Below are positions 1 to 64,000 of a DNA stretch of 64,000 nt, piece after piece. The position numbers and the translations under genes are program-made. This DNA comes from Cephalotus follicularis. Lineage: Eukaryota; Streptophyta; Magnoliopsida; Oxalidales; Cephalotaceae. The stretch is from positions 270,624-334,623 of the forward strand of contig BDDD01000921.1 of the NCBI GenBank assembly GCA_001972305.1. The letters are read 5' to 3'. The first letter of the stretch is position 1; the number at the start of each line of letters is the position of its first letter. The notes below the pieces were generated by a model. The model worked only from the letters and a program-made list of their open reading frames with translations, did no database searches and was not told the origin of the DNA.

Positions 1-1260
1 GTAATTTTCAATCTCTAATACAAATCCAATCACACATGCAACAATGCAGAAAAATAAACATACATGATATGCATGCTCATATCTTCCAAAACATATCGTT
101 ACCGCTACCTTAAATTGCTATCCCAAGATCAATTGGAATGATCTTTCTCTTTGAGTTTCCAAAGTCTTTTACACCAACAATCTTCAGTCCAGCAGAATAT
201 AATTTATACATGCAGGTTTAGAGTTTCAACCAGTAGGTATGACTAAATATCAGCTACGATTACTACTTCATCAGTAGCCTATTATCAATTCCTTAAGTCT
301 TAACTTCCATGTTACCACTTTCTCTTTGGAACTCTAAGTCAAGTATCTTTAAATTTCGGATTCATTGATCTTAACTTGTTGACAGAAGGTATATACATAC
401 TTAAGGAAACCAGTAAGCATATATTCTGACATTAACAATAACTATAATCCAATCAGAGGTATAATCTCCATTTTCTTGAACCATATGCTACCTCCTATTT
501 CAATTCTAGGAGTTGTTGATTCTTAACCATTAACAGGAGATATTAACATTCCTAGCCACATTAGCATCATAACAACAGAGAGTTTCGATTAAGAACTTAC
601 CAAGAGAAACCAAAGCTTCAAAGGCTCCTTCTTTGAGTTCTCTAAATCCTTCCAAAGCAAGCCTTCACCAATTCCAGCAATTCTGCTCAATTCAGTGTTT
701 TCTAACACTCACATTCAGCTCCTGGACAGCTGATTTAAAGATCGGGGGCCTTGAATTCACCAGAGTCCTTCAACTCCTCCTTCTCTCATTCCATGCACTT
801 TTTTTCCTCTCTTCTTTCTATCTCTTCCTCACCTTTTCTCTCTTTTTTTTTGAAGGTTACAGGTCTGCAACTTGCAGATGGAATTGAGGGCATGCAAGCA
901 CTCTAATTTGCATGCTCTGGCACCTACTGTCACGCATGACACCTGGACTCCATGCATTCCCTTTCGTTTCAGTCACACAGGCATGCACAGACACCTGTTT
1001 TGTATCGATCCATTCGATTGTCTTCAACTGGAAGTTGACTACCCTACCACGTATTAGACAGTCGACTGCCCCCCTGTGGCAGTCGGATGTCAATGGTTGT
1101 TTTGGGGTTTCTTAAGTTTGATACTTCACCAAATGTTCATCCATTCATCCCAAGCAATTACCAATCACAATGTTATAATAATTGGACATTAAATTCAAAT
1201 GAGTGCACATTTTATTAATCAATATTACAATGTACACGAATTGAATTTGCGGTTATTACA
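1..1260 (-). mobile_element. LTR of family C, reverse orientation, partial
   Basis: Read on the minus strand, the segment starts at 1260 with TGTAATAACCGCAAATTC, the same start as the solo LTR at 11042. It stays alignable over the leader and a palindrome cluster (cores near 1036, 1063 and 1084). The rest of the LTR lies left of the window. The plus-strand side abuts gypsy A integrase sequence at 1261, so this LTR was inserted into element A. The TSD would be AAGGC (1261-1265), but its partner is outside the window. Whether it is a solo LTR or one end of a full element cannot be told. Confidence 0.8.
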
Positions 1261-2777
1261 AAGGCTATGGTTGCCAGTGCGATGGTGTCGCAACGAGAGA
1301 TGTTAGAAGACTTCCAAGTGTGGTCTCCGTTCAATCAGTCACTTGGAGTCTTTATGGCTAGTATGAGTGCACATCCAGTTTTGCTTTATGAAATAAAGAA
1401 CGCCCGAGCACGTGATCCTGAATTGCAAAAGATTCGAGAGGACCTGGATTCGGAGCCTGATTTTTGGGTACATGCCGATGGTGTCTTAAGGTTTTGGGGA
1501 CGTGTGCATCTTCTGAATGAACCTGGGTTGAAGAGTGAGCTACCTTGCGGGGCTCATGGACCTCAGTACAGCATTCACCCTGGTAGCACAAAAATGTACC
1601 AAGACATGAAGAGGGATTACCGGCGGCCTGGAATGAAGTGAGAGATCGCCGAGTATGTGGCAAGGTGTTTGACTTGCCAGAAGTCAAGGCCGAGCACCAG
1701 AGACCGGCAGGTATGCTATAGCCTTTACCAATTCCAGAGTGGAAGTGGGAACATGTTACGATGGATTTTGTTTCGGGTTTTCCTCTGACTTGGAACAGTC
1801 ACAACGCCATGTGGGTTATGGTGGAAAGACTTACCAAATCAGCGCACTTTCTGCCTACACACGTTACGGATTCTGTGAGCAAGCTAGCTCGTTTGTATGT
1901 GAAAGAGATAGTGAGGCTACAGGGTGTTCCAGTCAGCATCGTATGTGATAGAGATGCTATCTTCACTTCCAACTTTTGGAAAAGGTTTCAGACAGCCTTC
2001 GGGATGAAGCTGAACTTGAGTACTGCCTTTCACCCTCAGACCGATGGGTAGTCTGAGCGTACCATCCAGACCTTGGAGGATATGCTACGGGCTTGCGTTA
2101 TTGATTTTGCTGGTACTTGGGAGGATCACATTCCTCTGATAGAGTTCTCTTATAATAACAACTATCACTCCATTATCGGCATGGCACCGTTTGAAGCACT
2201 GTATGGGAGGAAGTGCAGATCTCCTGTATGTTGGGATGAGGTCAGGGAGCGACCTTTACTCGGGAGCGAGTTAGTGGAGGAAACTTCAGAAAAGATCAGG
2301 AGGATAAAAAAGAAGCTGCTTGCTGCTCAGAGCCGGCAGAAGAGCTATGCGGACAGTGTCAAGAGGAGGCCTTTGACCTTCAGTGTGGACGATCATGTGT
2401 TCTTAAAGGTCTCACCACGGAATGGCTTGCAAAGGTTTGGGAAAAAGGGAAAATTAGCTCCACGCTACATTGGTCCTTTTGAGAGTTTGGAGAGAGTTGG
2501 GGAGGTAGCCTACCAGCTTGCCTTACCTCCTGCACTGTCAAACGTGCACGACGTCTTTCATGTATCTATGCTGAGGAGATATATTCCAGACCCGTCACAT
2601 GTCTTAGATTATGATACTGTTCCGGTACAAGATGATATATCTTGTGAGGAGTTGCATGTACGGATTCTAGATTGGAAGACGCAGATTCTGAGGAACCGAG
2701 CCATCTCCATGGTGAAGGTTCAGTGGCAGTTCCACCGACCTAATGAGGCAACTTGGGAGCGTGAGGAAGATATCTGA
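1261..2777 (+). pseudogene. Gypsy element A: pol remnant (integrase and chromodomain)
   Basis: This is the 3' part of a Ty3/gypsy polyprotein of chromovirus type; integrase would insert the cDNA. Visible in order: the linker after RNase H (from about 1267), the HPGSTKMY and CLTCQ parts of the zinc-binding domain, the integrase core with Asp in MDFVSGFP, Asp in VCDRDAIF and Glu in [12 protein letters not shown], the [14 protein letters not shown] region, and a C-terminal chromodomain-like stretch ([14 protein letters not shown]). It is dead: TGA at 1639, a frameshift near 1681, TAG at 2049 where the family has a Gln codon, and TGA at 2775 before the usual end. The 5' part, including RT, was cut off by the reverse LTR at 1-1260. 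Confidence 0.9.
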
Positions 2778-2833
2778 GAGCGTTACCCGCACTTGTTCTA
2801 GTTTTGTTTTAAATTTCGAGGACGAAATTCCTT

Positions 2834-2846
2834 GAAGGGGGGTGGA
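2834..2846 (+). other. Polypurine tract of element A
   Basis: GAAGGGGGGTGGA lies directly before the TG of the LTR. This is the expected primer site for plus-strand DNA synthesis and fixes the left edge of the 3' LTR. Confidence 0.85.
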
Positions 2847-3040
2847 TGTAACGCGTGAGATTTTCCTATGTTCTAATTTCACAATGTAATGTGTTTTTAT
2901 TGTGGAATTAATAAAGTGATGGATTTCCAAGACTTTGATGATGTTTTCCAAACTCCAATAATGTGGATTTAGAGTAAAGATGTTAAATAAATGTTAAAAA
3001 GGGCAAATCAATGAGAAACGACGCTGTTTTGGAGGAAACG

Positions 3041-3187
3041 CGTCGACGCCTTTCTAAACACATCGACGTCCTTGAAGCAAAGGAGCGTACGTAAATGCAT
3101 GCACATGCACGTCGATGCAGGCGAGGACATCGACACCCTCATGAAAAAGGGGAAAGACGTCGACGTCTTTGAAGAAGACGTCGATGC
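3041..3187. repeat. TCGA-core palindrome cluster 1, LTR A (CG-flank flavour)
   Basis: Cores (CGAC or CGAT) lie at 3044, 3064, 3113, 3131, 3161 and 3182, in contexts such as GCGTCGACGCC and GACGTCGACGTC. Intervals are 20, 49, 18, 30 and 21 bp. The cluster lies 194-340 bp from the LTR start, the same offset as the CAGTCGACTG-type cluster of the reverse copy (37938-38095). Confidence 0.8.
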
Positions 3188-3961
3188 GTAACGTCCAATG
3201 TCAGGCACGTTACTCTGCTGATAAAATAACGTGCAAAGGGGAACTTTTTAGGGCCTTTTGCAGACTCCTTGGAGCATGGACAATACGTGTTGAGCATGCT
3301 GAAATGTTACCAGGCATGCAGGTGCTAGGAGGGAAGGGATGGCATGACACTTGGGTGTGCATGTAGGCTTTGAGATAGCCTTCATCGCCTGCTCCTGCAA
3401 AGGAAATGAGGCAGAACTGGGAAAGAGGGAAGAATGGGAAAATGGAGCCTGTGAAATGCATGCAACAGGCCAGAGAAGGAAGAGAGAGATGTGTGACCAG
3501 CATAAAACGCCTCCTCTCTTTACCCTTGGTATGGCCAAGACACCAGTGTAAGGAAACAGAAAGTGAAGGAGAGAGAGAGGTTCCTCCATTGTTGAGCTTG
3601 GTTAGAGCTTGGAACTTGGAGCTGGTGGATTCCAGCAACGGGACAGACCTGGAGGGGCTGTTGTGACCAGTTTGGAACGCAAAGAGGTGGACTTTCTAGT
3701 TCCTAACTTGGAACAAAAGGTAGGGGAAGCCATAACTGTAATCTTAAGATTAATATTCATGCATGGACTATGGTTTTGGTGTATGATTTGCATGATTACT
3801 GAATTGATTTTGTTCACTGGAGCGATGTCATGTTATGCTAGATATGTGATATGTATCTGTATGTTGGTTCCCTGCCTTGATTACATGTTATTTTGCATGT
3901 ATACGGTTTGTAATGGCCACTGTCTGTTATGTCGTGACGAAGAAGATGACTGCTACTCGAA

Positions 3962-4262
3962 ACACGTCGACGCCTTTTAAGAACATCGACGTCTTTGGGT
4001 TATTTGCTTGGTTACTGACGTGAAACAGATCCACGTCTTTGGAAAGATATCGACGAATTAGGCTATCTGCTTGGGTTTTGACGTATTACACGTCGACGCC
4101 GTAAGCAATACGCTGACATTTAAAGGATCCAGACCTTGAGCGTCAACGCGTATGAAATGGACATCGACGTCTTTAAACAGTGGAACGCGCTGACACTAAG
4201 GACTTGAACATCGACGTTGATGGACAAAGACATCGACGCCTTATAATATACATCGACTTCTT
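3962..4262. repeat. TCGA-core palindrome cluster 2, LTR A (CG-flank flavour)
   Basis: About ten units of the type ACGTCGACGCC or ACATCGACGTC, several degenerate, interspersed with AT-rich spacers. The offset from the LTR start (about 1115-1415) matches the CAG-flavoured cluster of the reverse family A copy (36957-37135). Confidence 0.75.
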
Positions 4263-5583
4263 TTGGTACTGTTTGGAGGTTTCCTTATCCAACAGTGCGA
4301 AACGATCCCGATTCCTGTTTGGGTGCATTTGAGAATTTGTATGCATTGCATATACACTGCTTACTGCCTGTTTATTTACTGCTTGTAAATCGTTTATGAT
4401 TTCTAAAAGTTATGATATTTAGAAATGCATATGTGAACTTGGAATGCACTATTTTGGAGTATGAAAATATGTATTAACTAATAACGTATTTTCGAACGAA
4501 CTGGAAGCGATTTCCACTACTGAATTGTTAAGTATTTTCTATCTATTAGAAATACATATTTCAAATATTAACACTTTCAAAATATTTTAAAATGAATTGC
4601 CTGTTGTCGATCTAAACGATCACCACTGTACTGTTTTACTACACTGTTTGCTGTTTGATTCACTGTTTGCTCTATGAATTTCTATATGGTTGTGCTTGAG
4701 CCACTAGTAGCCTGGCGGAGACTGCCACGCCGGCTAGTGGTAGGGTTGACCTTGGGGCCAGGAGTTGGCTGGGTGACTCGCTGTACTGTACTGTTGCCTC
4801 GCTTGGTTGCTTGGAGTAGGGACCGAAGTGGGAGTGTAGCGTGGGGCCAGGAGCTGGCAGCGTTACATATACTGCCTGCCTATTGTGGTCCTCTTACGGA
4901 CTTACTGTACTGCCTGTTGGTCCTTTTCGGACATTTCTGTGCCTGTTGATGTAGCCCTGGCTGGGTTACAACTATACTGTTCTTGCATACATATAATTTT
5001 CATGTTTATGTACCCACTGTTATTTTTACTGTAAAGATATATATATCTTTCATATATATATATATATATAAACCGGTATTTCCTGCACTGCATCAGTTAT
5101 GCATACATTACATGACATGCATTTAATATTGATCCCGAGCTGCTTTTATGACTTAGCCGAGTGAGGACAAAGGCTAACCCCCCTACTTTACAGATTGATG
5201 CAGCGAACCGGTTGGACTGGCATGGAAGAAGAACGAGTTGTCATGTTGTAGTTGTTCTTGGTTTTACTTATTCTCCTAACTTGTAATAAGCCTGGTTTTG
5301 TTTAAAGACTACTTTTGTACCATACTTATGGTTTTGTTTAATGATGGGTTTTAATGTTGTAATGTGATCCGCTCCGTTTTGATGGCTATTAACAATTACG
5401 GACTTGTATTAAGTAGCGTGTAGTATGGGATGCACGTTATGAGTTTTCAGCTTATGAATCTTGTGCTTCCGCAATTGATATCTTGTTTAAAAGTTTAAAT
5501 TTTATGGTTTCTACATGAGCTGAATTTATATGTTAATTGCCTTACCACTTTAATGTTGTTTTCTCGATAACGGGGGCGTGACA

Positions 5584-8517
5584 CCTATCCCTCTTCCAAA
5601 CCCGATTCTCTTCCTTCTTTCTCTCCCTTAATCTCGTGAATCCCTCCCTTTTCCTTATCCTAAAAGATTGTGTTCCTTCTTTCCTTATGTCAGCTGAATT
5701 TGTCTCTTGTTTTCTGTTTAAGAATGCCATTTACCCACTGTTTTACGCCATCTATCTTTCTTGCGCCTGGTCATCGCCGAACCTGCAAGACTTGGGCATT
5801 TGTGTTGTTCTTCATGTTTTTGCTTCATCAAAATCAGGTTTGTACTTTATGATTCTACTGTTAGATGGTTTAGTTTTGCTGTATGCTCCTTAGACAGTTG
5901 TTGAATCCGTATGTTGTTCCTTCTTTTGTCCTGTTGAACAGCTGTGTGATCTTTGTAAATTGTTGTGCTCCTTCTACAATTTTGTGTCTCCATTGCAGGT
6001 TAGTTAAATTGTTTAACTGTGATGGTTTGTCTAGTTTTGTTATGAATCCGTTTGCATATCTTTACAAGCTGTTAGAATGTCATTTTTTATTCCTATCACT
6101 CTGTACTTTGTCTTTGTTTTTGAGTTAGTTGATCAGCTCCTAGGCGTCTTGCATAAGCTGTAATCTGGTTTTGTATTTGAGGGTTGGCATTTTCGATAGA
6201 AAATTGGTTATATAGCTATGTATGCAATTGATTAAAATGGATATCTCTCTTTAAGTTTAGCCACTGTTTACCTATCTCTTATTAAATTTAATGTTTTGTT
6301 ACTATTTTCAATACTTCATAGAGTCTTATTTAAATGGTTATGACCCTCTGGTATTGAGAAACCCATGTTTTGATAGAAAATTTGCATAGGACTGTTAGTT
6401 TACTGTAGTCGGCTGTTTCCATGAATAGTCAGCTGTTGTGCTTGGTGTAGTCAGTTGTCTGTAAGATCAGTCGATTGCTATTCCTTGCACAGTCGACTGG
6501 ACCACTGCCTTAGTCAACTGGCTACAGTCCTGCTTATGTAGTCGGCTGGCCATGTGGTGCAGTCGACTGCCAGGTTTCAACAGTCGGCTGGTCAGTCCAT
6601 GAAATTCCTATTTTTAAGTTTCCTTATCCTTTGGTACTTCGGTTGAATCAGAGTCTGTTTTAAACACCGTTATGATTCTGTTTTAATGTCCGTAATTGTT
6701 TTAAGCCCTTATATGAATGATTTTATATTTTATAGATAATTGTACTACCGAGGTGCATTTTAGAAATTCGTAAAGTTATTTCTGTGATCGCATAAGGTAC
6801 GAATTCTCCTTACATTAGGTTCTCTATCGGTTTATTAAAATAAATTCAGATTATGTTTTTCGTACGGATATTTCTGTTCTTGGGCATCTGATTTATTTGA
6901 AATGATTTTGAGTTTGATTTTTAAGTATGGATCTTCGTTTCTTGATACACTCTTACCCATTTTTATTAAAGTATAAATTTAGATTTATTCTGTGAATGAA
7001 ATACGGATTCTTTATTTTGGTTATCATTCGGTTGTATCTGAATCGAATCTGCTTTGTTTTAATGAGATGTACGAATACTTCTTTCTTGGTCATCTCTCTG
7101 GTTTTATTTGAAATGGATTCAGTATTGCTTTTGTTACAGACTTTTCATATTTGATACTACCTTTTGGTTTATGAAAAGGTGCGGATTTTATTATCGGATG
7201 TTTGTTTCGATTCTTTTTTATAAAATCCGTTTCAAAATTGAAGTTTAATATCACCGGTTTTATAAATTGAGTATGACTCTCACTTATGAAAGTATACTGA
7301 TTTTGATATTGAACATGGCTTTCACATTAGGAAGTATGTTAATGATTATGATATGTTTAGAAAATGTTTAGAAAATCTGATTATGTTCTTAAATTATTTT
7401 GGGAATAAAACAATATTTTTGGAATAATGACACACAAAGATATTTCCTAGCTATGGAGGTACCATAGGCATGTCGTAGGCCTGGCACGGTGACATGACAC
7501 TTCCGTAGCAGGGTGATTTGACTACGGCGTCTCTCTATGTTATGATATCTTGTGGATATGATGTAGATCCCCCTTTTGATAGAGGCGTATGGGTTAACCA
7601 TAGGATTTGTTAAGGATTTGGACTTTCGAGATTGATTGTGTAGTGCCATACACATCATTCCGTCGGAGCATGTGGGCTTTGCAAACCCCTTGCATTTATT
7701 TATATGTAGATGAACATTGGATCACTGTTATGGAATTATTAAATCGGATATTTATGATTGTTCGTATTTGAATTATGAAATTCGGATATGGTTTTGAAAT
7801 TTTGATATTGTTTTGAATTTCATATTTTGCTTTGAAACTCATATATTGCTTTGAATCTCGAATATTCATTTTGAATCTGTGATGGAACTATGGGATCGGA
7901 TAAAGCTATGGTTTTATGATATTTGAACAGATTACGAAATTCGAGATTTTGATTTTTTATAACTGTTTTAGTCAAATATTCTGTTTTACTTTATGCGAAA
8001 GTATTTTTGTCTCGTTTTGCATGATATACATGATATTTAAAAGTTTAGGTATTTTCTATCTTTTAAATTATCGTTTACTGTTTTATGTTTCTTTATCCGT
8101 ACTGAGGTTTGCTCAGCCGCGTTTTGTTTTCCATGTGCATGTTATCAGGAGCATCAGGAAAATGTGTGATGAGTGATGTCCACCTATGTCTGAGGGTCAT
8201 TTAGGAGATTGGTCCGTTTATGTTTTTGTTGCCTTATGGTCATGTTAAGGCCTGTGTTTTGAACAATGTTATGCTTTTCAGTTTATGACTTCGGATTATG
8301 ACTTCGGTTTATGATAAAGGTTTCAGATTATGTTATGAAATGTTATGTTTAGACCACCACGTTTTGAATAAAGTTAGGTTTATATTTTGATAAAATAAAT
8401 AAAGATAAGATTGTGCCACCACGTCAGTTTAAAAAAGGTTAAGCTATACTTTGAGATCATGTTAGATATGTTCAATATTATGACCTGTAAGGGCTCCCAC
8501 CGTTCGGGGGTGTTATA
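5584..8517 (+). mobile_element. LTR of family B, 5'-truncated
   Basis: The right end reads TATTATGACCTGTAAG then GGGGTGTTATA, closely matching the end of the B' LTRs at 16754 and 24078. The block around 7450-7700 is alignable to 15904-16150. The left part (CCTATCCCTC, then 5600-6200) is alignable to the minus strand of about 49860-50520. Its first segment is missing because element A lies to its left, so A was inserted into this LTR. No primer binding site follows the right end, so it may be a solo LTR. It holds a palindrome cluster (6408-6592). Confidence 0.75.
6408..6592. repeat. TCGA-core palindrome cluster, LTR B (CAG-flank flavour)
   Basis: Nine units of the CAGTCGACTG or AGTCGGCTG type. 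Core positions: 6410, 6430, 6452, 6472, 6494, 6515, 6543, 6564 and 6585. Intervals: 20, 22, 20, 22, 21, 28, 21 and 21 bp. Confidence 0.85.
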
Positions 8518-8774
8518 GGGAGTTTGACCAATTAACATTCCTTAAATTAAATTTTGTAATTGGTTATTATTTATGGCATTTATTATTTTGTGTTTAAGTT
8601 ATATTGGATATAATTTTATTATCCTATGCACAATGGATGGCCTAAAAGGACAAGACCTAGTTTATGGTTTTTCTTATGCGGATGGATTTATCAATTATTT
8701 TTATGGTCTGTAATTAGGTGCCTGCGTGCACCATTTATTTTTCCCTCCTATGTAATTTTCTCCTTGATATTTTA
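8518..8774. other. Unassigned flank between two LTRs
   Basis: This 257-bp AT-rich stretch lies between the end of LTR B and the start of LTR D. I see no coding potential, PBS or family similarity. It may be the older target DNA. GGGAG at its left edge could be a TSD of LTR B. Confidence 0.4.
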
Positions 8775-9100
8775 TGTAATGCCGCGAATTTTATAACAAT
8801 AATTGTATAAATAATTGTTCTAATATTTGGCACAGCGTATTGCTGCAATGAAGCCCAATGGAAACCAGATGCAATAACATATATTGCATATTGAAGCCCG
8901 CAATTATAAGGCCCAAAATGGCTAACAAAACCCATTTTTAATGCGCGATAGTAAGGCCTATGTTCACAATATTATTGTGATTATTTTAGTGGCGGTTGGA
9001 TGAATTAATATTGCAATGTGCGGAATAAACGGGACTCGGGCCTTAACATTTTTCCGTTAAAGACAAGAAGAGAGCAATTGATAAAAGAAAAAGAAAGAGA

Positions 9101-9123
9101 CACGGGCGCATTATGCGCCCGTG
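9101..9123. repeat. Perfect 23-bp palindrome in a purine-rich tract
   Basis: The arms CACGGGCGCAT and ATGCGCCCGTG flank one central T. The surroundings (about 9064-9190) are almost pure A/G on the plus strand, so this GC-rich dyad stands out. As RNA the ten outer pairs could form a tight hairpin in the LTR transcript. Confidence 0.8.
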
Positions 9124-9440
9124 CAAAAGGAAGAGAGAAGGGAGCGCGAGAGAGAACCAGGGAGAGAGAAAGGGAGTGCGCTGGGGAAGAAGAACGGCGC
9201 CAGAGCTAGCCACCGGACGAGGAGAGGATGACGAGTGGCCCAGGAGCTCACCGCGATGGTAACCCCTAACATTTTCTTCTCTTTTCTCCCCATTTTCTTC
9301 ACTGGCGTTTGTCACATGTTGCTGCGATTTTGGCATTGGTAACGCAATAGGTGGAGCTGGTTTTCACCTTGAGGACTAGCTACGCCCGTTTTTGGGACTG
9401 ATGAGGTGTATCTTGGCCGGAATCGGTCAGAATCAGTCGA

Positions 9441-9670
9441 CTAAGTTGACTCAGCGAGTTTGACTCGCCGCCGCCTATGATCGCGTGATTAGCGCTGAGT
9501 CACAGCGAGTCTAGGGCAGTGATGTGTAGAACTGATGGCTTTATGGCTATTTTGGGTGGTGACCGAAGTTGTTAAAGACCGACGAGTCAACTCAGTGAGT
9601 TGAACTCATTGCCGCCTGTGACACGGCGTTCGGCGCCGATTCATGGTGAGTCTTGAGCGGTTTTGTGTAG
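9441..9670 (+). repeat. Imperfect tandem duplication, about 141 bp period
   Basis: Two diverged copies with landmarks CTCAGCGAG (9450) and CTCAGTGAG (9591), GCCGCCTRTGA, and TTGTGTAG or ATGTGTAG endings. Each carries an overlapping GAGTCA/TGACTC dyad-rich segment. It lies inside LTR D. Confidence 0.6.
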
Positions 9671-10337
9671 CTTGTTCAATGTGGAACCTGTTTATGGAGT
9701 GGCCGGAGCCCCAATGGGTTGGCCGGGATCTGGCCAGAGCTCCGGTTATGACAATGTGTATTTGCTACCTATGTGTAGATCGTAATGGAATGTGATTGTT
9801 ATTGAAGTGATTCTAAGAGAATGAGAACTCTATTGACACAAGATGGAGCTGTGCTCGTAACAACGAGTGAAGGTTAGAGAAGGTGGCAGTTCAGGGATTC
9901 CGCTGCAAATCCTCCCAACTAGTAGCTCAATTAGTAACAGGTAGGGTATTCATATGTTCCAATGGTACGTGCCCAGATGACTATGGTTTGATCCCTTTCG
10001 TATACGCCGGTATGGGACAGTAGTATACGAATGGTAGATCACTAGAGTAGGTCATACTACTTGCATTGCATTCATGCATTCTAAATGGTTATATCGATTG
10101 ATATGTGTACGAATTGTAATTGTATGTATGCATGATTGTATATATATACATACGAGTATACGAATGGATGTGTATATTTCATATGGCATAAGGGTTCGAT
10201 ATTCAATTGAGAGGAGACGAGTGATTGCCTTCTCTCAATTCGCAGGCTATGGGATGAATCTTAAAGGGCTTTGAACTGTTTTGGACATGGTTTTCACTGA
10301 ATTGTGAACTGTTTTGCCAAACGATATCTCTGCAAAA

Positions 10338-10478
10338 CCGTCGATGCTTTCTTCTCAACAGTCGACACTTTTATGTGTCAAACCAAACAGTCGATGCCTT
10401 TTGCTTTCAAACAAATCGTTGATGGCTTATACTTATGCTTTTTAAAACTGTCGATGCCCAAGGCTATGCATCGACTCT
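10338..10478. repeat. TCGA-core palindrome cluster, LTR D (CG/AG mixed)
   Basis: Units CCGTCGATGC, CAGTCGACAC, CAGTCGATGC, a degenerate TCGTTGATGG, CTGTCGATGC and GCATCGACTC. Clear cores lie at 10342, 10363, 10392, 10452 and 10472. Confidence 0.75.
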
Positions 10479-11210
10479 TAGTGCCCTGTTGTAGTTAAAC
10501 TCAAATGTTTTATATGGTGTTGATCCAAAATGGGTTTCTATACAAATGGATTTCATAGGAAGCCTCCCTAAGGCCTTGTTGCCTATGAAAATCCTCTTGT
10601 GACATTTTTAAACTATAGATCGATCTGCAAACTGAATTTTTAAAGAAAGTTCCACAAAAGGGGATTTTATACAAATGGTTTTCAAAAAGTTTTAGGATAG
10701 TACCATTGGGATATCTGGACGCGGATGTTTTATTTGGACTTCCTCTCCATTTTTTTTATGGATTTCAAATGGTTAGGATAGTTCCATTGGGACATATGGA
10801 CGCGGATTCTCCCATTTGGACTTTCTTTCCATTCATTACAACCTTGATAGAGACCAACCAAATGATATATGAAAAATTGATTACAACATGGATTATGGAA
10901 ACGAAAATGGCCATTGAATATGAAAAATGATTTATGACTACGGAATTGATCTTACATGATTTGACGGATGTGGATCCATGAGATCGTTTACAAAATGGTC
11001 CCTATTATTTAAAAGCACACATGATTTTGGGTCACAACTACTGTAATAACCGCAAATTCAATTAATGTATATTGCTCAAATTTTAAATAAAATATAAAAT
11101 TTAATTGATATTATGTGTCCAATTATCATAATAACTGTGATTGTGAATGCTTGGGTTGATTTGAGATGCAAATTGGTAAAACAAACTTAAGAAACCCTAA
11201 AACCAGCTTA

Positions 11211-11291
11211 AACAGCCGACTGTCACAGGGTAACAGTCGACTGGTTGATTCGTGGAAGAGACGGTCGACTACCACAGGACGACAGTCGACT
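11211..11291. repeat. TCGA-core cluster 1, LTR C (CAG-flank flavour)
   Basis: Cores at 11217, 11238, 11266 and 11287; intervals 21, 28 and 21 bp. The reverse copy at 1036-1084 keeps 27 and 21 bp. Confidence 0.8.
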
Positions 11292-12340
11292 GGAGTGACA
11301 CAGAGCAGGCATCTGGCATGCGCAGAAACAGTGATGACAAGTGTGCTAATCGTGGCATGCATGAGGGATGCGTGTCACCACCTGCCATAACATGCAAGAG
11401 GAGTGCCTTGCATGTCCTCTCTTCCTTCTACAAGATTGCAAACCTGTAACCTACAAAAACATAAGGGAAAGAGTGTGGAGAGGTGCATGTGAGAGAGAGA
11501 AGGAAAAGAGAGAAGGCTGAGTAATGGAGTCTGACGATTCCTAAATTTTCTAAGCTCTATATCAGCTGTTAGAGAGAGCGCGAATGTTAGAAAACACTGA
11601 GGATAGAGGGAGGCTTGCTGGAGAATTGCAGGAGTTGCATTTGGAGGATTTGGGGTGTTCAAAGAGACTTGAAAGCTTTGGATTTTCCTGGTAAGTTTCC
11701 AAATCCGAGCTCACCACTGATGTAGTGGTTTGTTGATAATGTAACTAGGAGAATGTTAGAATGTCTTCTGTTAACATGATTAAGGTTAACAACTTCTAGA
11801 ATTGAAATGGAATTGGTAAATGGTTCAAGAAACGTTGAGATTATAAGCCTCTAAATCGAATAATAGTTGCTGTTATGGTTGTCAATAAGTATATGTGTTC
11901 TAATCACCTCTATACATAGCCTCCACAACATGCAAACTTAGTACTTGCTGAATTGAAGTTGATTAATGGAGAGATGTTGTTAAATGTAAGAATTGAGGCT
12001 TAATAATCTAGTGATAAGCTACTGTTGGAGTAGTAATTGTAACTGGATAATTAGTTAACTTACCGATTAAGTGATTGAACCTTCAAGCATGCATGATATA
12101 GATTCAACTCTTCTGAGATTGGAAGATTGATTTGGTGAAAGTGCTTTGGACCTTGAAGAGAGAAATCAATCCAAATTGATTTCGGGATAGCGTTTAAGGT
12201 AGGGGTAATGACATGTTTTTGGAAGATATATTATGCATATTATGTATGGTTAGTTTTCTGTTTGATTGCATGTGTTAATGGGTTAGTATTTGGACATTGA
12301 AATGCAAAACCTGCTACTGCCTGCCATTTTCTGGGCAAAG

Positions 12341-12452
12341 CAGTCGACTGTTCTTCATGACAGTCGACTACTCAAACGAACCAGTCGACTATTAAGAACA
12401 AACAGTCAACTACTCAACCAAACAGCCGACTGTTCTTGGAAACAGCCGACTG
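12341..12452. repeat. TCGA-core cluster 2, LTR C (CAG-flank flavour)
   Basis: Six units with cores at 12345, 12365, 12386, 12407, 12427 and 12447; intervals 20, 21, 21, 20 and 20 bp. This is one of the most regular arrays of the window. Confidence 0.88.
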
Positions 12453-13830
12453 TTCTGGGTTAAAATTCTGATACAGGCCCTGATTAGACCTTAAATTTAA
12501 TTTAATGAACCTGGACTCCATATAGGATGACTGTGATAGTCAATCCTGGACTTATATAATTACATTTCAGAATTTAAACAATGTGTATACTCCTTGTGAG
12601 AATTTACAAGAGTAACTAGAGTACACAATGACCTTATTGAACCATGGATTATTGTTGTGCTTACTGCTTTGCTGCATATGCTACTGTTATAATTAGTGTA
12701 TACTGCTAGGGTGTTCATTAACACTACTGTCCCTTATTTTCAAATGATTGAATCAACTAATGCTTTAAGCACAAATATGAAATCCTTACGATATTCAAAA
12801 TGGAAATGTATATTGTCAAATGATCACTGATTTTCCTCCAATGAGAGGCACTATTACTGTATTGAATATCGTTTGCCTCCTATGAGATGTACAATTACTG
12901 AATTGATAAATGTTTCTAAAGAAAGCAACCTTTATATTGCATACTATTGATATATGTAATATTTCTACTGAATTGATTGAATTGATTGTCTATGCTTCAT
13001 GTCGTTAGTCGAGTGATGGCAGAGGTCACTGACTACGGAGGTGATCCTATATGCCAGGAGTTGGCTAGAGTATCCACCAAACTTATCTGCCTTACAGATC
13101 TTAATTGTTAAATTGCCCGCTAACGCCGACAGTAAATGTTACCTTATCTATCATCTTCAGAGTGTAGGGTGATAGATAGGTGGTGCACAGTTTGTGCTAG
13201 GAGGTAGCGACATGTGACAGCCAACCACAGCATGAATTGATTGTACCCTTATGCGCTATTCTTGCATTGTATTATCTATGGACACTTGGCATGGTTGCTT
13301 ATATATTGGAATACTTAATTATGTTATTTTCAATATAAAATGTCATACATATTGCATTTATATATTCCTTAACATGCATTATCTTCCTACTTAGACAAGT
13401 GAGGACAATGGCTAACCCCTACAATTTCAGATTAAGCAAAGACGTATGGGATGTGCTGCTGAAGCTTGGAGAGCTTCTATTCTGCTCAAGGTTGTTATTT
13501 TTATGATGTACTGTATTTGTAATGAATGTTCACACTCCGTGTTGTTGTTTTACTTTCCTTATGTAAAAGGATAATTGTTGGATTGTACGAGCATGTAGTA
13601 TGGGTTGCGTGCGGATGACTTGATTTATGATCCAGACATGAATGCTTTCGCTTATTTATGAAATGCTGGATTATTATATTTATTTCTGATATCACCACAT
13701 ATGCTTGTCCTAAACGTAATTAAAAGGCGGGGTGTGACAACTACGGGACGGATTATTGATTGTATTGTATGAGACCATCGAGATGACCCATTCCTGACTT
13801 TCATTTCCGTCGTGAAATCCATGAATGATA

Positions 13831-14045
13831 GACCACAGTTTACCCCACATTGTGATACGGACCATACAAAAGAGCTTACCTCACATTGTGGTTGACCATT
13901 CTGTACCGTGCTTACCTCACATTGTGATGCGGACCATACAAAAGAGCTTACCTCCATTGTGATGCGACCATTATGTACAGAACATACCCCTCACCGTGGC
14001 GGGGACCATACAAAAGAGCTTACCCCACGCTGTGAGAGGACCAAT
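13831..14045 (+). repeat. Higher-order tandem repeat, 72-bp unit of two monomers (34+38 bp)
   Basis: GACCATACAAAAGAGCTTAC recurs at 13860, 13932 and 14004, exactly 72 bp apart. The variant GACCATT... lies between at 13894 and 13966. Each monomer ends with a CACATTGTG-like block. Single diverged monomers flank the array. It lies in LTR D just before the B' insertion. Confidence 0.85.
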
Positions 14046-14370
14046 ATAAATTATGAAATAAATGACATAGTTAGTGTTATCTCATTCCTCACACCTCCAC
14101 GACACCAAAAGTGCGTCGAGGGTGGGATGGACCCTATGGACTGATTGTCCCTATGATTGATGTGGATTGTTATATAGATTGTCTATAGGCCTATGGCCTT
14201 TAATGTGACATTAGGACTAGCTAAGTATACCACTGCTTAGGGACAGTTTGTAATATCCCGTTTCTATGCTGACATGTTTATTGTTGGATTATACCTTTTG
14301 ATTTATGCTATGGTTTGTGGACCTCTTTGATTTTTAGTTTGAATTTCTTTTTGTTTTCTGGGCACAAAGC

Positions 14371-14500
14371 ACCGACGCTCTTATTAGAACCGCCAACGCT
14401 TTGGGTGCGGTGAGGCACGTTGACGCCTAAACATGTGACATCGACGCATTTTGTATTTAAGTGCTTAACGCTTTAAGTAAACAGTCGACGATTTAGTCGG
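14371..14500. repeat. TCGA-core cluster 1, 5' LTR of B' (CG-flank flavour)
   Basis: Units such as ACCGACGCTC, CGCCAACGCT, CGTTGACGCC, CATCGACGCA and CAGTCGACGA, most degenerate. The matching cluster of the 3' LTR is at 21671-21810. Confidence 0.7.
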
Positions 14501-15240
14501 CTTTCCATACCCGTTTGGACGGTGACATGTTTAAGGAAAAAGGGGTTTTTGCCATTTTTGTTGATCTGATTTTCCTTCTTTGTTGAAACCGAATCTGCAT
14601 GAAAGGAAACATATCAGTTGCGCGATCTTTACCATTAATTTTACACGTTTTGTTGTTTTAAAAACTGATCACTACAATTCCTTGAAAATCGTCTGCACAT
14701 TTTTAACAAACATGAATAGCAACTTTGCAAGCCTTTTTCTGCATCATTTTTGACGTCTTTTGAAGGTAATTTCTAAACAAAAGTTGTAGTTTGTACTATG
14801 TAGTTTCTATATCACCCTTTAATTTGTATTAAAACCGACTATAATTTAATTTCAAGCATGATTTAAGAGGCCTGTTGAAACTAATTTTCTGTTGTTCTTA
14901 ATTCGTTCACATATGAGACTTTTGTGCATATTTTGTTTCACTGATATTCTGATCAAATAAATTCTGCTATAGATACGTATATGTTATTGTTTTATACCCT
15001 GGACCAAGAAAATCATATTATAGTTCATGATTTAGTAAAATATTCTAAAACCATGTTTTGAAATGAACATGCTATGCAAAACTTGTTATTTCCACGATCG
15101 TGTGTTTATTATTACCATACTGATAGTTACAAACTCATATGACATGTTTTTAAAGTCTGTTTATTGCTACTATAACTTCTGTATATGAAAAATCTGAGTT
15201 GTTCATGGATTTGAAACTGTTTTCTGCAACTGGTACTGTG

Positions 15241-15370
15241 TGTTCGACGCAAACCGTCGACACTTGTATTTTAAGCGTCGCCGCTTTGTACTGTTGTGTG
15301 CTGTGGTCAGTCGACGCTTTATCCTTTTGTGTAATGAAACCATCGACGCCTAGGAACAAACTGTCGACGC
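15241..15370. repeat. TCGA-core cluster 2, 5' LTR of B' (CG-flank flavour)
   Basis: Cores at 15245, 15258, 15279, 15312, 15344 and 15365; intervals 13, 21, 33, 32 and 21 bp. The best units are GTCGACGCTT and TGTCGACGCTT. The 3' LTR copy is at 22551-22682. Confidence 0.8.
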
Positions 15371-16759
15371 TTTCTCTGGCAGTTTTGATAATTGCTACTT
15401 TTTATGTTATGTGATGTTTGGGCTTACATGTTTAGGTCTTAATATCGTTCGTGGTGGAGTTTGGGACACTCTAGGGTGCTTTTGTTTGATATTTGCGTTT
15501 ATTAAGATTTTTTGACTTGCTAAGGTACGAATTCTTCGATTCTTGGATATTCCTTCGGTTAAAATTAAATAAAGTCAATTTTTACTGTTATATCATTTTT
15601 GAACGGATTTATGCTATTATCATTATGTTCCTGGTTTATTCAGAATAAATTCATATTTGATACGAATATTCTCGTTTTGATAATAATCTTATTGAAATGA
15701 ATTTTAGTATTGTTACATTGGATATTGGTTTTGATATGCATGTTTTTCACTATCAAAAATATATTATACTTTCGGAGTAAGTTAACTTTAGACACAGTTA
15801 AGATTTTGTTTTCAGATAAGATCAGAAATTGTTTAGAAATTTATGAAAATTGTGTTAGAATCAAACAAAGTTTTAGCATAATAACATACAGAGAAAAATC
15901 GTACCTATGAGGTATCATAGGCATGTTCTTTGGCACGAAGGACATGACACTTACCGTGGCGGTATGATTGGTCTACGGCGTCTCTTTTAAATATGTATCC
16001 TGAGGCTAGGATATGAATCCTTTTGAGGCGTATGAGTATACTCTAGTTATTGTCAGAGTTCATAAATTCAGTATTGGGATTGTTTGTGTAGTGTCATACA
16101 CGACTTTTCCGTCAGAGCATGTGCGCCTCGCGAACCACTTGCACATATATATGTATGTATGTCAGAATTCTCTATTATGGAATTATGAAATCAGACAATG
16201 TTTTGAATTATGATGTTTTTCGTAAAGTTATGATGATTTTTGTAACTGCTCATTTTTAAATATTCTGCTTTACATCTTAAAGAATATTTACTATGTTACC
16301 TTACTGAAATTTTTTTTAGTTCAAGATATTTTCTTTACCGTTCACTGTTTTACTTCCTTATCCGTACTGAGGTTTGCTCAGCCGCGTTTTTGTTTCTATG
16401 CGGTAGGTTTTCAGGAGCATGGGGGAAACGTGTGATGAGAGTTACCCTTTGGTCAGAGGATCGTCTAGGAGCTGATTTATTATGTTTTCAGTAGTTTTGG
16501 TCATATTTTGGGCCAACATCGAACTAGTTTCGTCTTAAAATAGTTTTGACTATTTCAGATTATGGTTTTTGTTCGGGTTATGTTTCGGTTCATGAGTTGT
16601 TAAAGTTTTTAGACTCTGTTTAACATCAGTTTCGTTATAAGTTATCTCTTTAGACCACAACATCCGTTTCGCATCAGTAAACTGGTTAGATATCTTGCTA
16701 TGTTTTAGTTTGGTATTATGACCTGTAAGGACTCCCACCATCGGGGGTGTTACAGATTG

Positions 16760-16770
16760 TGGTATCAGAG
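16760..16770 (+). other. Primer binding site of B'
   Basis: TGGTATCAGAG matches the complement of the 3' end of plant initiator tRNA-Met, the usual primer of this group. It lies five bases after the LTR end. Confidence 0.9.
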
Positions 16771-16927
16771 AGATGAGTTTTGTTTCCTTAGAAGACCTAA
16801 CTAGGTTTGACCTATGAGATTGGGTAGACACTGGGTTAGGACTTCTTCGTTATGATCTTTTGATATGTATTTCGTTGTGACCTTCTGACTCTTTTGCCTT
16901 TATCTTGTCTTGGATTTTGTTGCGTAG

Positions 16928-18202
16928 ATGGCACGAACAAGGAACACCCCTCAGAGAACCGAACCAGTTGTGGCTCAAGATGGAGCAAGAAATGAGCCTA
17001 CGATTGACAAAATGGTTAGACAGGCTGTGGCTCAGGAAGTGAATCGAGTAATGTAGCAGCAACAAAATCATGAGCAAGGTCGCCGAGAGCAAGTAGCTGA
17101 GGAGAATGTACCCGTTGATGCTCATGTAGCTAGGGGAGCTGTGGACCATCCTGATAATCCAGTTTATGTATGGCTAGAAAGGTTCCAAAAACAGAGACTG
17201 CGATCCTTTACTTCGGCGCCAACAGCAGTGGAGGCTGAGCATTGGATTGCTCATTTGGAGAAGATTTTCGATGTGCTTGAATGCGGCGATAATCAAAAGG
17301 TTAAGTTGGCAGCATATAAGCTGGAGGGCGATGCCCAGACATGGTGGAAGACCTTGAAGACAGCTAAGGGTGGAGGTTTTGTCGAGACTTTGTCTTGGTC
17401 TGATTTTTGTGAGATCTTTTATCAGCAGTATTTTCCCACTGCTGATAAAGAGGCTTATGCAAGGGAGTTTTTGATGACCAGACAGAAGGAAGGTGAATGT
17501 GTTACCGAGTTTTTATCCCAATTTACCAGGTTGGCGGGTTTTGCAGGACCTGCAGCGGGGTGAGCAACGGAGCAGGCTGAAAAGTTTAAATGGAAGTTGC
17601 ATTACCAGCTTAGGGGTAAGCTGATTAACTCGAGGTTCGCTAACGTTTCAGAGGTTGCAAACGCTGCGAAGAACATAGAAATGGAAAGGTTGGACTTTCA
17701 GGCTGCTCGTTTAGAAGGAGAAAAGAAGAGAAATAGGGGCGATTCTCAGGGCCAAAACTTGGGGCAGCAGGGTAAGGGCCGGAATGGTAAGAAGCAAAAG
17801 AAAAATAATAACTGAGGAGGGGGACAGTCTGGAAACGATCAAAGGAAGAATGAAGGAGCTACTGGTGGGGCTAACCCCAATGTTCAGATTGCACAATGCG
17901 AGACTTGTGGGAAGAGGCATCCGGTTGGGACTTGTTACAAGGCTTCGGGGGCATGCTTTATGTGCGGACAGTAGGGCCATCATTTTATGGATTGCTCAGA
18001 CCCTCGAGCAAAGGAGAGGAAAGGTAATGGTGGAGACGCGGGACAACACAATGTAGGTGGCCGAGTTTTTTCTTTGACTACTCATCAGGCAGCGAGTGCT
18101 CCAGGTACTGTTTCGGGTTATGTCTCTGTTTGTTGTCGTGTGGCTTATGTTTTGTATAATACTGGATCGACTCACTCGGTAGTAGCGAGATCTTTTGTTT
18201 GA
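16928..18202 (+). pseudogene. B' gag and protease start (broken)
   Basis: The ATG at 16928 lies 157 bases after the PBS. One frame gives a gypsy Gag: the retrotransposon gag domain (about 17150-17560, with a TWW and FYQQYFP stretch), a basic region, a zinc knuckle (CFMCG...GHHFMDC) and the start of an aspartic protease. Breaks in the same frame: TAG at 17054 (Gln position), TGA at 17561, TGA at 17813, TAG at 17972 inside the zinc knuckle, and TGA at 18200. At 18158 the protease active-site triad reads NTG instead of DTG, so the catalytic Asp is lost. Gag packages the RNA and protease would mature the polyprotein; neither could work here. Confidence 0.88.
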
Positions 18203-21200
18203 CATCTTGGGGTGCCATATCTATCTCTGGATCCAGCTTTGGTTCTTTCAACCCCTATGGGGACATCTGTGTGATATTTGAATGTTTTCGTGCTTGTCCT
18301 ATCGCTTTTGATGATCGTGTTCGAGATGCGGATCTTTTTCCGATAGATATGTATGACTTCGACATGATTCTTGGCATGGATTGGTTAGATCACCATCGTG
18401 CCACGATTGACTGTCACACTCGGAGGGTTCTATTTGGGGATGTGGATAGGCCTGATTTTTTTTATCCGGGTTCACAGCCGAGAAAAGAAGTTAAGATTAT
18501 TTCTGCTTTAAAGGCCCGAAAGTTGGTAGCTAAGGGTGTTGAGGGTTACCTAGCTATTGTAAAAGACGTCTCTAAGGATGAGCCTCGGCTTGAGGACTAT
18601 CTGGTTGTTAGAGAATTTTCAGATGTGTTTCCGGAGGAGTTACCAGGTTTGCCACCGCAACGGGAAGTGGAGTTTACCATTGAGCTCATTCCCAAAGCGG
18701 CACTAATATCTAAAGCACCTTACAGAATGGCACTGTTAGAATTGCAAGAACTGAAGGAGCAATTGCAAGAATTATTGGATCGGAGTTTTAGCCGTCCTAG
18801 TGTTTCACCGTGGGGAGCTCCGGTTCTTTCTGTCGGGAAGAAGGATGGGTCTATGAGGTTGTGCATAGACTACAAAGAACTGAACAGGATTACTATCAGA
18901 AATAAATACCCTTTGCCTAGGATTGATGACCTTTTTGATCAACTCGGAGGTGCACGGTATTTTTCTAAGATCGATTTGAGATCTGGTTATCATCAGTTAC
19001 GGGTGAAAGATGAGGACATAGCTAAGGCTGCTTTTCGTACACGATACGGACATTATGAATTTCTGGTGATGCCTTTTGGACTTACAAATGCACCAGCAGT
19101 CTTTATGGATCTGATGAATTGGGTGTTTCATGAATACTTGGACAAGTTTGTGATTGTGTTCATTGATGACATCCTTGTGTATTCCAAGTCAAGAGAAGAA
19201 CATGAAGCTCAACTTCGTATAGTGCTGAGTGTTTTGAGAAAGAATCAGCTTTATGCGAAGTTTTCAAAATGTGAATTCTGGTTGGAGCAGGTGACATTTT
19301 TAGGCCATGTGGTTACAACAGATGGTATTAGTGTGGATCCTACTAAGGTTGAGGCTATTACCAAATGGCCGAGGCCTACTACAGTGAGGAAAGTTAGAAG
19401 CTTTTTGGGTCTGGCTGGCTACTATAGGCGATTTGTGGAAGGCTTCTCCTCCATAGCCTTGCCACTGACACAAATTTTAAAAAAAGGAGCCAAATTTGTG
19501 TGGAACGAAGAAAGGGAAGCAAGTTTTGAGAAATTGAAGAACTGTCTGGTGTCTGCACCAATTCTTCGATTACCATCTGGGTCAGGGGGATACCAGATTT
19601 ATAGCGATGCTTCCAAGAAGGGTTTGGGATGTGTTCTTATGCAGCACGGTCATGTGATAGCTTATGCTTCGAGACAGTTGAAGCCTTATGAACTGAACTA
19701 CCCTACACATGATCTGGAGTTAGCAGCTGTCATTTTTGTGTTAAAGATCTGGAGGCACTATTTGTATGGAGAAACTTGTGATGTTTTCACTGATCACAAG
19801 AGTCTCAAGTACATCTTCACGCAAAAGGAGTTGAACATGCAACAGAGGAGATGGTTGGAGCTTTTGAAGGACTATGACCTAAATATTCAGTACCACCCCG
19901 ATAAAGCAAATGTGGTAGCTGATGCTTTGAGTAGAAAGAGTTCTGGAAGTGTAGCGGCTTTGCTTACTCAGCCTCAGTTGATAGCAGATATGAAGCGTTT
20001 CAATTTGAATTTGTTTGTTCGGGGTTCTGGAGGTTATATGGCTAGTATGAGTATAGAGCCTACCCTTATATCTCGGATTAAGGCGGCTCAGAGTGATGAT
20101 GGTGCACTATGGGCCTTAGTCCAGAATGTTGATGAGGGTAAACAGTCAGAGTTCCGTGTGGATGAACAAGGAGTGATCTGGTTGGGTAGTCGATTGTGTG
20201 TGTCGGCAGATACTACTATCAGAGATGTTGTTTTGTCAGAGGCACACAGTTCTCCGTTCTCTATACATCCAGGTTCTACAAAAATGTATAGGGACTTGAA
20301 GCAGAATTTCTGGTGGAATGGAATGAAGAGGGATGTGGCAGAGTATGTTGGAAGGTGTTTGATCTGTCAGCATGTTAAGATCGAGCACCAACGAGCCAGT
20401 GGTTTGTTACAGCCCTTGGAGGTTCCAGTTTTGAAATGGGAGAGCATAGCAACGGACTCTGTTACAGGATTGGCAAGGACGTTCAAGAGAAATGATACCA
20501 TCTGTGTAGTAGTGGATCGTTTGTCTAAATCAACACATTTCTTGGCTATCTGTGAGGACTTTTCTGTAGACCGGTTGGCAGAAGTTTTCCAGCAAGAGAT
20601 TGTGAGACTACATGGGACACCTGTATCCATTGTTTTGGATAGGGATCCTCGCTTCACGCCTAGATTTTGGAAGGGATTTCAGAAGGCTTGGGGAACACGG
20701 CTCAATTATAGTACAGCTTTTCACCCACAGACAAATGGACAGTCAGAGAGGACCATCCAGACTTTAGAGGACATGCTGAGGTCTTATGCATTAGAGTGGG
20801 CTGGAAACTGGGATGAGTATTTCAGCTGGGTGGAGTTCGCATATAATAATAGTTGGCATGCCAGCATTCGGATGGCTCCATTTGAGGCACTGTATGGGAG
20901 AAAATGTCGATCTCCGACATGTTGGGATGAGGTCGGAGAGAGAGTCATCGAAGGACCTGAGCTAGTTCGGACAACTACGGAAAAAGTGACTGTAGCTAGG
21001 GAAAGACTGAAAGCAGCTCAATCCCGATAGAAGAGTTATGCAGACAAACATCAGAGGGAATTGGAATTTAGAGTTGGTGAACACGTATTTCTAAAAGTTT
21101 CACCATGGAAAGGAGTTCGAAGGTTTGCACTGAAGGGGAAGTTGAGTCCATGGTTTATTGGACCATTTGAAATTCTTGAAAAGGTTGGAGCGGTTGCTTA

Positions 21201-21490
21201 CCGGTTAGCTTTGCCTCCACAGTTATCTCATGTCCATAATGTGTTCCATGTGTCTTTATTGAGGGGTTACCAGTACCATCCCTTGCACGTGGTTCACTAC
21301 ATTTGATCGCATTCGTGAGGACTTGACTTGTGATGAGGAGGCTGAGGCTATTTTGGACAGACAGGAGAGAATTAATCGTAGTAAAACCATACCTTTTGTA
21401 AAAGTCTTGTGGAAGAATCATCCCGAAAGCGAAGCTACTTGGGAGTTGGAGGAGCATATTCGAGAGGAATATCCTCGCCCGTTTGAATAA
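18199..21490 (+). pseudogene. B' pol: RT, RNase H, integrase, chromodomain (near intact)
   Basis: An open frame runs 18199-21030 (943 codons), shifted by one relative to gag. Order: protease C-terminus (MILGMDWL), RT with [12 protein letters not shown] and [10 protein letters not shown] (catalytic Asp residues kept), RNase H ([19 protein letters not shown]), the integrase zinc domain ([11 protein letters not shown]...CLICQ), then the core with Asp in ATDSVTGL, Asp in VLDRDPRFT and Glu in [15 protein letters not shown] at 21028 (Gln position) ends it. The frame resumes to 21306, then a frameshift near 21290 leads into the chromodomain (VLWKNHPESEATWE) ending at 21490. The RT and integrase cores look intact on inspection. 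Confidence 0.92.
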
Positions 21491-21530
21491 GGTATGTGTA
21501 TGGTTGTGATTTCGGGACGAAATCCTTTTT

Positions 21531-21543
21531 AAGGGGGGGTGGA
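21531..21543 (+). other. Polypurine tract of B'
   Basis: AAGGGGGGGTGGA directly precedes the 3' LTR. Confidence 0.9.
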
Positions 21544-24078
21544 TGTAATATCTCGTTTCTATACTGACATGTTTATATGTTTATTGTTGGATTATACCTT
21601 TTGATTTACGCTATGGTTTGTGGACCTCTTTGATTTTTAGTTTGAATATCTTTTTGTTTTCTGGGCACAAAGCGCAGACGCTCTTATTAGAACCGCCGAT
21701 GCTTTGGGTGCTGTGAGACACGTTGATGCCTAAACATGTGACATCGACGCGTTTTGTATTTAATTGCTTAACTGTCAATGCTTTAAGTAAATAGTCGACG
21801 CTTTAGTCGGCTTTCGATACCAGTTTGGATGGTGACATGTTTAAGGAAAAAGGGGTTTTTGCCATTTTTGTTGATCTGATTTTCCTTCTTTGTTGAAACC
21901 GAATCTACATGAAAGGAAACTTATTAGTTGCGCGATCTATACCATTAATTTTACACATTTTGTTGTTTTAAAAACTGATCACTACAATTCCTTGAAAATT
22001 GTCTGCACATTTTTAACAAACACGAACAGCAACTTTGCAAGCCTTTTTCTGCATCGTTTTTGACGTCTTTTGAAGGTAATTTCTAAATGAAAGTTGTGGG
22101 TTGTACTATGTAGTTTCTATATCACCCTTTAATTTGTATTAAAACCGACTATAATTTAATTTCAAGCATTATTTAAGAGGCCTGTTGAAACTAATTTTCT
22201 GTTGTTCTTAATTCGTTCAGATATGAGATTTTTGTGCATATTTTGTTTTACTGACATTCTGATCAAATAAATTCTGCTATAGATACGTATATGTTATTGT
22301 TTTATAATCTGGACCAAGAAAATCAGATTATAGTTCATGATTTTTTAAAATATTCTAAAACCATGTTTTGAAATGAACATGCTATGCAAAACTTGTTATT
22401 TCCACGACCCTGTGTTTATTATTACCATACTGCTAGTTACAAACTCATATGACATGTTTTTAAAGTTTGTTTATTGCTACTATAACTTCTGTATATGGAA
22501 CATCTGAGTTGTTCATAGATTTGAAACTGTTTTCTGCAACTGGTACTGTGTGTTCGACGCAAACCGTCGACGCTTGTATTTTAAGCGTCGTTGCTTTGTA
22601 CTATTGTGTGCTGTGGTCAGTCGACGCTTCATCCTTTTGTGTAATGAAACCGTCGACGCCTAGGAACAAACTGTCGACGCTTTCTCTTGCAGTTTTGATA
22701 ATTGCTACTTTTTATGTTATGTGATGTTTGGGCTTATATGTTTAGGTCTTAATATCGTTCGTGGTGGAGTTTAGGACACTCTAGGGTGCTTTTGTTTGAT
22801 ATTCATGTTTATTAAGATTTTTCGACTTGCTAAGGTACGGATTCTTCGATTCTTGGATGTTCCTTTGGTTAAAATTAAATAAAGTCAATTTTTACTGTTA
22901 TATCATTTTTGAGCGGATTTATGCTATTATCATTATGCTCCTGGTTTATTTGGAATAAATTCATATTTGATACGGATATTCTCGTTTTGATAATAATCTT
23001 ATTGAAATGAATTTTAGTATTGTTACATTGGATATTGGTTTTGATATGCATGTTTTTCACTGTCAAAAATATATTATATAAACATGGCTTCCACTTTCGG
23101 AATATGTTAACTTCAGATACAGTTAAGATTTTGTTTTCAGATAAGATCAGAAATTGTTTAGAAATTTATTAAAATTGTTTTAGAATTAAACAAAGTTTTA
23201 GCATATAACATACAGAGAAAAACCCTACCTATTAGGTATCATAGTCATGTTCTTTGGCACGGAGGACATGACACTTACCGTCGCGGTGTGATTGGTCTAC
23301 GACGTCTCTTTTAAATATGTATCCCGAGGCTAGGATATGGATCCTTTTGAGGCGTATGAGTATACTCTAGTTATTGTAAGAATTCAGAAATTCAGTATTG
23401 GGATTGTTTGTGTAGTGCCGTACACGACTTTTCCGTCAGAGCATGTCGGCCTCGCGAACCCCTTGCACATATATATGTATGTATGTCAGAATTCTCTATT
23501 ATGGAATTATGAAATCAGGCAATATTTTGAATTATGATGTTTTTTGTAAAGTTATGATGATTTTTGTAATTGCTCATTTTTAAATATTCTGCTTTACATC
23601 TTAAAGAATATTTACTATGTTACCTTACTGAAATTTTTTTTAGTTCAAGATATTTTGTTTACCGTTTACTGTTTTACTTCCTTATCCGTACTGAGGTTTG
23701 CTCAGCCGTGTTTTTGTTTCTATGCGGCAGGTTTTCATGAGCATGGGGGAAACGTGTGATGAGAGTTACCCTTTGGTCAGAGGATCGTCTAGGAGCTGAT
23801 TTATTATGTTTTCAGTAGTTTTGGTCATATTTTGGGCCAACATCAAACTAGTTTCGTCTTAAAATAGTTTTGACTATTTCAGATTATGGTTTTTGTTCTG
23901 GTTATGTTTTGGTTCATGAGTTGTTAAAGTTTTTAGACTCTGTTTAACATCAGTTTCGTTATAAGTTATCTTTTCAGACCACCACATTCGTTTTGCATCA
24001 GTAAACTTGTTAGATATCTTGTTATGTTTTAGTTTGGTATTATGACTTGTAAGGACTCCCACCATCGGGGGTGTTACA
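21544..24078 (+). repeat. 3' LTR of B'
   Basis: Runs from TGTAATATCTCGTTTC to GGGGGTGTTACA, 2535 bp. It is alignable along its length to 14249-16754 with short indels, for example extra bases near 21571 and near 23080. Palindrome clusters lie at 21671-21810 and 22551-22682, matching those of the 5' LTR. Confidence 0.95.
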
Positions 24079-24140
24079 CAGTTGGTATATGGAAGATGTC
24101 CACACTTGACATTCATGCACATAGCACGCCATACATACAC

Positions 24141-24252
24141 ATACTATGATACGATTATATTACATGATATACTATGATACGGTTGCATTACATGGCATAT
24201 CGCGATACGGTTACATTACATGACTTGTTGTTATACTGTTGCATTGCATGGC
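24141..24252 (+). repeat. 28-bp tandem repeat, four units, in LTR D
   Basis: Units start at 24141, 24169, 24197 and 24225 and share ...GATACGGTTRCATTACATG... . A looser GGTTATGGA-type microrepeat follows at about 24292-24400. Confidence 0.8.
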
Positions 24253-25371
24253 ATATAATATAGCTTTCTGCCATAGGGATTGTACTGCTGCGGTTATGGA
24301 TTGAATGGTTACGAATCCTATGGTTATGGAATGGATATGATATGGTTATGGATCATATCGTTATGGATCGTAATGGTTCGGATGGTAATGGTATATGGAC
24401 ATTGGTGGTGGCTGTAGCTAGAGAGACAAGTGTTAGAGAATGTCCATATTCTCTTCCTTGTTCTATTGACGGATGCTACTCTAATCTCCCAGTGGAATGA
24501 GGACTTCTGCCTAGGACGCCAAGAGTGCCTAGTCTGTTACCTCGGCAGAGAAGGCCGACAAAAGCCTATATAGGCTTTAGAGGATTTTAGAATGATATGG
24601 ACGTTGAATGATAGTGGCAAGTTTCTAAATGCTAGTTTCATAGCACAGTTTATATTGATTGTCATGCATACATCCCTCATATAGCATACTCATCTGCTGC
24701 ACTCCTATATGTACCTTGCATATGTGTATCCTACAGAACCTTCAGGTTGCTGACCCATTGCATTGTATTGTAATGTAATGGGTTAGGTTCAGGTCTAGGT
24801 GACGCGCAGCAGTGACCAGCCAGGTTAAATCGCAGGGTAAGGATTTACATCTCCTCCGACCTACTTTGTATAATGTGGTGTTTGTAAATGGACAAATATT
24901 GAATATGGATGTGTATATGGTTATTGTAAAGAGACATGTTTTATTTCAGCTATTGACCCGCCGACTTGTGGAAGTGCTTGCTTTATATGTGTGTTGATGT
25001 ATTGGATATGTATGGGTTTAACACTTGAGACATTAGAATGATCATTCGAACTTAAATTGTGGTTATGAGGGCTGAGCCCATATATATATATAAACTGATG
25101 ATTCCTCCTTCAGGTGTGTGGATATAAACAGTGTTTTTCTTTGTAGGGGGTTATAGTCCGATAAATGAATACTTCATGCCCTATTTTTGGGAGATTCTAC
25201 GAGTTAGTTTTGTGATAGATTGATTAATTCCGCTGTTGTAATAAGATTGTTTAAAGTTTTAAATTTGTAGCACTTTTTGGAGTATGATATATGATACAGT
25301 TTGATGGAATAGATGGTATCTCATGCGTCGAGTCGTGAGGGTTTACCCTCGCGGTTCGGGGCATGACAGCT

Positions 25372-25384
25372 TGGCATCAGAGCC
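25372..25384 (+). other. Primer binding site of element D
   Basis: TGGCATCAGAGCC starts three bases after the LTR end at 25368. It is an initiator tRNA-Met-type site with one difference from the common TGGTATCAGAGC. It supports this LTR as the 5' LTR of a full element. Confidence 0.8.
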
Positions 25385-26312
25385 GGTCCTATGTTGGATA
25401 CGCCATGATAGGATCCTTGGCTATGAGAATTGAGAATGATTGATGGAAATAAAATGCTATATTTGGATTTAGTTGGAGTAGCAGAATGATAAGTGTTATA
25501 TGGAATTTCTTGGAATTATGGTTATGAAAGTTGATAGCTGATTATTGTCTCTTATACAAGGTAGAATATGGAAGGTCAACACGGAAGAACCGCAAGAGAA
25601 GATAGAGCCTGGACGATGACCGGACGGACCCGAGCAAATAGAATTGTGGAAAAGGAAAGTACAGCCCAAGAGGTAGAACATGTTACTTCGGCTCAAGAAG
25701 AGAGTAGAGATTATGACATGATGGTCAAACGAATGCAATGATGCAGCGACAAGTGGCTGCAAATTGACGGTAGCCATCGTGAGGCTAAGTTTATTGAGTT
25801 ATCAAGGATAACATTTCATATAGCTAGCATGGAAGCAAGGTAGGCTAAGAAGTTTCCTACCTAACCCACAGATCAATGGATCTTGCTAAGCGATCCAGTA
25901 GTGTTGCCGATGGATGAATTGGAAGTGATTTCAAAGATGGATCCATACGGATATGCATTATCATTGGCAGCCTTGAATTCACGATCTGGACTTATGAGTT
26001 GATCGTAATGCTGTATGGGGTGACCAATGCCCTGCTGGATTCATCTTGTATTGGATGCAAATTGGCAAGATAGCCTACCCATTGGATATATTATGGTTTG
26101 TCATGCACTAGCTGAGGCCACAATGTTATTGCGATGGATTTCAATCCCCACTAGGAAGTTGGACTTCTCGAGTTCCATATGGGGGTATGGGATACGATTA
26201 GAATAGTGGGAGGAACCATAAGCACTAAAGACCAAGTTTTATGGTTGTTATATATATTAAAATTGGAATAAATGCTAACTCATGTTTATATTTCCTTATC
26301 TAGATTGCTAGA
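25385..26312 (+). pseudogene. Element D internal remnant (gag start, scrap of RT)
   Basis: The ATG at 25568 opens a reading of about 58 codons with a charged, Arg- and Glu-rich N-terminus, then breaks down into stops. At about 25993-26040 a frame reads YELIVMLYGVTNA, like the RT signature [13 protein letters not shown] of gypsy elements, so gag to RT was shortened by a large deletion. The sequence then fades toward 26200-26312, where an AT-rich stretch leads to the copia gag start at 26313. I could not place the exact junction. Confidence 0.6.
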
Positions 26313-26378
26313 ATGGCTTTAACATCTGCTATGTCTCGTATTCTTGAGACAAAAAAACTTGAAGGCCCTAACTTCAAC
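26313..26378 (+). pseudogene. Copia F gag, first piece
   Basis: The ATG at 26313 opens MALTSAMSRILETKKLEG..., the typical start of copia Gag. It is interrupted after 22 codons by the solo LTR at 26379 and resumes in register at 28619 (motif LKVVLTANK). Confidence 0.75.
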
Positions 26379-28613
26379 TGTAACGCCCCGTAGCAGTTTT
26401 GGAACTTTTCTATAGTGTATAATTTTTTTTATGGGCTTTGGACTTAATTTGAGAAAGAGAAGAAGGTTAAGTGTGGTTTGTGTTATAAGCCCAAGTGTAA
26501 AGCATGATTAGTGTTAGTTGAAGGACTTAAGTGCAAACCTTGTTGAGGAAGAGTCCAACTTCCAAGACGTTTGACGGCTTAAGTTTGGATTAGTGTGGAT
26601 ACTTTTGAGTTGTATCCATCCTTCTCTAGCTTCAGTAGATTAGAGAGTTTTTGAGAGAGAGAGAGAGAGTTCTAGTTTTTTTCTTCTTCTTTCCGTTCTT
26701 AGCGCCTGAACCAGAGGGAGCTTCAAGCGTCCGACCCCAGTAAGAAGAACAAGCGGACGAGGAAAGAAGCAGTCAAGCAAAACGAAGAGCGTAACAGAGA
26801 AGAAGGGATGCTAACGTCCAAGGAAGTAGCAAGAACAGCGAGTGGGACATCCTTTCTTTTAAAGTATTTTTATTGTTCACCTTATTTTCTTGAGATTCCT
26901 TCTCCTCAGCTTCAGTTTGAGTAAGTGAGTTATGATGGGAAGTTGTTTTCCCTAATGTCTAATGTTAACCATTCTTTTTGAGTGGAGTATTTCCCAGAGC
27001 CCAAAGTAAGATGTTATGTAGCCTAGATAACGTTCATCTTCGGATGAGATGACGTGTACGTGTTCACCCCCCTCCTCAGCGTACCTATTGTCTATGATGG
27101 GTTGTTGAGCGAGTCTGCCCCCAAGTCCTACCTGGATCTAATTTCATTGTGGCTAGGACAGTGTACAGGTTGAGTGCAGTCGAACACACATGTACAAGCT
27201 CCTTCCTCCTTAGCCTATCATCACCGAATGAGAAGTTGAGTGAGTCTGTCCCTGGGTTCCATACCTGGATCCCCTTGCATTGTTGCTAGGACAATGTATA
27301 GAGGTGAGTACAGTTGAGCTAAGTTATCAGATATAGTAGTATAGAGACCCTTTCAGTAGGTTTTCTAGAGGAGGACCTTGTCCTCGAGACTTTTAGTCCC
27401 CAGCCCAGCTTTCAGTAAAGCAGTAAGCAAGGCACAAATGAGTCGGCAGGTAAGCTGCCCAGATCGGCTAAGGCCAAAATAACAGAAAGAACAGATGAGT
27501 CGATAGGTGAGCTGCCCAGCTCGGCTTAGGCCAGAATCCAGCTCAGGACACTATAAGTTGGCAACTATATTATGTAACCAGCAGGCTTCGGCCTAGATCA
27601 GCTACAGTAATGAAAGCCAGTTCTAGCTTAGTTGTTCTCCTCGGGCGTTTAGCACTTGCATATCATGGGGCATTCTTTGGGTTATGTTGCCCTTTGTTTG
27701 TAGTAGAGTAGCTTTTCTTTGTAAGCTTGATGTTCTTTTACCTGCCAGGGGAGGCAGGGTATGTATACCAGAGGACAAAAATGTAATGGTTTATACTTTT
27801 GGGATATGTTATGGATGTTTTAAGTTGGCAGATGTGTTTATCATGTGTTTTTATGAAATTTTTATATTTTGAGTTTTGTGATCCCAGGCCTGGCAGGGGA
27901 GCTAGAGAGTCCCAGGCTAGTATAGCGGAGACGAGCTTAGCGGGGGAGAATAGTTTTTGGCTAAGGTGTTTACTTTAAGTTTTGGAGTATTACCCATGAA
28001 GGCAGGGTGTCCCCGGGTAAGGTTGCCTTTGGAGTATGACCCCGAGAAGGAGTCCTTGGGTAGGTGCCAGGGAAGACTGGTTAGAAGAAGGCTAGGGACG
28101 AGCACATGTTTAATGGATATCATTAAAGTTATGCTATGCGTTTTGATCTTAGTTGTGTTGTTGAGTTAAGCAGGTGCGCCGGGGGACAAGGCATGTCCCC
28201 AGGGGAGCTTAACTGAGCATGTGTGGTGTGCGTGCGTCTCTCCCCGGGCAGGTGGTTAAGCGTGATCGTGAGTTGCACATGTGTTCTCTCCTCAGGCACG
28301 CTTTGCGCTTTATGTTAAGTCCATGTGAGGAGCACATGGGGCTTAAGTAATGCGAAGCGTTTTGGAGCCTTGGTTAAGTGAAGCTTTGGGAATAAGTGAT
28401 ACGACGCCTTTGGAGCTTTTGTTTTGAGCTGTGCGTGGGGCATCAGCCGGAGAGGAGTTGGATCCTCTGCCTCGGATGCCCTGTCAGCTGTGCGCCCAGC
28501 CCAGCCCAGGCTTTCTCCTCGGCCAGTTTTAGTTTAAGAGGGTTGTTGGAAAGTGGAGCGCCATCCCGGTCAGGTCACGTGTCCCATAAAGTTAGCAGGA
28601 ACGGGTCCTGACA
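26379..28613 (+). mobile_element. Solo LTR X with TSD TCAAC
   Basis: 2235 bp from TGTAACGCCCCGTAGC to ACGGGTCCTGACA. TCAAC is duplicated at 26374-26378 and 28614-28618. It interrupts copia F gag. It has internal duplications: a 131-bp period (landmark GAGTCTG at 27111 and 27242) and a 57-bp period (ATGAGTCG at 27438 and 27495). A GA run lies near 26655. It carries no TCGA palindrome array. No other copy of this family is seen in the window. Confidence 0.92.
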
Positions 28614-28618
28614 TCAAC

Positions 28619-28884
28619 GATTCGCATCGAAACCTTAAGGTCGTACTTACGGCCAATAAAATGGTGTATGTGATGATTGGGGGGCCTCCTTCCCTGGGTG
28701 AAGATCCTATGCCTAAAGAGAGTGGGCATCTAGCCAAGTGGCTAGAGGATGATGAGCAAGCTCGATGTCTTGCCCTTCATGGGATGACACGTGAGCTTCA
28801 GCATCAAAATGAGAAGATTGAGATTTATCTGCTATACTACTCCATCCTCAGGACATGTATGGGGCTGAGTGTAGGACTCAGAGG
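28619..28884 (+). pseudogene. Copia F gag, second piece
   Basis: This continues the Gag (UBN2-type) domain: LKVVLTANKMVYVM, then a MTRELQHQNEKI stretch. The register is damaged before the solo LTR at 28885. The third piece starts at 31122. Confidence 0.75.
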
Positions 28885-31116
28885 TGTTAGATATAGTACC
28901 CGATAAGCCATTAGATGGGTTGTCATATTATATCTTATCTTGTATGAACAATCTTATTCCTTGTATGTATGATGTGTGCTAATTTTGTTATGGCTATATC
29001 ACTTGTGTTTTATCAATTAATTGAAGTAGTTTATTATTTACCTGCATACACTTGTGATGCCCTGACATAAGGTTGGATGCCTAGCATGGAGGCTGTGAGA
29101 TTGGTTACCTTATTCCTTATGTCGAATTAGTTCCAAGTCATAGGTTCACTTTGTGGGCATTAGTGAACCGGATAGACTTGGCCGTATGTTGCCTGCTCAT
29201 GGAATTGGAGGATGGATTCTCTCACTACCATCTGTGTTGGACACTAGGGCAAATACGGGGTGCGCGCTGGGAGCATGTACGCTGAACATGACCCGCATAG
29301 GAGACACTGTTTGGATAGTCGCTATTCTCGTGTCAGTAGTGACTCCTACTTGTTGCGGTTGTGTATAAGTGATGATCACTTAGCGAGTTCTCAAACTCGT
29401 CTGATCCTTAGACCTGAGCGACTGCTTTATATTGTATGGAGATGATTATACTTTGATCTCCACCTTACCCAGTCCTTACGCAGGGCTGACAATTGGGTGG
29501 TCTTTGGGTATGATCGAATCTATACGAATATAAGTGAGTGCGCAATATGGGATCGTCACACCTAAGCGAAGGTGATCGGCTCTATTATGATCTGATTATA
29601 CTTTGGACTTATGAAATCGTTGGCCAAGGTTGAGGTAGACTGGAAATTAGATTTTTGGAGAGTTTGCCAAAGGTCCTAGTAATGATCAGATATTTTAGCC
29701 ATTGAGGTATTATCCAGGTTTGACACATATCCTTACCCTAGACCTCAATCGGGGCCAAGTATGACAAGGGATTATAGTACACGTGAACCGACAACTTAGA
29801 AAATCTAGGGTTAATGAGGTGTGTAATAAATTATGAAAAAATGAATTAGATTGATTTTTCCATCTGGATAATATTAGATATTATTCCGAGAGCATTTAAA
29901 TCGGTCTAGGACCATTTGAATGGCTAAACCGAACCCTAGGGGTATTTCGGTAATTTATGAACACCTCTGGTTTTAACAAGGATTTTATAGGGTCCCTGCC
30001 CAATAATGATTAGTTCTTTAATATGTTGGACATATTAAGTCTTGGTGTCAAATATCGGTTATGTGGATTTTGCATTTTGTGGAAACACAATTGTTTTGAT
30101 CTTACTTAATCAATGTTAGAAGGGATTAAATAAGTTGGACTTATACTCAAAATGCTTTAAATACCAGTGAAAGCGTCGACGCCTTCTAGGAAAGCGTCGG
30201 CGCATTCCTTTCGACAAAGCGTCAACGCATTCAGGGAAGCGTCGATGCTTAAGGCTTATATAGCGTTGATGACTTTTAGAAAGACGTCGACATTTAGTGC
30301 CATGTAATCCACAAGCGTCGACGCTATTGTTAAAAGCGTCAACGCTTAGCGCGGGTTGTGCAGCCTGTGCACGATCTCACTTCGTGGGCACATTTTCTCT
30401 CACATCTCCAACAGTTTTCTCCCATCCATGCACGTTATGGTAACGTTGGGAACATGGATACAAACTCCCTGGGAGTGAGGACCATGATCCCATGTTTGTG
30501 GGAGAGTAGGAGAGAGGGAATGTGGGCTGGTGAGAAGCTATTTGTGAAGAAAATGTTTCAGTTTTTGGGTTGGTTTTTGCTGGGCAAAACGAGATGAGTA
30601 TTCCCTCTGCACTTAGAGTTTTCCTTCAACTACAAACACGAAGCAAGTTACTTATCTAGGGTAAATTGTTTTTTATAATATTAATCAAACTCAATTTTCC
30701 TTTTTGTAAGTTTTGAGAGAGAAAGAGAGAGTGCATAAGGAAACTGTTTTGTTTCTTCCTTCTGGTGTGCATTTGCTGGGAGCAGTAGCTGAACATTTTT
30801 GGAGGGCAGTAAAGAACAAGTCTTCGCAAGCTAGTAGCAACAAAGACGAAGGAGCCAACACCCGTAGGTATATCTCCTTGTCTCCCTCCCTAGTTCCCAT
30901 GTTTTTGCGTCACCATTAGTTGCTATTGTGACACCAATTCAACTCTTGTGTTGATGTAGTGATCCATGTGGCCTATGGTCAAGCCATAATGGACTGTTTT
31001 TGCTTTTGTTGGGTGTTCTTCCGTTGCATATTTTGTTGTATAAATTTTTTTTGTTCTACACCCTTTGCACCTTAGTCCATTTATGGCATTGGAATTGGTT
31101 ATTCCGATTCCTTCAA
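28885..31116 (+). mobile_element. Solo LTR of family F with TSD AGAGG
   Basis: 2232 bp from TGTTAGATATAG to CGATTCCTTCA. AGAGG is duplicated at 28880-28884 and 31117-31121. It is alignable to the 3' LTR of the host element (34844-39712; 2233 bp once its own insertion is removed), so a member of the same family jumped into gag. It holds a TCGA cluster (30171-30345). Confidence 0.92.
30171..30345. repeat. TCGA-core cluster, solo LTR F (GCG-flank flavour)
   Basis: Eight units of the AGCGTCGACGCY or AGCGTCAACGC type. Cores at 30177, 30198, 30223, 30243, 30267, 30288, 30319 and 30340; intervals 21, 25, 20, 24, 21, 31 and 21 bp. The 3' LTR copy (38781-38955) keeps nearly the same intervals. Confidence 0.85.
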
Positions 31117-31121
31117 GAGGT

Positions 31122-32000
31122 TCAATTTCTCACGCAAACTCTTCAAGGCACAGATGCAAGAGGGAGATTCAGTCCATGAGCATGGATTGAAGATGATAGA
31201 CCTGATTAAGCAGCTGGATTGATTAGGGTTTGTCATGGACCACGATCTTTATGTGGATCTTATTATTATGTTCCTTCCTAAGTCGTTCTCACAGTTTTTG
31301 GTGAACTTTCACATGAATAAGATAGAGGTGACTCTATCTGAGCTTATAGCTATGCTGAGGCCGATTTTGACTCTGGGAAGTCAAAGACTCACTCCCTACT
31401 TCTTTCTTCTTCTAGGTCTGCCCAAGCAAAGGGCAGTGCCTCATCTTCCTCTAAAGGGAAGGGAGTGCTCATGCCCGTCAAAACAAAACGCAAGGGTAAG
31501 AAGAAGCAAAAGAAGAAGAAGGGTAAGCTTGGAGCTAGTGGGAGTGTTGCCAAAGATCGTATGAAGTAGTTAGCTGCTGAAGGTTCTTGTCTCCAGTGCG
31601 GTAAGACCGAGCACTGGAAAAAGGATTGTCGTGTCACTGTTGTTGGAGTCTCTGCTGATAACCCGCATGATACGAGTACATCAGGTGTGTTCATGATTGA
31701 ACTTAATCTAGATTTTAAAAGTAGTTCTTCATGGGTATTAGATACTGGATGTGGAACTAACCTTTGCAATTCATTGCAGGGACTAAAAAAAGTTAGAAAG
31801 CTTGGAGCAGGAGATCTCGACTTGAGGCTTGGCGGTGGATCTAGGATCATTGCTCAAGCTGTTGGAATTTTTGATATTTGTTTGTGTAATAATTATATTT
31901 TGACATTGGATCCTTGTTATTATGCTACGAATGTTGTTCAGAACATTGTAAGTGTTTCTCACTTATGTCGTTTGGGCTTGGAGCTTAGATTCTGAGACAT
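31122..32000 (+). pseudogene. Copia F gag end, zinc knuckle and protease
   Basis: The Gag continuation (KLFKAQMQEGDSV..., then FLPKSFSQFLVNFHMNK) is followed by a lysine-rich linker, a TAG near 31567, a CCHC knuckle (CLQCGKTEHWKKDC, about 31600) and a protease with WVLDTGCGTNLC (catalytic DTG kept, about 31740). The protease frame runs to 31995 and ends with a stop. A frameshift lies in the linker before the knuckle. Confidence 0.85.
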
Positions 32001-33272
32001 TGGATGTTTTATATATTCAAACAATGTTTGTGTTGGTAATGGGGTTATCGACAATGGATTATATGTCTTAAATACTTCACAATCAAATATATTGTCCATT
32101 GAGCAAAGTAATAATAGGAAAAGACAAGGAGAAACTGAGCTACATAAAACCTTTACTTGGCATTGTAAACTTGGTCATCTTAGTGATGCTAGACTAGCAC
32201 AGTTGGTTAAGGATGATCTTCTTGATATCCAGGACTTAGAGTCCTATTCAACTTGTGAATCCTGTTTATTAGGAACGTTGACCAAATCTCCCTTCTCTGG
32301 TCAAGGAGAAAGGGCAATGGACTTACTGGGCTAAGTCCCTACTGACGTATGTGGTCCTATGTCAGTCAGTGCTCGAGGAGGTTATATCTACTTCATAACC
32401 TTTACCGATGATTTATCTAGGTTTGGTTATGTGTACTGATCAAACCCAAGTCAGAATCCATTGAGAAATTTAAGGAGTTCAGACTTGAAGTAGAAAAACA
32501 GGCAGGTAAATCAATTAAAACACTTCGGTTGGACCGAGGTGGTGAATACATGTCATATGAATTCCCAGGTTATCTTAGAGATAATGGAATTCTGTCTCAG
32601 TGGACACCTCCTGGAACACCACAGCATAATGGTGTATCCAAAAGGAGGAAACAGACCTTGTTGGACATGGTTCGATCTATGATGTCTTTTACTAACCTTC
32701 CTACCTATCTCTGGGGTTATGCCCTAGATACAGCTGCTTATATCTTGAATCATATTCCTTCAAAATCTTTACCTTCCACTCCATACCAGGTATGGTTAGG
32801 GAGGAAACCCAGCTTGAGCCATTTAAAGGTTTGGGGCTGTCCGACTTATGTCAAGAGGCTTGACGCAGATAAGTTGGAAGCGAGGTCGGACTGTTGCAGG
32901 TTTGTGGGATATCCAAAAGAAACTAAAGGACACTACTTCTACCATCCTAGCGAACAAAGAATATTTGTTTCGCGAAATGCTGTGTTTCTAGATAAGGAAT
33001 ACCATCTTGAAGGAAACAATGGGAGTAAGGTGGAACTCAAGGACTTACCACAGGTAGAAACCACACAGGAAATGGAGGAGTTGGAGGTTGGACCTTCAAC
33101 AGACACAGCTGAGATTAGATCTCAGGCTGAGAATGGTTCTCAGTTAGGCAAAGCTCCTTTGAGGAGATCAGGTAGGATCCCATTAGCACCTGAGAGGTAT
33201 GGTTTCCTCATTGATGGTACTGAGAGATCAACGTCATTAAAGATGACGAGCCTACCAGCTATCAGGAGGTAG
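32001..33272 (+). pseudogene. Copia F integrase
   Basis: The frame gives the pre-integrase zinc domain (WHCKLGH...CESCLLG, 32155-32270), a stop at 32332, the integrase core start (FTDDLSRFGYVY), a frameshift near 32440, then 32529-33272 with LDRGGEYMS and PGTPQHNG. The third catalytic acid, Glu in the family motif NGVSERR, reads Lys here (NGVSKRR, about 32630), a loss compatible with a G-to-A change. The C-terminal part is GYPKETKGHYFY and RRSGRI. It cannot insert DNA. Confidence 0.9.
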
Positions 33273-34843
33273 TGTAGGGCACTGAATCTGAAGCATGGCT
33301 AGGAGCCATGAAATCTGAAATGGATTCCATGTACTCCAACCAAGTTTGGAATTTGGTTGAAGCACCTGAAGGCATAGTGCCTATTGGCTTCAAATGGATC
33401 TTCAAGAAGAAGATGAATGCAGATGGAAAGATTGAGACTTATAAAGCTCGATTAGTGGCAAAAGGGTATAGACAATGACATGGAGTCGACTGTACTGAGA
33501 CATTCTCACCCGTCGCCATGCTTAAATCCATTCGGATTTTGCTTGCTATTGACGCTCATTATGATTATGAGATAGGGAAAATGGATGTCAAGACGACATT
33601 CTTGAATAGGCATCTTGAAGAGGACATATATATGTCCCAACCCGAGGGGTTTACATCTACCAAGCATCCGCATATGGTGTGCAAGCTCGAACGGTCCATC
33701 TATGGACTAAAGCAAGCATCTCGTAGCTAGATTCTACATTTTGATGAAGCAGTCAAAGGTTTTGACTTCATCAAAAATGTAGATGAGCCCTGTGTTTATC
33801 GAAAGCAAGAGGGACCTAGTATCACTTTCTTAGTGCTATATGTAGATGACATCCTACTCATTGGGAATGATGTAGGTATGTTACAGTCTGCAAAGATATG
33901 GCTGACTAAGAACTTTTCCATGAAGGATTTGGGAGAAGCCACCTATATATTGGGTATTGGGATCTTCAAGGATAGATCCAATAGGTTGCTTGGGCTTTCC
34001 CAAAGCCAGTACATCAGCAAGGTGTTGAAAAGCTTTAGCATGGAGAATTCAAAGAGAGGGCTATTTCCAATAGGTGAAGGAATTCATCTTTCTCAAAAGA
34101 TGTCTCCTCAGACATCTGAAGAGAGAGCAAGCATGAGTCGGATACCTTATGCTCCGGCAGTAGGGTCGATCATGTATGCCATGTTATGTACTAGGCCTGG
34201 TGTCGCACATGCCCTGGGTATGGCAAGTCGATTTCAGTCTGATCCCGGTGAGAAGCACTGGGAAGTGGTCAAGGGAATTCTGAAGTGCCTTAGAAGGACT
34301 CAGGATATCTTCTTGATTTACATAAAGGATAGTGAGCTGAAATTGGAGGGCTTCACAGACTCTTGTTTTGATACTGATACAGATGATCACAAATCTTTCT
34401 CTGGGTACGTCTTTGTACTTAATGGTGGAACTGTGAGCTAGCGCAGTTCAAAGCAAGGGACTAGTGTAGATTCTACCACAGAAGCCGAGTACATAGCAGC
34501 CACAGATGCCGCCAAAGAGGGTGTATGGATGCGCAAATTCATTACTGAACTAGGAGTTGTTTCTTCCATTAGTAGTCTAGTTGTTATATACCGTGACAAT
34601 AATGGGACTGTAGCACAAGCCAAGGACCCTTAGTCTCGTAAGTGATCCAAACACATCGAGCGGCCCTATCATTTGATCCGGGAGATTATTGGTATGGGAG
34701 ATATTCAGCTTGAGAGGCTCTCCTCAAAGGAGAACACAACAGATCCACTAACCAAGGCAATAGGCCCCAAGGCTCTGGAGCATCATCGTGGAACGATGGG
34801 TCTAGGCTATAGGAGTTCATGGCTTGAGGGTCAAGTGGCAGAT
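33273..34843 (+). pseudogene. Copia F reverse transcriptase and RNase H
   Basis: After a broken stretch (33273-33517) the RT reads MDVKTTFLN, YMSQPEGF and YGLKQASRS, then a stop at 33728. The frame resumes with LYVDDILLIGND (catalytic YVDD kept, about 33836), LGIGIFKDRS and QSQYISKVL. RNase H follows with EGFTDSCFDTDTDD, a stop at 34439, STTEAEYIAA and further stops near 34631 and 34646. The end reads TDPLTKAIGPK and a purine-rich segment before the LTR at 34844. Confidence 0.9.
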
Positions 34844-36956
34844 TGTTAGATTTAGTGACCCGACAAGCCATTCGATGGGCTGCCATATTATATCTATCTT
34901 TGTATATAAACAATCTTATTCCTTTTATATATGACATGTGCTGATTTGTTATGGCAATATCACTTGTGTTTTCTCACTTAATTGAAGTAGTTTATTATTT
35001 ACCTACTTACGCTTGTGATCCCTTGACATAAGGTTGGATGCCTAGCATGGAGTTTGTGAGAGTGGTTACCTTATTCCTTATGTTGAATTAGTTCCAAGTC
35101 ATAGGTTCACTTTATGGGTATTAGTGAACCGGATAGACTTGCGCCTATGTCGCCTGCTTATGGAATTGGAGGATGGATTCTCTCACTACCATCTGTGTTG
35201 GACACTAGGGAAAATACGGGGTGCATGCTGTGAGGGTGTACACTAAACTGGACCTGCGTAGGATACACTGTTTGGATAGTCGTTATTCTCGTGTCAGTAG
35301 TGACTCCAACTTGTTGCGGTTGTTTATAAGTGTTAGTCACTTAGCGAGTTCTCGAACTCGTCTGATTCTTCGACCTCTATGACTGCTCTATATTGTATGG
35401 AGACGGTTATGCTTTGATCTCCACCTTACCCAGTTCTTGTGCAGGGCTGGAAATCGGGTGGTCTTTGGGTATGATCAAATCTATACAAATATAAGCGAGT
35501 GCGCAATAAGGGATTGTCACACCTGAGCGAAGGTGATCGACCCTATAATGGCCTGATTGTATACTTTGGACTTATGATGTCCTTGGCCAAGGTTGAGGTA
35601 GATTGGAAATTAGATTTCTGGAGAATCTGCCAAAGGTCCTAGTAATAATCTGTCACGCCCCCGTTTCGGTAAGACAACATTAAAGTGGTAAGGCAATTAA
35701 CACATAATTATGGCTTATGCAAATACCATAAAATTTAACTTATAAACAAGAGATCAGTTGCTGAAGCATAAGATTCATAAGCTAAAAACTCGTAACGTGC
35801 ATCCCATACTATACGCTACTTAATACAAATCCGTCATTGTTAATAGCCCACCAAACGGAGCGTGATCACAGTACAATATTAAGTCCCATCGTTTAAACAA
35901 ATCGTAGTACAGTACATAGTCCTTAATTAAAACTCGGTTTATTACAAAACAGGAGGATAAGTAAAACCAAAAATAAACAGCATAACAACTTGTTCTTCAT
36001 CAATGCCAGCCCAGACGGTCCACTGCATCAATCTGTAAAGTAGGGGGTTAGCCTTTGTCCTCACTCGGCTAAGTCATAAAAGTAGCTTGGGATCAACATT
36101 AAATGCATGTCATGTAATGTACGCATAAATGATGCAGTGCAGGAAATACCAGTTTATATATATATGAAAAAAATATATATATTGCAGTACAACAAAATAA
36201 CAGTGGATAAATATATAAGAAAATATATGTAACAATGACAATACAGTAGTGATCCGGCCAGGATCACATCCACAATCACAGTAACGTGTGAAAAGAACCA
36301 ACAGGCAGTACAGTGTGTCCATAAAGGACCACAACAATCTGGCAGTATATGTAACGCCGCCAACTCCTGGCCCCACGCTACACTCCCACTTCGGTCCCTG
36401 CTCCAGGCAACCAAGCGAGGCAACAGTACGGTACAGTGAGTCACCCAGCCAACTCCTGGCCCCTAGGTCAACCCTATCACTGGCCGGCGCTGGCAGCCTC
36501 CGCCATGCAACCAGTGCCTCAAGCACAACCACATAGAAATTTACAGCACAACCAGTGAATCAAACAGTAAACAGTGCAGTAAACAGTGCAGTGGTGATCA
36601 TATAGATCGACCCCAGGCTGTTCATTTTCAAATATTTCTGAAAGTAATAAATATTTGAAATATGTAACTTCAGTAGTAGAAGACCTTTAAACAAATCAGT
36701 AGTGTAAATCGTTTACCTGTTCTTTTGAAATTACGTTATTGACCAATACATATTTTCATACTCAAATTAGCACATTCCGAGTTTACATTTGCATTTCTAA
36801 ACATCACAACTTTAGAAATCATAAACGATTTACAAACAGTAACCAAACATCCAGTAAACAGTGTATATGCAATGCATACAAATGCTCTAATGCATCCTAA
36901 GCGAAATCGGGATCATCGCACTTTGTTTTAAGCAAAAGGGGACCAAACAGTAGCTT

Positions 36957-37135
36957 GGCAGTCGGCTGGATTCTTCACCAGTCGGTTGTTCTGCGAATTA
37001 AGTACATGAGTAGTCGACTGGCTCCTTCTACTAGTCTACTTGTTCAACAGACAGTCGGTTGTTATCCTTCAATAGTCGACTGTTTCGGTTGAGTTGTCGG
37101 CTATCTTCCTTCGACAGTCGACTCTTCTGGGAAAC
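36957..37135. repeat. TCGA-core cluster 2 of reverse LTR A (CAG-flank flavour)
   Basis: Cores at 36963, 36983, 37015, 37036, 37056, 37077, 37098 and 37119; intervals 20, 32, 21, 20, 21, 21 and 21 bp. Typical unit: CAGTCGACTG or AGTCGGTTG. Confidence 0.87.
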
Positions 37136-37937
37136 AGTTGCATGCAATCCGAGATACACCACTTAGGCAGATCATTACAAGCATCCAAAATATAATCTCA
37201 AGGCAGAAAATCATGATTCAGCCCTCCACAGTCTCATAGAACACAACAGTAGCATGCATCTTATCCAGTAATCCAATACCAAGATAAACTCAACATGCAT
37301 GTACATAAGTTCAAAGATTCTCAACAGTAAATATGGCATGCGTAAAACTAGCAGTAATCATGGTCATATCAACTGAGCATCATGGCTTATACTAGCAGAC
37401 AACCAAACGCATAACATGCAGTAATCTTGAACTCAAAAATACAATCATAACTTCCCCTAGCTTTTGATTCCAAGTTAGGAATCTGTAAGTCCACCTCTTT
37501 GTGTTCCAATGGTGACGTTTTGAGCTCCCCGAAAGCTCCAACTCCAGTCCAGTAGCTCGAATTGTCTCTTCCCAGATTTCCCTCTTGGTCCACTAGTTGG
37601 ACAAAATCTCTCTTCCTCTTTTCTCCTCTCAAAACTCACTGTGTTTTCCTTCCTTTCATGCACTGGGCGAGAGGGGTTAAGAGGAGGGTATTTTATGCAG
37701 GTGGTTTCTTTTTCTCTCTTCTCCAACCCATTTTCCCCTACCACTAAATGCCATTAGTTCCCTTCTATCACTTGCATGCACACACAAATGTCAATCCACC
37801 CTTCCCTTTAGTCTCTGCAGGTTCTAGCATTTATGTGCATGACATACACGTTTCATCTATCAGCAGATGGCGCATGCAAGATGCTCCTGTCAGTGGCTGC
37901 ATGTGATCTCGTCACAGGCAATAAAACAGAGAACAAA

Positions 37938-38095
37938 CTAGTCGGCTATCCATACCCAACAGCCGGCTGTTCGCCTGACAGTTCGTTGCCATGTGGCTCG
38001 ATAGTTGGCCAGTCGACTGAATCGTCCCACCAGTCGACTGTTTCCATACACAGTCAACCAGTCGGCTGGTCTACCGTACCAGTCAACTGCTCTTA
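37938..38095. repeat. TCGA-core cluster 1 of reverse LTR A (CAG-flank flavour)
   Basis: Cores at 37943, 37964, 37984, 38014, 38035, 38055, 38063 and 38084. Most intervals are 20-21 bp, with one of 30 and one of 8. It lies 186-343 bp from the LTR start. Confidence 0.83.
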
Positions 38096-38780
38096 GTGTA
38101 CTTACTAAGTAAAGTGTACTCACTATGTAACTACACTTCTAAGTACTTAATTGATTTAAAATCAACATCATCAGAGTTGGGAAAACATCATCAAATTCAA
38201 AAAATCGATCTTTTATTATTTCCACAATAAGGGTACATTTACATTGTGAAATTACAACACATGAAAATTTCGGGCGTTACATAATCAGATATTTTAGATA
38301 TTGAGGTTTTATCTAGGGTTGCACGTATCCTTACCCTAGACCTCAATCGGGGCCAAGTATGACAAGGGCTTATAGTACACGTGAACCGACAACTTAGAAA
38401 ATCTATGGTTAAAGTGGTGTGTAATAAATTAGGAAAAAATTAATTAGATTAATTTTTCCATCTGGATAATATTAGATATTATCCCAAGAGAATTTATATT
38501 GGTCTAAGACTATTTAGAATGGCTAAACCGGACCCTAGGGGTATTTCGGTAATTTATGAACATCTCCGAGTTTAACCAAGATTTTATAGGGTCCCCGCCC
38601 AATAATGATTAGTTCTTTCATATGTTGCACATATTAAGTCTTGGTGAGATTTATAAAATCAAATATCGGTTATATTGATTTTGCATCTTGTGGAAACACA
38701 TTTGCTTGATCTTACTTAATCAATATTAGAAGGAATAAAATAAGTTGGACTTATACTCAATTTGCTTAACCTGCCAATCA

Positions 38781-38955
38781 AAGCGTTGATGCCTTCTGGG
38801 AAGCGCCAACGCATTACATTGGACAAAGAGTCGATGCCTTTGGGGAAGCGTCGATGCTTAAAGCATGGATAGGCATCAATGTATTTTAGAAAGGCGTCGA
38901 TGTCTAGTGCATTATTGTATAAGAGTCGACGCTTTCTTCGAAGGCGTCGACGCTT
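38781..38955. repeat. TCGA-core cluster, 3' LTR of copia F (GCG-flank flavour)
   Basis: Cores at 38787, 38807, 38832, 38852, 38877, 38898, 38927 and 38948; intervals 20, 25, 20, 25, 21, 29 and 21 bp, almost the series of the solo LTR F. Spacing is kept while many unit bases differ. Confidence 0.82.
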
Positions 38956-39712
38956 TGTGCGCGGCATGCAACCAGTGCATAAGCACACATCATGGGCACG
39001 TTTTCTCTCTCTTCTCCAGCCTTTTTCTCCCATCCATGCACGATGTGTACACGTGGGGATCATGGCTTCATGCTTCCTTGGAGTTAGCACGGCAATCCTA
39101 AGTGTATGGGAGAGTGGGAAATGAGACTGGTGAAAAGCTTTATGTATAGAAAACGGGTCAGTTTTAAAAAGAAAAAAGAGTGTTAACGCTGGGCATATTG
39201 ACTATGTGACCTCTCTACACATTGACTATTCCTTCTTTAATTATACACCACGCAAGTGACTTATCTAGGGTGCATTGCTTTTGACAATACTTGTCAAATT
39301 CAACCTTCTCTCTATAAGCATTGAGAGAGAAAGTGGGGATCACCTTTTTGGTTCTTGCTGGCTGGAGTACTTGCAATACTAGGGAGTTGGAGAACATCAA
39401 AGAGGGAGTCTACACAAGCTAGTACCGGCAAAGAAAGAAGGAGCCACCAACGGAAGGTATAACCTCCTTTCCTCCTCTTTTAGCTGCCTTGTTTTACTAT
39501 GCTTGTGTGTCACCATTCCATACAATGGTGACACCAATTCAACTCTTGTTATTGTTGTGGTGATCCGTGTGCTTGTGTACATGCCGTTATGGACTGGTTT
39601 TGCTTTGTTAAGGGTGTTTTTTCGCTGCCTTGTGTATATGTTTAAGTTTTGTTCTACACCCTTTAACCCCTTGTCCATTTTGGCACCGGAAATGGTTTTA
39701 TTGTTTCCAACA

Positions 39713-40702
39713 CAAATGGCCTTAACAATTCAACAAGGGACTAATAAAAGACAAAGAGAAGATGTTGATGTCTTTTACTGATCTTCTAATCTCATTTTGG
39801 GATTATGCAATGTAGTTGGCAGCGCACATCCTAAACTGGATTTCTTTGAAATCCGTCCCCTCCATATTTTACAAGGTATGTAAAAGGAACAAACCCAGCC
39901 TAAACCATTTGAGGGTTAAGGGTTATCCAACTTATGCAAGAAGGCGGGAACCTTCTAAGCTGGAGGAGAGAACGGATCGCTGCTGGTGTGTGGGGTATTT
40001 TAAAGGAATAAGAGGATACTATATTTTTACAATCCCAGCGAACAAATGATGTCTGTTTCACATACTGTTGCATTCATAGAAAACGAATACTTGCATGAAG
40101 CAGTGGGAGTATGATGGAACTAGGTGAGTTATCATCAGGTAAAAACCCATAGGACGAAAAGGAATTAGAGGTGAAACCCTCATGAGACAGTGAGTTGAGA
40201 CTTAAGGGTTTCACAGACTCCATTTTCTAAAGTGATCCGGATGATCACAAATCCGTCTCAGGATACCTATTCGTCCTAAACTGAGGTGCTGTGAGTTGGC
40301 GGAGGTTTAAGCAGATGTCGACTATTGACTCCACCACTAAAGCATAATATGTTACAACCTAGGATACCATGAATGGAGCTATTTGGATGTGGAAGTTCAT
40401 TACTGAATTTAATGTGGTTTCATCCATCGAATGTCTAGTCGTGGTGACAGTGACAAAGGTGGGGGCCTTTGCACAAGCCATGAAACCTGGGTCTCACCAC
40501 CGCACCAAACAAAAACAGCAACGGTATCACTTGATCAGAGGGATCATTGATAGAGGAGATATAACCTTTTGACAGATTTGCGTTAGAGGCAAACATAGCA
40601 GACTCACTAACCAATGTCATGAGCTATATAGTACTGCAGTGGCATATAAGTACTATGGGCTTAGGCTATAGGTCTTCATGGCTTGAGGGCCAAGTGGGAT
40701 AT
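39713..40702 (+). pseudogene. Copia G remnant: integrase end fused to RNase H end
   Basis: A related copia element continues after LTR F. Integrase C-terminal pieces (SFTDLLISFWDYAM, LNHLRVKGYPTYARR, WCVGYFKGIRGYY) run to about 40050. Then, without any RT, RNase H pieces follow from about 40200 (WMWKFITEFNVVSSIECL, QRYHLIRGIIDRGDI). About 1 kb or more of RT has been deleted. Many stops are present. It ends at the purine-rich stretch before LTR G. The upstream part of G is not seen in the window. Confidence 0.85.
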
Positions 40703-43646
40703 TGTTGGATTAGGGGTGTCCCTGCATGCCACGAGGTGGTGACACACTCTTGATTTAAACATTCTTAATTCCATACATGTTTAATGTGCATGTTATATTC
40801 AAAAATGGCAAAGGCTATATGTAATATCCCAAACTGTTGAATCAAATCAGTTGATCACCATGTCAACTGAATACACATATAGTGCCCTATCCATAAAGGG
40901 TTGGATCTTGTGCCTGGGAGGTTATGAGAATGAGATCCTTACTCCCTTGTGACAAAACGTTCCAAGTCATAGGTTCACTCTCTTAGAGCAATTGATGAAC
41001 TGTAAAGACTTGTCGTATTTTGCTTGCTCTCTTTTGTGTGGGGGATGGATCGTCTCATTGCCATTTGGGTTTACCCTAAAGCTGATGCGGGGTGCGTGCT
41101 AGAGAGCATCACTAAACCAACCCCACCATAAGTTACCTATTTGGAGAGTCAACACCTCTGTCAATAGGACTCCAATTCATCGTGGTAGAGTTTAGTCAAA
41201 GAAGACTAGTGGGTACTTTAAGACTCGCATTGTATCCTTAGACCTGAGCGGCTAGCATGCATTGTGTAGTAACCTCGTGGCTTTGATTTCCGCCTTCCCC
41301 AACACTAGCCACGTCCTGGAAAATAGGTTGCCTTTCGGCCTTGTGGAAGCTGCATTGAGATGTATGGGTGAGTACGCAAGATGGGATCATCACACATGTG
41401 TTGAGGATTATAGGATCTATAACGCCTGTGACTATTGAAGACTTAAGAGTCCCGGTTGGGCACTTGGGAGATGGAAACGAGGGTTCCTGGGATGACTCCC
41501 GATAGTCTCAATGTGTTCATAGAATTATAGTTATCGCGTTTTACCTAGGGGTGACTTTAATCCAGACCCTAGTCGCGGTCGGAGCCGAGATGATGAGGGA
41601 TTTACAACACATATGCCGATGACAGTGATAAAGTACAGGTTTAACTTGCTAACAAATGATAGACGTGGAGATCACACCGGAGCTATAGGATAGTCTAGGT
41701 CTATCAAGTTAGTTGTATCGGAATTCTGGGATTTCTGGGAAATATATCATTTGTACCAAGAACCAACCTGGCTTTCGGGTCTTGCCTAATTTTGGGTACA
41801 GGTTGACTTGTAGGAGAGAGGCATGTCATTTAGTGAAAGATTAACGTCTCAGAGATGTTACTTTGCTGGTGAATATTCTATTTGCTGAATTTGTGTCACT
41901 TTCTTAGAAGTGAGTTCACACATCACCATAATAGATTATTCCGTGCGAAGGATTGTTTGTTAAACTAATAGATGCACTTGTGCATTTATTCACAGAGAGA
42001 GCTCTAGGGCTTTAGGAAGGATTGGGCTTGTATTTTACATCCTCTTTTGGGCTGAAGTTGAGCCTTCGAGAAGCCAAAGTGTGGTTCGCCCAAACCATAA
42101 CTCCTTAGTCCACCAAAGTTGACCCTATTCAACTTTGTATTCCTTTATGCCATTTGAGCATGTTTTTGGCAGAAGTTTTTTCTAAGTTTGGCCGGCCATT
42201 TTGTGCATAAAAGGATGAGATATTTCTGATTCCTTGGCTTGTTGTAGAAGCCTTTGACAAGTCTTAATTTTATAAGACTTGGAAAACACACTTAAGGACT
42301 TAATGAATTCTTTCTTTTGGTTTTGTCTCACCCGTAGAATACAAGCTCCTCTCTTCCTCTTCTCTTCTCTTTTATGTCGTGCCTTTGTCCTGTTGGAAAC
42401 CTGGCAAGGGTTCCCGGTCGATTTGGTCCTAGGACGCAAGTGTGCATAATTTTAATTTTTCAAAAACACCAAGACTGAAAGTCATGGTCCACACTTATAT
42501 CTTAGTACCAAATAGAAAAGCCTAGGATCTCCGTTTGATGTTCAATCGAACAATTACAAAAAAAAAACAAGCATGCACGCAAAACCATAAAGTTTAAACA
42601 CAGCAGAAAACATAAAAGTAAGAGTGAAGCAACCATACCAACGTTGGAGGCTCCACCACTTTGCCGCTACACGCTTGTAGTAGCAAATGCCGGTCACCGG
42701 TAACACCGCCGGTTTTCGGACAGTCCACATTTCCTCCGATGTTGACACCAACGGACTCAAAAAAATCTACTCAGCTCATTGGTGGAGGAGACACGGCCGG
42801 AAGCGGTCTGGAACGGCGGCGACGAGCCTGGCAGAGGCGGAGAAACGGCGGGTCGACCCGACCCGGCGAAAACGGGGCATATGTCTGCAGCCTTCTCGTG
42901 GCTTGCAGGGACACCCTAATCTAACATGTCCTCCATTAATGGACCTTGAGAGAACTTCTATTTCTTGAAGAGGAGACAACAAAATAATCTTCTTTTACCA
43001 CCCTTAATCATAATAGGTGGAGATTGCTTGTTAATTGCATACAATCTTTACTTTGTGTGATTTCTAGTTTTAGGAATAAACACATATAGCCTTCATCCCT
43101 TCATAGAAGTTGTAGATGCATGCTTGAGGAACAAATTTGGTGAAGGAGAAAGCTAGGATTCAAAGATTGGAGTTGCACATCAAAAGTGGAAGTGGGCAAA
43201 GAATTAGGTAATTCTTTCCTTACATATTTCTATGTTGTTTTGTGTTGTTTGGTGGTGGGTAAAGCTTTGGGTTGAAGCTAGGGTTTGGTACCCTAGCCGA
43301 ACCCTAATGCTAGCTTAGCAAACCATATGGGTTTGGGCTTGCTATGGTTCGGGTTTGGTGCCTTTAGAGTTAGGGTTTTGTGTGTTGCTCTATTAAAACG
43401 AAATGTAAGGCTATGTTAGCGTTTGTGTAATCCCTCGCCAAACCCGAACCCACTTTGATGCTTGGAATGTTTATATGGTACAACTGAATTCTTAATTAGG
43501 GATCCTTGGCATGATTGAGATGATTGTGGACTTAGAATTTAGGGTGTCCCATTAATTGGGGATTTAATCAATCAAAAAGTTTTTTTTACCAAACCCTAAA
43601 CCCTAAGGACCATAATTATGTCAATGCCTTTAGAGCCTTTCCAACA
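40703..43646 (+). mobile_element. 3' LTR of copia G, split by solo LTR K
   Basis: Starts TGTTGGATTAGGGGTGTC right after the RNase H remnant. The body is alignable in part to LTR F (the CCAAGTCATAGGTTCACT segment near 40962) and to the fragment at 50760-51250. The proposed end is CCTTTCCAACA at 43646, by analogy with the CCAACA ends of LTR F and H. It is about 2.4 kb without the inserted solo LTR. The right end is the least certain part. It has no TCGA array. Confidence 0.6.
42389..42926 (-). mobile_element. Small solo LTR K, reverse, TSD TGTCC
   Basis: 538 bp; on the minus strand it starts TGTTAGATTAGGGTGTCC and ends GGTTTCCAACA. TGTCC is duplicated at 42384-42388 and 42927-42931. The start resembles that of LTR G, so it is a short relative of copia G LTRs. 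Its centre (42700-42900) is markedly richer in G and C than the surroundings and holds short overlapping ORFs on both strands, which I do not regard as genes. Confidence 0.87.
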
Positions 43647-43889
43647 ACCAGACCAATGGCTGCCGTGCAGACCAGACAATGGGGTTGTAGAGTAGACCTA
43701 GAGATAGAGGGCGGAGCTCCAAGCTCGTTGTCTGACAGCAAAACTTAGGAAACCTCTAAGATTGTACAGACCACTTGAAGCCTTCTCTGGATACAAATAG
43801 ATTCTAATTCTAAACCCGTTAGTCTGACACACAAACACACACACACACACACACACACACTATATATATATATATATGTATATATAAAT
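43647..43889. other. Unassigned flank ending in AC/AT microsatellite
   Basis: No coding motif recognised. It ends with an (AC)n run (about 43832-43860) and a (TA)n run (43861-43886) directly against the assembly gap. Confidence 0.6.
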
Positions 43890-44164
43890 NNNNNNNNNNN
43901 NNNNNNNNNNNNNNNNNNNNNNNNNNNNNNNNNNNNNNNNNNNNNNNNNNNNNNNNNNNNNNNNNNNNNNNNNNNNNNNNNNNNNNNNNNNNNNNNNNNN
44001 NNNNNNNNNNNNNNNNNNNNNNNNNNNNNNNNNNNNNNNNNNNNNNNNNNNNNNNNNNNNNNNNNNNNNNNNNNNNNNNNNNNNNNNNNNNNNNNNNNNN
44101 NNNNNNNNNNNNNNNNNNNNNNNNNNNNNNNNNNNNNNNNNNNNNNNNNNNNNNNNNNNNNNNN
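43890..44164. other. Assembly gap, 275 N
   Basis: A run of N flanked on the left by microsatellites. Sequence content is unknown. Confidence 0.99.
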
Positions 44165-44520
44165 GGCGCCCCAGACCCAGTATTTCTGCTGTTGGCCGAC
44201 GACCGCGCGTGTCTGACACTGGCCGGCCAGTAGAGGCGCATGGGCCCACGCACCGGCAGCCTCCGGTGACCAGCCTCTAACAGATTTTCGGCTCCATTTT
44301 CAGCATGGAGGTGATCCGTTCCAGTTCTGCTGCGGGATTCTGGCTCTGTATTTCGCTTCGTCCGATATCGGTAAACTTTGAACTTTTCTCCGTTAATCTG
44401 TTTTCTGTTGAATTCTGTATTTCTGCATCTGCATCTTTTTATTATATATATATATATATATATATGATCTTTATTTGCGCATACATGAGATGAATTAAGA
44501 TTTAAATTTATCGCATATTA
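44165..44520. other. Unassigned stretch after the gap
   Basis: A GC-rich part contains a perfect 14-bp palindrome ACTGGCCGGCCAGT (44218-44231). It is followed by T-rich sequence and a (TA)n run (about 44443-44465). No gene or known element end recognised. Confidence 0.5.
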
Positions 44521-46592
44521 TGGAATGAATGTACGGACGGTATGCCACATGTCAGGCTGAAGAAAATTGACGCTCAAGAGGAATGAAGGCAGCATGTGTT
44601 AGAGATAAAGTCCTGCAAGCCAATGTTGAGCTTGTATTTACTCTATCTTGTATATAAATTCAATAAAGATGTTTATATTTTATCATTGGCTATGAGTTCA
44701 TTATTTGAATACATGTTTATTTAATAAATGAATGTCCTGGAACAAAGTTAGAGAACCAAGTTCATGATGAGATCATGATGTGAGAATTGGAATCTCAGTA
44801 TACTTTATTTCAAATCTTTTTGGTCATGGGATTGACACTCAGGGCATGATCAATCCGGATAGACTTGCACGTACTGTGAAATCAGAACCAGAGGGTGACT
44901 GATCTCACACCACTCGCATGGTTGATGCTATGACAACTACTTGGGTGCTCGGTAATTTATTAATGAGTTCACTGAAGGTGACTGTTGATAGAATATCTGT
45001 ATGGAGTTTTACTTACATGTCAGACATAAATCTAGTTTTACAGCAGTGCATGTGGTCCTTGGACATGAGCCGTCACTGGATGTCTTGTGCATAGGGTGTT
45101 GTGTTTTGATGGTGCTTAAATACATATTCAATGAAGTGTATACATGGATTAGTTGGACATAATAAGTTTATGTATGGAGGCATGTGAGCGCGCAATAATG
45201 AATCCATTGCTTCTAGTAAAAGAAGATTATGCTCAGGATGATTTTCATTAACAATTTAGCACCTGGCCAGGCTAGCCACGATATCAAGAGTATGATATCA
45301 TTGGTTTAATATTAGAGGGGCACATCTAATATTATTTAAGGCTGATGAAAGATAGTCACGTGGCTAAAGATTAAATTATCGGGGTCTGACGTAATCCGTA
45401 CCCTAGATTTAATCAAAGCATTGTCAATGGAAGGACTATACGTGCATGTACCTGAAAATAATGATTCGCAGATAATTCATATTACCTGGGGGTCGTTATG
45501 CATTGCCAGATGTCGATGTCGACCGCTAGGATACCTGAGATTAAATTAATAATTAATCTTGGGAGAAAAGAATTAAAAGAGTTTTAATTCGAAATGTCCG
45601 AGATAATATTTTTTATGTGATAATAAATATTTAATCGGATAATCGTGAGTGTCACGATTTGATCCTACGGCCAGCGTAATAGTGAACCCATAGGGTCACA
45701 CACAATACATGCTAACATTTCCAACACCGTTACGACAGAAAAATAATTAGAATAATTATTTTCTAATTATATTTAATGAGATTAAATATCCTTGATGTGA
45801 TTAAGGAAAGAAAATATTCTTTAAAGAAAGAAAGAAATCTAAAAGGAAATAATGGCTATTTATGTTAAATGGGATATTTAACTAAAATAAGAGATTGAGA
45901 GAATTAGTTCTACACGTTTTTACTAGCATAAAAACATGAGAACACGTTTTCTCTCTTAACACTCCAGCCATTTCTATTATTTTCTCTCAAGACGTTTTTC
46001 TGGTTCTCTCAAGAACAAGAATAAGAAAAGTCAGAATCAAGAGTTGCAAAAGGGTTTGAGAAACCTGGTGTTGGAAATAAAGGTTTGGTGTGGATACCTT
46101 GGAGGCTAGAACCCACAATCAACAAAGAAGGAACCGCTCTATTTTGTGAGTATATTCCGCCTGCTCCGTATTGTTTTATATCTGTTTTCTAATCGTACAT
46201 ATATGCTCAAATGATCATGCGAATGAACTTCATGGTTTTTGATCATGAGATGATGACAGTTTGTATTAGGATGCATGCCTCTATATTTTATTTTAATCCC
46301 CATAAGGTTCCAACAACATGCTCAAAACAAGTCACATATGTACAAAAGGAGGGTGACTAGGGCATATGAAAAAATGGTACACCCTAGGGTCTTTAACCAA
46401 GGCGATTTAGTCATGAAGACTGCTGACTATATCAAAAGGAGTGAAGCCACCAAAAAATTCGCACCTAATTGGGAGGGTCCCTATTTGATCAAGGAAATTA
46501 GCGAAAGTGACTATTATAAATTGATGGATGTATGCTCAGGGGCGAAACTGCCGCCTACTAATTTATATTATGTAAAGAAATTCTATGCTTAA
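44521..46592 (+). pseudogene. Gypsy integrase C-terminus (Tat-like, element J), split by solo LTR H
   Basis: The first piece (44521-44596) reads toward LKKIDAQEE, then a TGA. After the LTR the frame resumes at 46321 and runs to 46592: MYKRRVTRAYEKMVHPRVFNQGDLVMK, FAPNWEGPYLIKEI, then LPPTNLYYVKKFYA and a stop. This is the conserved end of Ty3/gypsy polyproteins of the non-chromovirus (Tat/Athila) kind, in which GDLVLK...PNWEGPY is the hallmark. The upstream integrase core, RT and gag are absent, possibly lost in or before the gap. Confidence 0.75.
44597..46315 (+). mobile_element. Solo LTR H inserted in gypsy J integrase
   Basis: 1719 bp from TGTTAGAGATAAAGTCC to AAGGTTCCAACA, a copia-type LTR by its ends and by a layout like LTR F. 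The flanks GCATG (44592-44596) and ACATG (46316-46320) match in 4 of 5 bases, and integrase reading continues across them, which supports the borders. It has no TCGA array; one GTCGATGTCGAC sequence lies near 45520. Confidence 0.75.
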
Positions 46593-46916
46593 TATAATAA
46601 AGAAAAGAAAAATCTTGGTTGCAAACAAAAAAAAGAGATAAAAAAAGGCAAGCCACTTGAGAGCAAACTGATGTTTAGCTAATAGTTGAAAGCAATACAT
46701 CGCAAAAACATATAATTCCCTACAAATATATACTACACTTGATCGCCAGGAACTTATCAAATTCATGAAAGACCTCATCCATGCCAAGGCTGAGACAGAG
46801 CCTACCTAGCTTCACTTTCAATTTCCAAACATCCTCCTTGAAGTCAGGAGCTCAAACCAGCTCGACCTCCCTTAAGGGACCTTGTCCCTCACAGGCCACC
46901 CTGTAATCCTTGACCC
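46593..46916. other. A-rich region after gypsy J pol
   Basis: An A-rich, purine-biased stretch (46593-46650) follows the polyprotein stop, then sequence without recognised features up to the antisense ORF. Confidence 0.5.
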
Positions 46917-47114
46917 TCATTCGAAAGGAGTCCAGAAGCTCATCCTGAGTAGCCATGATATTGGTGGAAGAAAAATTATGCACTCTTGGCTCTTCACTTG
47001 AACCTCCCGAAAGGCTAACTCCTCTCGAACCATCTCAAGCTCTTGAGTCACCAAAAAATACAACTCCCTCACATGTTCTAGCTCTCTTGACAATGTCCTA
47101 GGAGAACTCGCCAT
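46917..47114 (-). CDS. Short antisense ORF with coiled-coil potential
   Basis: 65 codons on the minus strand, antisense to the gypsy J polyprotein. The N-terminus (ELEHVRELYFLVTQELEMVREELAFREV) has heptad-like spacing of Leu and Val, suggesting a coiled coil. Upstream on the same strand, CTATATATAGG (about 47188-47198) looks like a TATA box, followed by a pyrimidine-rich leader before the ATG. The function is unknown. It may be the start of an antisense extra ORF of a Tat-lineage element, or chance. Confidence 0.35.
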   Translation of the reverse strand: MASSPRTLSRELEHVRELYFLVTQELEMVREELAFREVQVKSQECIIFLPPISWLLRMSFWTPFE

Positions 47115-47187
47115 TTCAGGACTCTTAAAGATCTTAGAGAAGAAAAGAGAGAAGGGAAAAGTGAGAACAATAAAGATAGGCCAATCC

Positions 47188-47198
47188 TATATATAGTG
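47188..47198 (-). promoter_or_regulatory. Possible TATA box for the antisense ORF
   Basis: CTATATATAGG on the minus strand, about 75 bases before the ATG at 47114, with a CT-rich leader between. Motif only; no expression evidence. Confidence 0.35.
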
Positions 47199-47615
47199 GA
47201 CGTGTCCTTTCAAATAATGAAAAACATTTAATGATGACTCTCTACCATCTCAAGAGATATTAAAAGAAGTCATTTGAAGTCCCCAAGGAATTTTGCATGG
47301 AAAGGCCACTCGATTTGTTTTTGGGTTTTGATGGGATTCATGCATTTAAGTCCTGGTGGAATTCATTCGATGGACATAATTCAATTAAGTGTGCCAGTAA
47401 TCCTCTTATCTAATCAAGAGGTCCAATCCTATCAAGTATCCAATATTTTGCCTCGATTATTGATTTCAGGGCATACCACGTGGTATCACCATAATTAATG
47501 ATTGATTTCCTCTAGCATAAGCCATATTTGTTTTAATGAAATATGCAATCTTGAAGTGATGAAGAATATTTTCATTAATTACAAGTCCAAAGTAGGAAAG
47601 AGAGCCCAAAAACAT
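47199..47615. other. Non-coding stretch between the two antisense ORFs
   Basis: No motif or family recognised. Short plus-strand frames here are not convincing. Confidence 0.4.
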
Positions 47616-48206
47616 TTATACAGTTATGGTTGACCCAAGAAATTGGGGTACAGTAGTCTCATCTCCCTCCAAGTCTCTCAACATGGTCATTGACTCATTC
47701 ATCGAAGCTTCTACTCTGGAAAGATCCTCCTGAAGCTTCTTCATATCCCCCTTGATCCGCATCGTATCACTCTCGAGGACTTTCAGGTTAGCAAAGCACA
47801 TACTGTTCAAATTCGCTCTCTTGAGTATGTCAGAGATCTTTTCAATGCCTTCCTTCACCCAACGGACATTAAACCCAAATTCCAAGCCAAGATACCTGAA
47901 AACACCAAACATGCAGTTCGAGTGGCTGGTAGCAGAGATCTTGAATAACAACTGCCCAAAAAAATTGAAGCCCGCCGCACGGACGCAAGGCCCCAAAAGC
48001 AGGGAAGGAATGGTGACCTTGTTTTTGCCAATATACACTGCAAGAATATCATATGCAGGACCTAAAAGAGGATCATTCATGGACGCTTCAATAAAAGGAT
48101 AAGACTCTCCTAAAGAATCAAGTGTGTACACTTTTGGCATCTTCCTCACCTGAACAGAGGAATCAACAAGGTTCAATGGCGTAGTACTGCCTATTTCTTC
48201 CACCAC
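47616..48206 (-). CDS. Antisense ORF downstream of gypsy J pol, 196 codons
   Basis: The longest unexplained open frame of the window. It reads MVEEIGSTTPLNLVDSS..., a central hydrophobic part (IPSLLLGPCVRAAGFNFFGQLLF), and a C-terminal coiled-coil-like stretch (MKKLQEDLSRVEASMNES). The frame stays open upstream of the ATG to about 48325, and TTTTGTAG near 48255 could be a splice acceptor. Tat-lineage gypsy elements of plants are known to carry extra ORFs, some antisense and placed after pol, and this position fits. I do not recognise the protein domain. Confidence 0.5.
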   Translation of the reverse strand: MVEEIGSTTPLNLVDSSVQVRKMPKVYTLDSLGESYPFIEASMNDPLLGPAYDILAVYIGKNKVTIPSLLLGPCVRAAGFNFFGQLLFKISATSHSNCMFGVFRYLGLEFGFNVRWVKEGIEKISDILKRANLNSMCFANLKVLESDTMRIKGDMKKLQEDLSRVEASMNESMTMLRDLEGDETTVPQFLGSTITV

Positions 48207-48919
48207 CTTTGACCCTGAAGCCTTTGAAGACTCTTCATTAATTCCCGCTTCCTCTACAAAATTGAAAGGGAAACATACACAAAGAAGAGCATGAAGGGAG
48301 AGAAAGGCTGAGATGGGTAAAATGGGTCCTCAATGCTAGAGCAAAAATATCGATTACTTGTATCCTCTAACAGAGTCAGCATGACTCTCAAGGAGCTAGG
48401 GGCTTGGGAGTTTGAGAAAGATAATCCATAACCCTAATGATGAAACCTTTTACACACTCTAGTCCTATGAAAGTCTCCCTGGTCATGACTACACCTAGTC
48501 CAATTGTTGATGCACATCCTAGAGGACCTTCAACATCTGTAGAGGGATGATCAAAAACTGATGGTTGGTATGTGGGTGCTCTGTGGAATCAGAACCAAAA
48601 GAAGAAGGAACAGCCGTTTCTGCAACTGTGAGAAATAAAATGCTTATGAGTATACGTGCCTTTTACAAAAAGAAAAGGCATCACACAGAGCAGGCACACA
48701 TAAAGAGTAAAACCTTGGGTAGAGGTAGAACATGGGGCGATATCACCCTCATCGGGCAAATGACTGACACCTCTATCCAAAATTGAAGACAGCTTCCTAC
48801 GTGTTGACATTTATTTCTCAAACCGAATTTTGATGAAAACATATTTGCATCTGACATTGTTTCTTTTTGTGCAAGAAAAGTTAAACATTGCAAAACAAAA
48901 CAAGGAAGCATAGAAACAG
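48207..48919. other. Transition between gypsy J and the reverse B-type LTR
   Basis: The border of the reverse LTR could not be placed. No PBS or clear LTR end found. Short ORFs at 48565-48810 overlap on both strands and show no motif. Confidence 0.4.
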
Positions 48920-50759
48920 GTCAAAGCATTGATGGTCAGAAGGCAATCGTTAGCGTTTAAGGCAAACCGACGAAAGTATAGTTCAAAGCATAAGCGGTTT
49001 AGTACAGAGTCGTCTGAACATTTGAAGTCAAGAATAAAATATGTAAAGCGTGGACGGTCAGAATGTAACCGTCAGCGCTTAAGGCAAGCCGACGAAGGTA
49101 TACCACAAAGCATCAACAGTTGGGCACTCAAAGTGAAAATAAAAAATGTTCAAAGCATTGAAGGTCACAGGGAAACCGTTAGCACTTAATACCAAGATGC
49201 CAGCGCTTAAGGAGAGCATGCCAGTGGTCTACCGCATAAACAAATAAAATCATTTGATGGACTTGAAGCAGCGACGCTCTGAAGAAACCGTCAGCGCTTT
49301 AATCCAAACCATCGACATCAAATTTAAAGCATCAGCCGTTAAACATTCAAATTCAATGCATAGAGGTTATCTAAGCTTCGACGCTTAGAATAAATCCGTC
49401 GATGCTTTGTGCGCGGAAAGCAATCAATGAACTAGCTTTTCTACTCTGTTTCTAAGGTGACATTTCCCAAGGCAACTCCAATGGCTCTATAACTTTTACA
49501 ACGGCTACAAACTGAAGAAACCTCTAAATAGATGGCTGAAACAAGATCAAATATGTGGAATCATTACAAGAACAAGAAATACAAGAACCAATCAAAAATA
49601 AAATTTGCACTACTCATATCAAAGCTTCTTTCAAGACTTTCAGTGTAATATTGTGAGCAATTTTTGAGTTGTTGTAAGTGAGAAAACTTAGTCAAATTCC
49701 AATCTTAGACGTTTAACGATTCTATAGAATTCTCAGTTTAGAACCAAAGGACCACAACCATATAAATAAGACTCTATATGGTGTAAAAAAACATTAAAAG
49801 AACATTGAAACCAGTAAGAGATAGGTAAACAATGGCCTATGCTAAAAGAAAAAGGCTAATCCGTGCATCCATATATAACCAGTTTACTGTCCGAAATACC
49901 AACTACCAGTTATTAAAACCAGATTACAACCTATACAAGACGCCTAAAGGCTGGTTAACAAACTCAGAAACAATAACAGAGCATGGCGTGGCAGGAATCA
50001 AAAGGAAGAAAAGCAAAAGTTTTGACAATCGGCATAATCATATACTCTGATTCATAACAAAGCAGAACGAACACCAAACTGACCTACATTGGACAAACCT
50101 GAATGAGTTGATAGCGAAACTATGGACAGAATACAGGGGTTTCCAAACTTGCAACGACTGTTCAAGAGGAAACACGAAAGAGAGATACAAGGTTTTAATA
50201 GCTGGCCTAACTTGTGCATATCAAAATAAAACAATACATAAACCGAATCATTAGAGGGCAAACTTGATAAGATGAAGAAAACAGTACGAAGAGTGCAAGA
50301 ATACCCAAAGAGCACATGTCGATTGCGTTCCAAGCGAGAGAGAAAGAGATGGCACAAAATAGTGGACAAATGGCATACTTAAACAGAAAGGGGGAGACGA
50401 TTTTGGGAAGGATGAGGAAAGAGGGAGAGATTTTTGGGGGGAAAGAGGGAAAGAAGGAGAGAATCGGGTGAGATAGAGAGAAGGAGGGAGACATATACGG
50501 GATAGGGAGAGATATGGGAGAGAGAAGGAATTAAATCAAAAGATTTGGTTTAAATGTTTAAATAAAAACTGATTTATAAAAAATTAAGATTAAATAAAAT
50601 AAATTTTACTTATTCATATACGCAAACTAACAGATACCCAATAGGCCAAGGCTGGTATCAGTCATCCCAAATCACATAAACCAAAATAAAATCGGTAAAC
50701 TACTTAACAAAACAGAACAAAAGCTTGAATATTTACACATGGACAGACGAGGTATTGCA
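48920..50759 (-). mobile_element. Reverse LTR related to family B, 3' border unclear
   Basis: On the minus strand it begins at 50759 with TGCAATACCTCG, comparable to TGTAATATCCCG of B'. About 50520 down to 49860 is alignable with 5584-6200 of LTR B (the CCTATCCC start, a CT-rich leader, and TAGGCGTCTTG). A TCGA-type cluster follows. The rest of the LTR is missing or too diverged. CTTAC (50760-50764) would be its TSD in the LTR G fragment. Confidence 0.65.
48925..49415. repeat. Degenerate TCGA-core cluster, reverse B-type LTR
   Basis: Many decayed units on the minus strand of the type AAGCGCTGACGGTT and AAAGCATCGACGG, scattered over almost 500 bp; only a few keep the palindrome. It is recognisable by the recurring AAAGC...ACGG and CGTCGATGCTT contexts. 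Confidence 0.6.
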
Positions 50760-51250
50760 CTTACTCCCTTCTGACAAAACATTCCAAGTCATAGGTTCAG
50801 TCTCTTGGGGCAATTGATGAACCGTAAAGACTTGTTGTGGTATGCTTGCTCCTGATGTTAGGGAGGATGGATCATCTCATTGCCATTTGGGTTTACCCTA
50901 AAGCTGATACAGGGTGCATGCGTGAAGGCATGACACTGAACTAACCCACCATAGGATGCCTATTTGGAATGCTCGTACCTTTGCCAATAGGATTCGTCTA
51001 GTCTCGGTAGTGTATAGTCGAAGGAACCTAGTAGATCATACGTGATTTACGTTGTATCCTTAGACCTGAGCGGCTGACATGCATTGTGTAGTAACTGCAT
51101 GGCTTTGATTTTCTCCTTCCTCATCACTAGCCACGTGCTGGAAAAGGGCTGTCTCTGGGCCTTGTGGGAGCTGCATTGAGATTTTTGGGCAAGTTCGCGA
51201 TATGGAATCGCCAAACCCGTACTGAGGGGTGACTTGCTCTATAGCATTTA
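50760..51250 (+). mobile_element. Fragment of an LTR of family G
   Basis: Alignable to about 40940-41420 (CCAAGTCATAGGTTC, AATTGATGAACYGTAAAGACTTG, TTTGGGTTTACCCTAAAGC). It is bounded on the left by the reverse B-type LTR and on the right by the LTR of element E, both inserted into it. Confidence 0.8.
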
Positions 51251-54078
51251 TGTAACGCCCCCGATCCGAGTTCACAAAGAGAGCCTCGAGGATCCGGTGC
51301 GTTACGTGGTGGCGTACCCATTAACCATTTTAACAATATAACTTATTGGTAACATTCATCATTAAATGCTCCTAATCTAAATTATATCTCACCACAGTCA
51401 ACACTAATCATTAACATTATATTCCATAATGATCACTGTCAACATCTTACTGCTATACAGGATCTGTCATAAAATATTACTCAGCGGAAAACATTAACTT
51501 ATAAAGTCATAAACAGTTTATACAAACGTTATTGCGTAACATAAATTCTTTCCGAAACATCTTTTATGAGCTCCTTCTAAAGCTCAACTTTCCACGGTCA
51601 ATCGTTTCCTGAAAAATTATTTGAAAACAAAACATTCAAAGGAATGAGTTCAAATAGCTTAACAAGAATTATCGTAATAAAACATCTTCGAAATTCATTT
51701 TTTGGTATATTTTTATAAAAACTAGCACATTTCATATTCATCTCTTTTCTGATCATACCTCATGAATCAGAACATATCATAAACAACTGAGGGGTTTTAT
51801 AAACATAAAGAACCCAATTGAACCATGCTTCACCGGGGCATTGTGCACTCTCCGATTACTATCCTTACATCACTTGCATGTCCGTGAGCATATCACTCCA
51901 TTATCATCCCTCTTTATATCACAATCCAAGAGTTTTTCTGCACAGTTCATTACATTTTCACATTTCATAAATCCTTTCATAGTACCTTGAGTGATCAGCT
52001 CAAAGCACTCATAAGAACGACATTGTCCATCATTTTGAAAACTTGTATTTCATATAGTAACGTTCATTTTCATGGAAAACTTAAAACATCAAAATTAAAT
52101 TAGAAATCTCAAAGAATTTAGGAGTATAAAGTTCATAAATTTTTGTTGAGAAACGAGGCTACAATAAATTTTTGAAGTTGCAGCTTCCAGGTAATAGCAG
52201 GACATGAGCAGTAGTTTTAAACACAGATTTCCGTTAAGAAAATGACAGAATTCTGAAGTATACCAAACCTAATAGTTTTAGATGACATCTTAAGGTTTTC
52301 AAAACATTAAACCATTAAAAATTTCATCAAGAAATGAACAAGTTATGACTAAAATAAGATGCTGCAAAATATGAGAATAAAACAGAAAATTTCATGCTTT
52401 TAGAAAATGAGTAAAAATCGTTACTTTGCTTTAGTTTCTTTCTCTATGCTGAACAACTCTCAGCAGAACTCTCCTTCTCTTCCCTTGTCCCTTCACTTGG
52501 TTTATCCTATCAAGCTTAGCAGAAAACAGCCTTCCTCGGCTAAGACCACACATACTTATATAAAGAAAACTTGGGGTACAAGCTTCACTCTCTCATGATG
52601 ATTTACCATGGTAGCAGCCCATGTGCTCAATTTCCTTCCTCCCATCTAATGACATTTGTCACTTGTAATTATTTTAGTCCTATCATCATGATAAATATCG
52701 GCAATCTTCACTCCCTAGCTTGACAAGTGTCCTGCAATTAGTATAATTAACCCACAAAATGACAAAAAAGCTAGATATGGTCACTGGTCTGTAGTTTAAA
52801 ACGCCATTTACAGGCTTATCAAAGGTTCCTTGGCTGATACACAGGTCAAGCACTGCTGCTTCCTACCACACACACAAGATTTAGAGTGACAAGATTCTTT
52901 CCCGCTCTGCTCAGGGAGACATACCCTCAAGGGATGGCCCACCACGCCAACAACCCTCTCTATCCAAAACTGTCTGAGCAACCTACTAAGGATCGCACCA
53001 GGGACACGTTACGTAAAAGTCCCGGGAGAAAGCCTGGGTATGACATAACAAAAGTGTTGTTAAAAGGGCAGGAGACAAAGAACCCGAGGACTCAAACTCC
53101 CCGTTTTACTTAAGTCACCAACACTACCTTTGTCTAAGAACTTTAAAACGCATTGCATCACTAAACGCCTGAGGAGAACACCCATGTGCCCCTCACATGC
53201 TCACTTAAAAACACCAACGTCTGCATAACGCCTGACCTGAATGCCAGGGCAGGGGACTCAAGAGAAACTACTGAGGAACCAAATTGACCATTTTACTTAA
53301 GCCCGGGAAACCCACATGCCCTCAGCACGTGCACACCAAACACCCAGGTCTACTAAAATCCCGGGGACACCATCTATCCACGACACTCCCTCTCCCTTGC
53401 TCTTCTCCAAAGAGCGCTTCATCACGTGCTCCTCGCGTGATCACTTAAACTCCTAGGTCTTCTCATGCCAGAGGACACAACTCCTCCATGGGCATTTCTC
53501 CTCTGACTACGGACCCGAGGACTCAACATAAAACATGACACCCCTAACTCCTTAGCCATCCGAGGACTACTCCTCATCTTGGACTAAAATATCTACACCT
53601 TAAAACATCAAACAAATAACTATCCGAGGACTCCCCAGCTGCTCGTGTATAACTGTAAACATAAAACTTAGAACATAAAACTATTAATGTGTCACATCAT
53701 AAAGCTAGTCCTCTGACCTCTCACTCTCGTCTCAATTGACTTTAATCCAAGGACTCCACCTTGAGCCTTATATAGTTATAAAACCATCCAAGGACTCCCT
53801 GGCTCCACAGGTAAAACCCTTAAACACGTACAAGCATCTCTCGTCCTACTCGGTCTTGCTATTCGAGAACTCCTTAACTCCTCGGACGTATTTGATAACA
53901 GGAACTCATCACACCAAACATTCATCAAAGTGAAAGAACAACATAAGTTTTCTTTCTATGTATATCAAAAGAATAACATGGAATCTCTTGCTTTAACATA
54001 AGTTCTTTATACTCAAATTTTCTTTAGGGTAAGCATATTTCCATAAACAATAACTTTAACAAAACTCTGGCTGTTACA
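51251..54078 (-). mobile_element. 3' LTR of gypsy element E (reverse)
   Basis: 2828 bp; on the minus strand it runs from TGTAACAGCCAGAG to CGGGGGCGTTACA. The polypurine tract abuts at 54079. ATTTA (51246-51250) would be one TSD copy, the other lying beyond the window. Compared with the 5' LTR over about 215 bases (from 51284 and 59252) I see roughly 7-8% differences, so E looks older than B'. Instead of TCGA palindromes it carries a GAGGACTC-type motif cluster (53080-53890). Confidence 0.92.
53080..53890. repeat. CCGAGGACTC motif cluster in LTR E
   Basis: At least ten units of the type YCCGAGGACTCC, RCCAAGGACTCC, CAGAGGACAC or CCGAGAACTCC, for example at 53086, 53514, 53567, 53624, 53749 and 53787, often followed by CTCCTCGG-like complements. 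The 5' LTR has the equivalent cluster at about 61055-61865. Spacing is irregular by eye. Confidence 0.7.
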
Positions 54079-54091
54079 TTCTACCCTCCTT
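54079..54091 (-). other. Polypurine tract of element E
   Basis: On the minus strand AAGGAGGGTAGAA lies directly before the 3' LTR start at 54078. Confidence 0.85.
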
Positions 54092-54116
54092 AGAAAAATT
54101 TTGTCCTCAAAATTTG

Positions 54117-57100
54117 TTATACAGTAGACTTAAAAAGATGAGGGCATTCTTGTCTCATTGCTTCTTCTAGTTCCCAAGTGGCTTCATCGACTCCATGATT
54201 CCTCCATAATACTTTCACTAAAGGAATCATCTTGGTCCACAGAATTTGTTCTTTGTAATCCAAGATTTCTACCGGTTGCTCGTCGTATGACAGATCTTCA
54301 TGCACTTGTATCGGTTCATCACTTAGAATATGAGATGGATTTGACATATATTTCTGACGTAGAGATACACGAAACACATTGTGAACATGAGAGAGATTTG
54401 GTGGCAATGCAAGCCTATACACAACCTCCCCAATTCTTTCCAGAATCTCGAATGGTCCAATTTACCGAGGGCTAAGCTTTCCCTTCTTGCCAAATCTCAC
54501 CACCACTTTCCATGAAGATACTTATAGAAATGAAAAATCTCCCATTTCAAACTTCAACTCTATTCGTCTATTGTCTGCATAGCTTTTCTGTCCACTTTGG
54601 GCTGTTAGGAGGCGTTTCTGAATTTTCTTTACCTTTTCCCTAGTTACTTGTACCATTTCTGGTCCCAATAGTGTCTGTTCTCCTGCATCCTCCGAACAGA
54701 TAGGTGTTCGACACTTCCGTCCGTAAAGTGCTTCAAAATGTGCCATCTGTATGCTAGCTTGGAAACTATTATTGTAGGCAAATTCAATCAGAGTGACATG
54801 TTGTTCCCAACTTCCTTGAAAATCTATAACACAAGCTCTTAGCATGTCTTCCAATATTTTGATAGTCCATTCTAATTGCCCATCGGTCTACGGGTGGTAT
54901 GCCATACTAAAATTCAACATTGTACCCAAAGTATTTTGTAGGCTTTTCCAAAATCTTGATGTGAAACGGGGATCTTGATCTGAAATAATCGATACTGGTA
55001 TGCCATGTAGCCTAATAATCTCTTGTTCATAAATCCTTGCCAACTGACACAATGAATGACTATCCTTGATCCGTAGAAAATGAGAAGATTTCGTTAAGCA
55101 ATCCACAATCACCCATATCGTATTATTTCCCTTAGCTGTTCTCGGAAGTGCAGTCACAAAGTCCATACTGATGTGTTCCCACTTCCACTCGGGTATGGGA
55201 AGCGATTGTGGAGTCCCTTTTGGTAACTGATGCTCAGCTTTAACTTGTTGACAAACAAGACATTTTGACACAAAGTCCGCAATTTTTCTCTTCATATTGT
55301 TCCACCAATATAGGTCTCGTAGATCCCTATACATCTTTGTGCTTCCAGGGTGGACTGAAAAATTTGAACTATGTGCTTCTATCATCACTTCATTCTTCCA
55401 ATCTGCATTTGATGGAACACACAATCTTGAATCAAATCTTAATACGCCATCGACTCCCAAGTTAAAACATGTCGTCTTTCCATTCTGCACTCCCTCTGCT
55501 ATCTCCGTAACCTCCAAATCACGAAACTGACATTGCTTTATTCTTTGAACTAAATATGGTTGAACTATGACTTGAGATAGGGAAGCTCATTCTTCTTGTC
55601 TTTTAACTTCCAAGTCCAACCTTTGGAAATCTCTTATCAATTCCTCATGTGCGGTAAGCATTGCAAAATTTCCCATACTCTTTCGACTCAGGGCATCCAC
55701 AACACTTGCTTTTCCCGGATGGTACTGAATTGTGCATTCGTAGTCTTTAAGAAGTTCAAGCCATCTCTTTTGCCTCATGTTTAACTCCTTTTGGGTGAAA
55801 ATACATTTGAGGCTTTTGTGATCAGTGAAAATCTCACACTTTTCCCCATAAAGATAGTGTCGACAAATCTTTACTGCAAAGATGACTGCAGCCAATTCGA
55901 GGTCATGAGTAGGATAATTTTGTTCGTGCACTTTAAGTTGCCCGGAAGTGTAAGCGATCACTTTTCCCTGTTGCATCAACACCCAACCAAGTCCATTGCG
56001 AGACGCGTCGCTATACACCACATAACCTTCTGATCCATAGGGTAAGGCTAATATTGGTGCATTCACCAATCTTTCTTTTAATTCTAGAAAACTCCTTTCA
56101 CATTGGTCGGACCATTCAAATTTAACATCCTTCTGCGTCAACCGTGTAAGGGGGTTCGCAATGTGAGAGAAATTTTTGGCAAACCTTTGATAGTAGCCGG
56201 CTAATCCCAAGAAACTTTGTATCTCGGCTACCGTTGTTGGTCTCTGCCATTCTCTTATCGCCTCTGCCTTGGCGGGGTCTACTGAGATGCCTTCCTCGGT
56301 GATCACGTGCCCCAAAAAGGATACTTCCTCCATCAAGAATTTGCCCTTGCTGAACGTAGCATACAGTTGTTCCCTCCTCAATGTTTGCAGCACTCTCGTC
56401 AAATGTTCTTCATGCTCCTCTTGACTCTTTGAATATACCAGTATGTCATCGATGAAAACTATCACAAATTGATCCAAAAATTTACTGAAAACCCTATTCA
56501 TCATATCCATGAACACAGTTGGAGCATTCGTTAATCTAAATGACATTACCAAAAACTCATAATGTCCATATCTTGTCCGAAAAGCGATTTTTGGTATATC
56601 ATCTTTCTTGACCTTCACTTGATGATAACCTGATCGAAGAACAATCTCCGAGAAGTATTGAGCGTTCTTGAGCTGATCAAATAGATCGTCGATCCTTGGC
56701 AGCGGGTATTTATTCTTGATAGTAACTGGATTCAGTTCTTGATAATATATATAGAGTCTCATTGTCCCGTCTTTCTTCTTTACGAACAACACCGGTACAC
56801 CCCATGGTGATACACTCGGTCGGATAAATCCTTTATCCAAAAGTTCTTGCAATTGATCCTTCAATTGTTTCAACTCGGTTGGCGCCATTCGGTAAGGACT
56901 CTTCGAGATTGGAGCAGTTCTAGGTACCAAGTCAATTGCAAATTCTACTTCTCGATCCGGTGGTATGCCAGGTAGATCTTCAGGAAATACATCCATAAAT
57001 TCCTTTACACTATGAACATCCTCGATCCTCATTTTCTGCTCATTGGTGTCCACTACATAAGCGAGATAACCTTCGTAACCACTTTTCAACAATCACTTAG

Positions 57101-57164
57101 CTTGCATCGATGATATGATCTTTAGAGATCTACTAACTCCCGTGCTTCGAAAGATAAACTCGGC
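54117..57164 (-). pseudogene. Element E pol: RT, RNase H, integrase, chromodomain; stops only
   Basis: One frame, continuous with gag, without frameshift. Order on the minus strand: end of protease, RT (about 57000-56200), RNase H ([19 protein letters not shown]), the integrase zinc domain ([11 protein letters not shown]...CLVCQ), the core ([18 protein letters not shown], Glu in DGQLEWT) and a chromodomain (PLVKVLWRNHGVDEATWE). Stop codons lie at 57093-57095, 55587-55589, 54888-54890, 54522-54524 and 54462-54464. [10 protein letters not shown] is kept, but motif A reads [12 protein letters not shown] where the family has [12 protein letters not shown], so one catalytic Asp of RT is lost. A codon is also missing in ALSRK's upstream VVADALSRK motif. 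Confidence 0.93.
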
Positions 57165-58565
57165 TTAGTCAGGTATAGAAAACCTAACTTCCTTCTTGAA
57201 ACAGTCAACACTAGCATGATTCGCTGAAAGCCAATCCATGCCTAGGATGACGTCAAAATTTAGGATTGCTAGGGGTACTAGGTTTACTAGCAACTTCCTA
57301 TCACATAGTTTTAGATCACATGACTTGTGTACTTTATCTGCCACAAAAGTAGTACCACTTGGTGTTTCAATGGCTAAACCTATTTCCAATTCTTGAGATG
57401 GGGTACTTAAATACCGTGCAAAACATAAAGACACAAATGAATGCGTCACACCCGTATCAAATAGTACATAAGCAGCTTTGGAGCATATGAGAAAAGTACC
57501 TGTCACCACATCGTTAGTATTTTCCATCTCATCAGCCGTCATAGCATATGTTCTGGCCGGCACTCTTTGTTTCAAGGCTCTGCTCCCTCCTTGTCCTCCC
57601 GTCTTTGGTCGAGTGCATTGGTTGGACATGTGCCCTTCTTGACCACAATTGTAACATCTGATTGGCCTTTGAATTTGAGCTTGATCCTGTCCTTGTTGGC
57701 ACTCTCTTGCTTGGTGTCCTTGCTTTCCATACTTATAGCAAGCTCTCGTCCCTTGCAGACACTTTCTGCGATGAATCTTCCCACATTGCTGACAAGTTTT
57801 AGGGGCAGACTTCGCTTTCTTTTTCTTGTTGTTAGAGGATTCACCTGTCGTCCTATTTCCTTGTTTTATCCGTTTTTGTTGGTACTTTTGATTATCCATG
57901 TCTATTCTCAACGCACATCTTAAAACTGCTTCATATGTTTGTAGGTCTTGTGCTATCAACAGTCTTGGAATATGCGGTTTCAAACCCTGGAAAAACCGAT
58001 TTGCCCTTCTTTCTTTAGTTGCTACCATATGAGCCGCATATCAAGACAATCTCTCAAAGTTTGCCTTGTACTGGGCTATGGTTTCCGATTCACCTTGCTC
58101 CAAACCAAGGAAGTCCTCCTCCATATTATCCTTCATTGCTTGAGGAAAATATTTATCCGTAAATACTTTCTTAAACTCCTCCCATGTCATTGTTTCTATT
58201 TCTCGACGTGTCTTCATCCTCTCGATCATATCCCACCATTGATCTACCCCTCCTTCTAATTTGTATATAGAAAACTCCACCTTCTGACTATCTGTACAAT
58301 CCAGCGCTCTGAAAATCTTTTCATTTACTTTGATCCATGTTTCGGCCTCCATAGGATCTGTCACTCTCAAAAAGGCGGTCGGATTATGTCTTACGAATTG
58401 TTCTAGGGTTGGCCTTGATGGCGGAGGTGCTTGATGGTTATTACCGTTGTTATTGACAATAACTTGAGCCAAACGATTCAAAACCGCATTTAGAGAATTA
58501 TCTTCTTCCTCGTCGTGTGTATTCCTATTTCTTCTTTGATCACGATTTCTTCTTACTTTAGCCAT
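57165..58565 (-). pseudogene. Element E gag and protease; two stops
   Basis: The ATG is at 58565 on the minus strand. It reads a charged N-terminus (MAKVRRNRDQRRNRN), the Gag domain (QWWDMIERM, FTDKYFPQAMK), a TGA at 58041-58043 in place of an Arg codon, a basic linker, three knuckle-like motifs (CQQCGKIHRRKC; CYKYGKQGHQAREC with one Cys changed to Tyr; CYNCGQEGHMSNQC intact), then a protease with LFDTGVTHSFV (DTG kept) and VILGMDWL. It ends at a TAA (57165-57167), after which the same frame continues into pol. Confidence 0.93.
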
Positions 58566-58791
58566 CTAGTTAGTATTCACAAGTTAGTTCTTAATCTTAG
58601 ATAATTCTACCCACATGCTAGGTAAAACAATTAAATTCTAAAACTCAAAAAAAAAAAATCATGAAACTAACACTTTTATTTATATTACACTTCACTTTCA
58701 TACATATTTTTACATTTTTACATATTATACACCAAGCTTCTTTCTTATCTTTCTAATCTTCGTTGGTAGAACCATCAACATCAGGAAACTC

Positions 58792-59140
58792 TTATTGTAC
58801 ACGCCTTATCATCATTCTCAGGTTTTCTCTAACTCCTCTCATAATTAATCCGTTAGTTCCACAAATATACCTTAAGAGGACTCTCAAACTTGACTTGATT
58901 TTGCTAAGGATTTCATATTTTCTTGCTATCTCTTGATTATATTCTTCCTTCATTTGATATAAATGTGTGTAAAATTCCTCTCTGTTATTTTCTATAATTT
59001 GCCTTAATTTTTTTTTTCTCTCGCAACTCTTTGTTCTTAGCCATCAAAACTTGCACTTGCCATTCTACTGTTTCAGATGAGCCACAACGGGAGAACCTCG
59101 TACTAGCATCTGAGTTGTAAGATTTGCTCGTTGTCGACAT
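58792..59140 (-). CDS. Extra sense ORF between PBS and gag of element E (one homopolymer frameshift)
   Basis: On the minus strand an ATG at 59140, about 60 bases after the PBS, opens a Ser/Thr-rich start (MSTTSKSYNSDASTRF), then a helical stretch. At a run of ten A (58989-59012 region) the frame shifts by one. In the next frame it continues with a Glu/Gln/Lys-rich helical segment (FYTHLYQMKEEYNQEIARKY) and a basic, hydrophobic end (LLRYICGTNGLIMRGVREN), stopping at 58792. Together it is about 115 codons, 227 bases before gag. The function is unknown; coiled-coil character suggests a structural or RNA-binding partner of Gag. Nine instead of ten A would leave it open. Confidence 0.6.
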
Positions 59141-59197
59141 CTACAAATCAGGTTAGCAAACACACAATTTATATCCTCAAAATATAGCAATAAATAA

Positions 59198-59210
59198 CTC
59201 ACTGATACCA
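59198..59210 (-). other. Primer binding site of element E
   Basis: TGGTATCAGTGAG on the minus strand, five bases inside the 5' LTR end at 59216. It resembles the initiator tRNA-Met type, diverging at its distal end. Confidence 0.85.
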
Positions 59211-59215
59211 TTCTC

Positions 59216-61932
59216 TGTAACGCCCCCGATCCGAGTTGACTTTATGCTCAAAGCGAGCCTCGAGGATCCGGTGCGTTATGTGGGGGTGTACCCATTAAAC
59301 ATTTTAACAATATAACTTATTACTAACATTTATCATTAAATGCTCCTAATCTCAATTATATCACCACAGTTAACACTAATCATTAACATTATATTCCATA
59401 ATTATCATTGTCAACATCTTACTACTATACATGATCTGTCATAAAACATTACACAGCGGAAAACATTAACAAATAATGCCACAAATAGTTTATACAAACG
59501 GTATTGCATAACATAAATTCTTTCAGAAACATCTTTTATGAGCTCCTTCTAAAGCTCAACTTTCCACATTCAATCGTTTCCTGAAAATTTATTTGAAAAC
59601 AAAACATTAAAAGGAATGAGCTCAAATAGCTCAGTAATAATTATCGTAATAAAACATCATCGAAATTCATTTTCTGGTATATTTTTATAAAAACTAACAC
59701 ATTTCATATTCGTCTCTTTTCTGATCATATCTCATGAATCATAACATATCATTAATAAATGAGGGGTTTAATAAACATAAAGAACCCAATTGAACCATGC
59801 TTCAATGGGGCATTGTGCACTCCCTGACTACTATCCTTACATCACATGCATGTCCGTGAGCATCTCGATGCATTATCATCCCTCTTTTTATCATAATCCA
59901 ATAGTTTTTCATCTCAATTCATTACATTTTCACATTTCATAAATCCTTTCTTAGTACCTTGAGTGATCAGCTCAAAGCACTCATAAAAAGGGCATTGTCC
60001 ATCATTTCTAAAACTAGTATTTCATATAGTAAAGTTAATTTTGATGGAAAACTTAAAACACAAAAATTAAAGTAGACATCTCAATGAATTCAGGAGTATA
60101 AAGTTCATAAATTTTGGTTGAGAAACGAAGCTACAATAATTTTTTGAAGTTGCAGCTTCCATGTAATAGCATGACATGAGCAGTAATTTTAAACACAGAT
60201 TTCTGTCAAGAAAATGACAAAATTCCGAAGTATACCAAACAAAACAGTTTTAGAGGACATCTTAAGGTTTCTAAAACATTTAACCATTACAAATTTCATC
60301 AAGAAATGAACATGTTATGAATAAAATAAGATGCTGTAAAATATGAGAATAAAACAGGACATTTCATGCTTTTAGATAATGAGTAAAAATCCTTACTTTG
60401 CTTTCATTTCTTTCTCTACGCTGAACTACTCTCACCAGAACTCTCCTTCTCTTCTCTTCTCTTCTCCCTTCACTTGGTTTATCCTATCAAGCTTAGTAGA
60501 AAATAGCCTTCCTCGGCTAAGACCACATATACTTATATAAAGAAAACTTGGGGTACAGGCTTCACTCTATCGTGATGATTTACCATGGTAGCATCCCATG
60601 TGCTCAATTTCCTTCCTCCCATCCGATGACATTTGTCCCTTGTAATTATTTTAGTCGTGTCATTAGGATAAATATCCATAGTCTTCACTCCCTAGCTTAA
60701 CAAGTTTCCTTCAATTAGTATAATTAACCCACAAAACGACAAAAAGCTAGATATGGTCATTGGTTTGCAGTTTAAAATGCCATTTACAGGCTTATCAAAG
60801 GTTCCTTGGCTGATACACAGGACAAGCACTACTGCTTCCTACCACAAACACAAGATTTAGAATGACAGGATCCGTTCTTACTCTCCTCAGGGAGACGTAC
60901 CCTGCGGGGATGGCGCACCACGCCAACAACCCTCTCAATTCAAAACTGCCCGAGCAACCTACTAAGGATCGCACCAGGGACGCGCTATGTAGAAGACCGA
61001 GGACAAATCCTGGGAACGGCATAAGAGAAGTGGGGTTAAAAGGGCATGGGACAAAGAATTCGAGGACTCAAACTTCCAGTTTTACTTAAGTCACCAACAC
61101 TACCTTTGTCTAAGAACTTTAAAACGCACCGCATCACTAAACGCCCGAGGAGAACACCCATGTGCTCCTCACATGCTCACTTAAAAACACCAAGGTCTGC
61201 ATAACACCCGACCTGAATGCCAGGGCAGGGGACTCAAAAGAAACTACTGAGGAACCAAACTCACCATTTTACTTAAGCCCGGGTAGCCCACATGCTCTCT
61301 ACACATGCACACCAAACACCCAGGTCTGCTAAAAGCAAGGGACACCATCTGTCCATGACACTCCCTCTCCCTTGCTCTTATCCAAAGAGCGCTTCATCAC
61401 GTGCTCCTCACGTGATCACTCAAAAGTATAGGTCTGCTCACGCCCGAGGACACAGCTCCTCCACGGGCATTTCTCCTTTGACTGCGCATCCGAGGACTCA
61501 ACATTGAGCCTCACAAGCCTAACTCCTTAGCCATCCGAGGACTCCTCCTCATCTCGGACTAAGATATGTCCACCTTAAAACATTAAACAGCTAACTATCC
61601 GAGGACTCCCCAGCTCCTCGGGTATAACTGTAAACATAAAACTTAGAACATAAAACTATTAACATGTCACATCATAAAGCTAGTCCTCTAACCTCTCACT
61701 CTCGTCTCCTCTGACTTTAATCTGAGGACTCCACCTTGAGCCGTATATACTTATAAAACCATATGAGGACTCCCTGTCTCCTTGGGTAGAACCCTTAAAC
61801 ATGTACAACCATCTCTCATGATGCTCGTTCATGGTATCCGAGAACTCCTTAGCTCCTCGAACGTACATGATAACAGGAACTCATAACACCAAACATTCAT
61901 CAAAGTGAAAGAACAACATAAGTTTTCTTTCT
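59216..61932 (-). mobile_element. 5' LTR of element E (reverse), interrupted by copia I
   Basis: Alignable base by base to 51251-53961, from TGTAACGCCCCCGATCC. It is cut at 61932, where copia I is inserted; the uninterrupted sequence in the 3' LTR (TTTTCTTTCTATGTATATC near 53950) shows the empty site. About 115 bp of this LTR should reappear beyond the window. TTTCT (61928-61932) is the likely TSD of copia I. Confidence 0.92.
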
Positions 61933-63205
61933 TGTTGGCCTTTGCCACCCCGTTAATTTCATTACCATATATTATTTTGATGATTAACAAACATAGATTA
62001 CTCGTGTGCATAATTCTCTGAGTTACAACGTCACATACTCACTTGATTTTATGTCCAAAGTTGTGCAAAGATCATTTCTGCAGGTACAGGGAAATCCAGC
62101 CGACTGGCAGGCAATCCAGTCGACTGCCCAAGGTTGTGTAGTCGACTGCCACAGGTTGTGTAGCCGACTGGTTCTTCAACCAAACCCAGAAATTGCAGGA
62201 ACACAGATCCAGCCGACTGCCACAGGGGTCCAGTCGACTGCCAGGCCAAGACAGCCGACTGCCACAGGACACCAGTCGACTGCCATGGGTGCACATTTCA
62301 GGCAGTAGCTTCTGTATCTTTTTGACACCCAATCCAGTCGACTGAAGCAGGGCACCAGTCGACTGCCAGGGGGTCCAGTCGACTGCCAGTGAATCCATCC
62401 GACTGTCACCAATTGTGCAAAATCAGGCAGTAGCATATGTAATTCCAATTTCAGCTCAACAACCGACTAGAACAGAGCAACCAGTCGACTGCCAGCTCCA
62501 CCAGCCGACTGCCCAGAGAAAGCAGCCGACTTTTCATCACCAACGGCTATATTCAAATATATGCGCCATCAATCCAGCTGACTGCCGTATAAATCCAGCC
62601 GACTGGACTTGTAACAGAACTTTAAAAATAGATCCGTTGGAGGCACACCTATAAGAAGAAATTTGGAGCTCTTGCACAAGTGATCAAGCATTCAAGTTGC
62701 ATATTCTTTCAAGCTATCTCAAGTACAATCCCAAAGCTTTCAAACATCAAAAGAGATCAATTCAAAGCAATCCTACACATTACAAAGCTTTATTCTTATA
62801 TTTCCTATACACTTGAAGCTTTGTCCAAAGTGAGCTAAAATTGTAAAACAAATTCCTACGAATTTGTAACCTTTAAACTATTACTTTCACACATACAAGA
62901 TAGGTTGTCTCTTGTATTGCTCGGTTGGAGCATATTTGTAATTCGCTTGGTTGGAGCGAAGGTTGTTTGAAGCTCGGTTGGAGTTTCAAGCCCGGATTGG
63001 GGCATACCTAGTGAAATACTCAAGGGGAGGCCTTGGGGAGTGGACGTAGGCGGTTTGCCGAACCACTATACATCCGTTTGCAATTCTCTTAACCCTACAC
63101 TCTTTACATTTCCGCAATTGTGCGTTTGAGTTATTTTAATTAATTGTGGTATTTTTGCTAGTTAATTTTTATAAGTCTATTCACCCCCCCTCTAGACTTC
63201 CTACA
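61933..63205 (+). repeat. 5' LTR of copia I
   Basis: 1273 bp, ends confirmed on the left by the empty site in the paralogous LTR E and on the right by the PBS. It contains the largest TCGA palindrome array of the window (62096-62604). Confidence 0.9.
62096..62604. repeat. TCGA-core palindrome array, LTR of copia I (CAG-flank flavour)
   Basis: Eighteen units of consensus CCAGTCGACTGCCA (often CAGCCGACTG). Cores at 62101, 62121, 62143, 62165, 62214, 62235, 62256, 62277, 62339, 62360, 62380, 62400, 62464, 62486, 62506, 62527, 62579 and 62600. Of 17 intervals, 13 are 20-22 bp; the rest are 49, 62, 64 and 52. Open frames over this region (QST and SRL repeats) are translations of the motif, not genes. 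Confidence 0.93.
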
Positions 63206-63207
63206 AT

Positions 63208-63219
63208 TGGTATCAGAGC
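63208..63219 (+). other. Primer binding site of copia I
   Basis: TGGTATCAGAGC, complementary to the 3' end of initiator tRNA-Met, two bases after the LTR end. Confidence 0.93.
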
Positions 63220-63258
63220 GGGTTGCTCATACTTTTAAGATTAACATTTTGAGTTAAG

Positions 63259-64000
63259 ATGATGGCCTCAACTAGCATGAACAACCAATCCCGACACAAT
63301 GACGATGTCTCCGAATTTAAGGTACCATTCTTTAGTGGTGACGATTTTCTGTATTGGAAAAGTCGTATGGAGATATACCTTAAGTCTAGAGACTTTAGGA
63401 ATTGGCTTAGTGTGAAAAATGGCCCTCACACCCCTATGAAGCTAAATGATAAAAACGAACTCGTTTCCAAACCGGAAGATGAATGGGATGAGGATGACTT
63501 TAGGAAATTGACCATAGATAATAAGGCTTTAAATATATTGCTTGTATCCCTAGACAAAACCGAATACAATCTTGTTAGGAGATGTACTTCCGCACATGAA
63601 GTGTGGAAATTGCTCATCCTTACCCATGAGGGTACCGAGCAAGTTAAGAATGCTAAACTTGCTTTATTAAATAGAGATTACGAATTATTTAAAATGCAAC
63701 CGAGCGAATCCATCAAGAATTTGTATAATCGGTTTCTTGACATTACTAATGGTTTACTTGGTCTTGGAAAGGTGTTTGGACAGGACGAACTCGTGAGGAA
63801 ATTGCTAAGGTGTCTCAACGATGAATGGGAACCCAAGGTGACGGCAATTGAAGAATCAAAAGACTTGAAGACCATGGAGATTGAAGAACTTCTTGGCTCC
63901 CTCATGACTCATGAGGTAAAATTGAACAAGAAATCGGCAAATCTTGTGGAGACAAAGCCAGAAGAGGAAAGAAGGAAGGATATAGCTCTTAAAAGTACAC
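63259..64000 (+). CDS. Copia I gag (open, runs past the window end)
   Basis: Gag assembles the particle and binds the RNA. The first ATG, 39 bases after the PBS, opens 247 codons without a stop. Residues about 27-40 carry the FFSGDDFLYWKSRM motif of the DUF4219-type N-terminus. The UBN2-type Gag domain follows with VWKLLILTHEGTEQVKNAK, FKMQPSESIKNLYNRF, LGLGKVFGQDELVRKLL and ESKDLKTMEIEELLGSLMTHE. The last residues are charged, before the expected zinc knuckle. A second ATG follows at once (63262), and either could be used. In contrast to the other elements this frame is undamaged. Confidence 0.92.
   Translation, partial: MMASTSMNNQSRHNDDVSEFKVPFFSGDDFLYWKSRMEIYLKSRDFRNWLSVKNGPHTPMKLNDKNELVSKPEDEWDEDDFRKLTIDNKALNILLVSLDKTEYNLVRRCTSAHEVWKLLILTHEGTEQVKNAKLALLNRDYELFKMQPSESIKNLYNRFLDITNGLLGLGKVFGQDELVRKLLRCLNDEWEPKVTAIEESKDLKTMEIEELLGSLMTHEVKLNKKSANLVETKPEEERRKDIALKST

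Follow-up and report, generated by a model that had tools for sequence, protein, structure and literature searches.

Clusters of TCGA-core dyads in two flavours are shared by gypsy and copia long terminal repeats of Cephalotus follicularis

Arrays of short palindromic units with a TCGA core occur in long terminal repeats (LTRs) of both Ty3/gypsy and Ty1/copia elements within a 64,000-nucleotide stretch of C. follicularis DNA (the window), which raises the question of what these arrays are and how they came to lie in both superfamilies. An initial annotation had ascribed them to one motif recurring in LTRs that cannot be aligned between families. The clusters were found where it placed them, and genome-wide pair counts and array calls show that they are real and widespread, but they comprise two flavours rather than a single motif. 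They would best be read as LTR clusters of dyad sites for a dimeric host DNA-binding protein, with two flavours, replacement of arrays and bZIP proteins as candidate binders, a reading to which a probability of about 0.6 is given.

The unit of the arrays is a 10-bp dyad, NNGTCGACNN, with a TCGA core, and it comes as two dominant dyads, CAGTCGACTG and GCGTCGACGC, the two flavours ending in CAG..CTG (CAG) and GCG..CGC (GCG). With both strands counted, the window holds 18 copies of CGTCGACG where 0.16 would be expected and 30 of CAGTCGACTG where 0.05 would be, and hence 9 and 15 places. Half-sites agree within dyads (CA/CA in 160 of 288 sites, the CA/GC hybrid in 2 of 288), and neighbouring sites have the same flavour in 217 of 223 cases, with 2 discordant and 4 ties. 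Asymmetric variants within one array mostly share a direction. The sense-strand variant, judged by inspection rather than by a tally, is mostly CAGCCGACTG in the A-family, B2 and Sirevirus-like LTRs, and it is CAGTCGGCTG in the B LTR, so that a universal strand direction was dropped. Among palindromes, GTCGAC is enriched 7.1-fold, GACGTC 3.9-fold, GCCGGC 2.4-fold and CCCGGG 2.0-fold; GACGTC was rejected as a second motif, since 44 of its 64 copies overlap TCGA in GCG-type units.

The 1.58-Gb genome contains 262,153 pairs of GTCGAC at 15–45 bp, and the control palindromes GAGCTC, CAGCTG and CTCGAG form 18,335, 4,308 and 1,956 pairs over the same distances; at exactly 14 bp, 696 GTCGAC pairs are present versus 95 for the reversed control. 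Arrays were called strictly (at least four sites with at most two mismatches to either flavour and one of six core variants, at gaps of at most 60 bp) in 264 kb, comprising the window and a blind 200 kb drawn as 20 stretches of 10 kb. This procedure identified 40 arrays, 12 in the window and 28 across 13 of the 20 blind stretches, and no array in any of 20 Markov-1 resamples; sites numbered 344 in the 264 kb versus a mean of 44 in the resamples. Thirty-three of the arrays are all CAG, four are all GCG, and three, in element C, are GCG with one CAG site. Site density is 0–0.27 per kb in the K LTRs and in the internal regions of K, E and C, and 0 to 2.0 per kb in unassigned stretches. Pattern scans of viral contigs for a match outside the host gave 0 and 1 match, the latter (L045; 68% GC, no similarity to the window or to its pol queries) being rejected as a chance match.

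The gypsy features of the window are as follows (arrays and clusters carry no strand).

2847..5583, plus strand: LTR A, gypsy (probably Tekay/Del), after pol and a PPT; starts TGTAACG, ends GTGACA
3040..3187: first site cluster of LTR A, GCG flavour; loose, missed by the strict caller
3964..4239: second site cluster of LTR A, GCG flavour; loose, missed by the strict caller
6406..6590: B array, CAG flavour; its LTR aligns to the C LTR in the downstream part and at the end
10338..10477: short mixed-flavour cluster from site scans, below the strict threshold
11213..11292: B2 gypsy LTR array 1, CAG, in a framework common to L023 and L021
12341..12452: B2 gypsy LTR array 2, CAG, strict caller
14249..16754, plus strand: C 5′ LTR, gypsy, from the LTR pair (94%), its ends and a PBS-like site at 16760
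14369..14491: C 5′ LTR array 1, three GCG sites and one CAG site, strict caller
15254..15370: C 5′ LTR array 2, three GCG sites and one CAG site, strict caller
18199..21030, plus strand: C pol, with protease, RT, RNase H and integrase H2C2 (Pfam)
21544..24078, plus strand: C 3′ LTR, with a loose cluster at 21672-21801 and an array at 22564-22680
35651..38281, minus strand: A-family solo LTR inside a copia 3′ LTR, flanked on either side by TAATC
36959..37124: solo LTR array 2, CAG, strict caller
37960..38089: solo LTR array 1, CAG, strict caller
51241..61932, minus strand: gypsy K, negative control, free of sites in both LTRs and internally

The clusters of LTR A and those at 10338, 21672 and 49268 are looser than the others, fail the strict caller and rest on direct site scans. 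LTR A is assigned to gypsy by a Tf2-1-like SH3 domain in the ORF ahead of it (2073-2774) and by gypsy pol similarity. Elements A, B2 and C, which have gypsy pol domains and long LTRs as Tekay/Del traits, probably represent that chromovirus lineage; the chromodomain (PF00385) occurs in several listed relatives of C and is absent from the window ORFs searched. The closest full-length relatives of C pol, among the best 120 of 8000 that were scored, come from Asteraceae and Apium (73–76%), and identity reaches 79% among the matches listed; taken by themselves, these relatives would make an asterid host likely. No convincing TATA box was identified in most gypsy LTRs examined.

Several gypsy LTRs, contrary to the initial annotation, do align with one another: B and C share three pieces at 70–93%, one of them at the LTR end, and LTR A matches the solo LTR at 83.6% over 1.3 kb, the 3′ half. 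The latter two carry two clusters at matching offsets and of opposite flavour in one framework, the sites of LTR A lying at about +192..330 and +1116..1382 (GCG in 8 of 8) and those of the solo LTR at +193..313 and +1158..1314 (CAG in 11 of 11). This solo LTR, flanked by a 5-bp duplication, had been taken for the two LTRs of an element B′. Arrays are not universal among related LTRs, as the gypsy element K has none.

The copia features are as follows.

28885..31111, plus strand: copia 5′ LTR (E), with a copy of nearly the same limits in L008
30173..30345: array of the copia 5′ LTR (E), GCG, strict caller
34844..35650, plus strand: copia 3′ LTR, first part, from the LTR pair
38282..39700, plus strand: copia 3′ LTR, second part, with a GCG array at 38783-38953; LTR pair, strict caller
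49268..49405: degenerate cluster, GCG type, in copia I of the initial annotation; flank related to L020 6847
61933..63206, plus strand: Sirevirus-like copia LTR, its end set by a PBS-like site at 63208
62097..62605: CAG array within the Sirevirus-like LTR; site density 14.7 per kb between 61934 and 63020

The copia E junction reads GTGGCAGATTG. Placement of the copia arrays in an internal leader proved wrong, the 3′ LTR being interrupted by the solo LTR and the array lying inside the LTR; the arrays assigned to copia F belong to one 2.2-kb copia LTR family, 28885-29687 included. The LTR at 62 kb, described as a reverse B-type, starts at 61933, runs forward and is copia/Sirevirus-like, and is followed by a gag ORF (PF14223) from 63253. 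A possible E-type copia LTR bearing CAG arrays, at L020 1896-3055, was left out of the counts because its far side has no homology. In L020 6847-7202 all seven sites are GCG, the stretch in which they lie ends like a Sirevirus-like LTR, and the last 257 bp of the LTR of element L011, which hosts a CAG array, align to it at 75%. The PPT AGGGGGAG occurs at four places in L011, the last at the LTR, and Sirevirus elements have a mean of four PPTs (PMC2829016), the comparison being one of copy number rather than of the octamer letters of that paper. The 3′ LTR junction, AGGGGGAG-AT-TGTTGG, is an AT/TG attachment site after the terminal PPT. The 5′ LTR of L011 carries 16 sites at +165..+658 and a TATA at +712, the LTR arrays stopping about 45 bp upstream of a CTATATAAAG box, and four further sites lie ahead of a 320-aa ORF (PF20167) that, from its position, may be an env-like gene. 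The gag of L011 is apparently mostly missing.

It is thus well supported that both flavours occur in LTRs of both superfamilies, as the initial annotation had held for the arrays at large: GCG arrays are hosted by gypsy A and C, copia E and L020 6847-7202, and CAG arrays by gypsy B2, B, L012a, L024 and the solo LTR as well as by copia L011 and the 62-kb LTR. Convergence or transfer had been offered as the cause. Independent gain in every family is not supported, because a framework with two clusters is common to several gypsy LTRs, and some similarity of gypsy and copia linkers makes transfer of array pieces no less likely than convergence alone. That the array descends from one ancestor through recombination between gypsy and copia LTRs, instead of repeated selection for the sites of one protein, is a serious possibility at somewhat below even odds; it concerns origin and overlaps with the explanation by dimer binding. 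Linker pairs at 80% identity show a modest excess over chance between gypsy A-family/B2 and copia (7 versus a null of 2.0, maximum 7) and between gypsy B-type and copia (4 versus 0.4, maximum 3), and within gypsy the count is 4 versus 0.8 (maximum 4). Of 45 array pairs between gypsy and copia, 12 exceed z = 3 relative to shuffled linkers, a shuffling that disrupts weak dyad extensions as well. One 76-bp collinear gypsy/copia segment, from one of seven chosen pairs, beats 60 of 60 unit-permuted controls, whereas for the other six pairs 2, 7, 8, 9, 18 and 31 of 60 controls come up to the observed score. No cross-superfamily linker pair reaches 90% identity, and the LTR flanks of gypsy and Sirevirus-like arrays show no direct alignment.

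The commonest spacing between neighbouring sites is 20–22 bp (160 of 241 gaps, those of 12–75 bp being counted), followed by 48–51 bp (17) and 27–29 bp (16), the latter corresponding to no whole number of helical turns; the A clusters are loosely spaced. GCG or mainly GCG arrays make up just 7 of the 40, and the 21-bp rule therefore rests chiefly on CAG arrays. Strict 10.5-bp phasing was rejected, since it is only modest (R 0.28 among 78 gaps outside 19–23 bp) and a 7-bp period fits equally well. Linkers are 37% identical between 73 adjacent pairs versus 28% between unrelated ones; adjacent dyads are 87% alike, a figure biased by the choice of dyads for likeness. Sites were more alike than expected from neutral decay in 12 of 12 between-element comparisons, which share members and use a null from one motif; by matching site to site, the aligner may also exaggerate this conservation. 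The C 5′ and 3′ LTRs resemble each other less in their sites than in their linkers (0.91 versus 0.96), as expected from CpG decay after insertion.

These patterns fit arrays that would be bound by a single class of DNA-binding protein; binding, regulatory effect and bZIP identity are what we infer from them. Each 10-bp site would be read as two identical half-sites by a dimer, neighbouring dimers would often stand about two helical turns apart, and the two half-site flavours would call for two related proteins or specificities, both used by gypsy (probably Tekay/Del) and copia lineages. An LTR framework would change flavour by replacement of its array, and for the origin of the arrays the balance tips slightly towards transfer of pieces with later turnover. 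Among named proteins, the best candidates are bZIPs recognising a TCGA core, either F-group binders of the ZDRE or FD-like factors: the ZDRE (RTGTCGACAY) is bound by F-bZIPs, its change from TCGA to TAGA abolishing binding (PMC7307843), and FD binds a GTCGAC motif in FT (PMC13360168), according to the available text of both reports. The ZDRE is likewise a 10-bp dyad with a TCGA core, in up to three copies per promoter, but it resides in host gene promoters and its outer bases are RT..AY instead of CA..TG or GC..GC (PMC7307843, available text); the exact ZDRE has no match in the 264 kb, and the outer bases therefore differ from the known bZIP site. More tentatively, and with doubt prevailing, one host code (TCGA-core dyads, two-turn pitch, two flavours) may have been adopted by many abundant gypsy and copia families, with cassettes that move or are replaced; exchange of cassettes between LTR frameworks would then let a transposable element lineage change its host factor in one step.

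It is unlikely that the binder is encoded by an element, as VANC is in VANDAL, with the arrays as anti-silencing targets now exploited by unrelated LTR elements. VANC targets are also short motifs in tandem repeats of non-coding DNA that vary between related elements, and VANC6 acts on the unrelated element AT9TSD1 too (PMC5735166, available text); the flavour difference between close LTRs would suit such a binder. The VANC system, however, involves DNA transposons, an element-encoded protein and another motif, the available text does not contain the word palindrome (PMC5735166), and no VANC-like protein was found among 13 ORFs searched against Pfam, which gave retrotransposon domains, one PF20167 and two ORFs without a match.

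Slightly less probable still is that the arrays act as RNA, their self-complementary units forming hairpins that yield small RNAs and host silencing, as has reportedly been proposed for maize Sirevirus palindromes. All 12 arrays tested fold more stably than their dinucleotide shuffles do on average (z in sense −1.6 to −6.5, and −2.4 to +0.2 for flank controls), but this is expected from any array of self-complementary units, the L011 array (−2.5 in sense) does no better than its own flank (−2.4), and the antisense is lower in 10 of the 12. Moreover, the sense variant usual in CAG arrays of the A-family, B2 and Sirevirus-like LTRs relies on mismatches rather than wobble to pair with itself (noted without a tally), and hairpin formation would not require units at a constant distance joined by variable linkers. 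Passive tandem repeats or CpG-rich tracts arising by slippage, without a binder, are the least probable source: the shared direction of asymmetric variants points to local duplication of units, grass Del LTRs possess a 5′ CpG island of variable length (PMC4029996, available text) and three further palindromes are enriched here, but GTCGAC exceeds them all, GACGTC mostly overlaps TCGA, CTCGAG pairs are rare, adjacent linkers differ almost as much as unrelated ones and gypsy and copia elements carry the same two dyads.

Among known systems, the arrays come nearest to the palindromic repeated motif (RM) of Sirevirus Ty1/copia elements, which the initial annotation had mentioned. In the available text of its description (Bousios et al., 2010; PMC2829016), the RM is reported as Sirevirus-specific among Ty1/copia elements, and 12 of 13 bear a CGG-CCG signature, which Tnd-1 lacks; it consists of high-copy CG-containing palindromes in LTRs upstream of the TATA, with extra boxes upstream of an env-like gene, and the grape motif, CGGTCGACCG, has the same GTCGAC core as the arrays described here. 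L011 closely fits this layout, with boxes before the TATA and before the putative env-like ORF. Unlike the RM as far as described there, the present dyads carry their two flavours of ends in place of the CGG-CCG signature, and clusters also occur in LTRs that follow a gypsy pol and PPT and are thus not confined to Sirevirus; the LTR of copia E, considered here at superfamily level, has arrays as well, and the two flavours are crossed with superfamily. Del/Tekay CpG islands comprise variable 5′ and second 3′ CG-rich tracts, probably in the same gypsy lineage, but none is recorded in that paper's eudicot Del (five species), and its available text never uses 'palindrom' (Cruz et al., 2014; PMC4029996). 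As far as the open-access literature was searched, with at most the 20 best hits listed, the presence in gypsy, the crossing of flavours between superfamilies, the 21-bp spacing and the flavour replacement in one LTR framework are new.

A motif described as Sirevirus-specific thus extends to gypsy elements of the same genome. This poses the testable questions of whether unrelated retrotransposons converge on, or exchange, the control sites of one host protein, and whether a change of flavour lets a family escape or capture regulation. The abundance of the arrays would make them a very large sink for any protein that binds them.

No other 6-bp palindrome exceeds its expected count in the window as strongly as GTCGAC (48 occurrences against 5.3 expected). 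It again ranked first (116 against 16.3 expected) in a blind sample to which every 45th contig between C10 and C865 contributed one 10-kb stretch, 20 in all. Extension to 10 bp yields a dyad in two flavours, termed CAG and GCG (CAGTCGACTG and GCGTCGACGC). A strict array caller, which requires at least four sites with at most two mismatches, one of six cores and gaps of at most 60 bp, identified 40 arrays in 264 kb; the window accounts for 12 of them, the other 28 come from 13 of the 20 blind stretches, and all 20 Markov-1 resamples were free of arrays. The called arrays are all CAG in 33 cases, all GCG in four, and GCG with one CAG site in three, every one of the latter lying in the gypsy element C. 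A genome-wide search for pairs separated by 9–39 bases found 262,153 pairs of GTCGAC, compared with 4,308, 1,956 and 18,335 for the control palindromes CAGCTG, CTCGAG and GAGCTC, respectively; pairs exactly 14 bp apart numbered 696, against 95 for the reversed control.

The pol ends or whole pol of elements A and C match gypsy reverse transcriptase, RNase H, integrase or Tf2-1-like SH3 domains (Pfam), copies of element B2 at two loci outside the window (L021 and L023) match gypsy pol by tblastn, and in all three families a polypurine tract (PPT) leads into TGTAA at the LTR. By these matches A, B2 and C are gypsy elements, and their long LTRs, together with chromodomain-bearing relatives, point to the Tekay/Del lineage; the ORFs of the window that were searched yielded no chromodomain. 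Copia element E, whose whole LTR has a further copy in locus L008, is interrupted by a solo LTR of the A family, as follows.

28885–31111, 5′ LTR of copia E
34844–35650 and 38282–39700, 3′ LTR of copia E
35651–38281, minus strand, A-family gypsy solo LTR inserted in the copia E 3′ LTR and flanked on both sides by TAATC, a 5-bp duplication

A second copia LTR begins at 61933 (the 62-kb LTR); its far end was placed by a primer-binding-site (PBS)-like site, which is followed downstream by a copia-type gag. Over 813–835 bp this LTR shares 88–89% identity with the L011 LTR regions; L011 is a copia element whose own LTRs are 97% identical. L011 contains AGGGGGAG in four copies, an AT/TG junction, LTR arrays that stop shortly before the TATA box, and an array that precedes a 320-aa ORF; PPT copies, the junction and arrays in these two positions are features given for Sireviruses (PMC2829016). 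The ORF that follows pol in L011 (3112–4071) matches PF20167 (Transposase_32, putative plant transposon protein).

The initial annotation had described TCGA-core palindromic arrays in both gypsy and copia LTRs of the window, and this is borne out by the called arrays, 9 of 12 of which lie in LTRs with mapped ends and in both superfamilies (C, copia E, the solo LTR and the 62-kb LTR). Two further arrays are in B2, whose LTR start was placed by homology to L023, and one is in B. Three pieces of B align with the C LTR, the final one at the end of the LTR, and a recheck of the family groups confirmed B as a C-like gypsy LTR. Site-bearing LTRs with mapped ends contain 2.4–14.7 sites per kb, compared with 0.21 (C) and 0.27 (E) per kb in the element interiors and 0 to 2.0 per kb in unassigned window stretches. 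The opening segment of the copia 3′ LTR, ahead of the array, has no site, and neither do the two 2.7-kb LTRs or the internal part of the gypsy element K. One array is internal, located in L011 between pol and the ORF taken as env-like.

Several other features were observed. A 36/72-bp tandem repeat at 13840–14043 immediately precedes the C 5′ LTR; 275 N at 43890–44164 form the window's sole gap; a minus-strand ORF of 196 aa (47616–48206) has no Pfam match; and locus L010 contains, at 1463–2623, a GACGTC-rich 581-bp tandem duplication with 98% identity. Loci L002 and L003, each with a segment akin to the LTR of copia E, contain at approximately 1502–1523 AGTCGACT-type sites 14 bp apart (in L002 TGAGTCGACTC), which are perhaps a third flavour.

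Both flavours occur in each superfamily. GCG is found in the gypsy elements A and C, with looser clusters in the outside loci L018 and L012b (the clusters of L018, L012b and A fail the strict caller), and in copia E; CAG is found in the gypsy sequences B2, B, L012a, L024 and the solo LTR, and in the copia L011 and 62-kb LTR. Alignments of at least 150 bp were sought among the flanks of 52 regions (40 from the caller and 12 added by hand), and none joined gypsy and Sirevirus-like regions directly. Nested and adjacent copies placed copia E regions in one group with gypsy regions; the only links between B-type and Sirevirus-like regions ran via the regions at L020 6847 and at 49268.

The flavour also differs within one LTR framework. 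Between LTR A and the solo LTR, alignments cover the start (122 bp, 80%), a middle block of 110 bp (78%) and the last 1.3 kb (83.6%). Both carry two clusters, at closely similar offsets: +192..330 and +1116..1382 in LTR A (counted 2 bases inside the start), and +193..313 and +1158..1314 in the solo LTR. The nearest flavour is GCG for 8/8 sites of LTR A, whereas it is CAG for 11/11 sites of the solo LTR. The same contrast separates A, L018 and L012b (GCG) from L012a and L024 (CAG), whose integrase ends are 81–82% identical to that of A. Clusters are located at approximately +119..232 and +1004..1111 in C, and +148..218 and +1276..1378 in B2. Thus, these gypsy families seem to share an old two-cluster LTR plan in which array content turns over. 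A similar difference may exist in a Sirevirus-like LTR, between L020 and L011: L020 6847–7202 has GCG in 7/7 sites, and its downstream end matches the terminal 257 bp of the LTR of L011 at 75% identity. An LTR start was looked for in this GCG stretch and not found; L020 6327–7202 ends like the Sirevirus-like L011 LTR, yet has GCG sites only.

As to how gypsy and copia came to carry the same sites, the initial annotation had proposed convergent capture of binding sites for a single host protein, or transfer; the linker tests lean towards some exchange. At 80% identity, pairs of CAG linkers numbered 7 for gypsy A-family and B2 with copia (shuffles 2.0, maximum 7) and 4 for gypsy B-type with copia (shuffles 0.4, maximum 3), with none at 90%. 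Against linker shuffles, a lenient null, 12 of 45 gypsy–copia array pairs had z above 3. A 76-bp collinear gypsy–copia segment, from one of seven chosen pairs, beat 60/60 unit-permuted controls; for the remaining six, the observed score was reached by 2 to 31 of 60 controls. In 12/12 between-element comparisons, sites were more alike than decay at the pace of their linkers, under the same ascertainment, would give, in a test where the aligner may match site with site, members recur across comparisons and a CAG-motif null serves for all. In the sole within-element comparison, that of the C LTR pair, sites (0.91) were less alike than linkers (0.96), as predicted by CpG decay after insertion.

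Palindromic high-copy LTR motifs are known from Sireviruses, where they are described as Sirevirus-specific within copia, and the grape Sirevirus motif has the same core as the dyads described here (PMC2829016). CpG-rich LTR tracts are described for Del elements of grasses but not for the eudicots surveyed (PMC4029996). The gypsy arrays, the crossing of flavour with superfamily, the 21-bp spacing and the differing flavours within one LTR plan are new as far as searched, no prior report of these four features having been found in searches of the open-access literature.

Among 241 neighbour gaps of 12–75 bp, 160 measure 20–22 bp, with minor classes at 27–29 bp (16) and 48–51 bp (17); GCG clusters adhere to the spacing more loosely. 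As 21 bp is two helical turns and 28 bp is no whole number of turns, phase is not the sole spacing rule. Linker bases hold little information: linkers are 37% identical between adjacent units and 28% between unrelated loci, whereas adjacent dyads, which were picked for likeness, are 87% identical. Thus, distance is better preserved than linker sequence. Within sites, the halves agree: at 288 sites, the outer dinucleotides are CA/CA (160), GC/GC (16), AC/GC or GC/AC (21), AC/AC (3), CA/GC (2) or others (86), under a filter that admits hybrids with a perfect core and excludes those with a further mismatch. Neighbouring sites have the same flavour in 217/223 cases (2 discordant, 4 ties).

That the arrays form RNA hairpins is possible, given sense-strand folding z of −1.6 to −6.5 across 12 arrays; however, antisense values are lower than sense values in 10/12 arrays, and the L011 array folds no better than its own flank. 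Matching halves and like neighbours are the pattern expected from a dimer that reads two half-sites. F-group bZIP proteins recognize RTGTCGACAY, also a 10-bp dyad, in which a change of TCGA to TAGA abolishes function (PMC7307843), and FD binds a GTCGAC motif in FT (PMC13360168). The exact zinc element RTGTCGACAY occurs 0 times in the 264 kb, so the candidate binder would be a protein related to these known TCGA-core binders with a different outer-base preference. The arrays are proposed to be LTR regulatory modules for such a dimeric host protein.
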